Assembly: GCF_021535135.1 (NCBI RefSeq) | Contig: NZ_CP091036.1 | Location: 3,968,001-4,032,000, forward strand | Direction of reading: 5' to 3' | DNA: 64,000 bases | Origin: Antarcticibacterium sp. 1MA-6-2 | GTDB lineage: Bacteria > Bacteroidota > Bacteroidia > Flavobacteriales > Flavobacteriaceae | Notes under the pieces: model-generated | Seen by the model: the letters and a program-made list of their open reading frames with translations, nothing else | Told to the model about the DNA's origin: nothing | Databases searched by the model: none | Shown here: in pieces, positions 1-64,000 of the stretch | Layout of the letters: every line of letters starts with the position of its first letter | Position numbering within the stretch: position 1 is the first letter of the stretch | Program-made: the position numbers and the translations under genes

Positions 1-207
1 AGGTTCGCCATCTATAGATTTAAGATTATATTTTTTGATAAGCCAGGTTCCAATAACTCCCAAAGTAAGGGCAGATCCCATTATGCCGTACATGTGAAAT
101 GATTGAAATTGAAACATCTCATATATGCGAAACCAGGATGCCGCTTCACTTTTGAACATCACAATTCCGAAAACTATACCTATAACTAAGAATTTAATAT
201 ACTTCAT
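1..207 (-). CDS. YeeE/YedE-type (DUF6691) membrane protein, partial
   Basis: This is the N-terminal 69 codons of a small integral membrane protein whose 3' end lies beyond the left edge. It begins MKYIKFLVIGIVFGIVMFKS and has the SWFRIYEMFQFQSFHMYG segment typical of the short partner of paired YeeE/YedE-like proteins. That family is linked to uptake of thiosulfate or other sulfur species. The start lies 4 nt downstream of the stop of the next YeeE-like gene, so the two form one operon and probably act as the two halves of a transporter. Transcription would come from the operator-bearing promoter upstream of the first gene. The family call is firm; the substrate is inferred. Confidence 0.75.
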   Translation of the reverse strand, partial: MKYIKFLVIGIVFGIVMFKSEAASWFRIYEMFQFQSFHMYGIMGSALTLGVIGTWLIKKYNLKSIDGEP

Positions 208-210
208 AAT

Positions 211-773
211 CTAAAAAATTAATGGGAACAATAGGTGAACCATTAGTAGACCACCAATAAAAAATCCAATAACAGCAATTAGGGAAGGCAACTGTAGATT
301 ACTAAGACCAGAGATGGCGTGACCGGAAGTACAGCCGCTAAGCATACCTTGCACCAAAACCAATAAGAAGGCCACCAATGAGCAAAATCAAGAGAGCTTT
401 AGGATCGGTAAAAGCATCATTTGCAAAAAGTTCGGTGGGAAGGTAGGCTTCTCCTGCACTTTCAAAGCCCATACTTTCCAGAGTAGAAACAGTATCGGGG
501 TTAATTTTTACGGCAGTATCTGTGCTCAGGGAATTTGCGGCTATAAATCCGCCTATTATAGCACTTAAGCAACGACTACCAGGTTCCAGCGCTGGGATTT
601 CCAGTCAAAATTAAAAAAGTCAAATCTCTTTCCGGCACTTAAGCTATAGTACACATAGTGCGCAGGTTTGATGACATTCCAAAATTTTTACCTCCAAACA
701 AAAGCAGGAACATTATGGCTGCAATTAAGGGTCCTCCAATATACCAGGGCCAGGGTTCTAAAATCCAATTCAT
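211..773 (-). CDS. YeeE/YedE family membrane protein, frame broken at three RCCGGY-type sites
   Basis: The start is ATG at 773 ([20 protein letters not shown]). Read across three breaks, it is a protein of about 186 residues with hydrophobic helices and the family's hallmark segment [14 protein letters not shown], whose Cys is the probable sulfur-handling residue. The breaks are at about 637-644 and 563-570 (RCTTAAGY in place of RCCGGY) and 336-342 (GCTAAGC in place of GCCGGC). Restoring GCCGGT or GCCGGC gives MCTIAGAGKR, VVVAGAIIGG and ARYAGGCTSG, all expected for the family. The gene is probably intact in the cell. It pairs with the gene at 1-207 for import of a sulfur compound across the inner membrane, and an operator sits 50 bp upstream. 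Confidence 0.8.
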
Positions 774-792
774 TATATCTATTTTATGGCTG

Positions 793-836
793 CAAAGAAA
801 ACACGATTTTAATAAGGAGACAGTAACAAATGTTAC
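793..836 (-). promoter_or_regulatory. Crp/Fnr-type operator and promoter of the YeeE pair
   Basis: On the minus strand the operator TGTAACATTTGTTACTG (core palindrome 823-836) is followed by a TTTG box ending at 793. The distance from the end of GTTAC to the G of TTTG is 30 nt. The same motif and the same 30-nt spacing occur before the MBL-rhodanese gene and tauE. The geometry fits a class II activator centred near -41. Confidence 0.7.
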
Positions 837-1131
837 AGTGCGACGCCCAAATCTCCGGGCTTTTTAGGTTTTAAAAAACTCTGCGCAGGAAATTATGATA
901 TCAAAAATTAAAGGGTAAGTGAGTTAATAAAGTTACTAATGTGAAAAAAATTTGAAGTTAGCTTCCCGCACCACAAGTGATATTTAATTTTATTCTTTTA
1001 GGCACTTTCGTTCCAGGACACAAATTACAAACAAAACTTATAAGCATAGGTTAAATGAATAAATTAAACCTAATTGAATTAACTAATGCATTATTTTTGG
1101 TTATTGACCTTATTTAGAAAGTTTTATAAGT
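837..1131. other. Intergenic, divergent upstream region
   Basis: This AT-rich stretch lies between the minus-strand YeeE operon and the plus-strand racemase gene. Apart from the operator at its left boundary I see no gene and no convincing RNA or repeat. A promoter for the racemase must lie here, but no clear -33/-7 pair stands out. Confidence 0.4.
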
Positions 1132-1818
1132 ATGAAAAAAATTGGTTTAATAGGAGGCACCTCCTGGCATTCTACAATAGTTTATTACCGTCTCATAAAT
1201 GAGATGGTAGGAGATAAAATGGGAAAGCAGGCAAATCCCGAATTACTTATTTATAGCCTGAATGTGGAGCTTATGAGGGAGCATAATGTAGAAAAGATCA
1301 ATAATAAGTATCTGGAAATTGCAAAAACACTGCAAACAGCTGGAGCCAAAGCTATACTCATCTGTGCCAATACACCGCACCTGGTGTACGATTTTGTACA
1401 ACCGAAAATAAATATTCCAATTCTACACATTGCCGATGCTATTGGGGGTGAAGCCAGAAAAAAAGGCCTGTCAAACCTTGGATTACTCGGCACCCGGCCA
1501 ACTATGACGGGAGATTTTATTTCTTCTCCTTTAAAAAAGAGATACGATATAGAAACCATAATTCCGGATAGTGAGTACATAGATGGAAACCACGATTTTA
1601 TTTCAAATGAACTTACAAAAGGAATTTTTACTGAAGAGGCAAAGAAGTTTTATCTGGAGCAAATGAGATTGCTGCGGACAAAAGGCGCAGAGGGAATTAT
1701 CCTGGGTTGTACTGAGCTTCCAATGCTTGTTGATCAAAAAGATTTTGATCTGCCTTTGCTTGCTACCACAAATCTTCATGCACAAATGGCTGCCAATTTC
1801 ATCTTAGAGGAGAATTAG
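1132..1818 (+). CDS. Aspartate/glutamate racemase family protein
   Basis: This 228-residue protein starts MKKIGLIGGTSWHSTIVYYR. It has the two catalytic cysteine motifs of the PLP-independent Asp/Glu racemase family: CANTPH at about residues 78-83 and GCTELP at about 192-197. It is cytosolic and probably interconverts L- and D-aspartate, or acts on a related amino acid, by two-base proton transfer between the cysteines. Length and both motifs are complete. It is a single gene on the plus strand, separate from the sulfur genes around it. The exact substrate cannot be told from sequence. Confidence 0.85.
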   Translation: MKKIGLIGGTSWHSTIVYYRLINEMVGDKMGKQANPELLIYSLNVELMREHNVEKINNKYLEIAKTLQTAGAKAILICANTPHLVYDFVQPKINIPILHIADAIGGEARKKGLSNLGLLGTRPTMTGDFISSPLKKRYDIETIIPDSEYIDGNHDFISNELTKGIFTEEAKKFYLEQMRLLRTKGAEGIILGCTELPMLVDQKDFDLPLLATTNLHAQMAANFILEEN

Positions 1819-1915
1819 CTAGTTCTGTACGGCTTGTGGAAATACCTTAGAATAGCATTTCATTTTTTGCCCCGAATGATATAAACTGATTTAAAGAAAT
1901 TTAAAAATCCGGATT

Positions 1916-2305
1916 ATGAGCTACTATTTTTCAAAAGTCCTTGACAAATCCTTTGAAGAGACAATGGGTATTATTACAAAAGAACTCAAAGAAGAAGGAT
2001 TTGGAATTCTTACTGAAATCGATCTGAAAGAAACTTTTAAAAAGAAATTGGATATAAATTTCAGGAAGTACAAAATACTTGGTGCCTGTAATCCCGAGAT
2101 GGCCCTCAAAGCGATTTCTGCGGAAAGTAAGATAGGCACAATGCTTCCCTGTAATATTATAATTCAGGAATTGAAAAATGGTAAAACAGAAGTTTCTGCC
2201 GTAGATCCTGTTGCTTCCATGACAGCAATAGACAATGATGACCTGGAAGGAATTGCACAACTGGTTCGGGCAAAACTGCAAACTGTTATTGAACGACTCT
2301 CCTGA
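1916..2305 (+). CDS. DUF302 domain protein
   Basis: This 129-residue cytosolic protein has the layout of the DUF302 family. An N-terminal FSKVLDKSFEETMGIITKEL helix leads to the conserved EGFGILTEIDLKETFKKKLD segment, then LGACNPEMALKAI, and the protein ends in a helical tail. The family's biochemical role is unknown; members often sit near redox and sulfur genes, as here. The start ATG at 1916 has no close competitor. It is followed by about 340 bp without a confident gene. Confidence 0.8.
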   Translation: MSYYFSKVLDKSFEETMGIITKELKEEGFGILTEIDLKETFKKKLDINFRKYKILGACNPEMALKAISAESKIGTMLPCNIIIQELKNGKTEVSAVDPVASMTAIDNDDLEGIAQLVRAKLQTVIERLS

Positions 2306-2438
2306 ATTGAAAGCTTCCATTTTTCAAATGAATTTTTCTGAAGGTTTTCGCTGCTACTCCTGAAACTAATTTTCTCCTTCAGCCAAAAAAAATCTTACTT
2401 ATTAAAAAGTATTATCTATCTAACCAAGCTACAGGAAC

Positions 2439-2582
2439 TTTCCCGGTACTGCTGAAGCGAATAATAGCTTGAATGACCCACGGGGCCTAATTCCTGCTGA
2501 TAGATTCAAAACAACCTTAATAATCCCCGGTCAGGACTTCGCTGCAGGAAATCGTTTTACGGTTATTGTAGGTAGGACCTGA
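2439..2582 (+). other. Orphan reading frame of 47 codons, possible gene tail
   Basis: Between the DUF302 and OsmC genes there is an open frame with no start codon (FPGTAEANNSLNDPRGLIPA, then DRFKTTLIIPGQDF) ending at TGA 2580-2582. Its composition looks coding and its upstream frame is closed. It may be the tail of a deleted gene. I do not recognise the family, and it could be chance. Confidence 0.25.
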
Positions 2583-2641
2583 TACAGATCATAAAATTTA
2601 AGAAATAGCTATCCTACCTTTAAATTGTAAAACAAACTATT

Positions 2642-3097
2642 ATGGAAGCACATAAATATCTGGTAAACCTGGTATGGACGATAGATAGAAAAGGTGAAGT
2701 TTCTTCCCCTGTTTTGAACCAGAAAATAGAAGTGGCAACTCCACCGGAATTTCCGGGAGGAATCCCCGATATCTGGTCCCCGGAACATCTTTTTACCGCT
2801 GCAGTGAGCAGTTGTTTTATGACAACTTTTTTAGCAATTGCAGCAAATTCCAATCTGGTATTTACCAGCTTGACCTGTCCTGCAGAAGGAATTTTGGACA
2901 GGAAGGATGGAAAATATGCAATGACAGATATTTTTCTTAAACCAGTTCTCACAATTCCCAATGAGGAAGACCGTGAAAAAGCCGAAAAGGTCCTGATCAA
3001 AGCTGAAAAAGCCTGTTTAATTTCAAACTCCATATCTTCTGAAGTGCATCTGCAAACTGAAGTGCTTATCTTAGAAAATCACACAGTTATATTATAA
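2642..3097 (+). CDS. OsmC family protein (organic hydroperoxide/thiol peroxidase type)
   Basis: This 151-residue OsmC/Ohr-fold protein has WSPEHLFTAAVSSCFMTTFL at about residues 44-63, which holds the first catalytic Cys and its helix. A C-terminal KAEKACLISNSI motif at about 122-133 holds the second Cys. The family reduces hydroperoxides through this Cys pair; some members act near sulfur or persulfide metabolism. It lies between sulfur genes but is transcribed alone, with a hairpin just after the stop codon. The start ATG at 2642 matches the usual N-terminus. Confidence 0.85.
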   Translation: MEAHKYLVNLVWTIDRKGEVSSPVLNQKIEVATPPEFPGGIPDIWSPEHLFTAAVSSCFMTTFLAIAANSNLVFTSLTCPAEGILDRKDGKYAMTDIFLKPVLTIPNEEDREKAEKVLIKAEKACLISNSISSEVHLQTEVLILENHTVIL

Positions 3098-3103
3098 ATT
3101 TAG

Positions 3104-3132
3104 TACCCGGCTGCAATTGCACTAACCGGGTA
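3104..3132 (+). terminator. Hairpin after the OsmC gene
   Basis: A 7-bp perfect stem (TACCCGG at 3104-3110 with CCGGGTA at 3126-3132) begins 6 nt after the OsmC stop and is followed by ATTTCATT. The T tract is weak, so it may terminate inefficiently. Confidence 0.5.
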
Positions 3133-3212
3133 ATTTCATTGAAAGGTTCAGCAAGATCTTCTGCTGCTAATCGCTCTGGTTTTAAGGGTATTTAGCAATA
3201 TTATTACGTAAA

Positions 3213-3246
3213 AAAAGAGGCTGCCAATACCTAAGCAACCTCTTTT
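3213..3246 (-). terminator. Rho-independent terminator of the MBL-rhodanese gene
   Basis: On the minus strand a 10-bp stem with one mismatch (3235-3244 with 3215-3224) is followed by a run of T (A-run 3209-3216 on the plus strand). It lies 24 nt beyond the MBL-rhodanese stop at 3270. Confidence 0.7.
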
Positions 3247-3269
3247 AATCCATTCTTTTTATTTACTTA

Positions 3270-4608
3270 TTATTTAAAATCCTGAATTGTTTCACTTAGA
3301 TCAAATACCTTTTGATCTTTAAATTTGTTCTCTAAAATACTGCTTCCAGCAGCAGATCGGTACCCACCAGCGCAGTGTACAGCAAAAGGTTTATCTTCTG
3401 GTAATTCATCAGCACGATTTCTAAGTTCGTTCAGCGGAATTCCAATAGCGTTTTCAAAGATCTTACCTTCTGCCAGTTCACTCTCATTTCTTATATCTAC
3501 AATGGTGTACTTATCCCTGTGATCTTTAAAATTTTGAAGATCAAAATGATCTGAGGTTACAGAAACTTTCTCACTTAAAGTAATTACTCCTTTCATTTGC
3601 TTTTCATAACCAATTTTTGCTGTTCTTTCCAACAGCTCATCGATATTGCCTACAGAGTTTACTGCCAGGTAAAAAGGTTCATTGGGCTCAATTATGGCTC
3701 CCAGCCAGGTCTCATATTTGTCACCTTCGGTTCGCGACATAATATTAATACTATTTGGAAGATGCCCTTTTTTGTAGGAATCCCCGTCTCTTACATCTAC
3801 GATGGTAATTCCCTCTTCCACCTCATTTACATTTAATCTTAGCGGCACCCGATATTTCTCCCGCTGTACATTCCCTGCACCGTCTCTATTTAGATCTACA
3901 TTAAATCCAAAATAGGAGGGAATAAAAGGCTGGTCCTTAAGGATCTCATCGACAAATTCTTCTTCTGTTTGTTCTTTAAAAGCCCAATTTCCCTTTCGTT
4001 CGTCCCCTAAAGTACTGGAAGGAGAATCACTCATATTTTTTCCGCATAATGATCCGGCGCCATGAGCAGGGAAAACAAGCGCTTCATCGGGAAGGTTATT
4101 AAATTTTGTTTGCATGGTATTATACATAGCCTTTGCAAGTTCTACTCGTTTAGCAGTCATATTTCCGGCTTTTTCCCTAAGATCGGGCCTCCCAACATTG
4201 CCAACAAACAACGTGTCGCCTGTGAACAAAGCAGTTTTACCAAGCTTCTTCGGCAACAAATGTTAAACTGTCCGGGGAATGACCCGGGGTGTGAAGGGGG
4301 CGTATATTAATCTTTCCAATCTTCACCGAGTTTCCTTCATCAAAAGGTTCGTGAGGATAGTTAACTCCCACCTTTTCACTTACATATATAGTTGCTCCGG
4401 TTTCCTGGTGAATTTGTAAATGCCCGCTCACAAAATCGGCGTGAGGATGAGTTTCAAAAACTGCTGTAATCTTTGCATTCTGTTCCTCGGCAAACCTGTA
4501 ATATTGGAGCGGATTACGACTGGGATCAATTAAAGCCATTTTACCTTCACTTACAATAGCATAGGAATAATGTGCTAATGGATCGTCTTTAAATTGTTTT
4601 ATATTCAT
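3270..4608 (-). CDS. Metallo-beta-lactamase fold-rhodanese fusion (persulfide dioxygenase-like), frame broken at 4239-4245
   Basis: This is a protein of about 446 residues. Its N-terminal ETHE1-like metallo-beta-lactamase domain carries the metal motif THPHADFVSGH. Two rhodanese domains follow. The first (IVDVRDGDSYKKGHLPNS) lacks a catalytic Cys, having AVNSVGN at the loop; the second has the active loop CAGGYRSA. Family knowledge suggests oxidation of glutathione or low-molecular-weight persulfide to sulfite, coupled to sulfur transfer. The reading frame breaks where GAAGCTTGGT stands for GAAGCCGGT; restoring it gives VAEEAGKTALFTGDT, the expected family sequence. It is a single gene with its own terminator and the shared operator about 100 bp upstream, consistent with sulfide or persulfide detoxification. 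Confidence 0.88.
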
Positions 4609-4676
4609 AATTCTTTGTATTGTATATCAATTGAAATGAAAAAGGCTGAAAAAGCTGGATTTCCATTTATTTCCTA

Positions 4677-4720
4677 CAAAAATAGTTTCCTTATTAAATT
4701 TATACAGTAACAATTGTTAC
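4677..4720 (-). promoter_or_regulatory. Crp/Fnr-type operator and promoter of the MBL-rhodanese gene
   Basis: The perfect palindrome GTAACAATTGTTAC (4707-4720) reads TGTAACAATTGTTACTG on the minus strand. It is followed by TATTTTTG (4677-4684), a TAnnTTTG-type -7 box. The end of the palindrome lies 30 nt before the final G, the same as at the YeeE and tauE promoters. Confidence 0.78.
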
Positions 4721-4736
4721 AAATGTTATTGATCGA

Positions 4737-5112
4737 TTAAAAAAGCTCTTTCCATATAATATAAATTCCCATTACCAGAACAAACCAACCAAAACTTTTT
4801 TTCAATTTTTCACCATTTATAAACTTATTGAGATAGCCTCCAAGGAAAATTCCCAAAATAGACGAGTAGAGTAAAGACTAAAAGAAATATCCAGTTAATT
4901 TCCAGGTTTTCCACGTCACCTATAAATCCTATGAGAGACTTCACTGCTATGATAAGGAGGGAAGTTGCGACTGCTTTTTTCATAGGTAATTTGGCAAGTA
5001 AGACTAGAGCAGGAATAATTAAAAATCCTCCTCCGGCACCAACTATTCCAGTTAGTACTCCTACCACAATACCTTCTACAATAATTAAGGGGTAATTGTA
5101 TGTAACCTTTGT
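4737..5112 (-). pseudogene. TauE/SafE permease, 3' part, cut off by an IS element
   Basis: This is the C-terminal half of a sulfite exporter TauE/SafE-type permease. It resumes at the target-site copy with TKVTYNYPLIIVEGIVVGVL, then has the repeated family motif GIVGAGGGFLIIPALV. The frame shifts again near 4868-4880; reading on gives GIFLGGYLNKFINGE and a stop at 4737. The shift site (FTL...SILGIF) could be another damaged RCCGGY site (Ala-Gly or Thr-Gly expected), but I cannot prove it. The 5' half is at 6799-7229. The IS separates the two membrane halves, so a working protein is unlikely. Confidence 0.75.
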
Positions 5113-6798
5113 GCCTGTTGCACAAGTTACCGAAATTAGGTAATTTCATGGAATGCAAGGCAAAAAAGACTATCAGGAAAAACTCTTCACTTCCTTTAGG
5201 TTAAGTGATCGAATCCCAAAAGAAAATTTTTATCGCAGGTTAAAAGAGGCTCTCAACCTGGATTTCCTTTATCCACTCACCCACCAGTTCTATGGGGAGA
5301 GCGGACAAAAAAGTATCGACCCCGTGGTGTATTTCAAGATCTGCCTGGTGGGATATCTTGAGAATATTACTACAGATCGTGGCGTAATGGATCATTGTGC
5401 AATGCGGCTGGACATCCTTTATTTCCTTGGGTATGATGTAGATGAAGAACTACCCTGGCACAGCACCATAAGCCGTACCCGAAAGCTTTTTACCGATGAT
5501 GTCTTTGAGGAAGTATTCACCCGGGTTTTTAAACTATGTGTAGAAGCAGGATTGGTAAGCGGGCATACACAAGCCATTGATTCAGCTCCTGTTAAAGCCA
5601 ATGCTTCTATGGATAGCCTGGAGCTTAAAGTCCCGGCAGAAGATCTTGAAGAGCATCTCTCAAAGCTGCGTGTGCAAAGCAGCAGGGACCGAAAAGCCAA
5701 AGAGAACAAAGCCCCTAAAGAACAACAGGAAATTACCGCCAGTAAACAAGAATTACAGGAAATTAAGAGCCGTAATAAAAGATGGAGTAAGGACCAGGAT
5801 ATGAAACCCGGTGCAAAGAACAAAGGCAGTAAATATACCAGCAACAAAACCCACTACAGCCCCACAGATCCTGATGCAAGGATCAGTGTCAAACCCGGAA
5901 AAGCCAGGAAACTTAACTACCTCTGCAATATAGCCGTAGATACTAAAGCCCACGTAATAACAGATGTACAGGCCTACCATGCAGATAAGAAAGACACAAA
6001 ATATTTAAAGGATACTGTTACAAGATTGAACAGGCGTTTACGCAGGGAAGGATTGATCTGGGAAAATCTGCTGGCAGATGCAGGTTATAGCAGTGGGGAG
6101 AATTATGCATACCTGGAAAATAAAGGTCTTACACCCTATATTCCACCACACGGCACTTACAAAGGAGGACCTGAAGGGTTCCAATATTTTAAAGAGGGCA
6201 ACTACTGGCTGTGCCCGCAAGGAAAAAAGGTAACCTTCCGGAAGCAGAAAATGGAGAATGGAAACTTAAAGGATAACTATTTTACTACAAGAGCAGATTG
6301 TAAAGACTGCCCAATAAAAAAAGCCTGCATTGGCAAGAGCCACGAAAAAAGGATCAATATTACCGCCTTTCGGGAAGAATACGAAAGAAATATTGAACGG
6401 GTAAAAAGCAGGCGTGGCCGCTATATGAAAGGCAAACGACAAGGCACGGTAGAACCCGTTTTTGGTACCCTTAAAGAATTCCTGGGACTAAGAAAAGTAA
6501 ATACCATCGGAATTCGCCAGGCCAACAAATGTATGCACCTGGCCGCCATTGCGTATAACCTGAAGAAGTACCTGAAGTTTACCACAAGGAAAGTCAAGTC
6601 CGGGGCAAATGCCCTGCAAAAATGCCAAGACGCCGCTCCTTCTATTATAAAAGCTGAATTAATGGCTTTTCAAGCTGTTTTGATCCTCCTTTTTTCTTCC
6701 CAAAAAGTGTTTGTGAATAGAGCATCACTTGCTTAAAAAGCTTTAAATATAATAGGAAATCTTGTTTGTAGAGGAAATTATAGGCTTGTGCAACGGTT
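5113..6798 (+). mobile_element. IS1182-type insertion sequence inside tauE
   Basis: The element is about 1.69 kb, with one transposase gene and short terminal inverted repeats. GTTGCACAAG at 5117-5126 matches CTTGTGCAAC at 6785-6794, each 4 nt inside the end. It is flanked by a direct repeat ACCTTTGT (5105-5112 and 6799-6806), the probable target duplication. Removing it restores the tauE reading frame across the junction (ETKVT-YNYPL). Its frame is unbroken and contains no sign of a damaged RCCGGY site. Confidence 0.82.
5153..6736 (+). CDS. IS1182 family transposase
   Basis: This 527-residue DDE transposase has an N-terminal IS1182-type domain (FTSFRLSDRIPKENFYRRL, then SIDPVVYFKICLVGYLE). 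Acidic catalytic residues sit in AIDSAPVKANASMD (about 141-154), LLADAGYSSG (about 303-312) and VEPVFGTLKEFLGLR (about 428-442). A charged Lys/Glu-rich insert spans about 165-240, and a CKDCPIKKAC cysteine motif lies before the last acidic residue. The length is that of a full, probably active enzyme. The extreme C-terminus (from about residue 485) looks less conserved and may be read-through. It cuts and pastes the flanking element. Confidence 0.92.
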   Translation: MQGKKDYQEKLFTSFRLSDRIPKENFYRRLKEALNLDFLYPLTHQFYGESGQKSIDPVVYFKICLVGYLENITTDRGVMDHCAMRLDILYFLGYDVDEELPWHSTISRTRKLFTDDVFEEVFTRVFKLCVEAGLVSGHTQAIDSAPVKANASMDSLELKVPAEDLEEHLSKLRVQSSRDRKAKENKAPKEQQEITASKQELQEIKSRNKRWSKDQDMKPGAKNKGSKYTSNKTHYSPTDPDARISVKPGKARKLNYLCNIAVDTKAHVITDVQAYHADKKDTKYLKDTVTRLNRRLRREGLIWENLLADAGYSSGENYAYLENKGLTPYIPPHGTYKGGPEGFQYFKEGNYWLCPQGKKVTFRKQKMENGNLKDNYFTTRADCKDCPIKKACIGKSHEKRINITAFREEYERNIERVKSRRGRYMKGKRQGTVEPVFGTLKEFLGLRKVNTIGIRQANKCMHLAAIAYNLKKYLKFTTRKVKSGANALQKCQDAAPSIIKAELMAFQAVLILLFSSQKVFVNRASLA

Positions 6799-7229
6799 AC
6801 CTTTGTTTCCTGCAGCTCTTCATTCCCGTTATTCCTGATCATAGAAATAGAAGCTACAATCATAATAACAGCAAAGAATAACATTATCCCCACAGGTTTT
6901 GTTATTTCAAATTCCCATAGGGTAAATAAATGTTCAGGAATTGCAGGTAGCAGGAATTTCCGGGTGCTGTAAACAGCAATAAAAGCAGGGATAGAAAATA
7001 CGGCAGCAGTGCGAAAATCAACTAATTTTCTTTTCAGGTTATTAGCTGCTCCCACCAAAGAGGAGGCACCAACTACAAATAATGAATATGCGGTAGCCGT
7101 TACCGGGTTAATTGATAAGAGATAAACAAGAACGGGTACCGTTAAAATTGAGCCTCCACCTCCAATTAGGCCGAGAACAATCCCTATTATTAAGGCACCC
7201 AAATATCCTAAAAGATCTAATACTTCCAA
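6799..7229 (-). pseudogene. TauE/SafE permease, 5' part, cut off by an IS element
   Basis: This is the N-terminal half of the sulfite exporter-like permease: MEVLDLLGYLGALIIGIVLG, then GLIGGGGSILTVPVLVYLLS, the first copy of the family's glycine-rich motif, and further membrane helices up to ELQETKVT. Beyond that, the frame continues about 48 codons into the IS end and stops at 6645. The native gene would give about 270 residues exporting sulfite or a related anion, fitting the product of the MBL-rhodanese enzyme. It lies downstream of the Crp/Fnr regulator and has its own operator-bearing promoter. Confidence 0.82.
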
Positions 7230-7251
7230 ATCTTATTTTTTATTTCTGAAG

Positions 7252-7295
7252 CAAAAGTAATCTGGTACCTCTTGCCGGGCAGTAACAAAAGTTAC
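7252..7295 (-). promoter_or_regulatory. Crp/Fnr-type operator and promoter of tauE
   Basis: On the minus strand TGTAACTTTTGTTACTG (core 7282-7295) is followed by TACTTTTG ending at 7252, a good TAnnTTTG -7 box. The 30-nt spacing is identical to the two other sulfur promoters. It lies between the regulator's stop (7308) and the tauE start (7229), so the regulator is adjacent to one of its likely targets. Confidence 0.75.
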
Positions 7296-7307
7296 ATTTC
7301 TTTGTTT

Positions 7308-7940
7308 TTACAAGTCCTGGACAATAATATAGTTTCGCTGAAGTATTATTTTTTCTTCTATTTCAAGTTTCTTAAGCAGCCTTGAAATGACGACTCGAGA
7401 GGTATTTAAGTCGTATGCGACCTGTTGATGGGTAACCTGAAGTTTCTCTGATTGGTTAATCTTTGCTTTATCCTGAAGGTAACGCAACAAGCGTTCGTCC
7501 ATATTCATAAATGCCAGGGTATCTATTGTTTCCAGCATTTCGGTAAGCCTTGAATGATAACTTTCAAAGATGAAATTGCGCCAGCTCTTATATTTGGCTG
7601 TCCAGTCTTCAATATTAGTAATGGGAATCATAATAAAAGTAGTGTCTCTTTCGGCTACTGCTCTTATTTCGCTTTTAGTTTGTCCAAGACAGCAGGAAAG
7701 GGTAAGCGCACAGGTGTCACCCCTTTCCAGGAAATACAATAGTAACTCATTGCCTTCACTATCCTCACGCAGGATCTTAATAGCACCTTCTAAGAGCAAA
7801 GGCATGGCTTTAATGTAATCATTAATGTCCATAATTATTTCACCTCCCTTTACTGATCTTAAACTTCCCTTTTCTTCAATTTCAGAAATTAGTTCTTCTT
7901 CAAAAATAAATCCGTAGGCATCTTTTAGTTGCTGTAGCAT
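7308..7940 (-). CDS. Crp/Fnr family transcription regulator
   Basis: This 210-residue protein has a cyclic-nucleotide-binding-like beta-roll (about 25-115) and a long helix. Its C-terminal winged helix carries the HTH VTHQQVAYDLNTSRVVISRLL (about 170-190) typical of Crp/Fnr proteins. The roll has a Cys pair in LTLSCCLGQT, which could sense a reactive sulfur species. This resembles Bacteroidota regulators that control sulfide or persulfide genes. Three palindromes of the GTAAC-N4-GTTAC type upstream of neighbouring sulfur genes are its likely operators. Sensing through the cysteines is inference. Confidence 0.85.
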   Translation of the reverse strand: MLQQLKDAYGFIFEEELISEIEEKGSLRSVKGGEIIMDINDYIKAMPLLLEGAIKILREDSEGNELLLYFLERGDTCALTLSCCLGQTKSEIRAVAERDTTFIMIPITNIEDWTAKYKSWRNFIFESYHSRLTEMLETIDTLAFMNMDERLLRYLQDKAKINQSEKLQVTHQQVAYDLNTSRVVISRLLKKLEIEEKIILQRNYIIVQDL

Positions 7941-8499
7941 ATCCTGTTTTTATTCAGCTCTAAGTTAAGTTATATAAGGAATTGAAAAAAATACGAGGAA
8001 TAAAAGCATTTCAGGCTTCATAATTTTTAGGTCAAAAAATATATAACAGAATTTACATTCTGCCCCATGAGAAGAACCTCTTAGTGGGATGTTCGTGGTA
8101 GAGATAACCAGGCTACCTGGGAGAGTGGAAGTATCTTCGTTCCGGAAATTGGATTAGTGTGAGGTTTAAGTTGAGAGAAACTTCTACATAAAATGAAATT
8201 GATTTATAATCAGGAAAAGTAAGGTAGTTTATACCAGTTAATTATATAATTCTCTAAGTGCGCTGGTAGGTGGTATTTCTTCTGTCGATAAAATGTCCTA
8301 AACTTCAATTTTCTGTTTATGATTATTCTTAGTGTTAAACCAGCTAAGGCAATTTAGAAAATCTAAAATCTCAAGGTTATAGGGAGAAAATTCCGCAAAT
8401 AAAACCTTCAGAAATGATGAGTATTTTAATTCGCAGGCTCAGTTTCCTTTAAAGGGTAAGAATTAACTTCTTTTATCACCCTTCCAACCAAAGCCTCAT
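7941..8499. other. Intergenic, no gene recognised
   Basis: This is about 560 bp upstream of the Crp/Fnr gene and downstream of the histidine kinase. One short open stretch near 8089-8160 (DVRGRDNQATWESGS, then IFVPEIGLV) has coding-like composition but no start and no recognisable family. I see no RNA gene, repeat or clear terminator. Confidence 0.35.
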
Positions 8500-9629
8500 T
8501 TAAAGATTTTGATGAGCCGGGGAGGAGTGCAGAGGTAAAGAGGTGCCGTTTTTATGGTCATCCCTAAAGAATACCTCAAACCTGGAGCCTTTTCCAAAAT
8601 TGCTCTCTACTTCAATTCGACCATGGTTAGATTCAAGCATTTTTTTGATGATATACAATCCCATTCCTGTCCCCTCTATCTCTTCATTTATTCTTGAAGA
8701 TTTTTGAAAAATGGTCTCGAGATGTTCTTCAGCAACACCTATCCCGTTATCCTCCACTTTAAAGACCACAAAATCATTTATTTTAAAGGTACTAATATGA
8801 ATTTGTGTAGCTCTCTCGTGATCCCTATATTTAATAGAATTGTGCAATAGGTTATAAATTATGCTCCTCAGGTTATTTTTAGGAAATAAAATTGTGGTAG
8901 CCTCGAAATCCCTGGTAATACTAATCCTGTTATGCTGGATTTCTTCCCGAAGAGCATCCAGAACATCCTGACAGATGGTTCTAATGTCCACTGTGTTTTC
9001 GTTCTTTTGATTTGCTTCCCCGCTAAAAGTAAATTCATCCAATAGGGAATCAATTCCATTAGAAGTAGCTTCCAGCCTTTCCAACATTAAGTTAAAGCCT
9101 TTCTGGTCCTGTCTTTTATAAGTTTCCCGAAGCCCGGTGGAAAGAAGTTTTAGAGTAGAAATAGGTTGCTTTACGTCATGAGATAATGCATACATTAAAA
9201 CCTGATGTTGAGCATTTATTTTCTCCAGTTCTTTTATAACATTTAACCGCTTCGTAATATCCACAAAAGTCATAATGACCCCATTAATACTATCATCCTC
9301 GTGGTTCACATAAGGAACAATATTCATTTGAAACCAGTTGCCATCGGTTGTTTGAATTTCTTTTTCAAAAACCTGATGAGTGCTTATGACCTCCTGGATG
9401 TTTTTTACGATCGTAGGATAACGAATGTTATCCTTAACATCCTCAATATTTCTTCCAATGTCGTCATAGGACAATGAGAATTGCACCATAGCTTAAGTGG
9501 TGTAAATATTCTCAAAATCATGTCTGCATCTACAAACAGTTGAGGTATGATAGTATTGGAAAAATAATTTGCAAGGTCGAAATTGAGATTCCTTAGTTGT
9601 AGGATATCTTTTTTAGATTGTTTTGACAT
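8500..9629 (-). CDS. PAS-domain sensor histidine kinase, frame broken at 9491-9498
   Basis: This is a protein of about 376 residues without evident membrane segments. The N-terminus (MSKQSKKDILQLRNLNFDLA) leads into a PAS domain (LFVDADMILRIFTP to about residue 120, including VIMTFVDIT). The HisKA phospho-acceptor is in ALSHDVKQPISTLK. HATPase motifs follow: NLLHNSIKYRD (N box), VEDNGIGV (G1) and GTGMGLYIIKKML (G2). The frame break reads ACTTAAGC where ACCGGC restores TPLAMVQF or similar. It is a soluble sensor kinase; no response regulator lies next to it. The signal is unknown. Confidence 0.85.
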
Positions 9630-9897
9630 AGGAGGATGGTAGCTAATATATCATAGAAATGGGCCTGAATCCAAGAATTCCTATTCCACCTTAGGAATCA
9701 ATGTAGACAAAGGTAAAATTTTTCGGTTTTTCAAAAAATTATTTATAATTGACAGGTATTTAATTTTAACACAGAAGATTATTTTATTATCTCAAAAAAA
9801 ATTTAATTAAAATATGTATGCTATGAATCTCTAAATCATTTGAGGTTTGAGCCAGATTTACCCTCGTTTGTTTCTTTAAAACGAGTAATAGGAAATT

Positions 9898-10633
9898 TTA
9901 ATTATATAATTTTTGACAATTGGTACAGATGAAACTTCTGCGTTTTTTAGTTCCTGTTTGTTTTTTAATTATTGGTAGATCACATCTTAAACATATTTTT
10001 TTGGTATGTGCCAGCCAATGTTTTTTTAACTCGTATGCCTTTTTCCATTCCAGAAATTCAAAACTGTAAATACGGGTTTCATCGATGAGTTTATTGAGCT
10101 TTGCATTGGGTATTTTTCCTAGCAAAGATTCAGGATGCACCCTCACCCTATATAGAATTTCGTTCTTGATAATATTTCCAACTCCCGCAAAAATTTCCTG
10201 GTTTAAAAGAGCATCACAAATAAGGGCTTCGGGAGTTTTTTTTTAATTTAGTTTTTGCCTTCTTTTTATCCCACTGGTCACTCATTACATCTGCACTCCA
10301 GTCGTAATGTTCGTTAATATCACCTTCCAGATATTTGACTGAGCAGGTATAAAAATTTATTTCTCCATTTTCAAATTTCAGGTGAAGTCTTATTGCCCTG
10401 TCTGGTTTTTTTTCATCTATGGTATAACTGCCAAACATTAAGAAATGGACTTTTAGGGTAAATCCTTCAAAGCAAATAAGAAAATGCTTTCCCCAACTTT
10501 TAAAATTGATGATCGTTTTATTAAGCAAACGACTTTGCTCAATTTTACTATTCCCGCTCACGTCGATTATCTCCTTGCTAGTAAATTTATCAACCGCTTC
10601 CTTAACTAGTAATATTGAAGGTCCTTCTGGCAT
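9898..10633 (-). CDS. Fpg/Nei family DNA glycosylase, frame broken in an A run near 10245
   Basis: This is a protein of about 245 residues starting MPEGPSILLVKEAVDKF. The N-terminal Pro-Glu is the catalytic pair of Fpg/Nei base-excision glycosylases/AP lyases. The middle holds the H2TH segment LNQEIFAGVGNIIKNEIL. The C-terminus has a zinc finger of the form C-X2-C-X16-C-X2-C (CLRCDLPIIKKQ, then FICTNCQ). The two halves are joined by removing about one base from a nine-A run, the usual homopolymer error. It is a nuclease-fold repair enzyme for oxidised bases, of endonuclease VIII type. I see no operon partner. Confidence 0.87.
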
Positions 10634-10805
10634 TTTGTTTATAATTTATTAAAGTTTTTACTGCAGGTTTTACCTTATTATTGATTTCTTAAATTCTTAC
10701 TCCTGTGAGTCTCATTTCTTTAATTATACTTTTGAAGCAATAACTTCCTTAATTCTTTCTTTTGGCCTGGCTCCTTATTTTTTATAATCTATAGTAATCT
10801 ATAGC

Positions 10806-11570
10806 CTAATGCTTGACAAAATCCTTCAGGCTTTTTAAATTATTAAAAGCGTCGCCCATTGTGTTATTGAAATATGCATATATAGTTTTTCCTTCTTCTT
10901 TCCATTGAGAAATAAGAGATGCGTAATCCCTTAAACAGTCTTCATGATAACTCTCCCGGTAATTACCTGTGGGGCCATGAAAGCGCAGGTAAAGATGCTT
11001 GGAGTCCTGATCCAGTATAGGCGTTGCAGATTTTGGAATGTCCTGTATGACCACTGTGGCTTTGTAAAAATTCAGCAGATCATAAACCTCGTCTTGGTAC
11101 CAGGATGTATTTCTAAATTCTACAGCAATCTTCCAGTCTTGTATAGGGTCCAATTCCATAATACAGCTTAACAAATATTTCAACTGTGCGCGGTACTCCC
11201 TCCCTAGACCCGGAGGAAACTGAATAAGCAAACATCCCTTCTTTTCATTTACAGAATTTACCGAATTAAAAAAAGTAACTATATCTTCATCATTAAAATT
11301 TAAACCCTTGTTGTGAGTGATTCCTTTCCACAATTTAAAGCTGAACCTGAAATCTTCCGGAACTGATGCTGCCCATTTAGCGACTGTAGAAGGTTGCGGA
11401 ATTTTATAGAAAGTGCTATTGAATTCTATGCTATTAAAATGGGATGAATAAAAGGTGAGCCTACTTGCATTTTCATAAGGAGGTGGAAATAAATACTTGG
11501 GAATAGGAAGTTGTAAGCCGCTAAGACCACCGTAGAATTGATACGGATAATTAGGAGGATTATTCATCAC
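10806..11570 (-). CDS. DUF72 (YecE-like) protein
   Basis: This 254-residue protein belongs to the DUF72 TIM-barrel family: FYGGLSGLQLPIPKYLFPPP, then FNSIEFNSTFYKIPQPSTV, FRFSFKLWKGITH, LIQFPPGLG, IAVEFRNTSWY, LYLRFHGPTGNYRESY and IYAYFNNTMGDAF. These are the expected blocks in the expected order. The biochemical function of the family is not established; fold and surface suggest a nucleotide or sugar-phosphate-related activity. It is a single gene with no obvious partner. Confidence 0.88.
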   Translation of the reverse strand: MMNNPPNYPYQFYGGLSGLQLPIPKYLFPPPYENASRLTFYSSHFNSIEFNSTFYKIPQPSTVAKWAASVPEDFRFSFKLWKGITHNKGLNFNDEDIVTFFNSVNSVNEKKGCLLIQFPPGLGREYRAQLKYLLSCIMELDPIQDWKIAVEFRNTSWYQDEVYDLLNFYKATVVIQDIPKSATPILDQDSKHLYLRFHGPTGNYRESYHEDCLRDYASLISQWKEEGKTIYAYFNNTMGDAFNNLKSLKDFVKH

Positions 11571-11761
11571 AAGCTTTCACCTTTTCTGGAAACTTCCGGT
11601 TCGGGAACAAAAAATTAGCTAAGGACCTTACTGAAGCTCCGGGCAGGATTTCCATATCTTATATTTTTAATTGTCAATGTCAAATTAAGTATTTATGAAG
11701 GTAAGAAGAAGCGGTTTAATATAAAGTTGGGAATTATTTCTTTGAAAAACTGTTTTTATGT

Positions 11762-11790
11762 GGCACGGAACGGATTGCAAATACGCGCCA
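11762..11790. repeat. REP-like palindromic element, copy 1
   Basis: The core GGATTGCAAATACGCGCC lies in an intergenic gap. It resembles the elements at 15754-15780 and 16712-16741 (consensus GGATTATAAATCCGCGCC). Such GC-tipped short palindromes are scattered between genes in Flavobacteriia. Confidence 0.45.
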
Positions 11791-11808
11791 TCAGTTTAGG
11801 TCTTAAAG

Positions 11809-11842
11809 TTTGTGCTTTAGCTGTATTTATTCAATACCTTTG
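11809..11842 (+). promoter_or_regulatory. Bacteroidota-type promoter of the small lipoprotein gene
   Basis: TTTG at 11809-11812 and TACCTTTG at 11835-11842 are 22 nt apart, close to the usual TTTG/TAnnTTTG arrangement. They lie 24 nt before the GTG start at 11867. Confidence 0.45.
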
Positions 11843-11866
11843 AAACTTCAATAAATTAAAATTTTA

Positions 11867-12157
11867 GTGATTAAAAAGATTAAAAAGAGTTACGTGTTGG
11901 TACTTTTAATTGGAGCGCTTGTGGCATCCTGTGAGTATGGCAGGCAGGCTGAAGAACAATTTAGGGAAATTAATACAAAAGCAACCGAACTCGATGGAAT
12001 GGTAACTGACGGACTTGAAAGAGTAACTAATTTAGATTCCATTTTACCCGAAACCAGTAAGAAAATTAAAGAAGCCGATTCCATTATTAATAATGCTTCT
12101 TCAACCTTAGACTCTCTCAGGCAGAAGGCCGATCGAATTGAAAGAATTTTTAATTAA
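11867..12157 (+). CDS. Small lipoprotein with a helical body
   Basis: This 96-residue protein starts with GTG. The N-terminal signal KKSYVLVLLIGALVASC ends in a lipobox (VASC), so it is probably anchored in the membrane. The remaining 75 residues are almost all helix-forming with heptad-like spacing (EEQFREINTKATELDGMV, then DSIINNASSTLDSLRQKADR), suggesting a coiled coil. I do not recognise the family. It is transcribed toward the universal stress protein gene, which is on the other strand. Confidence 0.7.
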   Translation: MIKKIKKSYVLVLLIGALVASCEYGRQAEEQFREINTKATELDGMVTDGLERVTNLDSILPETSKKIKEADSIINNASSTLDSLRQKADRIERIFN

Positions 12158-12258
12158 TTCTGCTCTATAAGCTCCAGCACATTGCGACTGCCGTCGATGT
12201 TTTGATAATCTAATTTTATAAAACCGTATAAAGGCTTAGCAAAACCGCCCCATTGAAA

Positions 12259-13103
12259 TTAATGTCGTTGAATAACCAGGACAGGGATAGTAGAATAGTT
12301 ACCTACGTTTGCAGAAAGAGGATCAAATAAAATGTTTTCTATTAAACTATGTTTTCTGTTTATTAAAGCCAGAATATCACTTTGCTTAGGCTTTCAGTAA
12401 AGCAATAAACGCCTACTGGTATTGGAACATGGGTAAGGGAATGAAAACTTAAAGGAGTGTCTTCTAATAATTCCATTAAAAGCTCTTTGTTTTTGTCCTG
12501 TCCGGAACTTAAACCTCCACCATCGTCAATAAATAAAATCTTTAATTGGGAGTTATGCTGTTTAACTAAATTACTGATAAATACATAATCTTCTGGTCGG
12601 GGTACAGTCTTAAAACCTGAGGCCAGAACTATTTCTTTGGGTTTGGAAAATGTCACGTGAGAAGGAATGGCCAAAATGGGACAGCTGGTAACTTTTTTTA
12701 TAATCCTTTGCGTGTTAGCTCCAAATGCAACATTGGCTGAGCTGGTAATTCCCTGCGTACCAATTACAACTAAATCACAGTTAGAGGATCTGACGGTTTT
12801 ATTTATAAAGGCTGTTAACGCCAAATTCCCTGTAAAAACGCGAAACCTATGATTTGAATTTACGTGCTCCTCAACTAAATTCCCCAGGAACTCTTTTAAT
12901 TCATTTTCAACTAACTCTTTTTTAGTTGAAAAAGATTTAGCATTAGGAATTGGAACAAGGCTGCTTCCTTCAAGATAGCCGTCTACCTCATAGGAATGTA
13001 ATAAGGTAAACTCGCATACTTCCTCTTTATATAGATGTAGTGCATAAACAATTGCATTTCTTGAATTTGCTGAAAAATCTGTGGGTAAAAGGATATTTTT
13101 CAT
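12259..13103 (-). CDS. Universal stress protein, two UspA domains, frame broken at 12384-12391
   Basis: This is a protein of about 281 residues starting MKNILLPTDFSANSRNAIVY. The first UspA domain ends with the nucleotide-binding pattern VIGTQGITSSANVAFGANTQ and PILAIPS. The second domain begins EIVLASGFKTVPRPEDY. Near the end GCTTAGGC (plus strand) replaces GCCGGC; restoring it gives TESRQSDILALINRKHSLIE, then IPVLVIQRH and a stop at 12259, the normal Usp ending. It is cytosolic and probably acts in stress adaptation. It precedes nhaA's 3' end on the same strand and may be co-regulated. Confidence 0.85.
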
Positions 13104-13167
13104 GACGGGATATTTTAATTTTTAACCCTTCTTTAGTCCATTGTTCAGTACTACTTATCGATAGAAG

Positions 13168-14545
13168 CTAAAAAACATTTTCAGGTTCTTTTACCATTCT
13201 TGTTTTAGGTTTTACAAGAGATTCAGGTTTGTTAAGTAATAATTTAAGGTAAAGGAAACCTGCCAGGCCAGCGATAAGAGAGGCTGTGAGTATTCCTATT
13301 TTTGCCTGCGATAAAAATAGTTCATTACTAAAAGCAAGTTCTGTAATAAATAACGACATGGTAAAGCCCATTCCACCTAATAAACTAATTCCATAAATGT
13401 GCTTCCAGTTGAGAGTTTGCGGCAGTCTGCAAATTTTAAAAGCTACCATTAGATGGCTGAACAAAGCAATTCCTAAAAATTTTCCAATAACCAGCCCGGT
13501 AGTAATTCCCAGGGCTACCGGGCTAATTAATGATGTGAAGAAATCTGAAGAAATGGCTACACCCGAATTGGCAAAGGCAAATAGAGGCAGGATTATAAAG
13601 CTTACAAAAGGGTGAAGAGCGTGTTCAAGGCGATGAAGGGGAGGAGTGGCATCATCAGCCAGGGAAGAGAATTTCTCTATGGTTATTGAAATTTTGTCTT
13701 CAGTTTCTTTAGAACCTTTATAATTTTTATTCAGAAAATTTAAATCTCTTAAAAGTAATTTTGCTTTTCTAATGAATAAAGGAGTATTAATTCTTTTACC
13801 TGAAGGTATAGCAAAAGCAGCTACTACTGCGGCAACAGTTGCGTGCACTCCCGACAGCAGGACTGCCAGCCAAAGCCCACCAATTCCCATAATTGCATAA
13901 AATAGGGTATTTCTTATTCCTATGTAATTAGCAACAATAAGGATAAAAAGAAAAAACCCGCTAAGCAGCTAAACTTTCCAGGGAAATATCAGATGTATAA
14001 AAAACAGCAATTACCAGTACTGCTCCAATATCATCTATAATAGCAAGAGCAGTCAAAAAAACTTTTAGGGATAAGGGCACTTTATCTCCTAACAAATAAA
14101 GTATTCCCAAAGCGAAAGCAATATCAGTTGCCATGGGGATTCCCCATCCTGAAATTGCGGGAGTGTTATTATTAAAAATAAAATAAATACAGGCAGGTAC
14201 TATCATTCCACCCACGGCCCCTGCTATAGGAAGGGTGGCCCGTCGAAAGTCTGAAAACTCCCCAAATACTATTTCCTTTTTAAGTTCTAGGCCAACAAGA
14301 AAGAAAAAGATTGACATAAGTCCATCATTAATCCAGTGCAACAAACTTTTCCTGATTACCAGGTCATCAAATCCTACGTAGATTTCTTTCTCCCAAAGCG
14401 TGATAAAAACATCTGACCAGGGGGAATTAGAAACAACTATAGCAAGTAAAGCCGAAAATATTAAGAGCAAACCTACTGATGTTTGTTTCTCAATAAAACC
14501 TTTAATAGGAAGCAACAGGTAGAGGTCAAGGTGATTCTTCTTCAT
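13168..14545 (-). CDS. nhaA: NhaA Na+/H+ antiporter, frame broken at 13960-13966
   Basis: This is a protein of about 459 residues with the multi-helix fold of NhaA. Its motifs are FFFLVGLELKKEIVFGEFSD, MATDIAFALGILYLLGDKVP and FLTALAIIDDIGAVLVIAVF; the last holds the paired aspartates (DD) that bind Na+. SGVHATVAAVVAAFAIP and GFTMSLFITELAF follow. The break reads GCTAAGC on the plus strand; restoring GCCGGC joins SLAAG to GFFLFILIVANYIG. It exchanges cytoplasmic Na+ for periplasmic protons, fitting a saline habitat. It lies 64 nt upstream of the stress protein gene. Confidence 0.92.
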
Positions 14546-15042
14546 TGAAAGTCCTTATTAAAGGTGACAATTAAATCCTAATTAGCTTTAAATTTAATGC
14601 AATCCAATGGAGACCGATATGACCTTTGTCATTTTTTTTAGAAAAATGATGGGATATGGGCTAGGCTGGAAGAATACATAAATTCAGATGAAACAGTACC
14701 AGAATTGATTGAAATATTGAATAGGAGTACGATCAGAAGGGGCATAAATTACATCCGGAAACACTTAATTTGTAACGGGGAGTACAGATTGTATATCCAC
14801 GCCCCCGGGCGGCTCCAAATTATTCAATTTGAATCGAAGAGGATTTTCCTGTAGCAAATTATCATTACAGGAAGAATGTAATGCAGGGAAGCATAAAAAT
14901 AAAGCAGGTCATCCCCCCACGACCTGCTTTATGAAATGAGAAGTATCCCTACTTACCCCTCTTAAATTTTAATCTAAAATAATAAGAAAGGTTCTGACTT
15001 TCAATAGTTTAAAATGAAAAATCCGAAAGTTTATTCCTACGA
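14546..15042. other. Intergenic, about 500 bp
   Basis: I found no gene. The stretch holds one strong hairpin (14899-14932) and some AT-rich text near 14660-14780 that could be worn-out coding sequence, but no frame is convincing. Confidence 0.4.
14899..14932. terminator. Isolated 12-bp hairpin
   Basis: ATAAAGCAGGTC at 14899-14910 pairs perfectly with GACCTGCTTTAT at 14921-14932 around a 10-nt C-rich loop. No gene ends nearby, so it may be the leftover terminator of a lost gene or a bidirectional terminator. Confidence 0.5.
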
Positions 15043-15659
15043 CTATTCACAGGTAGATTTCAAATTTGTGCGGCCATTTACTTCCTCCATCACAAAACTG
15101 TTGTCCAGCAGTGGCTGAAAACTTTGGCGTCCGGTGAAATGCCATAACATATGACCATAGGTGCAACGGTCAATACGACCTTCGTCCAGTTCAGTTTTCA
15201 TTAGTAGCTTTAGTTCTTTCCATTAGGATTTTGGCGCGTGCACCAGGAGGATGTAGGGATGAAACTCAGGGTCTGAAGATTCTTTGTCGTAGTATTTCCT
15301 TATCCTTTTTGAACCCGGGAAGCCGAATTTCTTCGTTATCTCGATCATTCTTTCGGTGTGCCGGGCATCTTTGGGTTAATGTATCCCCGGTAAATGCGAT
15401 CACTCAGGCTGTCATTGACAAATTTTCGATCTTTCATAGCAGTACATTGCCTAGCTGTCAGCAAGGGTTTCTAACTGTCGGTTTCGCTCTTGTTGAAAGA
15501 TTTGTAGATGAGGTATTCCCGCAGCAGCTGGTCATAGCCGTACATAAACTCCATTTCCTCCACCAAAGCAGCGACGTCCTGCCTGAACAGTTCTTCTTTA
15601 GCTGACTGGGAAAAGCTTAGGCTGGTAATGAAGAAAAAGGGCAGGAGGAGGTTTTTCAT
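15043..15659 (-). pseudogene. Decayed gene for an exported protein
   Basis: The start at 15659 encodes a signal peptide, MKNLLLPFFFITSLSFSQSA, and about 62 residues (FRQDVAALVEEMEFMYGYDQ). The frame then breaks near 15480, again near 15375, and has an internal stop at about 15220. Joined frames give KFGFPGSKRIRKYYDKE, HPYILLVHAP, WKELKLLMKTELDEGRI and CTYGHMLWHFTGRQSFQP, ending at 15043. The pattern resembles exported Bacteroidota proteins of the DUF6624 kind, but that is tentative. Several independent lesions, none at an RCCGGY-like site, suggest real decay. Confidence 0.6.
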
Positions 15660-15753
15660 TATTTGTATATTGTATGTGTTTAATCAGCAATAGTTGTTAA
15701 GCATTTTGGTGAGAAGCCGGGAGATTTTTTGCAGCAGAATTGAGATCCATGGG

Positions 15754-15780
15754 ACCAATTACAAACCCGCGCCGTAGGGG
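15754..15780. repeat. REP-like palindromic element, copy 2
   Basis: The core CAATTACAAACCCGCGCC is followed by GTAGGGG, next to the 3' end of the DUF4349 gene. It is similar to the copy at 16712-16741 on the other side of that gene. Confidence 0.45.
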
Positions 15781-15783
15781 TTA

Positions 15784-16596
15784 TCAGGAAGTTCTCCTTC
15801 GTTTCCTGAAATATCTGATCAAAATGAGAATTCCAAAAATAATCAATATAAAAGGCCAGATGTTGACCAGCAGGACAAAAAACAGTATCAATTTATCCCA
15901 ACCGTTTTTAAATCCGTTTTTGAATTTTTTACCGAATTCTGTCTGGGTAGATATTGGTTCATAGATTCGTACAGTGAGGGTAGATAAAGAAAATTGGTTT
16001 TGTAAATAGTTCAATCTTCCCTCAATAGATTCAATTTCTGACCGCAATTCGCCAATCTGTTTCTCAACTTCCAGGATTTCAGAAACATTGGTGGCTTTTT
16101 TTAATATTTCCCGATACCTGTTTTCAAGTTCTTTCTTGGTCCTTAAACGGGCCTCAATATCAACAAATTCCTCTGTGACATCCTGAAGGTAAATGTCCTT
16201 CCGATCAAACCTCCTGACTCCCATAGTTAATTCCCGAATGAGGTTGCCAAAATTATCTGCCGGAATCCTGATTACGAAATTGCTGCTAATCTCTTCTGAA
16301 TTTTTATATTCATTTTCAGAAGATATATAGCCGTTGTACTTATCTATGGCTTTATAAATATCTTCCCGGGTTTTATTGAGATTTTCAGTTTCAAAATCTA
16401 TATGGCCGTTCTTGATGAACTTCCTTTCTACCTCATTTGCCGGATCTGTTTTTAATTGGGTAGCCGTGAGGGCCTGTTCTTCATCTGCCATATTCATTTC
16501 GCCCAAATTCTCAGCTTTAGATATGGAACGGTTGGCATTATCACAGCTCAGGAAGGCGATAAATGAAAGTAGTACAAGGAATTTTTTCAGGTTCAT
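15784..16596 (-). CDS. DUF4349 lipoprotein
   Basis: This 270-residue protein has a lipoprotein signal (FLVLLSFIAFLSC) followed by the DUF4349 core: KFIKNGHIDFETENLNKTRE, then NFVIRIPADNFGNLI. A coiled-coil segment of about 50 residues holds DIEARLRTKKELENRYREIL and EVEKQIGELRSEIESIEGRL. One C-terminal membrane helix (LILFFVLLVNIWPFILIIFG) and a basic tail close the protein. The family is anchored at the cell envelope and its function is unknown. It is flanked on both sides by REP-like elements. Confidence 0.85.
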   Translation of the reverse strand: MNLKKFLVLLSFIAFLSCDNANRSISKAENLGEMNMADEEQALTATQLKTDPANEVERKFIKNGHIDFETENLNKTREDIYKAIDKYNGYISSENEYKNSEEISSNFVIRIPADNFGNLIRELTMGVRRFDRKDIYLQDVTEEFVDIEARLRTKKELENRYREILKKATNVSEILEVEKQIGELRSEIESIEGRLNYLQNQFSLSTLTVRIYEPISTQTEFGKKFKNGFKNGWDKLILFFVLLVNIWPFILIIFGILILIRYFRKRRRTS

Positions 16597-16711
16597 TTAT
16601 TTTAATTTTAGTTATAAGGAGCCATTCCTATTTTGACGGGTAAGGTTCAATAGTTGTTGAATATAGGGGACGAGTAAGCTGGTGAATTTGCTCAGAGAAA
16701 TTTGAAGTCCA

Positions 16712-16741
16712 GGCACGGATTATAAATCCGCGCCGTCGGAT
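16712..16741. repeat. REP-like palindromic element, copy 3
   Basis: CACGGATTATAAATCCGCGC is followed by CGTCGG in the gap between the DUF4349 gene and the acetolactate decarboxylase gene. The inner GGATTATAAATCC is itself a palindrome. Confidence 0.5.
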
Positions 16742-16809
16742 ATAAGTGAAAAGGAAGTTTTTCATTTAGGTTGTAAACTTGTATGACGTTCCATGGGGAA
16801 ATTTAATTT

Positions 16810-17541
16810 TTATTTTTTCGGAAGGTATAAAGTCATCTTTCCAATTTCTAATTCATCTAAATGTCCCATTTTTCTTTCGTCTGTAGTTATCAAGTGCATA
16901 TGTAAAAAAGAATCGTGATGTGTAAAAATCCCTTGATGCCCTGTGGAGAAAAATCCTATTATTTCTGCATCTTCTTTTTTTAATTGGTAATTGATTTGTC
17001 CCTGATGAGCTTCGGTTGGTGATGAGACCTGGGTTCCCTGTGGTAAATTTTGAATATGAATAAGTGCATTTGAAACCTGTCCCGCCAGTTTAAAAGCAAA
17101 AGGTCTTTTAAAATCTTTTGTTTTTTTATCAATGTACTGCTCCAGCTCGGGAATAGTCTTTATGTTAGAAGGCAACTCTTCTTCAATCCATTCGTTGACG
17201 TTGGTATAAACAAAGAAAGGTGCAGAAACTTCAAATTCTTCTTCAACGGTCATTGTTGAATCCGATGTTACTCTTGACACATAACTTTTGCCGTTATTAA
17301 TTAGTATTTCTCCCCTCAAATAGCTCATAGGACCAAGACCGTAAAGCCCGTTTTTGTTGGAGATAGAATTGAGGTCGATACTACTATCTAATTCCCCTTT
17401 CCACATCACGTTTTTCATTGCTCCCACAATTTTAATATCTGGATAGGTTACTGTGTTTGTCGCATTGCTGTCTTTTTTATTTGTGTTGCAAGCCATTATT
17501 CCCAGGATAAGTAGTCCACATTTTAATTTCTTTATTGTCAT
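16810..17541 (-). CDS. Acetolactate decarboxylase-like lipoprotein
   Basis: This 243-residue protein starts MTIKKLKCGLLILGIMAC, a lipoprotein signal with lipobox IMAC. The rest matches alpha-acetolactate decarboxylase. GLYGLGPMSYLRGEILINNG is at about residues 66-85. HQGIFTHHDSFLHMHLI and KMGHLDEL near the end carry the zinc-binding histidines and a catalytic Glu upstream. The family converts acetolactate to acetoin. Placing it on a lipoprotein anchor, outside the cytoplasm, is unusual for an enzyme whose substrate is made inside. It is a single gene with no butanediol pathway partner in view. Confidence 0.8.
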   Translation of the reverse strand: MTIKKLKCGLLILGIMACNTNKKDSNATNTVTYPDIKIVGAMKNVMWKGELDSSIDLNSISNKNGLYGLGPMSYLRGEILINNGKSYVSRVTSDSTMTVEEEFEVSAPFFVYTNVNEWIEEELPSNIKTIPELEQYIDKKTKDFKRPFAFKLAGQVSNALIHIQNLPQGTQVSSPTEAHQGQINYQLKKEDAEIIGFFSTGHQGIFTHHDSFLHMHLITTDERKMGHLDELEIGKMTLYLPKK

Positions 17542-17702
17542 TTTAAGTATAGAGTTTTTATTATGTCGTCCTGCCTACTGGCAGTTCTTGAGGCTCGAGT
17601 TAAGTGTGAATTTTGCGCGCAAAACACTGGTGATAATCTACAAGATTTCAAAAATAGAGAAAAGCAGGCAACTATATATAGGCAGATTGTAGTATGATTT
17701 TA

Positions 17703-17940
17703 TTATTGCACTGCTTCAATTGCCCTGTCTAAAATTACATCTTTTCCAATCTTAAGATCCTGTATCCGAATTTCAACTTTTATATCTGGTTCAATCCCTA
17801 CCTGTTGCACTTCTTCCTTATTAATCGTGTATATTCCATTGCTTAGTCATAATTGTTGCAACATTTCCGGGTAAAACCAGATTTACCACGTCTCCATTAA
17901 GAATTTTTGAGTTCCTAAATTGCTGCAGAATAATATATTG
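17703..17940 (-). pseudogene. C-terminal remnant of an S41-like peptidase
   Basis: Reading from about 17940 gives [30 protein letters not shown], then a break at 17841-17847 (GCTTAGT on the plus strand for GCCGGT). It resumes with GNGIYTINKEEVQQVGIEPD, IKVEIRIQDLKIGKDVILDR and a stop at 17703. The G-hyphen-EPDI pattern and the tail suit an S41 (C-terminal processing) peptidase, but no N-terminal part is present. It is a truncated leftover; the break itself may be a sequence error. Confidence 0.5.
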
Positions 17941-18008
17941 TCAATCCTTTGCTGTTAAATTTTATAATTACTTTAATAGTTTCATTATTTTTAGAAAAAT
18001 CTTTAATC

Positions 18009-18473
18009 ATGGCAGAATTTAATGTATCCATTAATGGAGAAAGCCACAGGCTTGATGTAGATCCCAATACTCCTTTGCTTTGGGTTTTAAGGGACCATAT
18101 GAAATTAGTAGGAACAAAGTACGGTTGTGGAATTGCCCAATGTGGTGCCTGTACTGTTCATATGAACGGCTCTGCTATAAGATCCTGCCAGCTTCCAATT
18201 TCGGCTGTGGGAGAAAACAAAATAACTACTATTGAAGGACTTTCAGAAAACGGGGATCATCCGGTTCAACAGGCCTGGCTGGAGCATGATGTACCGCAAT
18301 GCGGGTATTGCCAGGCAGGACAAATCATGTCCGCCGCTTCCCTGCTAAAGAGTAATCCTAATCCCAGCGATGCTGAAATTGAAAATGCCATGCACGGTAA
18401 TATCTGCCGCTGTGGGACGTATACCCGAATTAAAGCTGCTATTAAAACCGCTGCAAATTCACAAATAGTTTAA
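18009..18473 (+). CDS. [2Fe-2S] subunit of a molybdenum hydroxylase (IorA-type)
   Basis: This is a protein of about 154 residues; the ATG at 18009 ([17 protein letters not shown]) is preferred to an upstream in-frame ATG at 17949, which precedes an unrelated hydrophobic stretch. It has the plant-type ferredoxin motif [15 protein letters not shown] (about 39-53) and the second cluster [10 protein letters not shown] with [13 protein letters not shown] (about 98-142). These eight cysteines hold the two iron-sulfur clusters of isoquinoline 1-oxidoreductase or aldehyde oxidase-type enzymes. It passes electrons from the molybdenum subunit encoded 28 nt downstream. Confidence 0.92.
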
Positions 18474-18500
18474 TGGTCTATTGATTTAAATCCGGAAAAA

Positions 18501-20778
18501 ATGAGTAAAATAAAAACAGGAATGGGCAGGAGATCCTTTATCAAGAATATGTCTCTTGCGGGAGGTGGATTAGTGATCGGGTTTAACTGGATGGCATGTA
18601 AACGTGCAGCCGAAGAGAATTCCACAGAAATTGCCCTGGAAATGCCGGACAAGTGGTTTGAAATGAATGGCTACCTTAAAATTGGGGATAATGGAGTGGT
18701 AACAATTTATTCTCCAAACCCCGAGATAGGACAAAACGTAAAGACCTCCATGCCCATGCTTGTCGCTGAGGAGCTGGATGTAGACTGGAACAATGTGATC
18801 GTAGAACAGGCGCCTCTTAACATGGATGTCTTCACCCGCCAACTCGCAGGAGGAAGCCAGTCCATACGCCAGGGTTGGGAGCCGTTAAGAATGGCAGGAG
18901 CCACTGCCAGGCAAATGTTACTTACAGCTGCGGCAAATGAATGGGATGTGCCTCTAAGTGAATTAAAAGTAGAAAATGGAATTATTAGCCACGCTTAAGC
19001 AGCGACAGGTCTGTTGGTTTCGGAGAGGTTGCCAAGGCGGCTGCAGATCTGGAAATTCCGGAAGAGGTGGAACTTAAAAATAATGCCGATTTCAAAATAA
19101 TTGGTACTTCACGTAAAAATGTTGATGCCAAAAAAATTGTTACTGGACAACCCTTATATGGGCTGGATGTACATCGTAATGATATGTTAATTGCTATGAT
19201 AGTGCAACCACTTAGCTTTTGGAATGGAATTTAAATCCATGGATCCGGAGAGGGTAAAGGGAATGCCTGGTATTAAGGATGTTTTCCCCATTAATACCTA
19301 TCCCGATGATATGGAAAGGGAATGGAGTGATACCACTGCTTTTCCCAAATTAGTAGCTGTGGTAGGAGAATCTACATGGCAGGTGATGCAGGCGAAAAAA
19401 GCCCTGGAGGTAGAGTGGGACTTAAAACCTGAACTCACAGAACAAATTGAGATCCTTGAGAAATCATTAAGCGATGATAGATACTGCGGACTGGAGAATT
19501 CTAAAAATCATGCTTCCTCAATGGCTGAAGATGGTCCCAAAAATTCTGAAATTATTAGAAAAGATGGTGATCCGGAAGAGGCTTTTAAAAATGCTGCACG
19601 GGTAATTGAAAGGTCCTACAGCTGCCCTTTTCTCGCGCACAACTGCATGGAACCAATGAACTTTTTTGCCAATGTTACCAGTGAGAAAGCTGAATTGTTG
19701 GGTCCCATCCAAACTCCCGAGTTTGCTGAAAAAAGTGTAAGCAAACGCCTGGGACTGGAGCTTGAGAATATAGATATTCAAATGACCCGGATGGGAGGAG
19801 GATTTGGCCGCCGTCTCTATGGAAATTTCCTGGTAGAGGCAGCTGTAATTTCGCAAAAAGTAGGTGCCCCGGTAAAACTGGTATATTCCCGTGAAGATGA
19901 TATGACCAATGGAGTTTATCGCCCGGCTTATAAGGTAACCTATCGTGCTGCACTGGACGGGAATAACAATCTTACCGCCTTTCATGTGAATGCAGGAGGA
20001 ATAAACGAGAGTCCACTTTTTGCCAATCGTTTTCCCGCAGGAGCTGTAGAAAATTACCTGGCTGAAAGCTGGACTGTAGATTCTTATATTTCTATAGGAG
20101 CTTTTAGGGCTCCCAGATCTAATTTTATTGCAGGGGCAGAACAGTCGTTTCTGGATGAACTGGCTGAAGAAATGGAACAGGATCCTATTCAATTTCGCCT
20201 TGATTTGCTGAAACGTGCCCAAAATGATCCTGTGGGAGAAGATAATGATTATGACCCTGCCCGGTATGCAGGAGTTTTAGAGCTGGTTAGGGATAAAGCG
20301 GGCTGGGACAGCAACAGTACATCTTCCAACAAGGGTGTTGCAGCATATTACTGCCATGATTCTTATGTGGCACAGGTACTGGAATTGAATTTGAAAAATA
20401 ATGAACCCGTAATAGATAAGGTCACCTGTGCAGTAGACTGCGGAATTGTTGTAAATCCTGATGCTGCTAAAAATATGGTTGAGGGTGGAACCATAGATGG
20501 TATTGGCCACGCTCTATACAGCGAGTTAACTTTTGAAGATGGAGTACCACAACAGAGGAATTTTGATACTTAGGCTTATCCGCCATAGGGAAGCCCCAAA
20601 AAAGATCGATGTTCACTTTGTAGACAATGGGATAGATCCCACAGGATTGGGAGAACCTCCGTTTCCTCCCGTACAGGGAGCTTTGGCAAATGCTCTATAC
20701 AAAGCCACAGGGAAAAGGATATATAAGCAACCATTCTTGCCCGAATTACAAAATCAAAGCAGGGAGATTAAAACCTAA
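18501..20778 (+). CDS. Molybdopterin-binding subunit of a molybdenum hydroxylase (IorB-type), frame broken three times
   Basis: This is a protein of about 759 residues. The N-terminus has a twin-arginine signal (GRRSFIKNMSLAGGGLVIGF), so the enzyme is probably exported folded. Family motifs include GGFGRRLYGNFLVEAA, GAFRAPRSNF, VDCGIVVNPDAAKNMVEGG and GLGEPPFPPVQGALANALY. The breaks are at 18993-19000 (GCTTAAGC for GCCGGC, HAGSDRSVGFG), 19210-19216 (ACTTAGC for ACCGGC, QPPAFGMEF) and about 20567-20575 (restored as a Tyr-Arg containing ACCGGC, NFDTYRLIR). Each restores the normal sequence. The enzyme oxidises aldehydes or N-heterocycles in the periplasm; the substrate is unknown. Confidence 0.88.
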
Positions 20779-20794
20779 CACGCTCTTTTTTGCG

Positions 20795-21112
20795 ATGAAG
20801 AAGATCAAATTCAAGTGTTGGGTAGAAGAAGATGGTGAAAAATTTTATGGTCCCGGACCTCACGAATTGATTCGGAAAATTCAAAAGGAGGGTTCGCTTT
20901 CAAAGGCTGCCGGGCAAATGAATATGTCCTATAAAAAAGCATGGGATCTGGTCCAGAGATTAAATAATCATTCTGAAGAACCCTGGGTTGTTTTGAAGAA
21001 AGGTGGGCAACATGGAGGAGGGGCTGAAATTACTCCCCATGCTATCAAAGCTGTGCAGGAGTATGAAAAGCTTCCAGAAAAAAATAGAGGAGGTGCTCGA
21101 GCATCAGAATGA
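20795..21112 (+). CDS. Short ModE-like winged-helix regulator
   Basis: This is a protein of about 105 residues from ATG 20795 (MKKIKFKCWVEEDGEKFYGP). It matches only the N-terminal DNA-binding domain of ModE: ELIRKIQKEGSLSKAAGQMN, MSYKKAWDLVQRLN, then GGQHGGGAEITPHAIKAVQ. The molybdate-binding (TOBE) domain is absent, as in other stand-alone LysR-type-HTH ModE proteins. It lies 16 nt after the hydroxylase gene and probably controls the cassette. How it would sense molybdenum without that domain is open. Confidence 0.85.
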   Translation: MKKIKFKCWVEEDGEKFYGPGPHELIRKIQKEGSLSKAAGQMNMSYKKAWDLVQRLNNHSEEPWVVLKKGGQHGGGAEITPHAIKAVQEYEKLPEKNRGGARASE

Positions 21113-21291
21113 ATTCATTAGGGTTTTATAGTAATGAATAAGGTCATTTGAAGATGATAGATTCATCGAGCTAAACTTTTCTTCAGCTTCTAATTTAGTT
21201 GAAGTATGATACCTTTTGATCCTGAAGGCACGTAAGGATGACTTAAGAATCCCGATATACAAACCGATATATACGGGAATATATAACGAAA

Positions 21292-22446
21292 ATGCCAGGT
21301 AGAAAAAACATATATCTCGATTATAACGCAACTACTCCGGTAGATCCGGATGTGCTTAATGCTATGCTGCCCTATTTTTCCGAAAATTTTGGAAATGCTG
21401 TCAGTGACCACGCTTTTGGCTGGGATGCAGGGGAAGCGGTTGAGAATGCACGGGAGCAAATTTCCGGACTTGTAAATTGTAAGCCCTCCGAAATCACTTT
21501 TACTTCCGGGGCTACTGAAGCTGCTAATCTTGGTCTTTTCGGATTTTGTGAAAGATACAGAAACAAAGGAAATCACATTATCACCTGCAAAACTGAACAT
21601 AAAGCGGTTCTAGACTCTATGAAAGCGCTGGAAAGAAGAGGTTTTGAGCTTACTTATCTCGAAGTGGATCCCGAAGGAAATATTGACTTAAAACAATTAG
21701 AAGAGGCTATAAATTCACGAACTATCCTGGTTTGCCTGATGCTGGCAAATAATGAAACCGGATTAATTCACCCAATGGATAAAATTGAAAAAATAGTTCA
21801 TTCGGCAAATGTGAAATTGATGAGTGACATAACCCAGGCCGTGGGTAAAATTCCTGTAGACCTTGAAAAATTAAATTTAGATTTAGCAATTTTCTCTTCC
21901 CATAAGATCTATGGTCCTAAAGGAGTGGGGGCCCTGTATATCAATAAAAATAACATTGTAAGAATAGATCCTTATTTTTTTGGCGGCGGACAGGAAAAAG
22001 GAATGCGCCCCGGTACTCTTAATGTTCCCGGAATAGTAGGATTTGGTAAGGCTGCTGAAATTGCTCTTTTTGGAATGGAGGTGGAGAACGAAAGGATCCT
22101 GAAGTTGAGAAATAAGCTGGAGAAAGAACTTAAAAATATTGAGGGGGCAAAAATAAATTCCGAAGACGCAGATCGTCTGCCTAATACAACCAATGTCTCT
22201 ATTGACAATATTGACGGTAATTTATTGTTGAGAAAATTAAATAGCCTTGCCATTTCAAGAGGTTCGGCCTGTACTTCCAATACAATTCAGGCTTCCCATG
22301 TTTTAAAAGCAATGGGTTTAAGCGATGAACAGGGGCTCTCCTCCTTTAGGATAAGTATGGGAAAGTACACTAGCAGGGAAGAGATTGAATTTGCGGTTAA
22401 AGAGATTACCAACATTTCCAGCTTATTAAGGAAGACAATGGTATGA
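21292..22446 (+). CDS. Cysteine desulfurase (NifS/IscS-like)
   Basis: This is a 384-residue class V aminotransferase-fold PLP enzyme. Motifs are YLDYNATTPVDPDV at the N-terminus, TSGATEAANLGL (PLP phosphate site), KTEHKAVLD (the His of the PLP stack), SSHKIYGPKGVGALYI (the PLP lysine, SHK) and the catalytic Cys loop SRGSACTSN near residue 325. It removes sulfur from cysteine as a protein-bound persulfide. Its place between a molybdenum hydroxylase and xdhC, overlapping xdhC by 4 nt, suggests it supplies the sulfido ligand of the Mo cofactor. Confidence 0.92.
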   Translation: MPGRKNIYLDYNATTPVDPDVLNAMLPYFSENFGNAVSDHAFGWDAGEAVENAREQISGLVNCKPSEITFTSGATEAANLGLFGFCERYRNKGNHIITCKTEHKAVLDSMKALERRGFELTYLEVDPEGNIDLKQLEEAINSRTILVCLMLANNETGLIHPMDKIEKIVHSANVKLMSDITQAVGKIPVDLEKLNLDLAIFSSHKIYGPKGVGALYINKNNIVRIDPYFFGGGQEKGMRPGTLNVPGIVGFGKAAEIALFGMEVENERILKLRNKLEKELKNIEGAKINSEDADRLPNTTNVSIDNIDGNLLLRKLNSLAISRGSACTSNTIQASHVLKAMGLSDEQGLSSFRISMGKYTSREEIEFAVKEITNISSLLRKTMV

Positions 22447-23597
22447 GAGAATTAGATTCCATAATTGCTGAATATGAGCATTTGAAAAGTGCAGGCATTG
22501 ATGGTGTGCTGGCCACAGTAGTGCATGTAGCAGGGTCTTCTTATCGCAGAGCGGGTGCGAGAATGCTGGTGGATGAATATGGTAACATTACGGGCGCCAT
22601 TAGTGGAGGCTGCCTTGAAGGAGATGCTTTAAGGAAAGCACTTCTTGCCCTGCATCAACAAAAAAACAAATTAATAACTTACGATACTAGTGATGAAGAG
22701 GACGCGATAATTGGAGCACAATTAGGCTGTAACGGAATCATCCAGGTGGTGTTTGAACCTCTGAATTATCAGGATGAACTTAACCCCTGTGAATTACTGA
22801 AAAAAGTAATAAAGCAGAAAGATGCTGTGGCTATAGTGGTTCAATTTAACCTGATAAAAACAAAAGATCAGCCGGGAACTACATTGGTAATTTCCGAAAA
22901 TTCAGAAACTATTGGAAGAATTCCGAAAGAAGAGATTTTTCAAATCATAAGGGAGCAGGCTTATCTTTCCCTGACTAATAAGAATCACTATTTTGCTGAA
23001 TTCCTGACCGGGCAGGAAAAGAGATATGTTTTCATTCAAAATTATCAGCCCCCGGTAAAACTTGTAATTGTGGGCGCGGGAAATGACGCGCAGATATTGG
23101 CACAACAAGCCGAATTGCTGGGATGGGATGTGGTAGTAACAGATGGCAGGCCTACTCACGCTAATAAAACACGTTTTACCTCCTCCTGCCAGATCATTGT
23201 CTCAAAGCCGGAGCAAATGCTTGAAAATATAGAGGTGGATCATCACAGTTGTTTCGTATTAATAAGCCATAATTACAACTATGATCTCGCTGTTTTAAAA
23301 CTGCTTATAGCCGAAAAGCTGATCCCGTACATTGGTATTCTTGGTCCCTTGAAAAAGTACCAGAGAATGTTGAAAGAACTGGAAGAAGAAGGCTTTATCC
23401 TGGAAGCTGAAATCCTTGATAAAATTTATGCTCCGGTTGGGCTGGAAATGGGAGCAGAGACTCCGGCAGAGATCGGGTTATCAATTCTGGCAGAAATACA
23501 GACCGTTTTGATGGAAAAAAGTGCCAGACCCTTAAGGGAAAAATCCTCTCCTATTCATGAGAGAATAGAGGATCAATTTATACAAATTCGGGTTTGA
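22443..23597 (+). CDS. XdhC/CoxI family Mo-cofactor chaperone
   Basis: This is a 384-residue protein with the two XdhC domains. The N-terminal part has ATVVHVAGSSYRRAGARMLV and GAISGGCLEGDALRKA; the C-terminal Rossmann part has LVIVGAGNDAQILAQQAELL and YIGILGPLKKYQRML, then GLEMGAETPAEIGLSILAEI. XdhC binds molybdenum cofactor, aids its sulfuration with a NifS-type partner (the gene overlapping upstream by 4 nt) and inserts it into the hydroxylase. Its stop overlaps the start of the next gene. Confidence 0.93.
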   Translation: MRELDSIIAEYEHLKSAGIDGVLATVVHVAGSSYRRAGARMLVDEYGNITGAISGGCLEGDALRKALLALHQQKNKLITYDTSDEEDAIIGAQLGCNGIIQVVFEPLNYQDELNPCELLKKVIKQKDAVAIVVQFNLIKTKDQPGTTLVISENSETIGRIPKEEIFQIIREQAYLSLTNKNHYFAEFLTGQEKRYVFIQNYQPPVKLVIVGAGNDAQILAQQAELLGWDVVVTDGRPTHANKTRFTSSCQIIVSKPEQMLENIEVDHHSCFVLISHNYNYDLAVLKLLIAEKLIPYIGILGPLKKYQRMLKELEEEGFILEAEILDKIYAPVGLEMGAETPAEIGLSILAEIQTVLMEKSARPLREKSSPIHERIEDQFIQIRV

Positions 23598-24202
23598 GGG
23601 AAAAAGCAAAAATAGGAGTTGTAATTTTGGCAGTAGGTTCTTCCAGCCGCCTTGGCTATCCAAAACAGCTGGTGGAATTTCGGGGTATTCCACTCCTGCA
23701 GCACGTCGTTAGTATAGCATGTTCCCTGGAATTTGACTGCAGGATATTAGTACTGGGGGCAATTGCTGAAGAAATTAAAAAGGAGGTTAGTATCAGGAAT
23801 TTTAAGGTGGCCATAAATGAAGACTGGAAAGAAGGTATGGGTACCAGCATTAGCAAAGGAATATTTGAAGCAGAAAAAATTGAAAAAGCCCTGGATTATA
23901 TTCTTATCCTGTTATCAGATCAACCCCTTATAACCCGAGAAAGAATCCAGGAATTGATAAATGTTCAGTTGAAGACTGAGAAGCAGGCAACGTTTTCAGA
24001 ATATGCAGGAGAGCTGGGAGTTCCTGCAATTTTTTCAAAAGAATGTTTTTCAGAATTAAAAAAGCTGAAAAAAGATCAGGGAGGTAAAAAGCTGATCCTC
24101 GACGGGAAAAGAGAATTTGAAACTATAAAGTTTGAAGGTGGTAATTTTGATGTAGATACCCGGGAAGATGTGGAACGACTAAAACGAATGGAAAGGTCAT
24201 AA
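23594..24202 (+). CDS. MocA/MobA-like nucleotidyltransferase
   Basis: This 202-residue protein has the nucleotidyltransferase signature LAVGSSSRLGYPKQLVEF near the N-terminus, then NEDWKEGMGTSISKG and LLSDQPLITRE. It is of the MocA type that adds CMP to molybdopterin for hydroxylases of the xanthine dehydrogenase class. The start appears to be TTG overlapping the xdhC stop, since no ATG fits the motif position. The cassette therefore has its own cofactor maturation steps. Confidence 0.85.
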   Translation: MREKAKIGVVILAVGSSSRLGYPKQLVEFRGIPLLQHVVSIACSLEFDCRILVLGAIAEEIKKEVSIRNFKVAINEDWKEGMGTSISKGIFEAEKIEKALDYILILLSDQPLITRERIQELINVQLKTEKQATFSEYAGELGVPAIFSKECFSELKKLKKDQGGKKLILDGKREFETIKFEGGNFDVDTREDVERLKRMERS

Positions 24203-24293
24203 AAACAGCATGATGCTGCAGGCCGTCAACAGCATACGACCAGAAGTAAAAATTTGCGGTTCGATTCCGGAAGTTTTGGACAAAATAAAATTG

Positions 24294-24530
24294 ATGAAAA
24301 TAAAAATAAAATATTTTGGAATGCTTGCTGAAGCCGCAGGTAAAAATGAGGAAACCCTGGAATTGGATGAAGGAATATTTTCCACGCAGTTAAAGAACAG
24401 GCAGATAAAAATCTACAACATCCCTGACCCAGATTCTGTACAGTTGGCGGTAAATCAAAATTTGAATACTGAAGTGGAATTAAAAGAAGGTGATGAGGTG
24501 GCTTTTTTACCGCCATTCGCAGGAGGCTGA
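24294..24530 (+). CDS. moaD: MoaD-like molybdopterin synthase small subunit
   Basis: This is a protein of about 78 residues with a ubiquitin-like fold, MKIKIKYFGMLAEAAGKNEE, ending in the required Gly-Gly (AFLPPFAGG). The C-terminal glycine is adenylated and thiocarboxylated by the MoeB-like protein encoded next. I prefer ATG 24294 to an upstream in-frame ATG at 24210, since the upstream 28 residues do not resemble MoaD. The next gene starts at its stop, so translation is coupled. Confidence 0.9.
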   Translation: MKIKIKYFGMLAEAAGKNEETLELDEGIFSTQLKNRQIKIYNIPDPDSVQLAVNQNLNTEVELKEGDEVAFLPPFAGG

Positions 24531-25540
24531 TGAGGTACGACAGGCAAATTAAATTAAGAGAAGTAGGTTCTTCGGGACAGGAAAAGTTGAAGAATGCGAG
24601 CGTCTTGATCATTGGCGTGGGAGGCCTTGGATGTCCTGCGGCACAATACCTCACAGGTGCGGGTATAGGTAAAATTGGCTTAATGGATCATGACAAGGTT
24701 TCTATTACCAATTTACACAAGCAGGTTCTCTTCAATGAAGCTGATGTTGGCAAATCCAAAGCTTTGGTAGCAAAAGACAAATTGCAACATGTAAACAGCG
24801 AGATCGAACTTATTGCTATTGAAGAGGCTTTAACTATTGCAAACGCTGAAAATCTTTTTAAGCAATACGACCTGATCCTAGATGGAACAGACAATTTTGA
24901 AACAAAATACCTTATTAATGATGTGTGCATATTAACAGGAAACCCCTGGATTTATGCCTCGATCTATAAAAATGAAGGGCAACTGTCGGTTTTCAACTAT
25001 CAGGATGGACCTTCTTACCGTTGTCTCTTCCCAAAAACCACCAGGCAAAATGTGAGTTGTGAAGCAACCGATGTTTTAGGGGTGACTCCCGGCTTGTTAG
25101 GAACGCTTCAGGCAGCGGAAGTACTAAAAATCATTCTTGGAGTTGGCAGTATACTTTCAGAAAAACTAAAGTTGATAAATGTTTTAACGGGGACAGAACA
25201 GGTGCTGAATATTCAGAAGAGGCCGGAGGAGATCGAAAAGATCAGAAGTAAAGGAATTATCCCTGTACACATAGATTGCGAAGTAAGAGATAAAGGGACG
25301 ATCTACCTGGATGTTCGGGAAGATTTTGAGCAACCAAGGATTAATTCAGAAAATGTGATCCAAATTCCACTGGGAAAACTCCAGGACCGCTTCCGGGAAA
25401 TCCCCGGGACTGAAGAAGTGCTGGTTTTTTGCCAGTCAGGAAAACGAAGCCTGAGGGCAATTGAGATGCTTCAGAAGAATTTTGGTTTTCAAAATCTTAA
25501 AAATGTGGAGGGAGGAATAGAAACTATAATTCATGGATAA
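24530..25540 (+). CDS. moeB: MoeB/HesA-type adenylyltransferase fused to a rhodanese domain
   Basis: This is a protein of 336 residues. The N-terminal ThiF/MoeB domain has the ATP loop VLIIGVGGLGCPAAQYLTGA, then DHDKVSITNLHKQVLF and DGTDNFETKYLINDVC. The C-terminal domain (from about 250) is a rhodanese with TIYLDVREDFEQPRIN and the active loop VFCQSGKRSLRA. The usual pair of zinc CxxC motifs is only partly present (YRCLF). It adenylates MoaD and may also pass sulfur to it through the rhodanese cysteine, giving activation and thiolation in one protein. Confidence 0.9.
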   Translation: MRYDRQIKLREVGSSGQEKLKNASVLIIGVGGLGCPAAQYLTGAGIGKIGLMDHDKVSITNLHKQVLFNEADVGKSKALVAKDKLQHVNSEIELIAIEEALTIANAENLFKQYDLILDGTDNFETKYLINDVCILTGNPWIYASIYKNEGQLSVFNYQDGPSYRCLFPKTTRQNVSCEATDVLGVTPGLLGTLQAAEVLKIILGVGSILSEKLKLINVLTGTEQVLNIQKRPEEIEKIRSKGIIPVHIDCEVRDKGTIYLDVREDFEQPRINSENVIQIPLGKLQDRFREIPGTEEVLVFCQSGKRSLRAIEMLQKNFGFQNLKNVEGGIETIIHG

Positions 25541-25976
25541 GAAAAAAGCAAAAACAGTATTCGTACAGGGGGCAATTCCGTCGGAAAAAATTGCACAATC
25601 TATTGCAAGTCATCAATCCAAGACCAATATTGGAGCTCATAGTATCTTTTTGGGGCAGATCCGGGAAGATGAGGTGAAGGGTAAAAAGGTTAGCGCAATA
25701 GAGTATACGGCTTACGAAGAAATGGCCGAAAAAGTTTTTCACGAAATAAGAGAGGCTGCATTTTCAAAATTTGATATTACCTGTGCGCATATTTATCACA
25801 GCCTGGGCGAAATAAAAACCGGGGAGCTATGTTTATTTGTCTTTACCTCCTCTGCACACAGGAAAATTGCCATTGAAGCCTGTAATTATTTTGTAGAGGA
25901 AATTAAAGCCAAAGTCCCCATTTTTGGAAAAGAGATCTTTGGGGATGAAACTCATCAATGGAAAGTAAACAGGTAA
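25533..25976 (+). CDS. moaE: MoaE molybdopterin synthase large subunit
   Basis: This is a 147-residue MoaE: SKTNIGAHSIFLGQIREDEV, IEYTAYEEMAEKVFHEI, AHIYHSLGEIKTGELCLFVF and AIEACNYFVEEIKAKVPIFG, then KEIFGDETHQWKVNR. The conserved Lys in KVPIFGKEI is the catalytic residue. It makes molybdopterin from cPMP with thiocarboxylated MoaD. It overlaps the moeB gene by 8 nt. MoaA and MoaC, needed earlier in the pathway, are not in this window. Confidence 0.95.
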   Translation: MDKKKAKTVFVQGAIPSEKIAQSIASHQSKTNIGAHSIFLGQIREDEVKGKKVSAIEYTAYEEMAEKVFHEIREAAFSKFDITCAHIYHSLGEIKTGELCLFVFTSSAHRKIAIEACNYFVEEIKAKVPIFGKEIFGDETHQWKVNR

Positions 25977-26156
25977 ACAAAGGAGAACTCTATTCTTAAA
26001 CCTTTGAGGGAAAATCTGTATGGCATACGAGACCTGATCAAAAATGAAAATTAGAATGATATTTTCAAATACAACTACAGGCGCTAAAAACGGCAGGCAT
26101 GCTACACTTTTAATCCCAAAAAGGGAACTCACAGATTCTTTTTTTAATTTCCCAAT

Positions 26157-26912
26157 ATGCCTATAGAATATCTGCCGATCATATTTTTCTTCATCGCTTT
26201 ATTTTATAGTTCTGTTGGTTTTGGGGGTGGTTCGAGTTATCTGGCTATTTTGAGCCTGTTTCTAACCGATTTTTATGAAATTCGTTCAACAGCACTGGTG
26301 CTGAATATGTGTGTGGTGAGCATTGGCACTATAATGTTTATAAGGCACCATATCTTTAGTTTTAAATTGTTCTGGCCCTTTGTGATCTCGAGTATCCCAT
26401 TGGCATTCCTGGGAGCACAACTCCAACTTTCCCAACAGTTATTTTTTTTAATACTGGGTTCTGCCCTCATTCTCTCCGGATTATTCCTGTTGCTTAAATA
26501 TCTTCAGAAAAAGCTCGATTCCCGGGATTTTTCCAATCCTAAAAAATATGTCCTGGGAGGTATGGTAGGATTGCTTTCAGGGATTTCAGGGATAGGCGGA
26601 GGCATTTTTCTATCTCCAATCCTGAACATTGTAAACTGGGCAAATCCTCGCATCATAGCAGCACTGGCATCAGTATTTATTTTAGTCAATTCTCTGGCCG
26701 GGCTGATTGGTTTACAGGTTGCAGGAACTTTTGAGATAAATTATAACCTTATCCTGCAGCTTATTGTAGCTGTGATTTTGGGAGGAACAATAGGATCTTA
26801 CCTTTCGAGCAAAAAACTTAACCTCAGGTTTTTGGGTATATTAACTGCAATTCTTGTTTTTTACGTAGGTCTACGGCTAATTTTAAAGCATGGGTTTGGA
26901 ATAGAGATTTAG
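26157..26912 (+). CDS. TauE/SafE family permease
   Basis: This is a 251-residue inner membrane protein with the two-fold repeat of the family. The first half has FFFIALFYSSVGFGGGSSYL, the second GGMVGLLSGISGIGGGIFLS. About 7-8 membrane segments are visible (for example LRFLGILTAILVFYVGLRLI at the end). It probably exports an organic acid or sulfur anion. It follows moaE by 180 nt on the same strand and may belong to the molybdenum cassette; an anion exporter beside a sulfuration cassette is plausible but not proven. Confidence 0.85.
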   Translation: MPIEYLPIIFFFIALFYSSVGFGGGSSYLAILSLFLTDFYEIRSTALVLNMCVVSIGTIMFIRHHIFSFKLFWPFVISSIPLAFLGAQLQLSQQLFFLILGSALILSGLFLLLKYLQKKLDSRDFSNPKKYVLGGMVGLLSGISGIGGGIFLSPILNIVNWANPRIIAALASVFILVNSLAGLIGLQVAGTFEINYNLILQLIVAVILGGTIGSYLSSKKLNLRFLGILTAILVFYVGLRLILKHGFGIEI

Positions 26913-27069
26913 AGTAATTTCATACTCCTTAATTCTAAAAACTTACTACTTTTTGAACCTTGATGTGAGTATTTACTTACTTTTCTACTATTCCCTTTTT
27001 CAAAATAAAGCTTACATTTATATTTAACACTTTCTTAATTAATGTTTAAAATTCAAAATCAAGCAGAGT

Positions 27070-30000
27070 ATGAAAAAACATTTTAAGGTAATTACAACTA
27101 TTTTGTTATTGCTCACAGTTAGCCTGACCTTCGCTCAACAAAGGACAGTATCGGGGAAGGTGACTTCTGCCGGAGATGGAATGCCCCTGCCCGGAGTGAA
27201 TGTAATTGTTCAGGGCACCAATCAGGGCACTATAACCGATATGGACGGGAATTTTTCTCTTACCGTTCCCGAAAATGCAACCTTGGTATTTTCATCTTTG
27301 GGTTTCGGTTCGCGGGAAGTTGAGGTCGGTAATCAATCGGTTATCAATCTTTCTTTGACAGAGGATTTGGAGGGTCTTGATGAGGTGGTTGTTACAGCTC
27401 TGGGAATTACGCGGGACAAAAAATCTTTAGGATACGCAACCCAGGAAGTAGAGGGGGAAGATCTAATTCTTACTAACGAACAAAATGTACTTGGTTCCTT
27501 ATCGGGAAGGGTTGCTTAAGCGTGCAGGTTACAGGATCTTCAGGAGCAAGTATGGGAGGTACTCAAAAGATTAAAATTAGAGGTGTAAATTCAATAAGTG
27601 GAGGAGATCAGCCTCTCATAGTAGTAGATGGAACTCCTATCTCTAATGCAAATTTTTCTGGAAGCGATCAGGCCGATTATGGAAACCTGGGACAGGATGT
27701 AAACCCCAGTGATATAGAATCGGTGAACGTTTTAAAAGGTCCTGCCGCATCTGCTTTATATGGAATAAGGGGGCAGTATGGGGTGATAATGATTACCACT
27801 AAAAAAGGAAAGAAGGGAGCACAGGATATTAGAGTGCAAATTAATTCCTCTCTTGCAATTGAGGAGGCATATAACTTCATGCCTCTTCAAAATGAATTTG
27901 GAGCAGGATCCAGCCTGTCTTTTGATACCCTTCCTAATGGGGATCCATATGTAGCAGTAGATTATGATGAGAGCTGGGGACCCAGAATGGACGGCACTCC
28001 CGTTAGGCAGGTATTTAGTTTTTATCCCCAGGACCCTACTTATGGGCAGCTAACTCCTTTCGTGCCTCATCCCGATAATATTAAAGATTACTACGAGACG
28101 GGATATAATATTACTACCGGAATTTCGGTTTCGGGAGGAAACGAGAATTCCACCATTAGATTAAGTTTAAATGACACAAAGGTTGGAGGGGTAGAACCTA
28201 ATACCTATTTAAGCAGGAATAATGTGGGACTTGATGCTAGCCTGGATCTTAATGAAAAACTTACAGCCTCTGCCAATATTAATTATGCAACCAACAATGC
28301 AAGAAGACCGCAGCAGGGGTCGGAGCACGGCACCGGGTATTTCGTTCAATGGTTTCAAAGAAACATTGATATGAACAGGCTAAGAGATTATCAATATGAA
28401 GATGGTACTTACCTTCACTGGAACTTAAGCACTCCCAGTTCAACAACAGGTGAAATAGAAGATTTTGAACCTTTATACTGGAATAATCCATTTTTTGATG
28501 CCTATGAGAATACTGCGGAAGACAGAAGGAACAGGTATTTTGGAAATATAGGTTTAAGATATAAGATCCTCCCTGAACTGGAATTAAGTGCCTTTGTAAG
28601 ATCAGACATGTATACGCAGAATATTGAAACCCGAACTGCATTTGGTGGTAGAAGAGTACCTGCTTTTACAACAGGAAAATATGAGAATGTTGAAATGAAT
28701 TATGAATTCCTGGCTCAGTATAATAAAAGGTGGGAGGAGTTTTCAATCAATGCCAACCTGGGCGGCAATATTTTTGACAGAAGATTCTCTCAGTTATCCA
28801 TGGCCACTGTTGGGGGATTATCTTCTCCCGGGTTTTATAACATTGACGCTTCAATAGACAGGCCAGAAACTACTTCGTATTTATTAAGGAAAGAAATTCG
28901 AAGTATGTTTGGGATGGTATCCTTAGGGTATAGAGATACATTTTTTGTTGATGGTTCAATAAGGAATGATATTTCATCGGCTTTACCCAAAGAAAACAAT
29001 TCCTATTGGTATCCTTCAATTTCCGGAAGTGTAATTTTTAGTGAACTCGTAAATTGGGAGGACCTTTCATTTGGAAAATTAAGAGCAAGTTATGCGCAGG
29101 CAGGATCAGATCTTGATCCCTATTTGACAACCAGGTCTTATGGGGTAGGTACCGTTTATGATGGAACTACTACCATTTTTATTCCTGGCAACCTGAATAA
29201 TCCTAATATAGAACCTTCCTTTGCCCACTCTTATGAGGCAGGTATTGAGCTAAGGTTTTTCCAAAACAGGTTAGGCCTTGATCTTACTTTCTACGAACAG
29301 AAAAATAAAAACCAGATCATTCAGCTGGATGTATCAGGTGCGAGTGGATATGCTTCCAGCACTATCAACGCCGGACTTATAGAAAATAAGGGTTTGGAAC
29401 TAACTTTAAATGCCCGGCTAAGGTACAAACCGAAAATTTTCATTGGGATGCCACTTTCAACCTGAGCAGGAATCGTAGTATGGTAGTTGAACTTCACCCC
29501 GACATCAATGTGTATACTTACGATCAAACAACTTATTCGGGAGTTACGAGTTATCTCAATTCTTATGAGGGAATGCCATTTGGAAGTCTTGTAGGGCAGG
29601 CATATCAAAGAGATGATGCCGGGAATATTTTATTGGGTGATAATAATATGCCGCTGTATACAGATGCTACTCACAATTTTGGTTCTGTTTTGCCCGATTA
29701 TACTCAGCGGATTTCAAAATACCCTTCGTTTTGGGAACTTTAATCTGGCAGCATTAATAGACTTCCAGGGAGGAGGACAATTCTTTAGCCGATCAAAAAT
29801 GCTGGCCGTAAGAACGGGGCAGGATCCAATAACTGCAGCAATTAATGAAAATGGAGTAAGTGTTAGAGAGCTAGGTTTCTGAAGGTGGAGGAGTGAGAGT
29901 AGTGGGTGTAAATGCCAATACAGGTGAGGCTGTAGACACATTTGTGGATGCGAGATCCTATTACAGAAATAATATAGGCAGGAGAGTCTATGAAGAATGG

Positions 30001-30258
30001 TTATTTGATGCCTCTTATGTAAAACTTAGAGAAGTGAGGCTGGGTTATAACTTTAGTGAAGACCAGCTTGCTACCTGGCCATTGGAAACTGTAAACATTG
30101 CTTTGATAGCCCGTAATCCTTTAATGATTTGGCAGGAAGCTCCCAGGGGAATAGATCCTTCAGAAATTTCTCTAAGCGGGCAATCAATAAGCTGGTATGA
30201 ATCTGGCCAGTTAGTTTCTGTTAGATCTTACGGAATTAACATTAACATCACCTTCTAA
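27070..30258 (+). CDS. SusC/RagA TonB-dependent receptor, frame broken four times
   Basis: This is a protein of about 1060 residues. It has a signal peptide (KVITTILLLLTVSLTFAQ), a carboxypeptidase-like beta-sandwich domain (VSGKVTSAGDGMPLPGVNVI), a plug with IKIRGVNSISGGDQPLIVVD and VNVLKGPAASALYGIRGQ, and a beta-barrel. The breaks are at 27514-27521 (GCTTAAGC for GCCGGC), 29417-29424 (GCTAAGGT for GCCGGT), 29702-29708 (ACTCAGC for ACCGGC) and 29870-29876 (GCTAGGT for GCCGGT). Restored, these give GRVAGVQVTGS, NARPVQTENF, DYTGGFQNTLRF and VREPVSEGG. With the SusD gene 6 nt downstream it imports an oligomeric nutrient; the substrate is unknown, since no enzyme genes lie next to it. Confidence 0.92.
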
Positions 30259-30263
30259 AAACT

Positions 30264-31658
30264 TTGATTATGAAAAACAGATATATAATTCTTATGTTGT
30301 TGTGTTCAACGGTTTTGGGATGCGACAATTTTGACGATGAAATAAATATAAATCCAAACCAGCCTAGTGAAGCCTCGGGAACACAATTAATAGCCCAGGC
30401 TCAGCTCTCTCTTCCAGGTTTAAGTAGTTCTCCCCAGGGAGAATTCCTGGCCCAGTACCTTGCAGAAACCCAGTATGTGGGAGCTTCTCTTTACCCTCAG
30501 GGCAGCACAAGCTTTTATGGATTTTACCAGGGACCCCTTATTGCCTTGCAGGAAGTAATTGATGCCGAAGAATTAAACGCCACACAAGGACCACCGTCCA
30601 ATCAAAAAGCAGTAGCAAAAATTCTTAAAGCATATTTCTTCTGGAACATTACAGATAGATGGGGTGACGTCCCTTACTTTCAAGCTTTACAGGGAACCGA
30701 TAATTTTACCCCCGTCTATGACACCCAGGAGGAAATTTATAATGACCTTTTTCAGGAACTTAAAGAAGCTAATGATATGATGGTTTCCGGAGAAATAAGT
30801 GATGATATCATCTATGGTGGAGACATGGAAAACTGGAGGAAACTGGCAAATTCTGTTAGACTTTTAATGGCCCTTCGATTATCTGAAGTTGATGAGGATA
30901 AAGCCCGAACGGAGTTTAATGACGCTCTTGAAGATGGAGTTTTTACCTCCAATGATGACAATCTCGTTTTTCAGCACCTGGCCGATGCGAATAACCAGAG
31001 CTACTGGTATGGTCAGGTGGTCAATCAAAACCGGGAGTGGTGGGCTTTAACTCAAAATCTGGTTGAGATGATGAAACCCGTTGAGGATCCCCGTTTACCT
31101 GTTTATGGAGATCCGGCAAGGGAAAGCGGTGAATTTGTTGGTCGTCCCTATGGGCAGGAGGATAATTTAGGAGTTGACAAGGAATCACTTCTAGGTTCAG
31201 ATATCATTGTTCAGGATTTGGCAATTCATTTAGTTACTCACGCACAGGTGTTATTTGCATTAGCTGAAGCTGCGGAACGCGGGTGGATCACGGGTGATAC
31301 TGAAGAATATTACAACGAAGCCGTGACACGATCTATACTACAATGGACCGGAAGTACTGAAGGAGCTGAAACATTATTAAATACGCCTGAAGTTTCCTTT
31401 AATCCTGATAATGCCATGGAACAAATTGCAGAACAGCGGTATATTCACCTGTTTATGCATGGCTACGAAGCCTGGTCAGAATGGAGGAGAACAGGTTTTC
31501 CCGATAACCTGGTGCAACCGAATGGCCTAGCAATTCCTCTAAGATTGGCGTATCCGGATAATGAAGCATTCAACAATGCCGAAAATTATAATGCTGCAGT
31601 TGAAAGATTAGGCGGCGAGAATAGTCTTTATGCCCCGGTATGGTGGGATGAGAATTAA
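30264..31658 (+). CDS. SusD/RagB-like nutrient-binding lipoprotein
   Basis: This 464-residue protein starts MIMKNRYIILMLLCSTVLGC, a lipoprotein signal. It is of the SusD-like type 2 form, with FWNITDRWGDVPYFQALQG, GGDMENWRKLANSVRLLMAL, YNEAVTRSILQW and HGYEAWSEWRRTGFPD near the end, the family's typical blocks. It sits outside on the outer membrane and captures the substrate for the SusC receptor encoded upstream, 6 nt before. A hairpin terminator follows the stop. Confidence 0.93.
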   Translation: MIMKNRYIILMLLCSTVLGCDNFDDEININPNQPSEASGTQLIAQAQLSLPGLSSSPQGEFLAQYLAETQYVGASLYPQGSTSFYGFYQGPLIALQEVIDAEELNATQGPPSNQKAVAKILKAYFFWNITDRWGDVPYFQALQGTDNFTPVYDTQEEIYNDLFQELKEANDMMVSGEISDDIIYGGDMENWRKLANSVRLLMALRLSEVDEDKARTEFNDALEDGVFTSNDDNLVFQHLADANNQSYWYGQVVNQNREWWALTQNLVEMMKPVEDPRLPVYGDPARESGEFVGRPYGQEDNLGVDKESLLGSDIIVQDLAIHLVTHAQVLFALAEAAERGWITGDTEEYYNEAVTRSILQWTGSTEGAETLLNTPEVSFNPDNAMEQIAEQRYIHLFMHGYEAWSEWRRTGFPDNLVQPNGLAIPLRLAYPDNEAFNNAENYNAAVERLGGENSLYAPVWWDEN

Positions 31659-31998
31659 TTCTACACTAGAAAATTAATGAGAAAAAACTCCTGTCAATAG
31701 ACGGGAGTTTTTTTCTTCTTTATCTTGCGTTTTTTAAGAGTTAGACTTAAAATACTTAAAAGGTTATATCATCCTCTGGAAATTATATTGGGGTTTTCTC
31801 GCTTTGTTGTTTTACAGCAGGAAAAAAAGATGTAGTTTTGCAGCTTCAAAATGAGAAAGCTTTTTAACAAATACAGCCCACTCCTTCCTGCGGTTACTCC
31901 GCCCTGAAAATTTCTGCATTTTCAATTCTAAATCATTACTTCCACAATTTTATTGTTACCAGTTAGAGCCTGTGAAGCCTCTATAAAAAAATTTTTTT
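31659..31998. other. Intergenic between susD and the SulP gene
   Basis: Apart from the terminator at 31684-31715 I see no gene. The remainder is AT-rich and must contain the SulP promoter, but no clear -33/-7 pair was found. Confidence 0.4.
31684..31715 (+). terminator. Rho-independent terminator of the SusC/SusD operon
   Basis: AAAACTCCTGTC and GACGGGAGTTTT form an 11-12 bp stem with one wobble pair and a short AATA loop, followed directly by TTTTCTTCTT. It starts 26 nt after the susD stop. Confidence 0.8.
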
Positions 31999-33536
31999 AT
32001 GCAGAAGATTTTCAATTTATTCGATTTCAAACAAAAAGTAGATTATAAAACTGAAATTTTATCAGGCCTTACAGTGGCACTGGCTTTAGTACCTGAAGCA
32101 GTTGCATTTGCTTTAATTGCGGGATTGTCACCTTTAACGGGTTTATATGCCGCATTTGTAATGGGTATTGTTACCGCTATTTTCGGTGGCTTACCGGGAA
32201 TGATCTCCGGTGCTACCGGGGCTGTGGCCGTGGTCATTGTTGCCCTGGTTATTTCTCACGGTGTGGAATATGTCTTTGCGACTGTGATACTTGCAGGAAT
32301 AATTCAAATCCTGGCAGGTGTTTTTAGATTGGGAAAATTAATGCGCCTGGTGCCTCACCCAGTGATATTTGGATTCGTGAACGGCCTGGCAATCATAATA
32401 TTCATGTCCCAGTTGGATCAGTTTAAAACTGTAAATGATGCAGGGGAACTGGTATGGATGACTTAAGTAATTCTCTTTACATTCTTTTAGGACTGGTACT
32501 GCTTACAATGCTAATTATTTGGGGATTACCAAAACTCACTAAAGCTGTACCTTCTTCCCTGGTTGCAATACTGGCAATTTTTGGAATAGTTATAGCCTTT
32601 GGAATAGATACAAGAACAGTTGGTGATATTGCTTCAATCCAGGGTGGTTTTCCACCATTTCATATACCCAATATTCCTTTTACCTGGGAAACTCTTAGTG
32701 TTATTTTTCCTTATGCAGCGATAGTTGCGGGTGTGGGTTTAATTGAAAGTTTACTTACTTTAAATATTCTGGATGAAATTACGGAAACCCGGGGAAGAGA
32801 GAACAAAGAAGCTGTTGCCCAGGGTACAGCAAACATGTTATCCGGAGTTTTTTCAGGAATGGGTGGATGTGCAATGTTAGGCCAAAGCCTAATTAACGTA
32901 TCCTCCGGTGCCCGTGCGAGATTATCGGCTATTGTAGCAGCAGTTGCTTTGTTGATCTTTGTGATGTTTGGTGCAGGTTTAATAGAAAAGTTGCCAATGG
33001 CGGCTCTTACAGGAGTAATGATTATGGTAGCAATAGGAACATTTGAATGGGCAAGCCTGAAGACCTTCAACAAAATGCCAAAATCTGATGTTTTTGTTAT
33101 GGTAGTGGTAACACTTGTTACTATCTTCCTGCACAACCTTGCATTAGCGGTAGTTGTAGGGGTTATAATTGCTGCTTTGGTATTTTCCTGGGACAATGCA
33201 AAGCGAATCAGGGCCAGGAAATCTATTGATGAAAATGGTGTAAAACATTATGAAATCTACGGTCCGTTATTTTTTGGTTCGGTTACAGCTTTTAACGAAA
33301 AATTCAACGTATTAGGAGACCCTGATGAAATTATTATCGATTTTCAGGAAAGCCGCGTAGTGGATATGTCCGCTATTGAAGCTCTTAACAAGATTACGGA
33401 GCGCTATCTAAAGGTGGGAAAGAAAGTCCATTTAAGGCACTTAAGTCCTGATTGCCAGAGGCTGCTAAAAAACGCTGACAAAATTATAGATGTAAATGTT
33501 ATTGAAGATCCAAGCTATAAAGTAGCAGTAGATTAA
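31999..33536 (+). CDS. SulP family anion transporter, frame broken at 32461-32468
   Basis: This is a protein of about 512 residues: [20 protein letters not shown], the transmembrane core ([20 protein letters not shown], then [38 protein letters not shown]) and a C-terminal STAS domain ([20 protein letters not shown]). The break reads ACTTAAGT where ACCGGT gives [12 protein letters not shown]. It imports or exchanges an inorganic anion, such as sulfate or bicarbonate. It is a single transcription unit with its own terminator. Confidence 0.92.
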
Positions 33537-33559
33537 TCCAGCCATAATAGGCATTGTAA

Positions 33560-33590
33560 GAGCTTCACAGGAATGTGGAGCTTTTTTTTT
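33560..33590 (+). terminator. Rho-independent terminator of the SulP gene
   Basis: AGCTTCAC pairs with GTGGAGCT around AGGAAT, and nine T follow directly. It lies about 25 nt after the SulP stop. Confidence 0.8.
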
Positions 33591-33680
33591 AAAGGCCACC
33601 AAATTCATTTGTAGTCAACCTGCCTAAATTTTATCTATTTCTTAAGCTGCATCATCAACATAAAATCTTATAATGTAGAA

Positions 33681-34007
33681 GTGTCAAAAACTAAAAAAAT
33701 GGAAAAGAAGAAAATAGAAAATGCAGTAAATTGGTTAGAGGCTCTTTTGAAAGATTTCCAAAAAGCAAAAGCTATGGGTAAAAAAACCAATGACAATGCT
33801 GAAAGAGCACAGTCTATAACAGATATTGAAGAAATTACTGAAAAACTGGAGACCTACATCCGCAATAATGAAGGGTTGCTGGAGCAATTAACCGGAACGA
33901 ATATAGAAGTGGTGGGGGAAATCGATTGGAACGATGTCGTACGGCCTTCTCATTTTGAAGAGGACCTTCAGGGAGAAATTGATAAGCTGAAAAAACAGAT
34001 TTCTTAG
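33681..34007 (+). CDS. Small helical protein of unknown function
   Basis: This is 108 residues from GTG 33681, or 102 from ATG 33699 (MEKKKIENAVNWLEALLKDF); the latter is the likely start. It is acidic and mostly helical (AERAQSITDIEEITEKLETY, then EEDLQGEIDKLKKQ), with no signal or membrane segment. It contains no family motif I recognise. It converges with the glycosylase gene on the other strand, whose stop is 4 nt away. Confidence 0.55.
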   Translation: MSKTKKMEKKKIENAVNWLEALLKDFQKAKAMGKKTNDNAERAQSITDIEEITEKLETYIRNNEGLLEQLTGTNIEVVGEIDWNDVVRPSHFEEDLQGEIDKLKKQIS

Positions 34008-34010
34008 GTT

Positions 34011-34520
34011 TTAATCTTCCAAAGACAATAAAATTTCCTTCCACCTGTCACACAATGCTATTAGATTAAATCTTGCATTGGCAGGGCTACAGGCTGGCAA
34101 CAGAATATATTTTATATCGCTTCTTCTTGTAAAATGTTTATCAAATAAAGCTTCTGCTTTTAGGCCGTCAAAGGCTATAACCTTTAATTTGGTATGCTTC
34201 CTAATAAATCGGGAAATATCATTTGGCACCTCGTTTTGAATAGCTGAATCCAGACTGCCTTTCCTATGTGCTTTATGAAGAACATTCCAAACCCCAATTT
34301 TCGTGTTGTATAAAAGGTCCCGTTTTTGTAAATAATCCTCCGGCAATGGATTATTTGTAATAGCCGCAATGATTTTCCAGAACCTGTTGCGGGGGTGGGC
34401 AAAATACTCTCCCATTTCCAAAGATCTGTCCCCGGGTAAGGTTCCCAGGATCAAAATTTCAGTTTCAGAATTTGAAATAGGAGGAAAAGAGGTTTTATAG
34501 TTAACAGGTGGTTCAGGCAT
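34011..34520 (-). CDS. Uracil-DNA glycosylase superfamily, hypoxanthine/mismatch type
   Basis: This 169-residue protein has the active-site segment LILGTLPGDRSLEMGEYFAH (about 24-43), PRNRFWKIIA, VWNVLHKAHRKGSLDSAIQN and the product-binding LLPACSPANARFN (about 143-155). This is the pattern of the DNA-deoxyinosine glycosylase group of the uracil-DNA glycosylase superfamily. It probably removes deaminated bases. The family is clear; substrate preference is not visible. It is a single gene converging with its neighbour. Confidence 0.85.
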   Translation of the reverse strand: MPEPPVNYKTSFPPISNSETEILILGTLPGDRSLEMGEYFAHPRNRFWKIIAAITNNPLPEDYLQKRDLLYNTKIGVWNVLHKAHRKGSLDSAIQNEVPNDISRFIRKHTKLKVIAFDGLKAEALFDKHFTRRSDIKYILLPACSPANARFNLIALCDRWKEILLSLED

Positions 34521-34556
34521 CTATTTAGGCTTAGTATAGGTTATTCGGTTAAACCT

Positions 34557-35206
34557 CTAATTTTCGATATCAACACTAAACGAATCCTGAGTGCCATATT
34601 TTTCAGGTTTTCCAATTGACAACATCCACCTATCATAGGAAGCTTTTGCCAGCCATTGGGTTAGGTAATGATCTTTTAGTTCTTTAGTACTTAAGCAGCT
34701 TCTGCAGCCAGTTTAGAGGCAACTTCATAATCTGCACTATTATCGCTGTGGTGGTAAACAAAAGCAGCGTGGAATTTATCAAGAGGTTTTTTTATGTTTC
34801 CTTCAGAATAATATTTTTTAACCTGATCCAGACGCAACTCGTCTCGCGATTGAATTTCATTTTGGAAGATCCCCGTATAGGATTTCAGGTTTTTACGGTC
34901 TTCCTGATCGGTTTCATAAGCGTATTTTAATTCAGCAGATATATCCCCTGTCTCTATAACCGCGGGGGAATAAGGAATAAAAAAACTTGCTGCAATAGCA
35001 ATAAGGAGAATCCCAATAAGACGTAAAGGAAACCCTAATAGCGGTTTGATCTTCTTTCCCTTTAGCTTCCTAACGGCTGTAGCAAGGGTTATGTAGAGGA
35101 TAATAAGAAGTACAAGAGCTAACAAAACAATATTGAACCAGCTAATATAAAAGCAGAGAGCAACTAAAACAATGATGAGGCTGAGGGGAATAAGGCTTTT
35201 TCTCAT
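34557..35206 (-). CDS. Membrane protein of unknown function, frame broken at 34689-34696
   Basis: This is a protein of about 216 residues. Two N-terminal hydrophobic segments (SLIIVLVALCFYISWFNIVL, then LALVLLIILYITLATAV) and one near residue 65 (LRLIGILLIAIAASFFIPYS) precede an external or cytosolic helical domain (RDELRLDQVKKYYSEGNIKK). The frame break reads ACTTAAGC; restoring GCCGGT or similar gives AAEAAGTKELKDHYLTQWLA, continuing to a stop at 34557. Without this repair the protein ends early at 34691. I do not recognise the family. Confidence 0.7.
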
Positions 35207-35336
35207 TTTAGAGTTTAATGATTTTTATAAAGACTTTAAAAATAATGAGCTGTTGCAAAATTTGAGCTATATAATCTTAAATGTCGTATTTCCATTTGTC
35301 AATATAATTTTATTTAAACAGGAAATGTAAATAAGA

Positions 35337-36276
35337 TCAAAACGGCAACTTCCGAAGATCTACATTCCCGCCGGAAATTATAATTCCAACTTTCTTCCCT
35401 CGGAACTTTTCCCTTTCCCGCAAAACAGCAGCAAAAGCAACGGCACTGGAAGGTTCTACAATGATTTTCATCCTTTCCCATATAAGTTTTAGGGCAGCTA
35501 TGATCTCCTGTTCTTCCACCCGAATAATTTCTGAAACCAATTCTTGAATGATAGGAAAATTTTTGTCCCCAAGCTGGGTTTTTAAACCGTCAGCAATTGA
35601 ATTTGCGGCTTCGTTGGTTTCTATTCTTCCGCTAAGGAGGGAACGGTAAGCATCATCCACCTCAAAAGGTTCAGCACCTATAGTTTTACAGCTTTCCGAA
35701 GCAAAATTTACGGCAAGAGCTGTTCCGGCAATGAGTCCGCCACCACCTACGGGGGTAATGATAAAGTCGAGATCTTTATGCTCCTGCAGGAGTTCATAGG
35801 CAGCAGTACCCTGCCCATAGATTACATCCAGGTCGTTTGACGGATGGATAAAAGTTGCACCTGTATCAGCGATGATCTTTTCCGCAGCTTTTTTCCCGTT
35901 CTTCGAGGGTAGGAGTGCATTCTGTTATTTTTCCGCCATAAGCTTTCACAGCTTCTTTTTTAACCTCGGGAGCAGAAGAGGGCATAACAATATATGCGGG
36001 TACTCCGGCACTCTTTGCTGCCAGGGAAAGAGCCTGGGCAAAATTTCCCGAGGAATGTGTAACCACTCCTTTTTGACGTTTTTCTTCTGGAAGATTTAGA
36101 ACGGCATTTGCCGCACCCCGCATCTTAAAAGCGCCCATTTTTTGGAAATTTTCGCATTTGAAGTAAAGTTCTGCGCCCGAAATTTCGTTCAATAAGCCGG
36201 AGGTGAGGATTGGGGTTCGATGTATATATGGAGAAATTCGTTCATGGACCTTTGCCAGATCTTTTATGGTTTTCAT
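35337..36276 (-). CDS. PLP-dependent threonine/serine dehydratase or serine racemase, frame broken near 35886
   Basis: This is a protein of about 313 residues: PYIHRTPILTSGLLNEISGA, then FKCENFQKMGAFKMRGAANA with the PLP lysine in AFKMRG. THSSGNFAQALSLAAKSAGV is the substrate loop, and GGGGLIAGTALA binds the phosphate. It lacks the C-terminal regulatory domain of biosynthetic IlvA, so it resembles the catabolic or serine racemase group. The break is in an A run (six A in place of five). It deaminates threonine or serine, or racemises serine. Confidence 0.88.
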
Positions 36277-36417
36277 ATTGAGTCACCTTGGGATAAGAGC
36301 AGCAAGATAAAAAACAATTTCCTGTTCTATAATCCCGAGGTAGCTGATTTTAGGATCTACGAAATGCAAATATTAAACGGTCACTGGAAGATGCTTTTGT
36401 AACTTATATTGCTCGAA

Positions 36418-37101
36418 TTATTGTAAAGATTCCACCAAATTCTGCATAAGAACCTCTTTATCATTTTCATTAGTATAGGTAACGGTAAAATAAATAGTAT
36501 TGTCTCTTTCCTTTCTTACATAAACAACCTGATTTACAATCGGAGCTTCTTCGGGATACAACACGAGCCGGATCTCATAAATGTCATAATTTACACCACT
36601 TATAAGTTCATTTTTCCAATACTGCTTAAAGGCTACTTCTCGGTTGTTAGAATATCTTGCTTCAAATTTCGCACATAAATTTCGTGAAGTGTCGCGGAAA
36701 TTATTTATTGAGTTTTCGGAGATTTCATTTAAACCTGAACCATTATTTTTTAATTCTGTTGTTGATTCTATGTAAGCTGAAAAGTAATTATTTTCATCTA
36801 CACCGAAAATCACCAGTAGATTTTCATTTATCTGATTTTTTATAACTTCAGGTAACTTGCTGCTTTTCTTTTTATCAGTTTTTGGATAGTAGACGATGGA
36901 TTCTTTGGGAATCGAAATACTCCAGTCGTATATGGAGCAGATATATACATTGTTTTTTACTACTCCTTTCTCTTTTCCTTTAGAAGTCGGGGTTATTACG
37001 ACATTTTCAACATCTGTTTTGGTGAGCTTCACCTTTTCCTGTCCTGGTGACATAAAATCAAAAAAGGTAAGCGATATAAGAATTAATAGAGAGAACTTCA
37101 T
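36418..37101 (-). CDS. Exported protein of unknown function
   Basis: This 227-residue protein has an N-terminal signal peptide (KFSLLILISLTFFDFMSPGQ). The body has several beta-strand-like segments (NLLVIFGVDENNYFSAYIES, IYEIRLVLYPEEAPIVNQVV, then DNTIYFTVTYTNENDKEVLM). It is intact and full length for its own frame. I do not recognise the family. It lies alone between the dehydratase and the cutC gene. Confidence 0.6.
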   Translation of the reverse strand: MKFSLLILISLTFFDFMSPGQEKVKLTKTDVENVVITPTSKGKEKGVVKNNVYICSIYDWSISIPKESIVYYPKTDKKKSSKLPEVIKNQINENLLVIFGVDENNYFSAYIESTTELKNNGSGLNEISENSINNFRDTSRNLCAKFEARYSNNREVAFKQYWKNELISGVNYDIYEIRLVLYPEEAPIVNQVVYVRKERDNTIYFTVTYTNENDKEVLMQNLVESLQ

Positions 37102-37427
37102 ATAGAAAGATTTTGTTGATAAACTGAGATCTGATTATTAATAAAATTTCATTTTAGATCTAAAGGAGATACGGCAGGTAATTTACAACTATTTCTGAAA
37201 GAGCGGTTTGTTCCCCGAAATCTCATTTTCTATTTGGAAGTTCAGTCCTATTATTAAACACAGTAGCACTACTTTTTAACAGGATCAATAAAAACTAAAA
37301 TTTGACGGATTGAGATGGTCATAAATCTTGTTTTTAAAAATGGGAATAGGTAATTTTAAAGAATTATTAAGAGCTGATTTTTAGCAGCCGTCCGGATGTA
37401 AATTGGTCTAAATCTAACCCCAAAGAA
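37102..37427. other. Intergenic, about 330 bp
   Basis: AT-rich stretch between divergent genes. It presumably holds the promoters of both the exported protein and cutC, but I see no clear boxes, repeat or gene. Confidence 0.4.
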
Positions 37428-38060
37428 TTGATTGGAAATTATATAAAAGAAGCCTGTGTTGAAAATCTTTCACAGGTGCTACAGGCCCAGAAGAAAGGAG
37501 CAAACAGGATTGAGCTTTGCGACCGCCTCGACCTTGACGGGACCACTCCTCCCCGGGAACTTATTATAGCAGCTATGGAAACAGGAATACCTGTGAGGGT
37601 AATGATCAGGCCGAGAGGAGGGGATTTTATTTACACTGAGGAAGAGCTGAATAAAATGGAGAGTTCCATTTTATTCTGCAAAGAATTAGGAGTAGAAGCT
37701 GTGGTTTTTGGAATACAAAAAGAAGATGGATATTTAAACTATGAACAGATCCAAAAACTTGCCAAAATTGCCTCACCTTTAAAAGTGGTTGTTCATAAAG
37801 CTATTGATAACACCCCAGACCCTGTGGGTGCAGTGAAAGAGCTGTTGAACATTGAGGAAATTAGCAGCATTCTTACTTCCGGAGGAATGGAAACAGCTTT
37901 TGAAGGAAAGAATAATCTCAAGAAGATGATTGAGATTGCAGATGGGCAGATTGAAATAGTAGTGGCTGGAAAAGTCACTGAGAGTAATATTGAACAACTA
38001 AATCAGTTTCTTCATTCGAAAGCCTATCACGGAAAGCGAATTGTAGGAGATCTTGGTTAA
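37428..38060 (+). CDS. cutC: CutC family protein
   Basis: This is a TIM-barrel protein of about 210 residues: EACVENLSQVLQAQKKGANR, then IELCDRLDLDGTTPP, VRVMIRPRGGDFIYTEEEL, VVFGIQKEDGYLN, ISSILTSGGMETAFEGKNNL and VVAGKVTESNIE. The order fits CutC. It was named for copper homeostasis in E. coli, but the biochemical role is not settled. The start is a TTG codon at 37428 or slightly downstream; no ATG precedes it in frame. It may be co-transcribed with the mannosidase gene 60 nt downstream. Confidence 0.85.
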   Translation: MIGNYIKEACVENLSQVLQAQKKGANRIELCDRLDLDGTTPPRELIIAAMETGIPVRVMIRPRGGDFIYTEEELNKMESSILFCKELGVEAVVFGIQKEDGYLNYEQIQKLAKIASPLKVVVHKAIDNTPDPVGAVKELLNIEEISSILTSGGMETAFEGKNNLKKMIEIADGQIEIVVAGKVTESNIEQLNQFLHSKAYHGKRIVGDLG

Positions 38061-38120
38061 AATTTCCGAAAGCATAAATAATGAATTATTGAAATGATAA
38101 ATAACATCCCTCAAAGACTT

Positions 38121-40385
38121 ATGAAATTTAATACCGGATTCTACATCTTATTAATTTTGACCCTTTTCTCCTGTAATGAAGCAGAGAAAGAAACCAATGC
38201 CAATCAGGAAACTGTTCCGCTTATTTCTTTTGTAGATCCTTTTATTGGAACCGAGTGGGCATGGACATACCTACCCGGGAGCTACAAGTCCTTTTGGTAT
38301 GATACAGCTGAGTCCGGATAATGGCAGGAACGGCTGGGACTGGGTATCCGGCTATCATATTTCAGATAGCATCATTGCAGGATTTAGTCACCTCCACCTT
38401 AGCGGTACAGGAATTGGCGATCTTGCCGATATACTTTTTATGCCTGTTTCCAAAGAAGTTGATCTAACTGCCACATTTGAATCCCGTGATGATCTATCTT
38501 ATAAATCCTCCTTTTCACATGCTAATGAAGCAGCTTCTCCCGGATATTATCGTGTATTTCTTGAGGATCCCGAAGTAGAGGTGGAGCTAACCACTTCACA
38601 AAGAACAGGCTACCACAAATACACTTTTAAAGAAAGGCAGGAGCAAACTGTAGTTGTTGATCTTGGTTTTCCATTAACTGGGATAAGCCAACACAAACTC
38701 AAATTAACCTGGAGGGGGAAAATAGGATAACTTAGCTACAGGCACAGTACAGGGTGGGCCAATAATCAGAAAGTGTTTTTTGTTGCTGAATTTTCTAAGC
38801 CTATAGCTTCAGCTTCGTTATTTGGTGACGGTAAAAAATCTGAAACTAAATCCGCTGAAGGAGCCAAAACATCGGCCCAGTTCTTTTTTGATCCTTCCGG
38901 TAGTAATGAGTTACAGGTGAAAGTGGCACTTTCTTCAGTAAGTATAGAAAATGCAAAGGAGAACCTCGATAAAGGAAATTTTAATTTTGAGGAAGTACGG
39001 GAAGAATCGGCTAAAGTCTGGGAGAAAGAGTTAAATGACATTGAGATCCAGACTCCCAATGACTCTTTAAAATCTATTTTTTATACAGCCCTGTATCATA
39101 CAAAACTTGCACCTGTTACCTTCAGCGATAAAAATGGACAATTCAGAAAAGAAAATGATAGTATTGTAACTGCGCGGGATTATACCGCCTATTCCACATT
39201 ATCTCTCTGGGATACCTTCCGCGCCCAACAACCTCTGCTTACACTTACTGATCCTGATAAAGTTTCTGATATTATTAAGTCTATGCTGGAATATTATGAA
39301 ACAAACAAAATTCTACCGTTTGGACGCTTTACGGTAATGAAACGAATACAATGACAGGATACCACTCAATTCCTGTGATTACTGAAGCTTATTTCAAAGG
39401 CATAAGAGATTTTGATGTCGCAAAGGCTTACGAAGCAATGAAAACCACTATGATGCAGGACGAGCGCGGTCTTAAATTCTACAAGGAGTACGGCTATATT
39501 CCCTACAATCTTCTGGATGAATCTGTCACCATTACTCTTGAATATTCTTATAATGACTGGTGTGTTGCGCAAATGGCAAAAGCATTAAATAAGCCGGAAG
39601 ATTTTAAATACTTCTCTAATCGTGCAAAAGCCTATCAAAATCTATTAGATGCTGAAACCGGATTTATGAGAGGAAAAGCGCCTGATGGAAAGACCTGGAA
39701 CGAACCTTTTGATCCCAAACATTCCAATCACCGGGAGAATACCGATTATACTGAAGGTAATGCGTGGCAGCACAGCTGGTTCGTACTCCACGAGCCGGAG
39801 AAATTAATAGAACTTCATGGGGGTGAGGAGGTTTTTACTGAAAGACTGGAGCAACTATTTACTGAAAGTTCTGAAATTACAGGAGATAATACTTCTTCAG
39901 ATATTTCGGGACTGGTAGGGCAGTATGCTCACGGAAATGAACCCAGCCATCATATTGCCTATTTATTCAACAAGGCGGGGCAACCATGGCGCACTCAATA
40001 TTGGGTGAGGGAAATCCTTAAGACGCAGTACAGCGCTCAGCCTGATGGATTGAGCGGAAACGAAGACGCAGGGCAAATGTCTGCCTGGTATGTTTTCAGT
40101 TCAATGGGTCTTTATCCTTTCAACCCGGCTTCTGCTACCTATGAAATTGGTAGTCCGCTGTTCGAAAGATCTGTTATTAATCTGGAAAATGGGAATAAAT
40201 TCGTTATTGTTGCTGAAGATGTTTCCGAAGAAAACATTTATATCCAGTCCGCAACTTTGAATGGTGAAGTTTTCGATACTACAACAATCTCACACACACA
40301 AATAATGGAAGGAGGAGAACTAAAGTTTATAATGGGTTCTAATCCAAATAAAGGTTGGGGAATAAATAACAGAGGGAAGAGATAG
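38121..40385 (+). CDS. GH92 alpha-mannosidase lipoprotein, frame broken four times
   Basis: This is a protein of about 754 residues. ATG 38121 gives a lipoprotein signal (FYILLILTLFSC), which an upstream ATG at 38094 would lengthen without need. The catalytic domain has DPFIGTGGHGHTYPGATSPF, LYGNETNTMTGYHSIPV, EGNAWQHSWFVLHEPEKLIE and GNEDAGQMSAWYVFSSMGLY, the GH92 signatures. The breaks are at 38250-38256 (ACCGAGT for ACCGGT), near 38672 (one A lost), 38730-38736 (ACTTAGC for ACCGGC) and 39315-39320 (ACCGTT for ACCGGTT). It removes mannose from alpha-mannan or N-glycans outside the cell. Confidence 0.9.
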
Positions 40386-40415
40386 GAGAAAAAAGATTAG
40401 ACCTGTATTGGTACA

Positions 40416-40879
40416 TTAGCCGGAAACAAGTTTAGACAATTCATTTTCCAGCTTATCAAAATTTTCCTCATTCCTGTCAATCACATATTTTTTCATTTTT
40501 TCACATTCAGACTTCGTTGGAAAGATCATTCTAAAAATTAGTTTGGTCTTTTCTTCCTGAATTTCCTCGAAGGTAACGAGAATATTGAAGAGAGGTTTTG
40601 AATGTCTCTTCCAGTAAATTAATTCCGGTTGCTCAATTTCTATAAAATCACATTCATTATGATAATTGCCTTTATCAGGTCCGTGCATAATGAATTTCCA
40701 CCTTCCGCCCGGTCTAAAATCAAATTCCTCAAATGTATTGGTAAATCCTTTGGGACCCCACCATTTTTTTAAATTTCAGGATTTGACCAGACAGAGAAAA
40801 CGGTTTTTCTGGAATAGTTTAGAACCCGTTCAGTTATAATTAGGAGATCAGGATCTAAAGATGGAACATTATTTTTCAT
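40416..40879 (-). CDS. SRPBCC/AHSA1 family protein, frame broken near 40770
   Basis: This is a protein of about 154 residues. From ATG 40879 it reads ITERVLNYSRKTVFSVWSNP, then KWWGPKGFTNTFEEFDFRPG, GRWKFIMHGPDKGNYHNECD, FIEIEQPELIYWKRHSKP and VTFEEIQEEKTKLIFRMIFP, the typical START-like (activator of Hsp90 ATPase homologue 1) layout. The frame loses about one base in the T/A run of PEIxKKWW, a homopolymer-type error. It is a small ligand-binding fold protein. Its start overlaps the 3' end of the carbonic anhydrase gene by 11 nt. Confidence 0.8.
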
Positions 40880-41398
40880 AAGCTTCAGTATTAAACCAGT
40901 TGCTGTACATTACATAATTATCTGCAGTTTTCTTTAAATTCTTAATTTGCTCCGGGCTTAACTCCTTTACTTTTTTAGCAGGAATACTTAAGCATAAATA
41001 CAGCCTTCTTCACATTTGCTGTTTTCCAAAACTACTGCCCCTGCAGCGATAATACAATTCTTACCCACTAAGGCGTGATCCATCACAATGGCTCCCATTC
41101 CTATAAGGACATTATCCTCTACAGTACAACCATGAACAATTGCGCGATGACCAACAGAAACATTATTTCCAATAGTAGTTGACGCTCTCTCAAAAGTGCA
41201 GTGAATTACTGCACCATCCTGAATATTTGTTTTATTCCCGATTCGAATAGAATTGACATCTCCACGCACCACTGCATTAAACCAAACAGAACATTTTTCT
41301 CCCATTACCACATCCCCCACTACGGTACAATTTTGTGCAATAAAACAGTCGTTTCCAAATTCGGGAGTTTTTCCATTTACAGGAAGAATTAAAGCCAT
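40869..41398 (-). CDS. Gamma-class carbonic anhydrase-like (YrdA/PaaY) protein, frame broken at 40986-40993
   Basis: This is a protein of about 176 residues made of left-handed beta-helix repeats: AQNCTVVGDVVMGEKCSVWF, NAVVRGDVNSIRIGNKTNIQ, DGAVIHCTFERA, VSVGHRAIVHGCTVED and IGMGAIVMDHALVGKNCIIA. Its metal-binding histidines are in VIHC, VGHRAIVHG, the gamma-class pattern. The break reads ACTTAAGC on the plus strand; restoring GCCGGT gives CIYAGIPAKKVKEL, the invariant family motif, and the true end is at 40869. This is the clearest single case for the RCCGGY rule. Confidence 0.9.
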
Positions 41399-41475
41399 AA
41401 TCTCGAAATTTTTTAAATAAAAGTGTTGTAAAATTACAGCTTTTACAGCACATCTATTCTTCCTGATATTAAGGC

Positions 41476-42888
41476 TTAAATTATGCCACGGTAGTAATCC
41501 AGCACCTTCACCCGAAGCAGGTATTCATACTTAGCATTAGCCAGGTTGATCCTTGCGTTGTCCAGGTTATTTTTGCTGATGGTATATTCGACTATAGTGG
41601 AAACTCCGCTGTTAAATCTTATCTCATTAATCCTGAAGGATTCTTCAAACGCTGCCACCTGCTCCTGAAGGATATTGTATCGGGTATATGCCGCCTGCAT
41701 ATCATTATGTGCCTGTTCAATAGTTTGCTTTAGCCGGAGACTTGTATTATCCATCTCCACAATCGATTCCTGAAGATTGATCTTCTCAAGGGCAACATTG
41801 TTTTTTGCCTCAAAGCCATTGAAGATTGGCAGCCTAACCGAAACTCCCACTACAGAGTTGAGGTTATTTGTAAACTGGTCGTTATAGGTAATAGGTTCTT
41901 CAGTAAACTGGGTTTGATTTGCAAAAACAGGTATTTGTTGATTATCTATAGTCACAAAATTTCCTGTTTCAACAGTTGTTGTTCCCTTTTCAAGAAATAT
42001 CTGTGCAGCGCTGGAATAGTTGGTATTTAATTGTCCAAATAGGGAAATTTCAGGGATGTATAGAGATCTCGCAACGTGCACTCCTTTTCTTGCAGCTTCT
42101 ACTCTTAACTCCCTGGCCTTAAACGTAGGCAGGCTGTTTAAGGCTTCCTCATACACCTGTTCAGCAGAATAGGAGTAGGGCTCCAGGTCAACAAGTAACT
42201 GAATACCTTCAGGTGCTACGTCATAAGTGATGTTTAAAAGCTGCTCCAGGTTGAGAAGAGATTCCTGTAGATTATTGCGTGACTGAATAATTCCTGTGCG
42301 TTCCACTGCTGCCTGTCCCTGTATATCTGTAAAGTCAGCAGGATTCCCCACTTCCTCGTTGTAGAGCGTCTGGAGACGGTTTACCTGTTCTGCAGTTGTT
42401 TCCAGCCTGTTCTCAGCCAGCTGTACAAGGTCGCGATTGTTAAGAACTGTGAGGTAGGCGAGGGTAACATCAAGCATCAGATTTTGTTTTTCTTCCTCAA
42501 CCTCCATCTGTGAGGCTCGTAAATTTAATTTACTCTGTCTTATCCTGTTTAACAGGTTAAAGCCGTTGAAGATAACTGCATCAAGCGACAGTCCGGCATT
42601 AGAAAAAGTCAGCTCTCTGTTGATGTAAGCATTAGTAAAAGGGTCAATACTTCTACCGTTGCTCAAACCTATATTGTAGGAACCCCCTAAATCTGGCAGC
42701 ACGCTGTTTCTGGCCCTCCTGAAATTTACATTCGCACGTTTAGAACGCAGTTGGGCACTTTGCAGGTCGAGGTTGTTTTCGAGAGCAATTCTTATACTTT
42801 CTTCCAGAGTGAGGGATACAGCATCCTCCTGGGAAAGAGCAACTGTAAAAGATAAAATTAAGAATCCGGTTATTAAACTTCGTAACAT
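41476..42888 (-). CDS. TolC-family outer membrane efflux protein
   Basis: This 470-residue protein has a signal peptide (SLITGFLILSFTVALS) and two OEP repeats of long helices and barrel strands. Motifs are LTLEESIRIALENNLDLQSA, NLMLDVTLAYLTVLNNRDLV, then FNSGVSTIVEYTISKNNLDN and ANAKYEYLLRVKVLDYY. It forms the outer membrane channel for a tripartite exporter. It begins 1 nt after the ABC ATPase stop, in the same operon. No membrane fusion protein gene lies between it and the permease array. Confidence 0.92.
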   Translation of the reverse strand: MLRSLITGFLILSFTVALSQEDAVSLTLEESIRIALENNLDLQSAQLRSKRANVNFRRARNSVLPDLGGSYNIGLSNGRSIDPFTNAYINRELTFSNAGLSLDAVIFNGFNLLNRIRQSKLNLRASQMEVEEEKQNLMLDVTLAYLTVLNNRDLVQLAENRLETTAEQVNRLQTLYNEEVGNPADFTDIQGQAAVERTGIIQSRNNLQESLLNLEQLLNITYDVAPEGIQLLVDLEPYSYSAEQVYEEALNSLPTFKARELRVEAARKGVHVARSLYIPEISLFGQLNTNYSSAAQIFLEKGTTTVETGNFVTIDNQQIPVFANQTQFTEEPITYNDQFTNNLNSVVGVSVRLPIFNGFEAKNNVALEKINLQESIVEMDNTSLRLKQTIEQAHNDMQAAYTRYNILQEQVAAFEESFRINEIRFNSGVSTIVEYTISKNNLDNARINLANAKYEYLLRVKVLDYYRGII

Positions 42889-42889
42889 A

Positions 42890-43574
42890 TTAAAGGGTTT
42901 CAGAGTTTTGGCGCTGCATCATTCCGTCAACGAGATGGATAATACGGGTACCATAACTGGCATTATTTTCTGAATGTGTGGCCTGAATAATGGTGACACC
43001 TTCACGGTTGAGTTCTTTAAAAAGTTCCATAATTTCCTCTCCCTGTTTGGTCTTAAGGTTTCCTGTAGGTTCATCGGCCAGAATCAGTTTAGGTTTTATT
43101 ATTAGCGCTCTTGCTATTCCCACCAGTTGTTGTTGCCCGCCACTTAGTTGTGCAGGAAAAAGATCTTTTTTTCCCACAATATTAAAACGGTCCAGAATAT
43201 CGGCTACCATTGCTTTTCTTTCTGAAGACTTCACGTTTTTATACAACAGTGGTGTTTCAATATTTTCATAAACTGTGAGTTCATCCAGCAGGTGATATGC
43301 CTGGAAGATAAAGCCGACATTTTCATTAAAAAGCCTTGTTCTTTGTTTTTCCTTGAGCAGATGGACTTAGCTCATCGAGGAAATAATATTCTCCCTCATC
43401 AAAAGTGTCCAGCATTCCTATCACATTTAAAAGCGTGGATTTCCCGGACCCTGAAGGTCCCATAATGGAAAGAAATTCTCCCTCTTCCACTTTAAGGCTG
43501 AGGTCATTTAGCAAAAATGTTCTTCTTCCTCCTTGCTTTACCCACTTGTAAATGTTTTTTAGTTCTATTAGCAT
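42890..43574 (-). CDS. MacB/LolD-type ABC transporter ATPase, frame broken at 43365-43371
   Basis: This is a protein of about 228 residues: Walker [10 protein letters not shown], the Q-loop [15 protein letters not shown], signature [15 protein letters not shown] and Walker [13 protein letters not shown], with the switch His in THSENNAS. The break reads ACTTAGC on the plus strand; restoring GCCGGT gives [17 protein letters not shown] and joins both halves. It supplies ATP for FtsX-like permeases of the upstream array. It is the only ATPase gene seen for eight permeases. Confidence 0.92.
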
Positions 43575-43603
43575 GTTTCTGGTTTTAAATTATCGTTCTT
43601 TAT

Positions 43604-43673
43604 AATTCTCAATTCTCAATTCTCAATTCTCAACTCTCTGTTCTCTGTTCTTCGTTCTTTGTTCTCTGTTCTT
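43604..43673. repeat. Heptamer tandem repeat, tract 1
   Basis: Four near-perfect copies of a 7-bp unit (AATTCTC) run from 43604 and grade into related CTCTGTT/CTTCGTT units to about 43673. Confidence 0.7.
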
Positions 43674-43810
43674 TATTTACCGTTACTGGTTAAGGCTAGC
43701 CACTAATCCACTAATATTTATTTCCCCCAGATCTCCGCAGATACCTCATAACTAAATCCAATTTTCCAGGTCCCGACTATCCACTTTCCTCTTTTCACTT
43801 TTATTAATTA

Positions 43811-43885
43811 GAACTTCTAACTTCTAACTTCTAACTTCTAACTCCCAACTCCCAACTCCCAACTTCGGACTTCGGACTTTCAACT
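43811..43885. repeat. Heptamer tandem repeat, tract 2, three successive unit types
   Basis: The 7-bp units change in blocks: ACTTCTA four times, ACTCCCA three times, then ACTTCGG twice. The register stays at 7 bp throughout, which suggests slippage followed by local drift. Confidence 0.7.
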
Positions 43886-44207
43886 TCCACCTTCTTCTTT
43901 TTTCCCTCCGAACTCTCAGGTTTCCGCATATCACTCACAAATAAATCCCTGTCTTATATCCTGATAATCACTTTCCTCGTTTTTACTTTATTCCAACTTT
44001 GGACAATTCTCCCTTTCACCGTCTCAAGTCCATTATCTCAGGTGTCACACTCTCTTAATTCCAATTTCTTTTGTCCTTTCCACCATCGAGAGCAGGTAAA
44101 GCAAATAATCAAGCTTGTTCTTCTATAAATGGCACCACGCGATCTTGAAATATTTTGCTGTCACGACAATTAAATTTATTATTCATTCCCACTAAGGTTA
44201 TTACGCC

Positions 44208-46596
44208 TTATTCGGTTCTTAAACTTTTTACCGGGTTTTGTAATGCAGCTTTAATAGTTTGGAAACTCACTGTTACAAGGGCAACTATTAAAACGATAAT
44301 TGGTGCTGCTGCGTACACCCACCAATCTATAGTAGTTTGGTAAGCAAAGTCCTGCAGCCAAATATCCATAGCCCACCAGCCAACGGGAATGGCAATAAAA
44401 CTTGCGACTAAAACCAGTAGTAAAAAATCTTTGCCTATTAGTGCGGTTATATTCCTGGTATTTGCTCCCAGGACCTTTCTTATTCCTATTTCCTTATTTC
44501 GCTGTTTGATTATAAATGCTGTTAATGCAAACAATCCCATTATAGAAATTAATATTGCAATGGTGCCAAAAAATCTGACAACCTTTTGCAGCATGAAATA
44601 GGAGCTGAACAATTGCTGAAAGTTGGCATCCAAAAAGGAAGAACGTAGCGGAAAATCGGGTTCAATTACTTTCCATTTTTTTTCAATTTCGGCAAGAGTA
44701 GATTCTATCTGGTGAGATTTCAGTTTTACCAGGATTGCTCCTCCAGACTGATACATACAGGCATTGTTTTCTATAGTATAAACAGCTAAGCTTCACTTCA
44801 AATTCAAACCCATGAACATTAATATCTTTTACAATTCCAACAATCTGCACCGCTCCCTCCTCACATCCTCCAAAGGAAATCGTTTCCCCAAGAGGATCCT
44901 CCACCTGTAGCTTCTTTGCCGCAGTCTCGTTAATAATTGCACTGCGGGTATTTTGATCGCTAAAAGTTTCATTGAAAAACCTTCCTGCAATTAAAGGAAT
45001 CTCCAGAGTCTTAAAATAATCGGTGCTCACCTTTACCGATCCCATACGTATTTTTTCGCCCTTATAGTTAAAATTATAGGTGGAAGAATCGGCTATTTTA
45101 TCGCCGGGAACAGTAGTGGTTTTAGCAACACTACTCACTCCCGGAATTGAAAGCAAGGAATTTCTTGTATCCGCAAATCCCTGTTCACGTGTAGCCTGGG
45201 TAGCTTCAATTCGCAGCACCTGCTCTCCTGTAAAACCTTTGTCTTTACTTTGAATATAATCGAGCTGTCTGTTTATTCCTAAAATAGCAATAATAAAAAA
45301 GGCAGTTACCATAAACTGAAATACTACCAGGATATCTCTAAAAGTGATTCCTTTATTTCCTGCGGAATAATTTCCTTTTAAAACCTTTACAATGTTGAAA
45401 CGGGAAAGATGAATCGAGGGATAAAGCCCCGAAAGCAAAGTGATTACAACCAGACACAATCCAATTTGTGTAATAAGCGTTAGACTGTTTTCTCCCCAAA
45501 AATTGAGTTGAAGGTTAAGAGAGTTATTTATATATGGCAAACATAAAATAACAATTGTTATGGCTATTATAAGACTGATGGTGCATTGCACGGCAGTTTC
45601 GGTCATAAACTGCAAGATCAATTTACGGCGGCCAGAACCCAAAACCTTCCTTATTCCTACTTCCTTTGCCCTTCCTATAGACTTGGCGACCGTGAGATTA
45701 CTAAAATTAATGGCACCCGTTAACAGAAGCAAAATTGCCAGAAAAAACAATATGGAAACGGTTTTAATATTGCTATTCCCAAACTTTGAAAAATTTTGAA
45801 TATTCGGGACGACATCTGTAAACAATATGGTCTTTTGTCCTGACTTGTTATAGGCTTCGCTTAAAACTTCATCCTTTTGAACTCGTTCCTCCAGGTATAT
45901 TCTGTTAAGATCTTCTTCAAGCTGAGTTTCAGAAACAACCTGAGTTAATTTAATATAGGTATTATAGGAATTATTGTTCCAGAAAAAATTCTGTTTAGCA
46001 TAAGGATCCCGCATTACTAAATGAACATTGCGATGAGAGGGTGTTTTAGGCAATTCCATCACTCCGGTTATCACCCCTTCCATTGCATTAAAGATCTTTA
46101 TTGTTTCTCCCATAGGATTGCTGTCCCCAAAGAGTGTTTTTGACAGTTCCTCACTTATGATTACCGCATTTGGAGCATGAAGCGCGGTAGCTCTGTCTCC
46201 ACGGCTAAGTTTATAGGGAAAGACCTGTAAAAAAAGAGAATCTGCAGATGCAAAGCCTTTATGGTAGATGCTTTTTTCACCGCTGCTTACAAGAACCTCA
46301 TACTCCCCGGCTCCCTGCATAGAGGTGGCTGCTTCAATATTGGGGTGTTTTTCAGCTAAAAAAGAGGCTAATGGTGCCGGGGTATCTTCCATAACATCAT
46401 CCTGTAGCCGCATAGAGACTTTATAAACTTTTTGAAGTTCTGGATCCCAGGTATCGTAGCTGAGCTCATAATTAACAGCAACTAAGACAATAATAAAACT
46501 GGCTAAAGCGGCAGCCAATCCGAAAATACTTATAATAGAGTACGTTCTACTGTTTTCCAGGTTCCGCCACGCGATCTTAAAGTAATTTTTTACCAT
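44208..46596 (-). CDS. FtsX/MacB-type ABC permease (array gene 1, nearest the ATPase), frame broken at 44785-44791
   Basis: This is a protein of about 796 residues with the two-fold MacB_PCD-FtsX layout. The N-terminal helix (WRNLENSRTYSIISIFGLAA) and the first periplasmic domain are followed by FtsX helices (FLAILLLLTGAINFSNLTVA). A second periplasmic domain and three helices lead to the C-terminal consensus AALQNPVKSLRTE. The break reads GCTAAGC; GCCGGC gives FEVKPAVYTIENNACMYQ. It probably forms a dimer or heterodimer with other array permeases and couples to the ATPase to act on a substrate in the periplasm. Confidence 0.88.
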
Positions 46597-46768
46597 GATA
46601 TAAATTATATTTTATCCTATTCTGTTCTTCTAAGATTTGACTGCTGACAGTACCACTTTCCAATTTTTTCTTGGCTACTGTCTCCTGACTCTTATTTCTT
46701 TAAACTTTTTCCAGCACTTTGTGGTCCCTCCGGACCATTCTATAGGCAAAGGCAGGACTCGGGACGTT

Positions 46769-46839
46769 TTATCCTGGTCTCAACCCTTTCATAGGATTTC
46801 GTATTGCAGCATTGACAGACTTAAAACTATATTTGGTCT
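46769..46839 (-). pseudogene. Degenerate C-terminal tail of an FtsX-type permease
   Basis: The minus strand reads YSFKSVNAAIRNPMKGLRPG and a stop. This aligns with the array's C-terminal consensus SFQAIKAAxxNPVKxLRTE. It is only about 22 codons long and is a worn remnant of another array member. Confidence 0.5.
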
Positions 46840-46950
46840 CTAAACCAGTTTTAAACTAAGCCAAAAGTATGGTCCCTTATTCAATTAGCAAAAGTGTGCC
46901 GTTAATGCAATATTTTGATTTATAACCATTTAATGCATATACATTTTTAA

Positions 46951-46980
46951 AAGTGTTCGTTGGCGAACACTTTGTGTTCG
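46951..46980. promoter_or_regulatory. Palindrome AAGTGTTCG-TTGG-CGAACACTT, possible operator
   Basis: Two perfect 9-bp arms (46951-46959 and 46964-46972) flank a 4-nt spacer, and a third direct half site GTGTTCG follows at 46974-46980. It sits upstream of array gene 1, where a regulator site would be expected. There is no T tract, so it does not look like a terminator. Confidence 0.5.
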
Positions 46981-47033
46981 GTACCAATACACATCCCATT
47001 GGCCTGCACTACAGGAACCATGAGGAGGGACCT

Positions 47034-47254
47034 TTATTCTGTTTTTAAACTTTCTACAGGGTTGGCCGTAGCTGCTTTTATGCTTTCATAACTAATCGTA
47101 AGGAAAGCAATTATTAAAGTTATCGAGCCTGCAAGTGCGAAAATCCACCACTCGATCGATATGCGGTAAGCAAAATCCTGTAGCCATTGTTATTGAGAAT
47201 TTTCCCTTGTTCCTTTGGATATTCTTCCAGGCAATTTTGAGGTAGTTCCTTATT
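47034..47254 (-). pseudogene. Internally deleted FtsX-type permease remnant
   Basis: About 24 codons of a permease N-terminus (IIRNYLKIAWKNIQRNKGKF) are joined, after a one-base frame change, to about 50 codons of a permease C-terminus (WLQDFAYRISIEWWIFALAG, then SIKAATANPVESLKTE). The roughly 700 codons between are gone, and the start codon has become ATA. It sits directly behind array gene 2. The matching ends suggest deletion by recombination between gene copies. Confidence 0.75.
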
Positions 47255-47257
47255 ATT

Positions 47258-49672
47258 TTATTCAGATTTTAAACTGTTTACAGGATTAGAAGTTGCGGCC
47301 TTTATAGCCTGAAAACTTACTGTCAATAATGCGATTAAGACAGCAATTCCGCTTACTGCCAGGAAAATCCACAAATTTAGATCTATCCTATACGGGTAGT
47401 TCTGGATCCATTTTCTACCAAAATGCCAGGCAATGGGTGCCGCAATAAGAAAAGCTAACCCTACCAGCTTCAGAAAATCCATGGTAAGCATAAAAGTGAT
47501 GTTGGAAACACTTGCCCCCACAACTTTTCTTATACCTATTTCTTTTCTGCGTTGAGTTACTACTAAGAGGGAAATGGCAAACAAACCTGTACAACTCAAA
47601 ATAATTGCAATAATAGATCCGCTGGTTATCATGGTGGTCATATTGCGTTCTCGTTTTAAAGTACGGTCGATATTTTCATCGAGAAAGGATCCCATGAATT
47701 CAGCCTGGGGTTCAATTTTGTTCCAGGCTGCTTTAACTTTCTCAAAAGATCCTGAAACATTTTGAGGAGCAACTTTAACATATGCGTGCCGTAGATTCCA
47801 CCCGGGATTCAGGAACAATGTCATAGGCTCAATTTCCCGGTTGAGGTCCTGGAAATTATAATCTTTTAAAACACCAATCACGGAATATTGGATGGAATCG
47901 TCCAGAGTGATCCTGGTGCTAAGAATATCTTCTTCATTTAGTTCTCTGACCATAGCTTCATTAATAACCACAGCAAGACTATCTGTCGCGAATTGCCGAT
48001 CAAAACTTCGGCCTTTTATCATCTCCAAACCCAGGGTTTCAATATAGTCGTGATCAACCATGATCATATTTGTTCTTACCCCCCGTCCCTGAAATTCAAA
48101 TCCTATAACACTTGTAGACCGGGTTTGATCTTTTCCCATTCCAAGGATATTGTTGGATGCACTCACGCTGATTATTCCAGGCTTATCCTGCAATTCATTC
48201 CGCAATAACTGCATGGCTCTTTGGTCACTTTGCTTCCCGTTAAGTGGAAAAGCAATAACCTGTTCCTTGTCAAAACCCAGATCTTTATTTCTCATAAATT
48301 CCAGCTGATTCCAAAGTATCAGGGTACCACTTATTAAAAGAATAGCAATACCAAACTGGAGCACCATTAGAAAATTTCGCACTCTGTTTTTGCCTGTGGT
48401 CTCAAGTTTACCTTTTAATGCCTGCAGAGTTCCCAGCCTGCTTTGTAGAATTGCGGGATAACCACCTGCCGAAAGCGTAATTAGAAGCAGCACCAGGAGA
48501 AAAATTGCAATTATATGAGGGGAAGAAACAGATTTAAATGAGGCGGAAGTCTCGAATAGCGTCTTGAAAGGATCTATAAGATAAGTAGCCAATAAAGCTC
48601 CCAGTGCCATGGCGGCTAAGAAAATAAGAATACTATCACCCCAAAATTGAAGAAAGAGCTGGATTTTCCCCGCTCCTAAAGTTTTTCGCATTCCAATCTC
48701 CCGAAGCCGTTGTGAGCTCCTGGCAATGCTCATATTGATGAAGTTGACACTGGCGATAAACAATATCAGGAATGCGATGCCCAGCACCAGGTATGGCATT
48801 GTTTTGGAAATTTTTGCTATTCCATTTTCAAACTTCAGGAAACGGGAATCAGAAAATGGTACCAGGCGAAATTGTTTATAATGACCATTTGCGTCAGGTT
48901 GAGCTCCATCTCTTTTTGCAGCTTCTAACTCTTCCTGATAATGTAGTTCAGTAAAAGCCCTGGTGGATTTTTCAAATTCAGCAGGAGTAACATTTTCAGA
49001 TAATTTGAGGAACACCTCGTGATTCGATTTATCCCAGGCATTAAGATTATCCGCATAAACGAAATCCGGAAGGTTTTTAAAGTTTAAAACAACATCAAAA
49101 CCCATACTGCTTTGATCCGGAAAATCTTCTACTATAGCTGCCACGGTATAGGGGGTTTCCTCTCCTTCCTGCAGGATTCTTATAGTTTCACCTATAACAT
49201 CTTCAGAATTAAATATTGTTTTCGCTGCATATTGAGTGATTGCAACAGTAGATTTTTCAGTTATTGGATTTTCTTTATCACCTTTAATCAGTGGAAAATT
49301 AAAGATGGAAAAGAAATCGGGATCTACGTAAGTTGTGTTCAGCCTTATTTGCTTATCTCCGGAAATTATAAGACCGGAGGTCCCCATATACCTTGTAATT
49401 TTTTCTATTCCCGGGACTTCTTCCTGTAATGCTCCTGCAAAAGGTATTTCCCTTGAAGTACTTGCCTGAGCTCCCTTTGGAGTTTGATCTGTAGAATAAA
49501 CTATGTAAACCTCATCTGAATGAAATTGATCGTATGAAAGTTCAAAAAGAGCATAGATGCTTAAGAGAATTGCTACACCAAAAGCCACAGCCAGTCCGAA
49601 AATATTCAGAAAGCTGAAGGTTTTATCTTTTAATAGATTCCTCCAGGCCATTTTAAGATAATTTCTAATCAT
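47258..49672 (-). CDS. FtsX/MacB-type ABC permease (array gene 2), intact
   Basis: This is an 804-residue protein, the only full-length array member without a frame break. It starts MIRNYLKMAWRNLLKDKTFS and has an N-terminal helix (FLNIFGLAVAFGVAILLSIY), then the first MacB periplasmic domain. FtsX helices with LFIASVNFINMSIARSSQRL and REIGMRKTLGAGKIQLFLQF follow, then a second periplasmic domain. The second FtsX block has RRKEIGIRKVVGASVSNITF, and the protein ends in NPVNSLKSE. It gives the template for reading the broken copies around it. Confidence 0.93.
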   Translation of the reverse strand: MIRNYLKMAWRNLLKDKTFSFLNIFGLAVAFGVAILLSIYALFELSYDQFHSDEVYIVYSTDQTPKGAQASTSREIPFAGALQEEVPGIEKITRYMGTSGLIISGDKQIRLNTTYVDPDFFSIFNFPLIKGDKENPITEKSTVAITQYAAKTIFNSEDVIGETIRILQEGEETPYTVAAIVEDFPDQSSMGFDVVLNFKNLPDFVYADNLNAWDKSNHEVFLKLSENVTPAEFEKSTRAFTELHYQEELEAAKRDGAQPDANGHYKQFRLVPFSDSRFLKFENGIAKISKTMPYLVLGIAFLILFIASVNFINMSIARSSQRLREIGMRKTLGAGKIQLFLQFWGDSILIFLAAMALGALLATYLIDPFKTLFETSASFKSVSSPHIIAIFLLVLLLITLSAGGYPAILQSRLGTLQALKGKLETTGKNRVRNFLMVLQFGIAILLISGTLILWNQLEFMRNKDLGFDKEQVIAFPLNGKQSDQRAMQLLRNELQDKPGIISVSASNNILGMGKDQTRSTSVIGFEFQGRGVRTNMIMVDHDYIETLGLEMIKGRSFDRQFATDSLAVVINEAMVRELNEEDILSTRITLDDSIQYSVIGVLKDYNFQDLNREIEPMTLFLNPGWNLRHAYVKVAPQNVSGSFEKVKAAWNKIEPQAEFMGSFLDENIDRTLKRERNMTTMITSGSIIAIILSCTGLFAISLLVVTQRRKEIGIRKVVGASVSNITFMLTMDFLKLVGLAFLIAAPIAWHFGRKWIQNYPYRIDLNLWIFLAVSGIAVLIALLTVSFQAIKAATSNPVNSLKSE

Positions 49673-49688
49673 GATTTTATTTTTTATC

Positions 49689-49721
49689 AGACCTCCCAGA
49701 TTTTTAAAACCTGTGAGGTCT
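49689..49721. repeat. Imperfect copy of a 33-bp palindrome, 3' end of array gene 3
   Basis: AGACCTCCCAGATTTT then AAAACCTGTGAGGTCT form a stem with two or so mismatches. The same palindrome in perfect form is at 52197-52229. Both lie in short gaps between permease genes and could form RNA hairpins. Confidence 0.7.
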
Positions 49722-49729
49722 AAAATTTT

Positions 49730-52181
49730 TCACTCAGTTCTTAAATTCTTTACAGGATTTACCAGAGCGGCTTTTATTGCCTGGAAACTTACTGTGACCA
49801 GTGCTATTATTATTGCAAGTAATGCCGTTAAAGCAAACACCTCCCAGGAAATACTGATCTTATAGGCAAAAGTTTGCAGCCATTTGTCCATAGCATACCA
49901 GGCAAGAGGAGAGGCAATCAAAACTGCCAACAATACCAATTTTAGAAAGTCAACAGAAAGTAAGGCCACAAGATTGGAAACACTTGCACCCAAAACTTTC
50001 CTGAGGCCGATTTCCCGGATTCGCTGCTCCGCACTAAAGGTGGCCAGGCCAAATAATCCAAGGCAGGAAATAATAATTGCTATTAAAGTGAAATAGCTTA
50101 TCATCTTTGCAAGCCAGTCTTCTGCCTGATAATTTTTCTGAAAATCCTGGTCCAGGAAACTGTACTCAAAAGGTTCATTAGGAATTACACTTTTCCAGTT
50201 TGCTTCAAAGGAATCGAGGTTTTGTTTCATATTACCTGTGCCCACCTGGGCAATGATGTAATTTTGGTTTGAGGTGTTGTTTAATAGGAAACCATAAGGT
50301 TCTATGCCTATATGGAGATCTTTAAAGTGAAAATCTTTTACAACCCCTATAATCCCGAAGCGATACTGCGTGCCTTCCCAGTCAAAGGCGATCCAGTTAC
50401 CTACTGCTGCTTCCGGCGAAGCAAAACCCATCACTGAAACAGCCTTTTCATTTATTACTATACTGTTCTCGTTGTCTCCAGTAAAATCTTCAGAAAAAAT
50501 ACGTCCTGCTACAGGTTTAATCTCCATGGTTTGTAAAAAACTATTGTCAACCCTGTTGATGTAAACAGATTTGGCGTTTTCCATAGTATTTCCTTCTTTG
50601 TACATCAACCAGTCTGTAGGATTAAAGATTCCCGGATAGTAAAAGGATGCCCCAACAGATTTGACATCGGGATTGGCAGCTATTTTTTGCTTTAAATTCA
50701 GGTAATTTTCTTTTGCTACTGCACTCCTCAATGGGATTACGAGTTGTTGTTCTTTTTTAAACCCAAGATCCGTAGAACGTAAGAAGTTCATTTGTTTTGA
50801 GATGACAACAGAAGCGATAATTAATACCACAGATATTACAAATTGTACTACTACCAATCCTTTTCTTAGAGAAATGGCAGCAAAGGAATTTGAGAATTTT
50901 CCTTTAAGTACTTTAACCTAGTTTAAATGAGGACAGGAAAAAAGCCGGATAACTTCCTGCAAGAAGTCCCGTAAGAAATGCTATCAATAAAAAGGCAAGA
51001 TATAGCTGTACTTGTTGATCAAGTGCCAAAGTAATTTCTTTTCCCGCTACCTGGCCGAAGATGGGAAGAAGAAACTGCACCAGTATAACTGCGAAGAAAT
51101 AAGCAATAAGAGACATAATAAGTGATTCTCCCAAAAATTGCCAGATGAGCGTTTTCCTTTCGGCACCCAGGACTTTACGAACACCTACTTCCACACTTCT
51201 CTTGGAAGAGCGGGAGGTAGACAAATTCATAAAGTTAATACACGCTATAAGCAGGGTAAGAATAGCAATAGAAGCCAGAATATAGATGTATTTCCTGCTT
51301 CCGGGAGGGGTAACATTTTCGGCCATTCTTGATTCCAGGTGAATATCTTCAAGGGGAGTAAGAAAAAATTCGGCTTTAGATCCCCGGGCCTTTAAGTCTT
51401 CCTCCATATGTTGCTTAATAAAACCAGGAAATTTTTTCTCCAGACTTTGTGGATCAATCCCTTCCTTCAGCCTTAAATAAGTAAAGAACATATTATTGTT
51501 TACCAGTGTGGTACTGTTATTTACAAACTCCTCAAGATTTCCTCCCTCAACAGACAGGAAGAAGCGGGCATTGATATGGGAAGGATTTTTATGAGGTTTA
51601 AAGACACCGCTAATCGTGTAGTCGTGGTCCCCGTTGGTACTGCTGCTTACTCTTATTTGTTTGCCCAATGCGGAATCATTTCCAAACATTTTCCTCGCAA
51701 TTTCTTCTGTTACAACTACAGTGTTGGGAGCAGCAAGTGCTGTTTCAGGATTTCCTTCAATAAAATTATAAGTGAACATATCGAAGAAGGAAGCATCGGC
51801 AATAAATCCTTCTGTCTCATAAAAGGAATTTGTCGCACCACCTGGTGCCTCATATTTCAAAAGGGTTTTATCATCTTCAAAAAGTGCCAGTAATCTTGTG
51901 GTTTCCTCGATCTCCGGAAAGTCCTGAGTAAGAGTCCCTGCCATTGCTGCAGGTACCGTAGGTCTTGCTTCTGATTCTCCGTCGGATTCGTGTACCGCAG
52001 CTAACTGATAAGTTCTGCTTCCATTTTCATGATGCAGGTCATAGCTGTATTCGTGAAAAATATACAAGGAGATAAGCATGCAACAGATAAAACCAATTGC
52101 TAATCCAAAGATGTTGATGAAAGAGAAGGTCTTATGCTTCATCAAATTCCTGGCGGCTAATTTTAAATAGTTTTTGAACAT
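49730..52181 (-). CDS. FtsX/MacB-type ABC permease (array gene 3), frame broken at 50916-50922
   Basis: This is a protein of about 816 residues. It starts MFKNYLKLAARNLMKHKTFS; the first half ends FFLSSFK, and the second half starts with VLKGKFSNSFAAISLRKGLV. The break reads ACCTAGT on the plus strand; restoring ACCGGT gives SSFKPVKVLKG, the expected MacB linker. FtsX motifs are SKRSVEVGVRKVLGAERKTL and REIGLRKVLGASVSNLVALL, and the end is NPVKNLRTE. It is flanked by two copies of a 33-bp palindrome. Confidence 0.9.
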
Positions 52182-52196
52182 GACGGTAGAAGATTA

Positions 52197-52229
52197 AGAC
52201 CTCACAGGTTTTAAAAACCTGTGAGGTCT
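52197..52229. repeat. Perfect 33-bp palindrome in the permease array
   Basis: Two 16-bp arms (AGACCTCACAGGTTTT and AAAACCTGTGAGGTCT) surround a single A. There is no T tract beyond it. Similar palindromes are frequent in Flavobacteriia; this looks like a REP/MITE-type element or an RNA-processing hairpin. A second, imperfect copy is at 49689-49721. Confidence 0.8.
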
Positions 52230-52240
52230 GGTTATTTGAA

Positions 52241-54659
52241 TTATTCTGTCCTTAAATTTTTAACCGGATTTGCCAGTCCAGCTTTTATTGCCTGATAACT
52301 TATTGTTATAAAAGCTATAAGAATGGCAAATATTCCTGCAATGGCAAAAACGATCCATCCTATGTCAATGCGATATGCAAAATCCTGAAGCCACTTATCC
52401 ATAAAATACCAGGCGACGGGAGAAGCAAGCAACAATGCAATTGCAATTAAGAGGAGGAAATCCCTGCTTAACAAAACCACTATCCCACTTACCGTGGCGC
52501 CCAGCACTTTTCTTATTCCTATTTCTTTTGTTTTCCTCACCACTACAAAAGAGATAAGACCCCATAAACCAATACAGCAAATGAAGATGGAGATGAATGA
52601 AAATGCTTTGAAAATTTGAAAGTTTTGCGTTTCCTGCTCATAACTTCCTGCAAGTGTTTCATCAATGAAGTTCATTTCGTAAACATTATCGGGATAAATT
52701 TTTCTCCAGGAATCTTCCACAGCCGCCAGGGTATTTCTCATATCTGCCTGATTAATTTTAATACCCGCAGCTACATGAAAGTATGGGAAAGGTGTCATTG
52801 CAACCGATCCTATATTCTCGTGAAGGGAAGAAGTATGAAAATCTTCAGTTACTCCTACAATGGTTGGTCTAATATCATTTATTCCTATTTGTATTGTACT
52901 TCCCAGAGCTTCTTCAGGTTCATTAAATCCCAGGGTTTTGGCAAGGGAACGGTTTATGACCACAGCACTTCCTATATTTTTTTCTTCTGAAGAAAGAAAC
53001 CATCTGCCTGCCAGAATTTCCATCTCGTAGGTTTTAAGATAATTGCCATCGCAGGGAATGACCTTGGTACTATAACCACCACCTTCCGGAAGTTGAGGTG
53101 CGTTTAAACTTGTACCAATTCCGCTTCCTGAAATTGGAGCTCCCAAACAAAAAGAGATTTGCTTAATTCCTGTTTGTTCCTGTAAGAGGTTCCTGAAATT
53201 TTCACGTTTGATACTATCGCTTTCCGGTAATCGCACTTCTATGACAGCCTCCTTGTTAAAGCCTAATTCCTTATTCTGAAAATACTCCATTTGTCGGGAG
53301 ATGACCAGGGTACAAATTATGAGGGCAATGGATGTGGTAAATTGAAATACAACTAATCCTTTTCTTAATACCACAGAGGATTTACCCGGCGTGGCAAAGC
53401 GATTTTTCAGTGAATTCACCGGGCTAAACCCGGATAAAATAATAGCCGGGTAGGCTCCTGAAATAAAGGAGATTAAAATTATTATGCCTAAAAATCCGGT
53501 TATGAAAAGAGGATCAAGAAGAGCTAATGAATTAATGGATTTCCCTAAAATACTGTTGATCGTAGGTAAAAATAGAAGAGCAATGGCAATTCCTATCACA
53601 GCTGCCAACAGAGTCACAACAAAAGTCTCCAGCATATAGTGAAAGAACAGCTGCTTTTTAGAGGCTCCAATTGTTTTTCGAACCCCAACCTCTTTTGATT
53701 TAGTAAAAGCAAAAGAAGTAGAAAGATTTACATAATTAACGCATGCAATGAGCAGTATGAAACCCCCAAGCAACAACAACATTGTAAGGTATCTGGAGCT
53801 TACTGTATATGTTGCATTACTGCCCTCGTAAGTGGGATCAAAATGTATTTGGGACAATGGCTGCAGGTATATTTCTTCCTTTCTTTTCTCCTCGGGAGTA
53901 GATTTTCTTTCCACCATAGCTTCAAAAGCCGCATCAAGGGCAGTAGGTGCCTGCTTATCAGGAAGGCGCACATAGCTATAGCCGCCGGAAGTAAAAGACC
54001 AACTCTGGAGATCAAACCCATTCATGAGTTCATCATTTAAGGTGGAGTAGGAGATAATTATAGAATACGGTAAATGGCTTCTACCTGAAACATCTTTTAC
54101 AACTCCCACCACCTCAAGATCTGCCTTATTATCAATTCGAATTAGCTGGCCCATTGCATTACTGCCGGGGAAGTACTCTTTTGCCTTACTCTCTGATAGT
54201 ACCACAACATTAGGTAAGTCTAAAGCGGTTTCAGGACTTCCGGAGATCCAGAAATTTTCAACCTCTTTGAAATCAAGAACATTAAAAAAAAGAGAGTCAG
54301 CAAAAATTACATTTTCTTCAAGAATAGGGTCCTGCTCTGCAATCTGCACCTGCATCTCATCAGCAAAGTTTATCTGTGTAGCTGTAATTCCCGGAACTTC
54401 ATCCTGCAAGAATCTGCTTAGTTGGATAAGGAACATGGGCATCGAAATTTAGTTGATCGTTTCTTTCAGTTTTACTTACTACGCGGTAAAGATTGTCAGT
54501 CTCAGAATGAAATTGGTCAAAGCCGCTTTCATAAGTAGAGATAAGAAAAAGTACAACAACAGCTGCAATACCAAGGGATAAACCCAACAGGTTGATGAAG
54601 GTGAAGCTCTTGTTTCTCCACAGGTTCCGAAGGATTTGTTTTATAGAAAGTGATAGCAT
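52241..54659 (-). CDS. FtsX/MacB-type ABC permease (array gene 4), frame broken at 54416-54422
   Basis: This is a protein of about 806 residues starting MLSLSIKQILRNLWRNKSFT. The N-terminal helix (FINLLGLSLGIAAVVVLFLI) is followed by a periplasmic domain. The break reads GCTTAGT on the plus strand; restoring ACCGGC gives VPYPTGRFLQDEVPGI and joins both parts. Later motifs are FTKSKEVGVRKTIGASKKQL and KTKEIGIRKVLGATVSGIVV, and it ends NPVKNLRTE. Upstream of it lies the small exported protein gene 54681-55139, which splits the array. Confidence 0.9.
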
Positions 54660-54680
54660 GGCGTTATGTTTTTGCTGAAA

Positions 54681-55139
54681 TCAATTAGATTTTAGTGATT
54701 GCCATAGCACATTCATGATGTACCATTTTCCATCAATCTGTGCTAAATGGAAGTAATCTGTTCCCCAGGCGGCTACAACTTTTGCCGTTGCTGTTTTATC
54801 CTGAACATCATAAACAGTGATATCTCGCACCGTTTTTGAGTCTGCACGGTTCCCATCTTTATTCCAGTTTTTGGCAAGTTCTACCAGTTGCCCGAAGGTC
54901 ATCTCATTGAATTGAGAATATTCACCGCTTTGCCTGTTCAGGGATGTTCCCCGCTTTACAAGAGAGGGATGAACACTTTTTTTAATCCTTGCGGGATCAA
55001 CTTCGTAAACCCCTTCAACATAATCCAGGATTGCTGCTCTCACCTTTTTTTCATCTTCAGAAGAAGAGTTTTGTGAAAACCCGGCTGTGCTGCTTATTAT
55101 CAGGAGCAGGATAAAGAAAAATTTGATGTTATTTTTCAT
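54681..55139 (-). CDS. Exported NTF2-like (Lumazine_bd_2) protein
   Basis: This 152-residue protein has a signal peptide (FFFILLLIISSTAGFSQ). Its NTF2-like fold has DEKKVRAAILDYVEGVYEVD, then RIKKSVHPSLVKRGTSLNRQ, YSQFNEMTFGQLVELAKNWN and KTATAKVVAAWGTDYFHLAQ, ending in IDGKWYIMNVLWQ. The DGKWYI ending is typical of the putative lumazine-binding group. It is the only non-permease gene within the array and may bind a small ligand in the periplasm. It is 22 nt from array gene 4 and probably co-transcribed. Confidence 0.8.
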   Translation of the reverse strand: MKNNIKFFFILLLIISSTAGFSQNSSSEDEKKVRAAILDYVEGVYEVDPARIKKSVHPSLVKRGTSLNRQSGEYSQFNEMTFGQLVELAKNWNKDGNRADSKTVRDITVYDVQDKTATAKVVAAWGTDYFHLAQIDGKWYIMNVLWQSLKSN

Positions 55140-55193
55140 AATGATAAGATTGATTGATGATATAATTTTTATGTCGCCTTCAGGGGGTTGGCT

Positions 55194-57624
55194 TTATTCT
55201 GTTCTTATATTTTTAACGGGATTGCTTACTGCTGCTTTAATAGCATGAAAACCTACTGTTAATAAGGCAATGCTTACTGCCGAAATTCCTGCTATTAAAA
55301 ACACGTACCAGCCAATGTTGATCCTATAGGCAAAATCCTGTAACCAGCCGTCCATAAAATACCAGGCAATTGGAGAGGCAATTAAAAGAGCAACCAATAC
55401 CAGCTTTACAAAATCTTTAGAAAGAAGCATAACTATGTTTTCTACACTTGCCCCAAGAACTTTTCTAATTCCAATTTCTCTCTTCCTTCTTTCTGCGGAA
55501 AATGCAGCCAATCCAAATAATCCAAGGCAACCCACGAAAATTGCAAGCCCGGTAAATACGCCCAACAGAGTTTTTAATTTATCTTCAGACTGATACATAA
55601 CTTCAAAATTTTCGTCTAAAAATTTATATTCAAGAGGATATTCGGGACTGAATTTGTTCCAAACCGTCTCAACCTGATCAAGAGAACTTTCCAGTTGCGC
55701 AGTTTCCAATTTCACCGCTACTTTCCAGGCTGCATCAGGGAAAATTTGGAGCACTGTAGTTTCAACTTTTTCATAAAGACTCTTATAGTTAAAGTCTTTT
55801 ACAACGCCAATTACCTGTCCCACTTTTAAAGAATCGGGATTGGTATTGTTCCACACATTCCAGGTAAGTTGTTGTCCTATGGCTTTCTCCGGAGTTTCAA
55901 ATCCGAGGTTTTTTACAGCGGTTTCGTTAATGATGAAAGCTTTATCCCTGTCTGTTCCCATTTCTTCTGAAAAAGGTCGGCCCGCTACCATTTCCAGACC
56001 TAAGGTCTGGATATAGTCATAATCTACCATTAACTGCGTGGCCGGGTTTTCTACCAGTTGCCCGTTTTTAAGAGTCTTTATTCCGTCTCCCGCCACTGCA
56101 TCTCCCGGGAATCCATAGCCCACGGATACAGAAGCAACTCCGGGAATTTGTTCCAGTTGATCCTTAAAAGCATCTTTGTTGGTGAACATTTCATCCCCTC
56201 GCATTGGAAAAAACATGATCTGGTCTTTACTAAATCCCAAATCTTTATTATGCAGATAATTCACCTGATTAAAAACTACAATGGCGCTAATTATAAGCAA
56301 GACAGACATGGAAAACTGAAGAACTACCAGCCCGTGGCGAAGCAGTGGTGTCTTTCCCGGTTCCTGATCTCCTGCAGCCGAACCTTTAAGTACTTTTACT
56401 ACCTAAACTTAGAAAGTACCAGCGCCGGGTAAAGGCTGGCAAGAATTCCCACAGTTATTGTAAGAATTAAAAATACCAGTAATGCTATGGGGTTTGTGAA
56501 GGCAGAGTAGTTTATATCTTTACCTGTAAACTCATTTAACCATGGTAGCAAAAGAGCGGTTAAAGCCAGAGAAAGAACAATACTTATAATTGTAAGGAAT
56601 ACCGTTTCTCCCAAAAATTGAGTGATCAATTGCTTTCGATCTGCTCCAATAGTTTTTCTAACTCCAACTTCTTTTGCTCGTTGTAGAGATTTTGCGGTAG
56701 CAAGGTTTATAAAGTTAAAACAGGCAATAAGTAAAATAAAGATTGCGATAAAAGTAAGAGCCTTTACATAAGTAATATTACCTCTTTTAGCATTGTCATA
56801 CACAAAGCTGGAGGAATGTAAATGAATATCTTTTAAAGGCTGCAAGTGCATTATGTTAGTTGAGAGTTCTCCTCCCTGGCTTAGTTTCTTTTGTTTTTTG
56901 CTCTACAATCTGCCGTAGTTTTGCTTCCAAAGCTTCTGCATTGGTACCGGGTTTTAACTTTACATAATTATAAAATTGATTCCATCCCCAGCTTTGCATT
57001 CTTTCAGCAGGTATACCTGCCAAAGCAAGAGGCATTACAGATTCGAATTGTAAATGAAACTTTGGATTTTTTTGTAAAAACTCCTGTAATTTTTAAAGGA
57101 GTTTTATTCATAATAATTTCTTTACCTACAGGATTTTCAATACCAAAATATCTTTCTGCCATTTCTTCAGAAAGAACAATAGATTCCGGTTGATCTAGGG
57201 AACTTTTTGCGGTTCCGTATTTAAATTCTAAGGGTAAAACCTCAAAGAAGGTAGAATCAACAAAAATTCCCCTCTCTTCATAGATCTTTTTATCGCCTAC
57301 TTCATAAAGGTTCTTTGTTTCCGGCAGCATTAAGATCCTGGCAGTTTTTTCAACTTCAGGAAAGTTTTCGTTCAGGGTAGGAGCAATCATAGGATAAGTT
57401 ACAGCCAAATCCTCGGTTCCTTCATTATCGGTATGGTTATTATAAACCCGGTAAACCCGATCTCCTTCAGGAAGGAATTTATCAAATTGATATTCGTCCC
57501 AAATGAAGAGGGCAATTAAAAAGCAAGCTGTAAAGCCTAAAGCCAAACCTGCGATATTTAAAAAGGAAAACCCTTTATGCCTCAGCATATTTCTCCAGGC
57601 GATTTTGAAATGGTTTTTTAACAT
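55194..57624 (-). CDS. FtsX/MacB-type ABC permease (array gene 5), frame broken three times
   Basis: This is a protein of about 810 residues starting MLKNHFKIAWRNMLRHKGFS. The breaks are near 57079 (one A too many, restoring FTKNPKFHLQFES), 56879-56885 (GCTTAGT for ACCGGC on the minus strand, restoring KETGQGGELSTNIMH) and about 56398-56405 (restored as KFRPVKVLKG with a GCCGGT). FtsX motifs are LQRAKEVGVRKTIGADRKQL and RKREIGIRKVLGASVENIVM, and it ends NPVKNIRTE. It is tightly spaced to gene 6 (10 nt). Confidence 0.88.
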
Positions 57625-57633
57625 GGCTATATA

Positions 57634-59982
57634 TTATTCTGTTCTTAATATTTGTGCAGGGTTAGTAATTGCAGCTTTAGCAGCCTGTATGCCTATGGTT
57701 AAAAGTGCTATGGCAATTATTATAAGGAAGAGCAATAGCATTAAACCTACAGCCACTCCATCATTGAAAGCGAAAATGTTGATAAAGAAGAAGGAAATTA
57801 AATATCCCAGAGGAAGACAAATTGCTGCCGAAATAGCCAGGAGTTTGAAAAAACTTTTTAAAAGTTCCTGAATAATGGCTCGCACAGAGGCACCTAAAAC
57901 TTTACGGATGCCTATCTCCTTGAACCTTTTCTCGGTGGTGTAGGTGACAATGCCTAAAAGACCCATAATTGCAATGATGAAAATAGTTAAGCATACCATA
58001 CCCATAAATTTCATTTCGGCACCGGGATAATAGCGCTCATATAATTCTTCTTCATAATTGGAAATTGCTATCTCCTCGTAAGGCTTGTGTTTCTTCCAGA
58101 TAGAGCCTATTCCTGCACGGAAAGCAGCTTCATTTAAATCTCCTGTAGTTTTAATGCTCAGGACCTGAAATTTTTCCGGGTTGTAGTGAAGTACAAGAGG
58201 GCGGGTTTCAAACTGGTATATGTAATAACAAAAATCCTTTACCACTCCCTTAATAGTTACCTGTTGATCGTTGTTCAGATAAATTGTTTTTCCGACAGCT
58301 TCCACTAGGTTTACCTAATCCCAGGGAAAAAGGGTTTTTTCATTGACAACAATAAAATTGGAAGTAGAATCACCGGAGGTCTCGTGAAGATTTTCTCCTG
58401 CAATTATTTCGAGTTTCATATTCTTAATAAAATCGGCATCAACTGCATAATAACTTGCTTCGAAATTTTCATCCAGTTTTTTCTCTTTTATTGCGGCAGT
58501 CATGGAGGTTCCTCCAAAAGGAGCAGAGGTAAATCCTACACTTTCCACATTTTTATGCGAGGCAATTTCATTTGCCATTAAAGTATGATCTCCCCTGACT
58601 GAAATGTTATAGATGTCTTTCCTATTAAAATTTTCATTGTCTGTAGCCATGTATCTGAACTGGCTGAACATATTTGCAATTAAGAAGATAAAACAGGCTG
58701 TGACAACAAATTGAATAACCACAAGGCTTTTTCTAAAGCCTATTTTTCCAAAGGAAGCAGGATTTAAATTTCCTTTTAAAACTTTTGCTGGTGAGAAACG
58801 GGATAAAATTTTGGCAGGAATTATTCCCGCTACCGCACTAGTAAGTACAGTAAAACTAATAAATACAGACCAAAGGATTAGGTAATTATCTACTTCCCAT
58901 GTGAGCCAGTTTACGGTGATAAACTCTTCCATTATTTTCAATAGAAAAAATCCAACAACCAGTGCGAATAAAGCTATTAGAATAGATTCACATAGAAACT
59001 GCCATACAAGTTGGTTCCGGCTGGCGCCGTTTACCTTTCTAATCCCGACTTCATTTGCACGGTTTAATGATCGTGCAAGGGTGAGATTGGTATAATTAAA
59101 ACTTACCAGTAAGATTATAGCGAGTGCCATAAAAAAGTTAACCGAAAGGTCCCTGAGAGATTCTACATAGGGATTGTCCTCCAACTCTTCAAAATCCGGA
59201 GAGATTTTGTCAAAAGCCTGGCTTTGAAATAATCTTTTTTCGTCCTTCTCCTGCACCAGTTTATTAGTGTTTGCTGTAATTGCAGCCAGAGCCGCATCCA
59301 GGTTCTTGCGGTTTTCTTCATTCTGAAGTTTTACATAAGTATATCCTGTAAGATCCAGCTGTGGGTTCTGGTCCCTGAATTTGCTTTGGGTAGCCATAGA
59401 AACCAGGACATCACTTCTAAAATGCGTGGTTTTTTCATAGGGTTGCAATACTCCCGTAATAGTTAATTCTCCATAGTCGTGATGAGTCACGGTTTTTCCT
59501 ATTGGATTTGCATCTCCGAAAAATATTTGTGCCATTTCATGGCTCAACACTATTGTGTTAGGAGAATCTGGTATTGTTCCTGTTCTAAGGGGAAAGGCAA
59601 AAATTTTAAAAAAATCAGGCTCTACAAAGAGTGGGTTTACTTCTATAGTTTTGATACTATTGTTAAGTTCCCATCCAAATTCTCTGGTTGTATGAGTAGC
59701 TTTTTCTACAAAGGGATAGTCCTCTCTCAATCTGCTAGCAACGGCCATAGGAGAGGAGCCATACTTTGTTTTCTCACCAGATGGCGTTTCTATTTGTGTG
59801 GTAACACGGTATATCTTTTCTCTCTCCGGATGGAAATTATCGTATTCAAAAACACTTTGAACCTGCATCAAAGAAAGCAAAGCAAATGGAATGGCCAGAC
59901 CAAGCCCCATAATGTTTACGAAGGAAAAAAGTTTATTCTTCCAAATATTTCGCCACGCTATTTTGAAGTAGTTGCAGATCAT
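57634..59982 (-). CDS. FtsX/MacB-type ABC permease (array gene 6), frame broken near 58304-58328
   Basis: This is a protein of about 783 residues starting MICNYFKIAWRNIWKNKLFS. The join around 58304-58328 needs two small changes: ACTAGGT for ACCGGT (restoring GKPVEAVGKTIYL) and one missing base in FPLGLG. FtsX motifs are LNRANEVGIRKVNGASRNQL and KRFKEIGIRKVLGASVRAII. It ends NPAQILRTE, slightly off the array consensus. It is 11 nt from gene 7 and 10 nt from gene 5, so the three are translated as one operon. Confidence 0.87.
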
Positions 59983-59992
59983 AATAATATTT

Positions 59993-62424
59993 TTACTCGG
60001 TTCGTAAACTTTTTACCGGATTTGCTATTGCTGCTTTGGTTGCCTGAAAACTTACTGTAAGAATTGCTATTAACAAGGCCAGAGTTCCTGCAAGTGCAAA
60101 TACCCACCATTCAATGTTTATCCTGTACGCAAAATCCTGTAACCAGTCATGCATAATATACCATGCGATAGGAGAAGCAATAACAATAGCTACCGCTACT
60201 ATTTTCAGAAATGATTTCGAAAAAAGTAGGATAATGGAGTTAATCGAAGCTCCCAGCACTTTCCTTATTCCTATTTCTTTTATCTGTTGTTCTGTTATTT
60301 GAACTATAAGTCCAAAAACTCCCATTGCAGCGAGGAATAAGCTTAATCCGCTGAAAAAGGCAAACAACTGCTGCAATTTACTTTCAGCCTTATATTGGGT
60401 GGCTAACATTTCATCTACCCTGTTTACTTCCAGTAATTTATTGGGATAAAATTCCGTCCACAATTTTTGCAGTTCTTCTAAAACTGCCTGTTCAGCTCCT
60501 GATTTTGTTCTTATTATCATCCCTCCGTAAGGAATAGGATTTTCCGCAGTAATTATTGTTGGTTTAAGAGAAGTTTTTAAAGATTCGGTATTGAAATTTT
60601 CCACAATTCCTACCGGGGTTATCTTAGCATCTTCAATATTTTCATTTAAATTTTTAACCTGAAGAATATTCGCTGTATATGAAGTTAGAATTGAAGCAGG
60701 GCTGTTACTGGATTTCCTGCTCTTCCTTCCAAATGATTTCACCGTTGGGATTGCCAGCTTTTACATCAGAAGGAAATTTTTTGTCCAGGAGCCTTCCTTT
60801 CTGCAATTGAAGACCCAGGGTTTCTGCAAGATCAAGATCTGCACTTATATAATAGATTTCAATACTTTTATCAGGATCTGCAGGATCGGGTACTCTTTTG
60901 GACATGTAACCTTCCTTTAGTAGGTATCCAGGTGGAAACACTCACCTTTTCGATATTCGAATTTTTTAATAATTGGGTTTTAAAAACATCTCCTTTGCCG
61001 TCCCAGCTCACAGTTCCAATACTTAAAAGAGATTCTTTATTATATCCAATATCTGTGGTCTTAAGGAAAGTCACCTGCTGCTGTACCACAATGAGTGCGA
61101 TAAGAACAATAATAGAAATTGAGAATTGAAGCACCACAAGGCTTTTTCTTACCAGGTTCTGGCCACTTAAATTTCCGGTATATAAATTCCCTTTTATGGT
61201 TTCGGCAGGATTGTATCCTGACATTACAAAGGCGGGATAGCCTCCTGCCAGAAGACTTATGCAAAGAAGAATTACAGTCATTATTCCAAACAGGTAAAAA
61301 CCTGAGACAAAGGTCTGTTGTAATGCATGCCCCAAATAATTTTCAATAAAAGGGACAGATAATTTATATAAGAAAGTGGCTATTAAGGCAGAAATAGTAA
61401 AGAATAAAACAGCTTCTGTAAGAAACTGGAATACCAGTTGCTTACGGTTGGCACCAAGAATCTTTCTTACGCCTATTTCCCCCATCCGTTTAACTGCTCT
61501 GGCAGTACTAAGATTAATAAAATTAACACAGGCCACAATGAGCAGAAGCAAAGCGACCCCGCTAAGGATGTATATATTTGAAAAACTTCCTTTTATTTCC
61601 TGATATTCAGCAAAATCAGAATGTAAATAAATGTCCTTTACAGGTTGTAGTTCAAATGAATCTGCCTTTTCAGCTTCTACAAAGTCAGCATACCAGTTAC
61701 TCAGCTTTTGACCAAACTCATTTGAATTTGTACCTGATTTCAGAAGCACATAATTTTGACGAAAGGTGCCAAATTGCTCCTTGTTTAAAACTTCCAGCCT
61801 TCCTTTTTGCACCAGAAGTGCATCGGCTCTTAAGTGGGTATTCGAGGGAATATCCTCTATAACTCCTGTGATAACGTATGAATTAGGTTCTGCGCCATAA
61901 GAGGGTACATCAGAAATAATTTTACCAACTGGATCTTCATTTGGAAAGAACCTTTCTTTTAAACTGCGGCTTATGATCAGATTTTTTTTGTCGTGGATAT
62001 AATTTTCAGGACCTCCAGCCAAAATTTTTAAATCCAGCATCTTCCAGACGGTAGTATCTGCCTGTAAAAGATTCACTTCAACCTGATCTGATTCCGAAGA
62101 AGAAAGTTTTAAATGAATGGGGCGGGTACTTAACTGTGAGACAGCTTCTACTTCCGGAAAATCATTCATTAAGACGGGATTAAGACCAGCAAATGAAGAA
62201 GCCATCCTTTTAGATTGGTTACTTCCGGTGGTACTAACAGTAATGATCCTGTAAAGGTCATTTCCTTTACTCCAGTGCGTGTCATAAGAAAGATCATCTA
62301 TAACAACTGTGGCCACACTCATGCATGCCCCGATTCCTATGGTTAAACCCAGAATATTAATGAATGAGTAAACCTTGTTTTTAGTTAAGGTTCGCCACGC
62401 TATTTTGAAGTAATTCCAGATCAT
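59993..62424 (-). CDS. FtsX/MacB-type ABC permease (array gene 7), frame broken twice
   Basis: This is a protein of about 810 residues starting MIWNYFKIAWRTLTKNKVYS. One break near 60915-60922 probably covers a TGxG stretch (ACCGGT expected) and joins STWIPT to GYMSKRVPDP. A second near 60710 joins GEIIWKEEQEIQ to NSPASILTSYTA; its cause is unclear. FtsX motifs are VKRMGEIGVRKILGANRKQL and QIKEIGIRKVLGASINSII, and it ends NPVKSLRTE. The second break is the only one in the array I cannot explain well. Confidence 0.83.
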
Positions 62425-62434
62425 TTTTACAATT

Positions 62435-63042
62435 TTATTCGGTTCTTAAGTTTTAATAGGATAGGAGGTGTTGCCGTTCACTTCAGCTTCAAGGTCGGTA
62501 TGAGAGTATGAAGGAATCTCGTTGAGCGGCCTTAGATTAAGGGAAATCCAGCCTGATGCTTCAAGGCCGCTATTAAAGAAAGCCGGGAACCGGGTTTTCA
62601 GGTTTTCAGTAAGTGCATGTTCAGGATTACCTTTTATGAAATTGATATTAAACATTTGCACAAAATTCTCATCGGCAAAGTAGGTATCGTTTTCATTAAA
62701 AATATTGTCTTTATGCTGAAGGGTAACGATACCTGCAGAAACAACTCTTGTTAATTTCTCTATTTCTTTAAAATCATTCTCAAGTAATGGTCCAATGGCT
62801 GGTGCTGCAGATCCCAGTTCAAGAGAAGGTATTCCAGTTTCAGGATTAATAAAGGTTCTTTCAATTCTATAGATATTTGAAGCATTTTCGTGATAGCGGT
62901 CATAGCTCAGTTCATGAAGCACAAAGGCTGAAATTAAAAGGCAGCAGCAAAGTCCAATAGTAAGCCCGAAGATATTTATCAGGGAGATGAACCTGAATTT
63001 CATTAGGTTTCGAACTGCTGAGGTTATATAGCTTTTGATCAT
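62435..63042 (-). pseudogene. Internally deleted FtsX-type permease (array remnant)
   Basis: This starts as a normal permease (MIKSYITSAVRNLMKFRFIS, helix SLINIFGLTIGLCCCLLISA, then about 110 residues of the first periplasmic domain). After GNPEHALTENLKTRFPAFFN it jumps to SYPIK and, with a one-base shift, NLRTE with a stop at 62435, the array's usual C-terminus. About 600 codons are missing. It sits between two complete array members. A short frame to 62446 remains, but no working permease is possible. Confidence 0.78.
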
Positions 63043-63095
63043 AACACCTGATGTTTTTTATCTCCCAAGTTCCTAATTTGAGAGACCTGAAATAA

Positions 63096-64000
63096 TTATT
63101 CTGTTCTCAGACTCTTTACCGGGTTCGCAATGGCTGCCTTTACTGTTTGTAAACTCACCGTTGCCAGGGCAATTCCTATAGCCAGAATTCCGCCCACTAC
63201 AAATAATTCAAAAGGCATTTTAATTTTATAAGCAAAACCCTGAAGCCAGAAATGAGACCCATACCAGGCAATAGGTACTGCAATTAACACTCCCAGTAAA
63301 ACCAGCTTTAAGAAATCCAGGGAGAGTAAGGTGGTTAACTGTGCAACAGATGCTCCAAGGACTTTTCTTATACCTACTTCCTTTTTTCGTTGGGTAGCGG
63401 TAAAAGCAGCAAGGCCAAATAATCCCAGACAGGAGATGAGAATTGTAATTAAGGAGAAAATATTCAGGATCGAAGCAGTTCTCTGTTCAGTTTGGTAAAG
63501 TTCTCTATATTCGTCATCGAGAAAACGGTACTCAAAGGTTTTGCCCGGATTAAATGAGTTCCAGGTTGTTGCAATATCAGTTATGGCCTGGTTTATATTA
63601 TCACCTGTCGTTTTTATAAGTATCTGCCCAAACCAGTCATATTCTGCAAAAATTACTACTAGTTCTATTTTCTGGTGAAGAGATACAAAATTAAAATCCT
63701 CGAGAACGGCTGTAATTAAACCGTTTCTTCCGTTTAGACTTGCAGCCTTCCCAATTGCTTCCCCGGGAATATAACCAAGTGCTTCAACAGCCGTTCTATT
63801 CAGCATAAAAGCATATTGACGTTCTGGACGGTCAATTGAAACCAGTTTTTTATCAGCAGTAGTGAAATTTCTGCCCTTAATAATTTCCAGGTTCATCGCT
63901 GAAACAAAATCCTTATCAACTGGAATAGCGGTAATAGACATACCTTCCCCGTCCTGCCTTCCGGCTACAGAAAATGAATATCCACCCTGTATGTTTACAG
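63096..64000 (-). CDS. FtsX/MacB-type ABC permease (array gene 8), partial at the right edge
   Basis: This is the C-terminal 301 codons of a permease whose start lies beyond the window. The frame is open from the right edge (VNIQGGYSFSVAGRQDGEGM) through the second periplasmic domain. The FtsX block has TQRKKEVGIRKVLGASVAQL and helices LVLLGVLIAVPIAWYGSHFW and VGGILAIGIALATVSLQTVK, ending NPVKSLRTE. The array therefore continues to the right. Confidence 0.88.
   Translation of the reverse strand, partial: VNIQGGYSFSVAGRQDGEGMSITAIPVDKDFVSAMNLEIIKGRNFTTADKKLVSIDRPERQYAFMLNRTAVEALGYIPGEAIGKAASLNGRNGLITAVLEDFNFVSLHQKIELVVIFAEYDWFGQILIKTTGDNINQAITDIATTWNSFNPGKTFEYRFLDDEYRELYQTEQRTASILNIFSLITILISCLGLFGLAAFTATQRKKEVGIRKVLGASVAQLTTLLSLDFLKLVLLGVLIAVPIAWYGSHFWLQGFAYKIKMPFELFVVGGILAIGIALATVSLQTVKAAIANPVKSLRTE

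Follow-up and report, generated by a model that had tools for sequence, protein, structure and literature searches.

Near-total loss of RCCGGY from an Antarcticibacterium genome probably reflects long-read miscalling of a methylated word

The stretch of Antarcticibacterium sp. 1MA-6-2 DNA analyzed here (the window, 64,000 nucleotides) carries many genes whose halves lie in different reading frames. The first-pass annotation, made from the letters alone, placed about 30 frame breaks at RCCGGY and classed 25 of them as “clear” and 5 as “probable.” We compared these places with frame changes called by a 7-state coding hidden Markov model (HMM), which is blind to homology and to the RCCGGY motif, and with blastx alignments against 400 kb from four congeners, which cover 27 kb of the window. 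An Rfam scan of the window gave no match. The places are listed below with the text now found there and the evidence at each; a shift that “agrees” equals the length of the text minus six.

337–343, no strand assigned: GCTAAGC in the gene first annotated as YeeE; HMM coding segment begins at 340, no same-strand frame change
563–570, no strand assigned: ACTTAAGC; HMM coding segment ends at 565
637–644, no strand assigned: ACTTAAGC; text only
4239–4245, minus strand: ACCAAGC; HMM frame change at 4243, shift +1, agrees; Pfam domains
4868–4880, no strand assigned: “probable” site, unsupported; the HMM shows neither a frame change nor the end of a segment
9491–9498, no strand assigned: GCTTAAGT; text; coding segment ends at 9466
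12384–12391, no strand assigned: GCTTAGGC; text only
13960–13966, minus strand: GCTAAGC splitting a Na+/H+ antiporter gene (PF06965 3–179 on one piece, 209–374 on the other); HMM frame change at 13964, shift agrees
17841–17847, no strand assigned: GCTTAGT; text only
18993–19000, plus strand: GCTTAAGC beside molybdopterin-binding domains (Pfam); HMM frame change at 18993, shift +2
19210–19216, plus strand: ACTTAGC, in the same coding run as 18993–19000; HMM frame change at 19216, shift +1
20567–20575, plus strand: ACTTAGGC (20568–20575); HMM frame change at 20570, shift disagrees with length
27514–27521, plus strand: GCTTAAGC within a TonB-dependent receptor gene whose two pieces carry CarbopepD_reg_2 and Plug plus barrel, respectively; HMM frame change at 27516, shift agrees; blastx junction
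29417–29424, plus strand: GCTAAGGT; HMM frame change at 29422, shift agrees; blastx
29702–29708, plus strand: ACTCAGC; HMM frame change at 29707, shift agrees; blastx
29870–29876, plus strand: GCTAGGT; HMM frame change at 29878, shift agrees
32461–32468, plus strand: ACTTAAGT in a sulfate permease gene (PF00916 3–138 and 165–379); HMM frame change at 32452, shift agrees
34689–34696, no strand assigned: ACTTAAGC; text; coding segment starts at 34693
38250–38256, plus strand: ACCGAGT in a GH92 gene; coding segment starts at 38256
38730–38736, plus strand: ACTTAGC in the GH92 gene (PF17678 9–149 and 182–236 on two pieces); HMM segment start at 38757
39315–39320, plus strand: close to ACCGTT within the GH92 gene, with uncertain bounds (PF07971 1–127 and 135–464); HMM frame change at 39308, shift does not fit the six-letter text
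40986–40993, minus strand: ACTTAAGC in a hexapeptide-repeat gene (PF00132; first annotated as carbonic anhydrase); HMM frame change at 40990, shift agrees
43365–43371, minus strand: ACTTAGC; HMM frame change at 43356, shift agrees; blastx
44785–44791, minus strand: GCTAAGC in an FtsX/MacB-type permease gene; HMM frame change at 44784, shift agrees; blastx, 73% identity on both sides
50916–50922, minus strand: ACCTAGT in a permease gene; HMM frame change at 50915, shift agrees; blastx, 25 HSP pairs
54416–54422, minus strand: GCTTAGT in a permease gene; HMM frame change at 54403, shift agrees; blastx
56398–56405, minus strand: ACTACCTA region; HMM frame change at 56402, shift agrees; blastx
56879–56885, minus strand: GCTTAGT; HMM frame change at 56881, shift agrees
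58304–58310, no strand assigned: ACTAGGT; coding segments abut at 58314–58317, weak
60915–60922, minus strand: probable lesion, text uncertain; HMM frame change at 60914, shift misfits the text first given; blastx

An HMM frame change lies within 15 nucleotides of 19 of the 30 places (16 of the 25 “clear” and 3 of the 5 “probable” sites), whereas 0.5 would be expected from a chance of 1.8% per site. The figure of about 30 frame breaks is therefore borne out at 19 places and lacks an HMM frame change at the other 11, some of which stand at the ends of coding segments. Some of the original bounds are off by one base (336–342, for example, should be 337–343), and the site at 4868–4880 is unconvincing. 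The shift equals the length of the text minus six at 16 of the 19 supported sites; with the original bounds, it disagrees at 39315, 20567, and 60915. Ten of the 13 frame-shift clusters found by blastx fall at nine different listed sites, and clusters away from them lie near 56920–57016, 59985, and 60714. The metallo-beta-lactamase-fold and rhodanese parts flanking 4239–4245 are likely one gene.

The same arithmetic holds beyond the list. We tested the lesion words RC(TTA/TAA/CTA/TAG/TTAA/CTAG/TTAG/CTAA)GY, and since all eight are by construction insertion forms with R and Y preserved, in-frame, deletion, and R/Y-changing lesions are undercounted. Of 155 such words, 43 coincide with a frame change, and in 42 of the 43 the shift is length minus six; the corresponding counts of words at frame changes are 3 of 124 for Y..R control words and 0 of 163 for R..Y words in the congeners. 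The same cores in R..R (11/127) and Y..Y (8/119) context exceed the Y..R level, and there the shift mostly disagrees. Frame changes occur at 4.55 per 10 kb here versus 1.57 in the congeners; 76 of 120 lie off the eight words, with about 41 expected at the congener rate. Over 264 kb of this genome, and independently of the first-pass list, CTAAG, CCTAG, ACCTAG, CTAAGC, ACTAAG, ACTTAG, and CTTAAG are among the k-mers with the strongest enrichment at frame changes. RCTTAAGY had been named among the commonest texts; CTTAAG does occur, but as one of many, making up 8 of those 43 words. Insertions of +1 or +2 are the commonest frame-breaking form seen, and where length is testable, the sites behave like six-base words for which five to eight bases have been substituted.

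RCCGGY itself is missing. The window contains none, against 61 RCCGGR, 59 YCCGGY, and 80 YCCGGR, which give an expectation of 61 × 59/80 = 45. RCCGGY has the lowest z-score of the degenerate palindromic hexamers scanned, with 0 versus 76.3 expected for both strands together, or about 38 sites. In an independent genome-wide count, 62 RCCGGY are left in 4.38 Mb (42 ACCGGT, 19 ACCGGC/GCCGGT, and 1 GCCGGC), about 2% of expectation, so that about 98% of the sites are lost; the ratio of ACCGGT to control words, 42/904, is by eye the lowest among 395 genome rows. Across 244 kb of this genome RCCGGY does not occur, whereas 400 kb from four congeners contain 259, and the zero count in nine 20-kb controls (L113 to L121) is not independent of the residual sites, because these round-coordinate stretches were chosen once those sites were known. 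A defect specific to RCCGGY, as first proposed, is thus upheld; RCCGGR and YCCGGY, where the same lesions would have spoken against it, occur in ordinary numbers. The comparison of word frequencies with the congeners was kept for RCCGGY totals only; as a source of the whole lesion spectrum it is confounded by base composition, with control words rising too.

The assembly also holds natural replicates of single sequences. In a tandem array, the 207 bases outside two scrambled sites are kept in 13 of 13 complete units, and the two scrambled sites carry seven different texts each. Three 16S rRNA copies have three texts at one site, GCAGGT, GCTTAGGT, and GCTAAGGT, two of them with two-base insertions; congeners have GCCGGT there in 7 of 13 copies. 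Relative to the first 23S copy, the others show 99.96% and 99.86% identity. Copies of one true sequence have been given different wrong texts, as in a basecalling artefact, and these replicates settle the observation. Since the copies differ in text, the basecaller failure is not fixed, contrary to the first-pass annotation.

At 22 kb upstream, outside the window, there is an intact set of genes for a restriction endonuclease, a C5-cytosine methyltransferase, and a Vsr protein, with the methyltransferase gene in the middle. The 394-residue methyltransferase, whose reading frame is intact, is the genome's sole match to PF00145 (E ≤ 0.001), and a PF01555 profile search of the genome gave no match at the same threshold. 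RCCGGY is the site of the BsrFI, Cfr10I, and Bse634I systems. A recognition block, KRLHR..YSPT..YGNNEVHLHP, is common to all eight aligned enzymes, including that of the BsrFI plasmid pBsrF30 and two further enzymes that adjoin Cfr10I/Bse634I endonucleases. In a check of the four best plasmid matches, the neighbors are annotated as Cfr10I or Cfr10I/Bse634I in all three annotated records, the fourth record being unannotated; a relative at 66% identity carries the name NmeDIP. A search for the exact block did not find it in a 59% relative (L014) or in the short locus of genome G336. From this block, we infer that the methyltransferase recognizes RCCGGY. Among the other 15 Antarcticibacterium genomes, none has a close copy of it and none is depleted.

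The prediction of a cytosine methyltransferase related to M.BsrFI or M.Cfr10I has thus been supported by an enzyme with a pBsrF30-type block, whereas the adjacent endonuclease proved to be of a different type. This 359-residue protein matched no Pfam family in our scan, including that of Cfr10I/Bse634I; its homologues number 2,132 at E ≤ 0.001, and the 120 listed carry PF27126. A PDB sequence search gave no match, and a fold search returned YaeQ and then EcoT38I as best matches, both weak and none with E ≤ 0.001. The gene set likely serves restriction-modification with Vsr repair. A BanI/HgiCI-type specificity (GGYRCC), raised from protein sizes, was dropped because GGYRCC is not depleted (92 observed versus 71.8 expected) and the recognition block fits RCCGGY enzymes.

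Known RCCGGY systems resemble this one in part. The methyltransferases of the BsrFI, Cfr10I, and Bse634I systems are likewise C5 enzymes with a nearly identical recognition block, yet overall identity is 40 to 55%, and the endonuclease here belongs to PF27126 instead. NmeDI of Neisseria meningitidis is described as an endonuclease, an RCCGGY m5C methyltransferase, and a Vsr gene together (PMC7973814); the likeness, drawn from that description, is one of gene content, whereas its host belongs to a different phylum and the RCCGGY mark here is a prediction. VchM of Vibrio cholerae, reported as an orphan m5C methyltransferase with nearly full methylation of RCCGGY (PMC4654547), has the same target as predicted here; unlike it, the enzyme here is paired with endonuclease and Vsr genes.

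We consider it about 94% probable that RCCGGY was miscalled in a long-read-only assembly owing to 5-methylcytosine. The upstream methyltransferase would mark a cytosine in RCCGGY, and a long-read basecaller untrained for the mark would put a wrong and frequently lengthened word in the consensus. On either strand, the basecaller probably renders the inner C as T, TT, or CT; the errors of the two strands would then merge into palindrome-like words such as CTTAAG, CTTAG, CTAAG, and CCTAGG. Correct reading would survive at a few sites, most of them ACCGGT flanked by A/T. That the enzyme is active, that its mark is 5-methylcytosine, and that the platform was nanopore, we infer. If methylated RCCGGY is misread by a nanopore-type sequencer, the broken genes are likely reading errors rather than real mutations.

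Fifty of the 62 residual sites lie inside open reading frames of 150 residues or more, and one stretch (L076) has five intact RCCGGY alongside eight lesion words. After removal of three duplicate array contexts, A/T precedes the site (position −1) in 89%, versus 63% in congeners, and ACCGGT makes up 42 of 59 sites, versus 73 of 258. The sites cluster (20 gaps under 10 kb versus 8 expected), with the tandem array accounting for part. Given their location, lesion neighbors, and flank bias, protein footprints or unmethylated regions are judged unlikely.

Similar errors are known. Reports describe Dcm-linked nanopore consensus errors in Klebsiella (PMC6591954), errors at GCAGC and GCTGG motifs in Listeria that repeated native sequencing did not cure (PMC10687267), and C-to-T and indel errors at 5mC sites in Neisseria meningitidis assemblies (PMC12506013). 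These cases, strain dependent as published, share with ours a consensus that is systematically wrong where a motif or a methylated base lies; however, the errors described for Listeria and Neisseria are mostly substitutions, whereas here the motif is RCCGGY, +1/+2 insertions are common, and about 98% of sites are lost. The phenomenon itself is known; the new instance is one at RCCGGY in which insertions are the frame-breaking lesion seen most often. It is unlikely, though conceivable, that further genes convert the mark to a bulkier derivative of 5-methylcytosine, the bulk then explaining the extent of failure and why one or two bases are added instead of the C-to-T substitution that plain m5C usually gives.

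Could another enzyme, whether an m4C enzyme of another family, a phosphorothioate system, or one of unknown type, have modified the sites? Our search of modification families covered PF00145 and PF01555, and the endonuclease family gives no specificity; yet PF01555 is unmatched, the one C5 enzyme carries the RCCGGY block, and the congeners without a close copy are not depleted, which leaves this explanation only a slim chance. Ordinary homopolymer errors mistaken for a motif are highly improbable: homopolymer runs are close to 8 of the 76 frame changes off the lesion words, against a background of 4%, but to none of the 44 at lesion words, and the lesions are specific to word and class, as the R..Y and Y..R counts show.

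Real mutation, in a decaying genome or through a faulty Vsr/endonuclease process destroying RCCGGY, might be suggested by the nearby Vsr and endonuclease genes. It would have to remove nearly all of one word while sister classes stay, alter one 16S site three ways with two-base insertions in two copies, and spare exactly 207 bases elsewhere in each array unit in a genome listed as 97.25% complete; we hold this to be just as improbable as homopolymer error. Natural avoidance of restriction sites, with no sequencing error, would suit the presence of a restriction system, but it predicts intact frames where frames are broken. Moreover, genomes with the recognition block have ordinary numbers of ACCGGT, the only form of RCCGGY covered by these comparison counts: G394, with the endonuclease (76%) and the methyltransferase block, has 492, and the congener G014, with a 39% methyltransferase bearing the block, has 282. 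G336, with the endonuclease (68%) and no block found in its short locus, has 607. Avoidance is for this reason vanishingly improbable.

Scaled to the whole closed genome, about 3,200 sites would be wrong; apparent frame shifts, probably in the hundreds, are therefore suspect, as are the 16S copies and any claims of gene loss. Tandem arrays and rRNA copies provide a truth set within the same assembly, and a finished FASTA file can point to a methyltransferase target, since the missing word and the length-minus-six shifts name the motif without reads. Vanished palindromes in public long-read-only genomes could suggest targets of orphan methyltransferases, and such a search could also suggest the target of the widespread PF27126 endonuclease family.

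The first-pass annotation, which had placed about 30 frame breaks in the window at the hexamer RCCGGY, was right that this word is missing: the window has none against roughly 45 expected, and the three sister NCCGGN classes stand at 59 to 80 copies. In a window scan, RCCGGY had the lowest z-score among degenerate palindromic hexamers. The whole genome (4,383,004 bases in a single contig, C1, on which the window spans 3968001-4032000; completeness, 97.25) retains 42 ACCGGT, 19 ACCGGC/GCCGGT, and 1 GCCGGC. By proportion (199 x 235 / 255 in 244 kb), about 3,300 RCCGGY sites would be expected; the 62 present therefore amount to about 2%, with some 3,200 lost. ACCGGT occurs 282 to 1,166 times per genome in 15 congeners. 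By eye, none of the 395 genome rows in the class table has a lower ratio of ACCGGT to the reversed-word control than this genome (42/904), the next being near 0.12. Among plain hexamers in the window, the lowest z-score belongs to GAATTC (40 observed versus 67 expected, both strands; maximum-order Markov model).

Frame breaks were located with a fourth-order, three-periodic coding model, trained on 242 long open reading frames (ORFs) of this genome, window ORFs included, within a seven-state HMM that allows a frame change at a price and takes neither homology nor motif as input. Over 264 kb of the genome, this HMM changed frame on the same strand 120 times (4.55 per 10 kb); applied to 400 kb from four congeners, it did so 63 times (1.57 per 10 kb), and 31 of these changes resemble stop/start overlaps. 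CTAAG, CCTAG, ACCTAG, CTAAGC, ACTAAG, ACTTAG, and CTTAAG are among the k-mers most enriched at the changes in this genome. We then counted eight lesion words, candidate misread forms of RCCGGY: RC(TTA, TAA, CTA, TAG, TTAA, CTAG, TTAG, CTAA)GY. Such words coincided with a frame change in 43 of 155 cases, a count that is blind to in-frame lesions and under-counts other lesion forms because the eight words retain R and Y by construction. The shift equaled word length minus six in 42 of the 43; thus, the tested lesions behave like a six-base word plus one or two bases. Identical cores lay at a frame change in 3/124 cases in Y..R context (2 with agreeing shift), 11/127 in R..R context (2 agreeing), and 8/119 in Y..Y context (3 agreeing), and the R..Y words of congeners did so in 0/163.

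An HMM change falls within 15 nucleotides of 19 of the 30 places first proposed, against 0.5 expected, and at 16 of these the shift agrees; the other 11 have no HMM change. Likewise, a blastx comparison with congener proteins, covering 27 kb, put 10 of 13 frame-shift clusters at nine proposed sites and the other three elsewhere. Consecutive parts of one Pfam profile flank several of these sites, namely, in a Na+/H+ antiporter (3-179 and 209-374), a sulfate permease (3-138 and 165-379), and GH92 (9-149 and 182-236; 1-127 and 135-464). Homopolymer runs lie near 8 of 76 frame changes outside lesion words (e.g., window position 10235; background, 4%), and some such changes would be expected of a long-read-only consensus. 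Part of a long tandem array also lies in the window, made up of permease genes of the MacB/FtsX type that encode about 800 amino acids each (window 44208-62424; C1:4012211-4042985 on the genome's contig, C1); this genome has 25 matches to such permeases versus 7 to 14 in five congeners (G002, G003, G004, G010, and G015).

Repeated sequences within the genome act as natural replicates. One is the following feature:

C1:2400726-2403787 (1848-4909 of fetched locus L092): tandem array with 13.9 copies of a unit of about 220 bp; copies 97% alike

Two spots differ between its units. Site 1 in the 13 complete units is ACCGGC four times, ACCCGC three times, ACAGC twice, and four further texts once each (the last copy has ACAGC); site 2 reads GCTAAGT seven times and six further texts once each. 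Fourteen of these 26 texts are longer than six bases, 2 are shorter, 6 are substituted, and 4 are intact, and outer letters are also altered in some. Outside both sites, every complete unit has exactly 207 bases. A unit with two six-base sites would measure 219 bases, or 73 codons, and the array is possibly in frame, encoding a protein repeat of 73 residues.

The rRNA genes provide a second replicate. One place in the 3' portion of the 16S rRNA gene differs among the three copies: GCAGGT, GCTTAGGT, and GCTAAGGT. The homologous place in congeners has GCCGGT with downstream AACCGTG in 7 of 13 copies and GCCAGT with AACTGTG in the remaining 6; AACCGTG is present in all three copies here. Among the 23S genes, two match the third at 99.96% and 99.86% identity. 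We know of no biological process that alters rRNA in this way at one hexamer.

The C5-cytosine methyltransferase that the first-pass annotation suggested seeking is present as the single PF00145 match in the genome, with a block as in enzymes of RCCGGY systems; PF01555 had no match at E ≤ 0.001. It lies in a gene set whose four frames are all open:

C1:3944960-3946138, 22 kb upstream of the window: C5 methyltransferase gene (PF00145)
with it: type II endonuclease gene, 359 amino acids (PADLOC PDLC03534; E, 7e-132)
with it: Vsr gene (TIGR00632)
with it: tyrosine recombinase-like gene

The four best plasmid relatives of the methyltransferase share 40 to 53% identity. A Cfr10I or Cfr10I/Bse634I endonuclease adjoins the relative in all three annotated records (Nostoc, Moraxella, and Geobacillus plasmid pBsrF30); the fourth lacks annotation. 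The name pBsrF30 points to BsrFI, which originates from the strain carrying that plasmid. The block KRLHR..YSPT..YGNNEVHLHP is common to all eight aligned enzymes, with overall identity down to 38%. A Cfr10I/BsrFI-type system is borne out for the methyltransferase block but not for the endonuclease, which belongs to PF27126, outside the Cfr10I family; its AlphaFold model (mean pLDDT, 79.8) had no significant match among PDB structures. In Chryseobacterium gwangjuense (locus L012:9977-12239), a 64% methyltransferase adjoins a PF27126-type endonuclease in the same gene order, and that 21-kb locus contains three RCCGGY. A 66% relative, P0174, carries the source name "modification methylase NmeDIP." In the available parts of one report, NmeDI is a Vsr-containing system whose target is RCCGGY in most reports and whose mark was detected by MspJI, not by SMRT sequencing (PMC7973814).

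The mark is probably 5-methylcytosine, with which a Vsr gene beside a C5 enzyme would fit. The modified C region on each strand would probably be called T, TT, or CT, and once both strands are merged into one consensus, R and Y would enclose CTTAAG, CTTAG, CTAAG, CCTAG, CTAGG, or CCTAGG. Residual, correctly read sites are mostly ACCGGT with A/T outside (42/59 contexts); A/T occupies position -1 in 89% of them versus 63% of RCCGGY in congeners, a bias more likely due to a context effect in basecalling than to biology. They also cluster beyond chance genome-wide. Locus L076 (C1:875518-886812) has five intact RCCGGY within 11 kb, with lesion words interspersed; two of the five lie at P-type ATPase DKTGT-like motifs.

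Published precedents, as far as the available parts of the reports go, include a Klebsiella benchmark in which, under default models, about 70% of the errors in the consensus were at Dcm sites (PMC6591954) and five Listeria genomes with 1,533 to 5,670 mismatches, linked to two motifs, which dropped sharply with amplified DNA (PMC10687267). For Neisseria meningitidis sequenced with ONT R10, 199 of 208 SNP errors were C/G to T/A, 152 SNP errors fell at 5mC calls, and methylated sites lay at or adjoining about 75% of indels (PMC12506013). A partial literature search found no earlier report of a lesion at RCCGGY.

Sequence error is a far likelier cause of the scarcity of RCCGGY than avoidance of the site by genomes that carry such an enzyme. 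No other genome of the genus contains a closely similar methyltransferase. In one congener (G014; 220 contigs; locus L159), a methyltransferase at 39% shares the RCCGGY-type recognition block, and ACCGGT occurs 282 times. Elsewhere, genome G394 carries the endonuclease at 76% together with the methyltransferase block and has 492 ACCGGT, and genome G336 carries the endonuclease at 68%, with 607 ACCGGT; the block was not found in the short locus of the latter. These counts therefore tie the depletion to this assembly, not to carrying such an enzyme.
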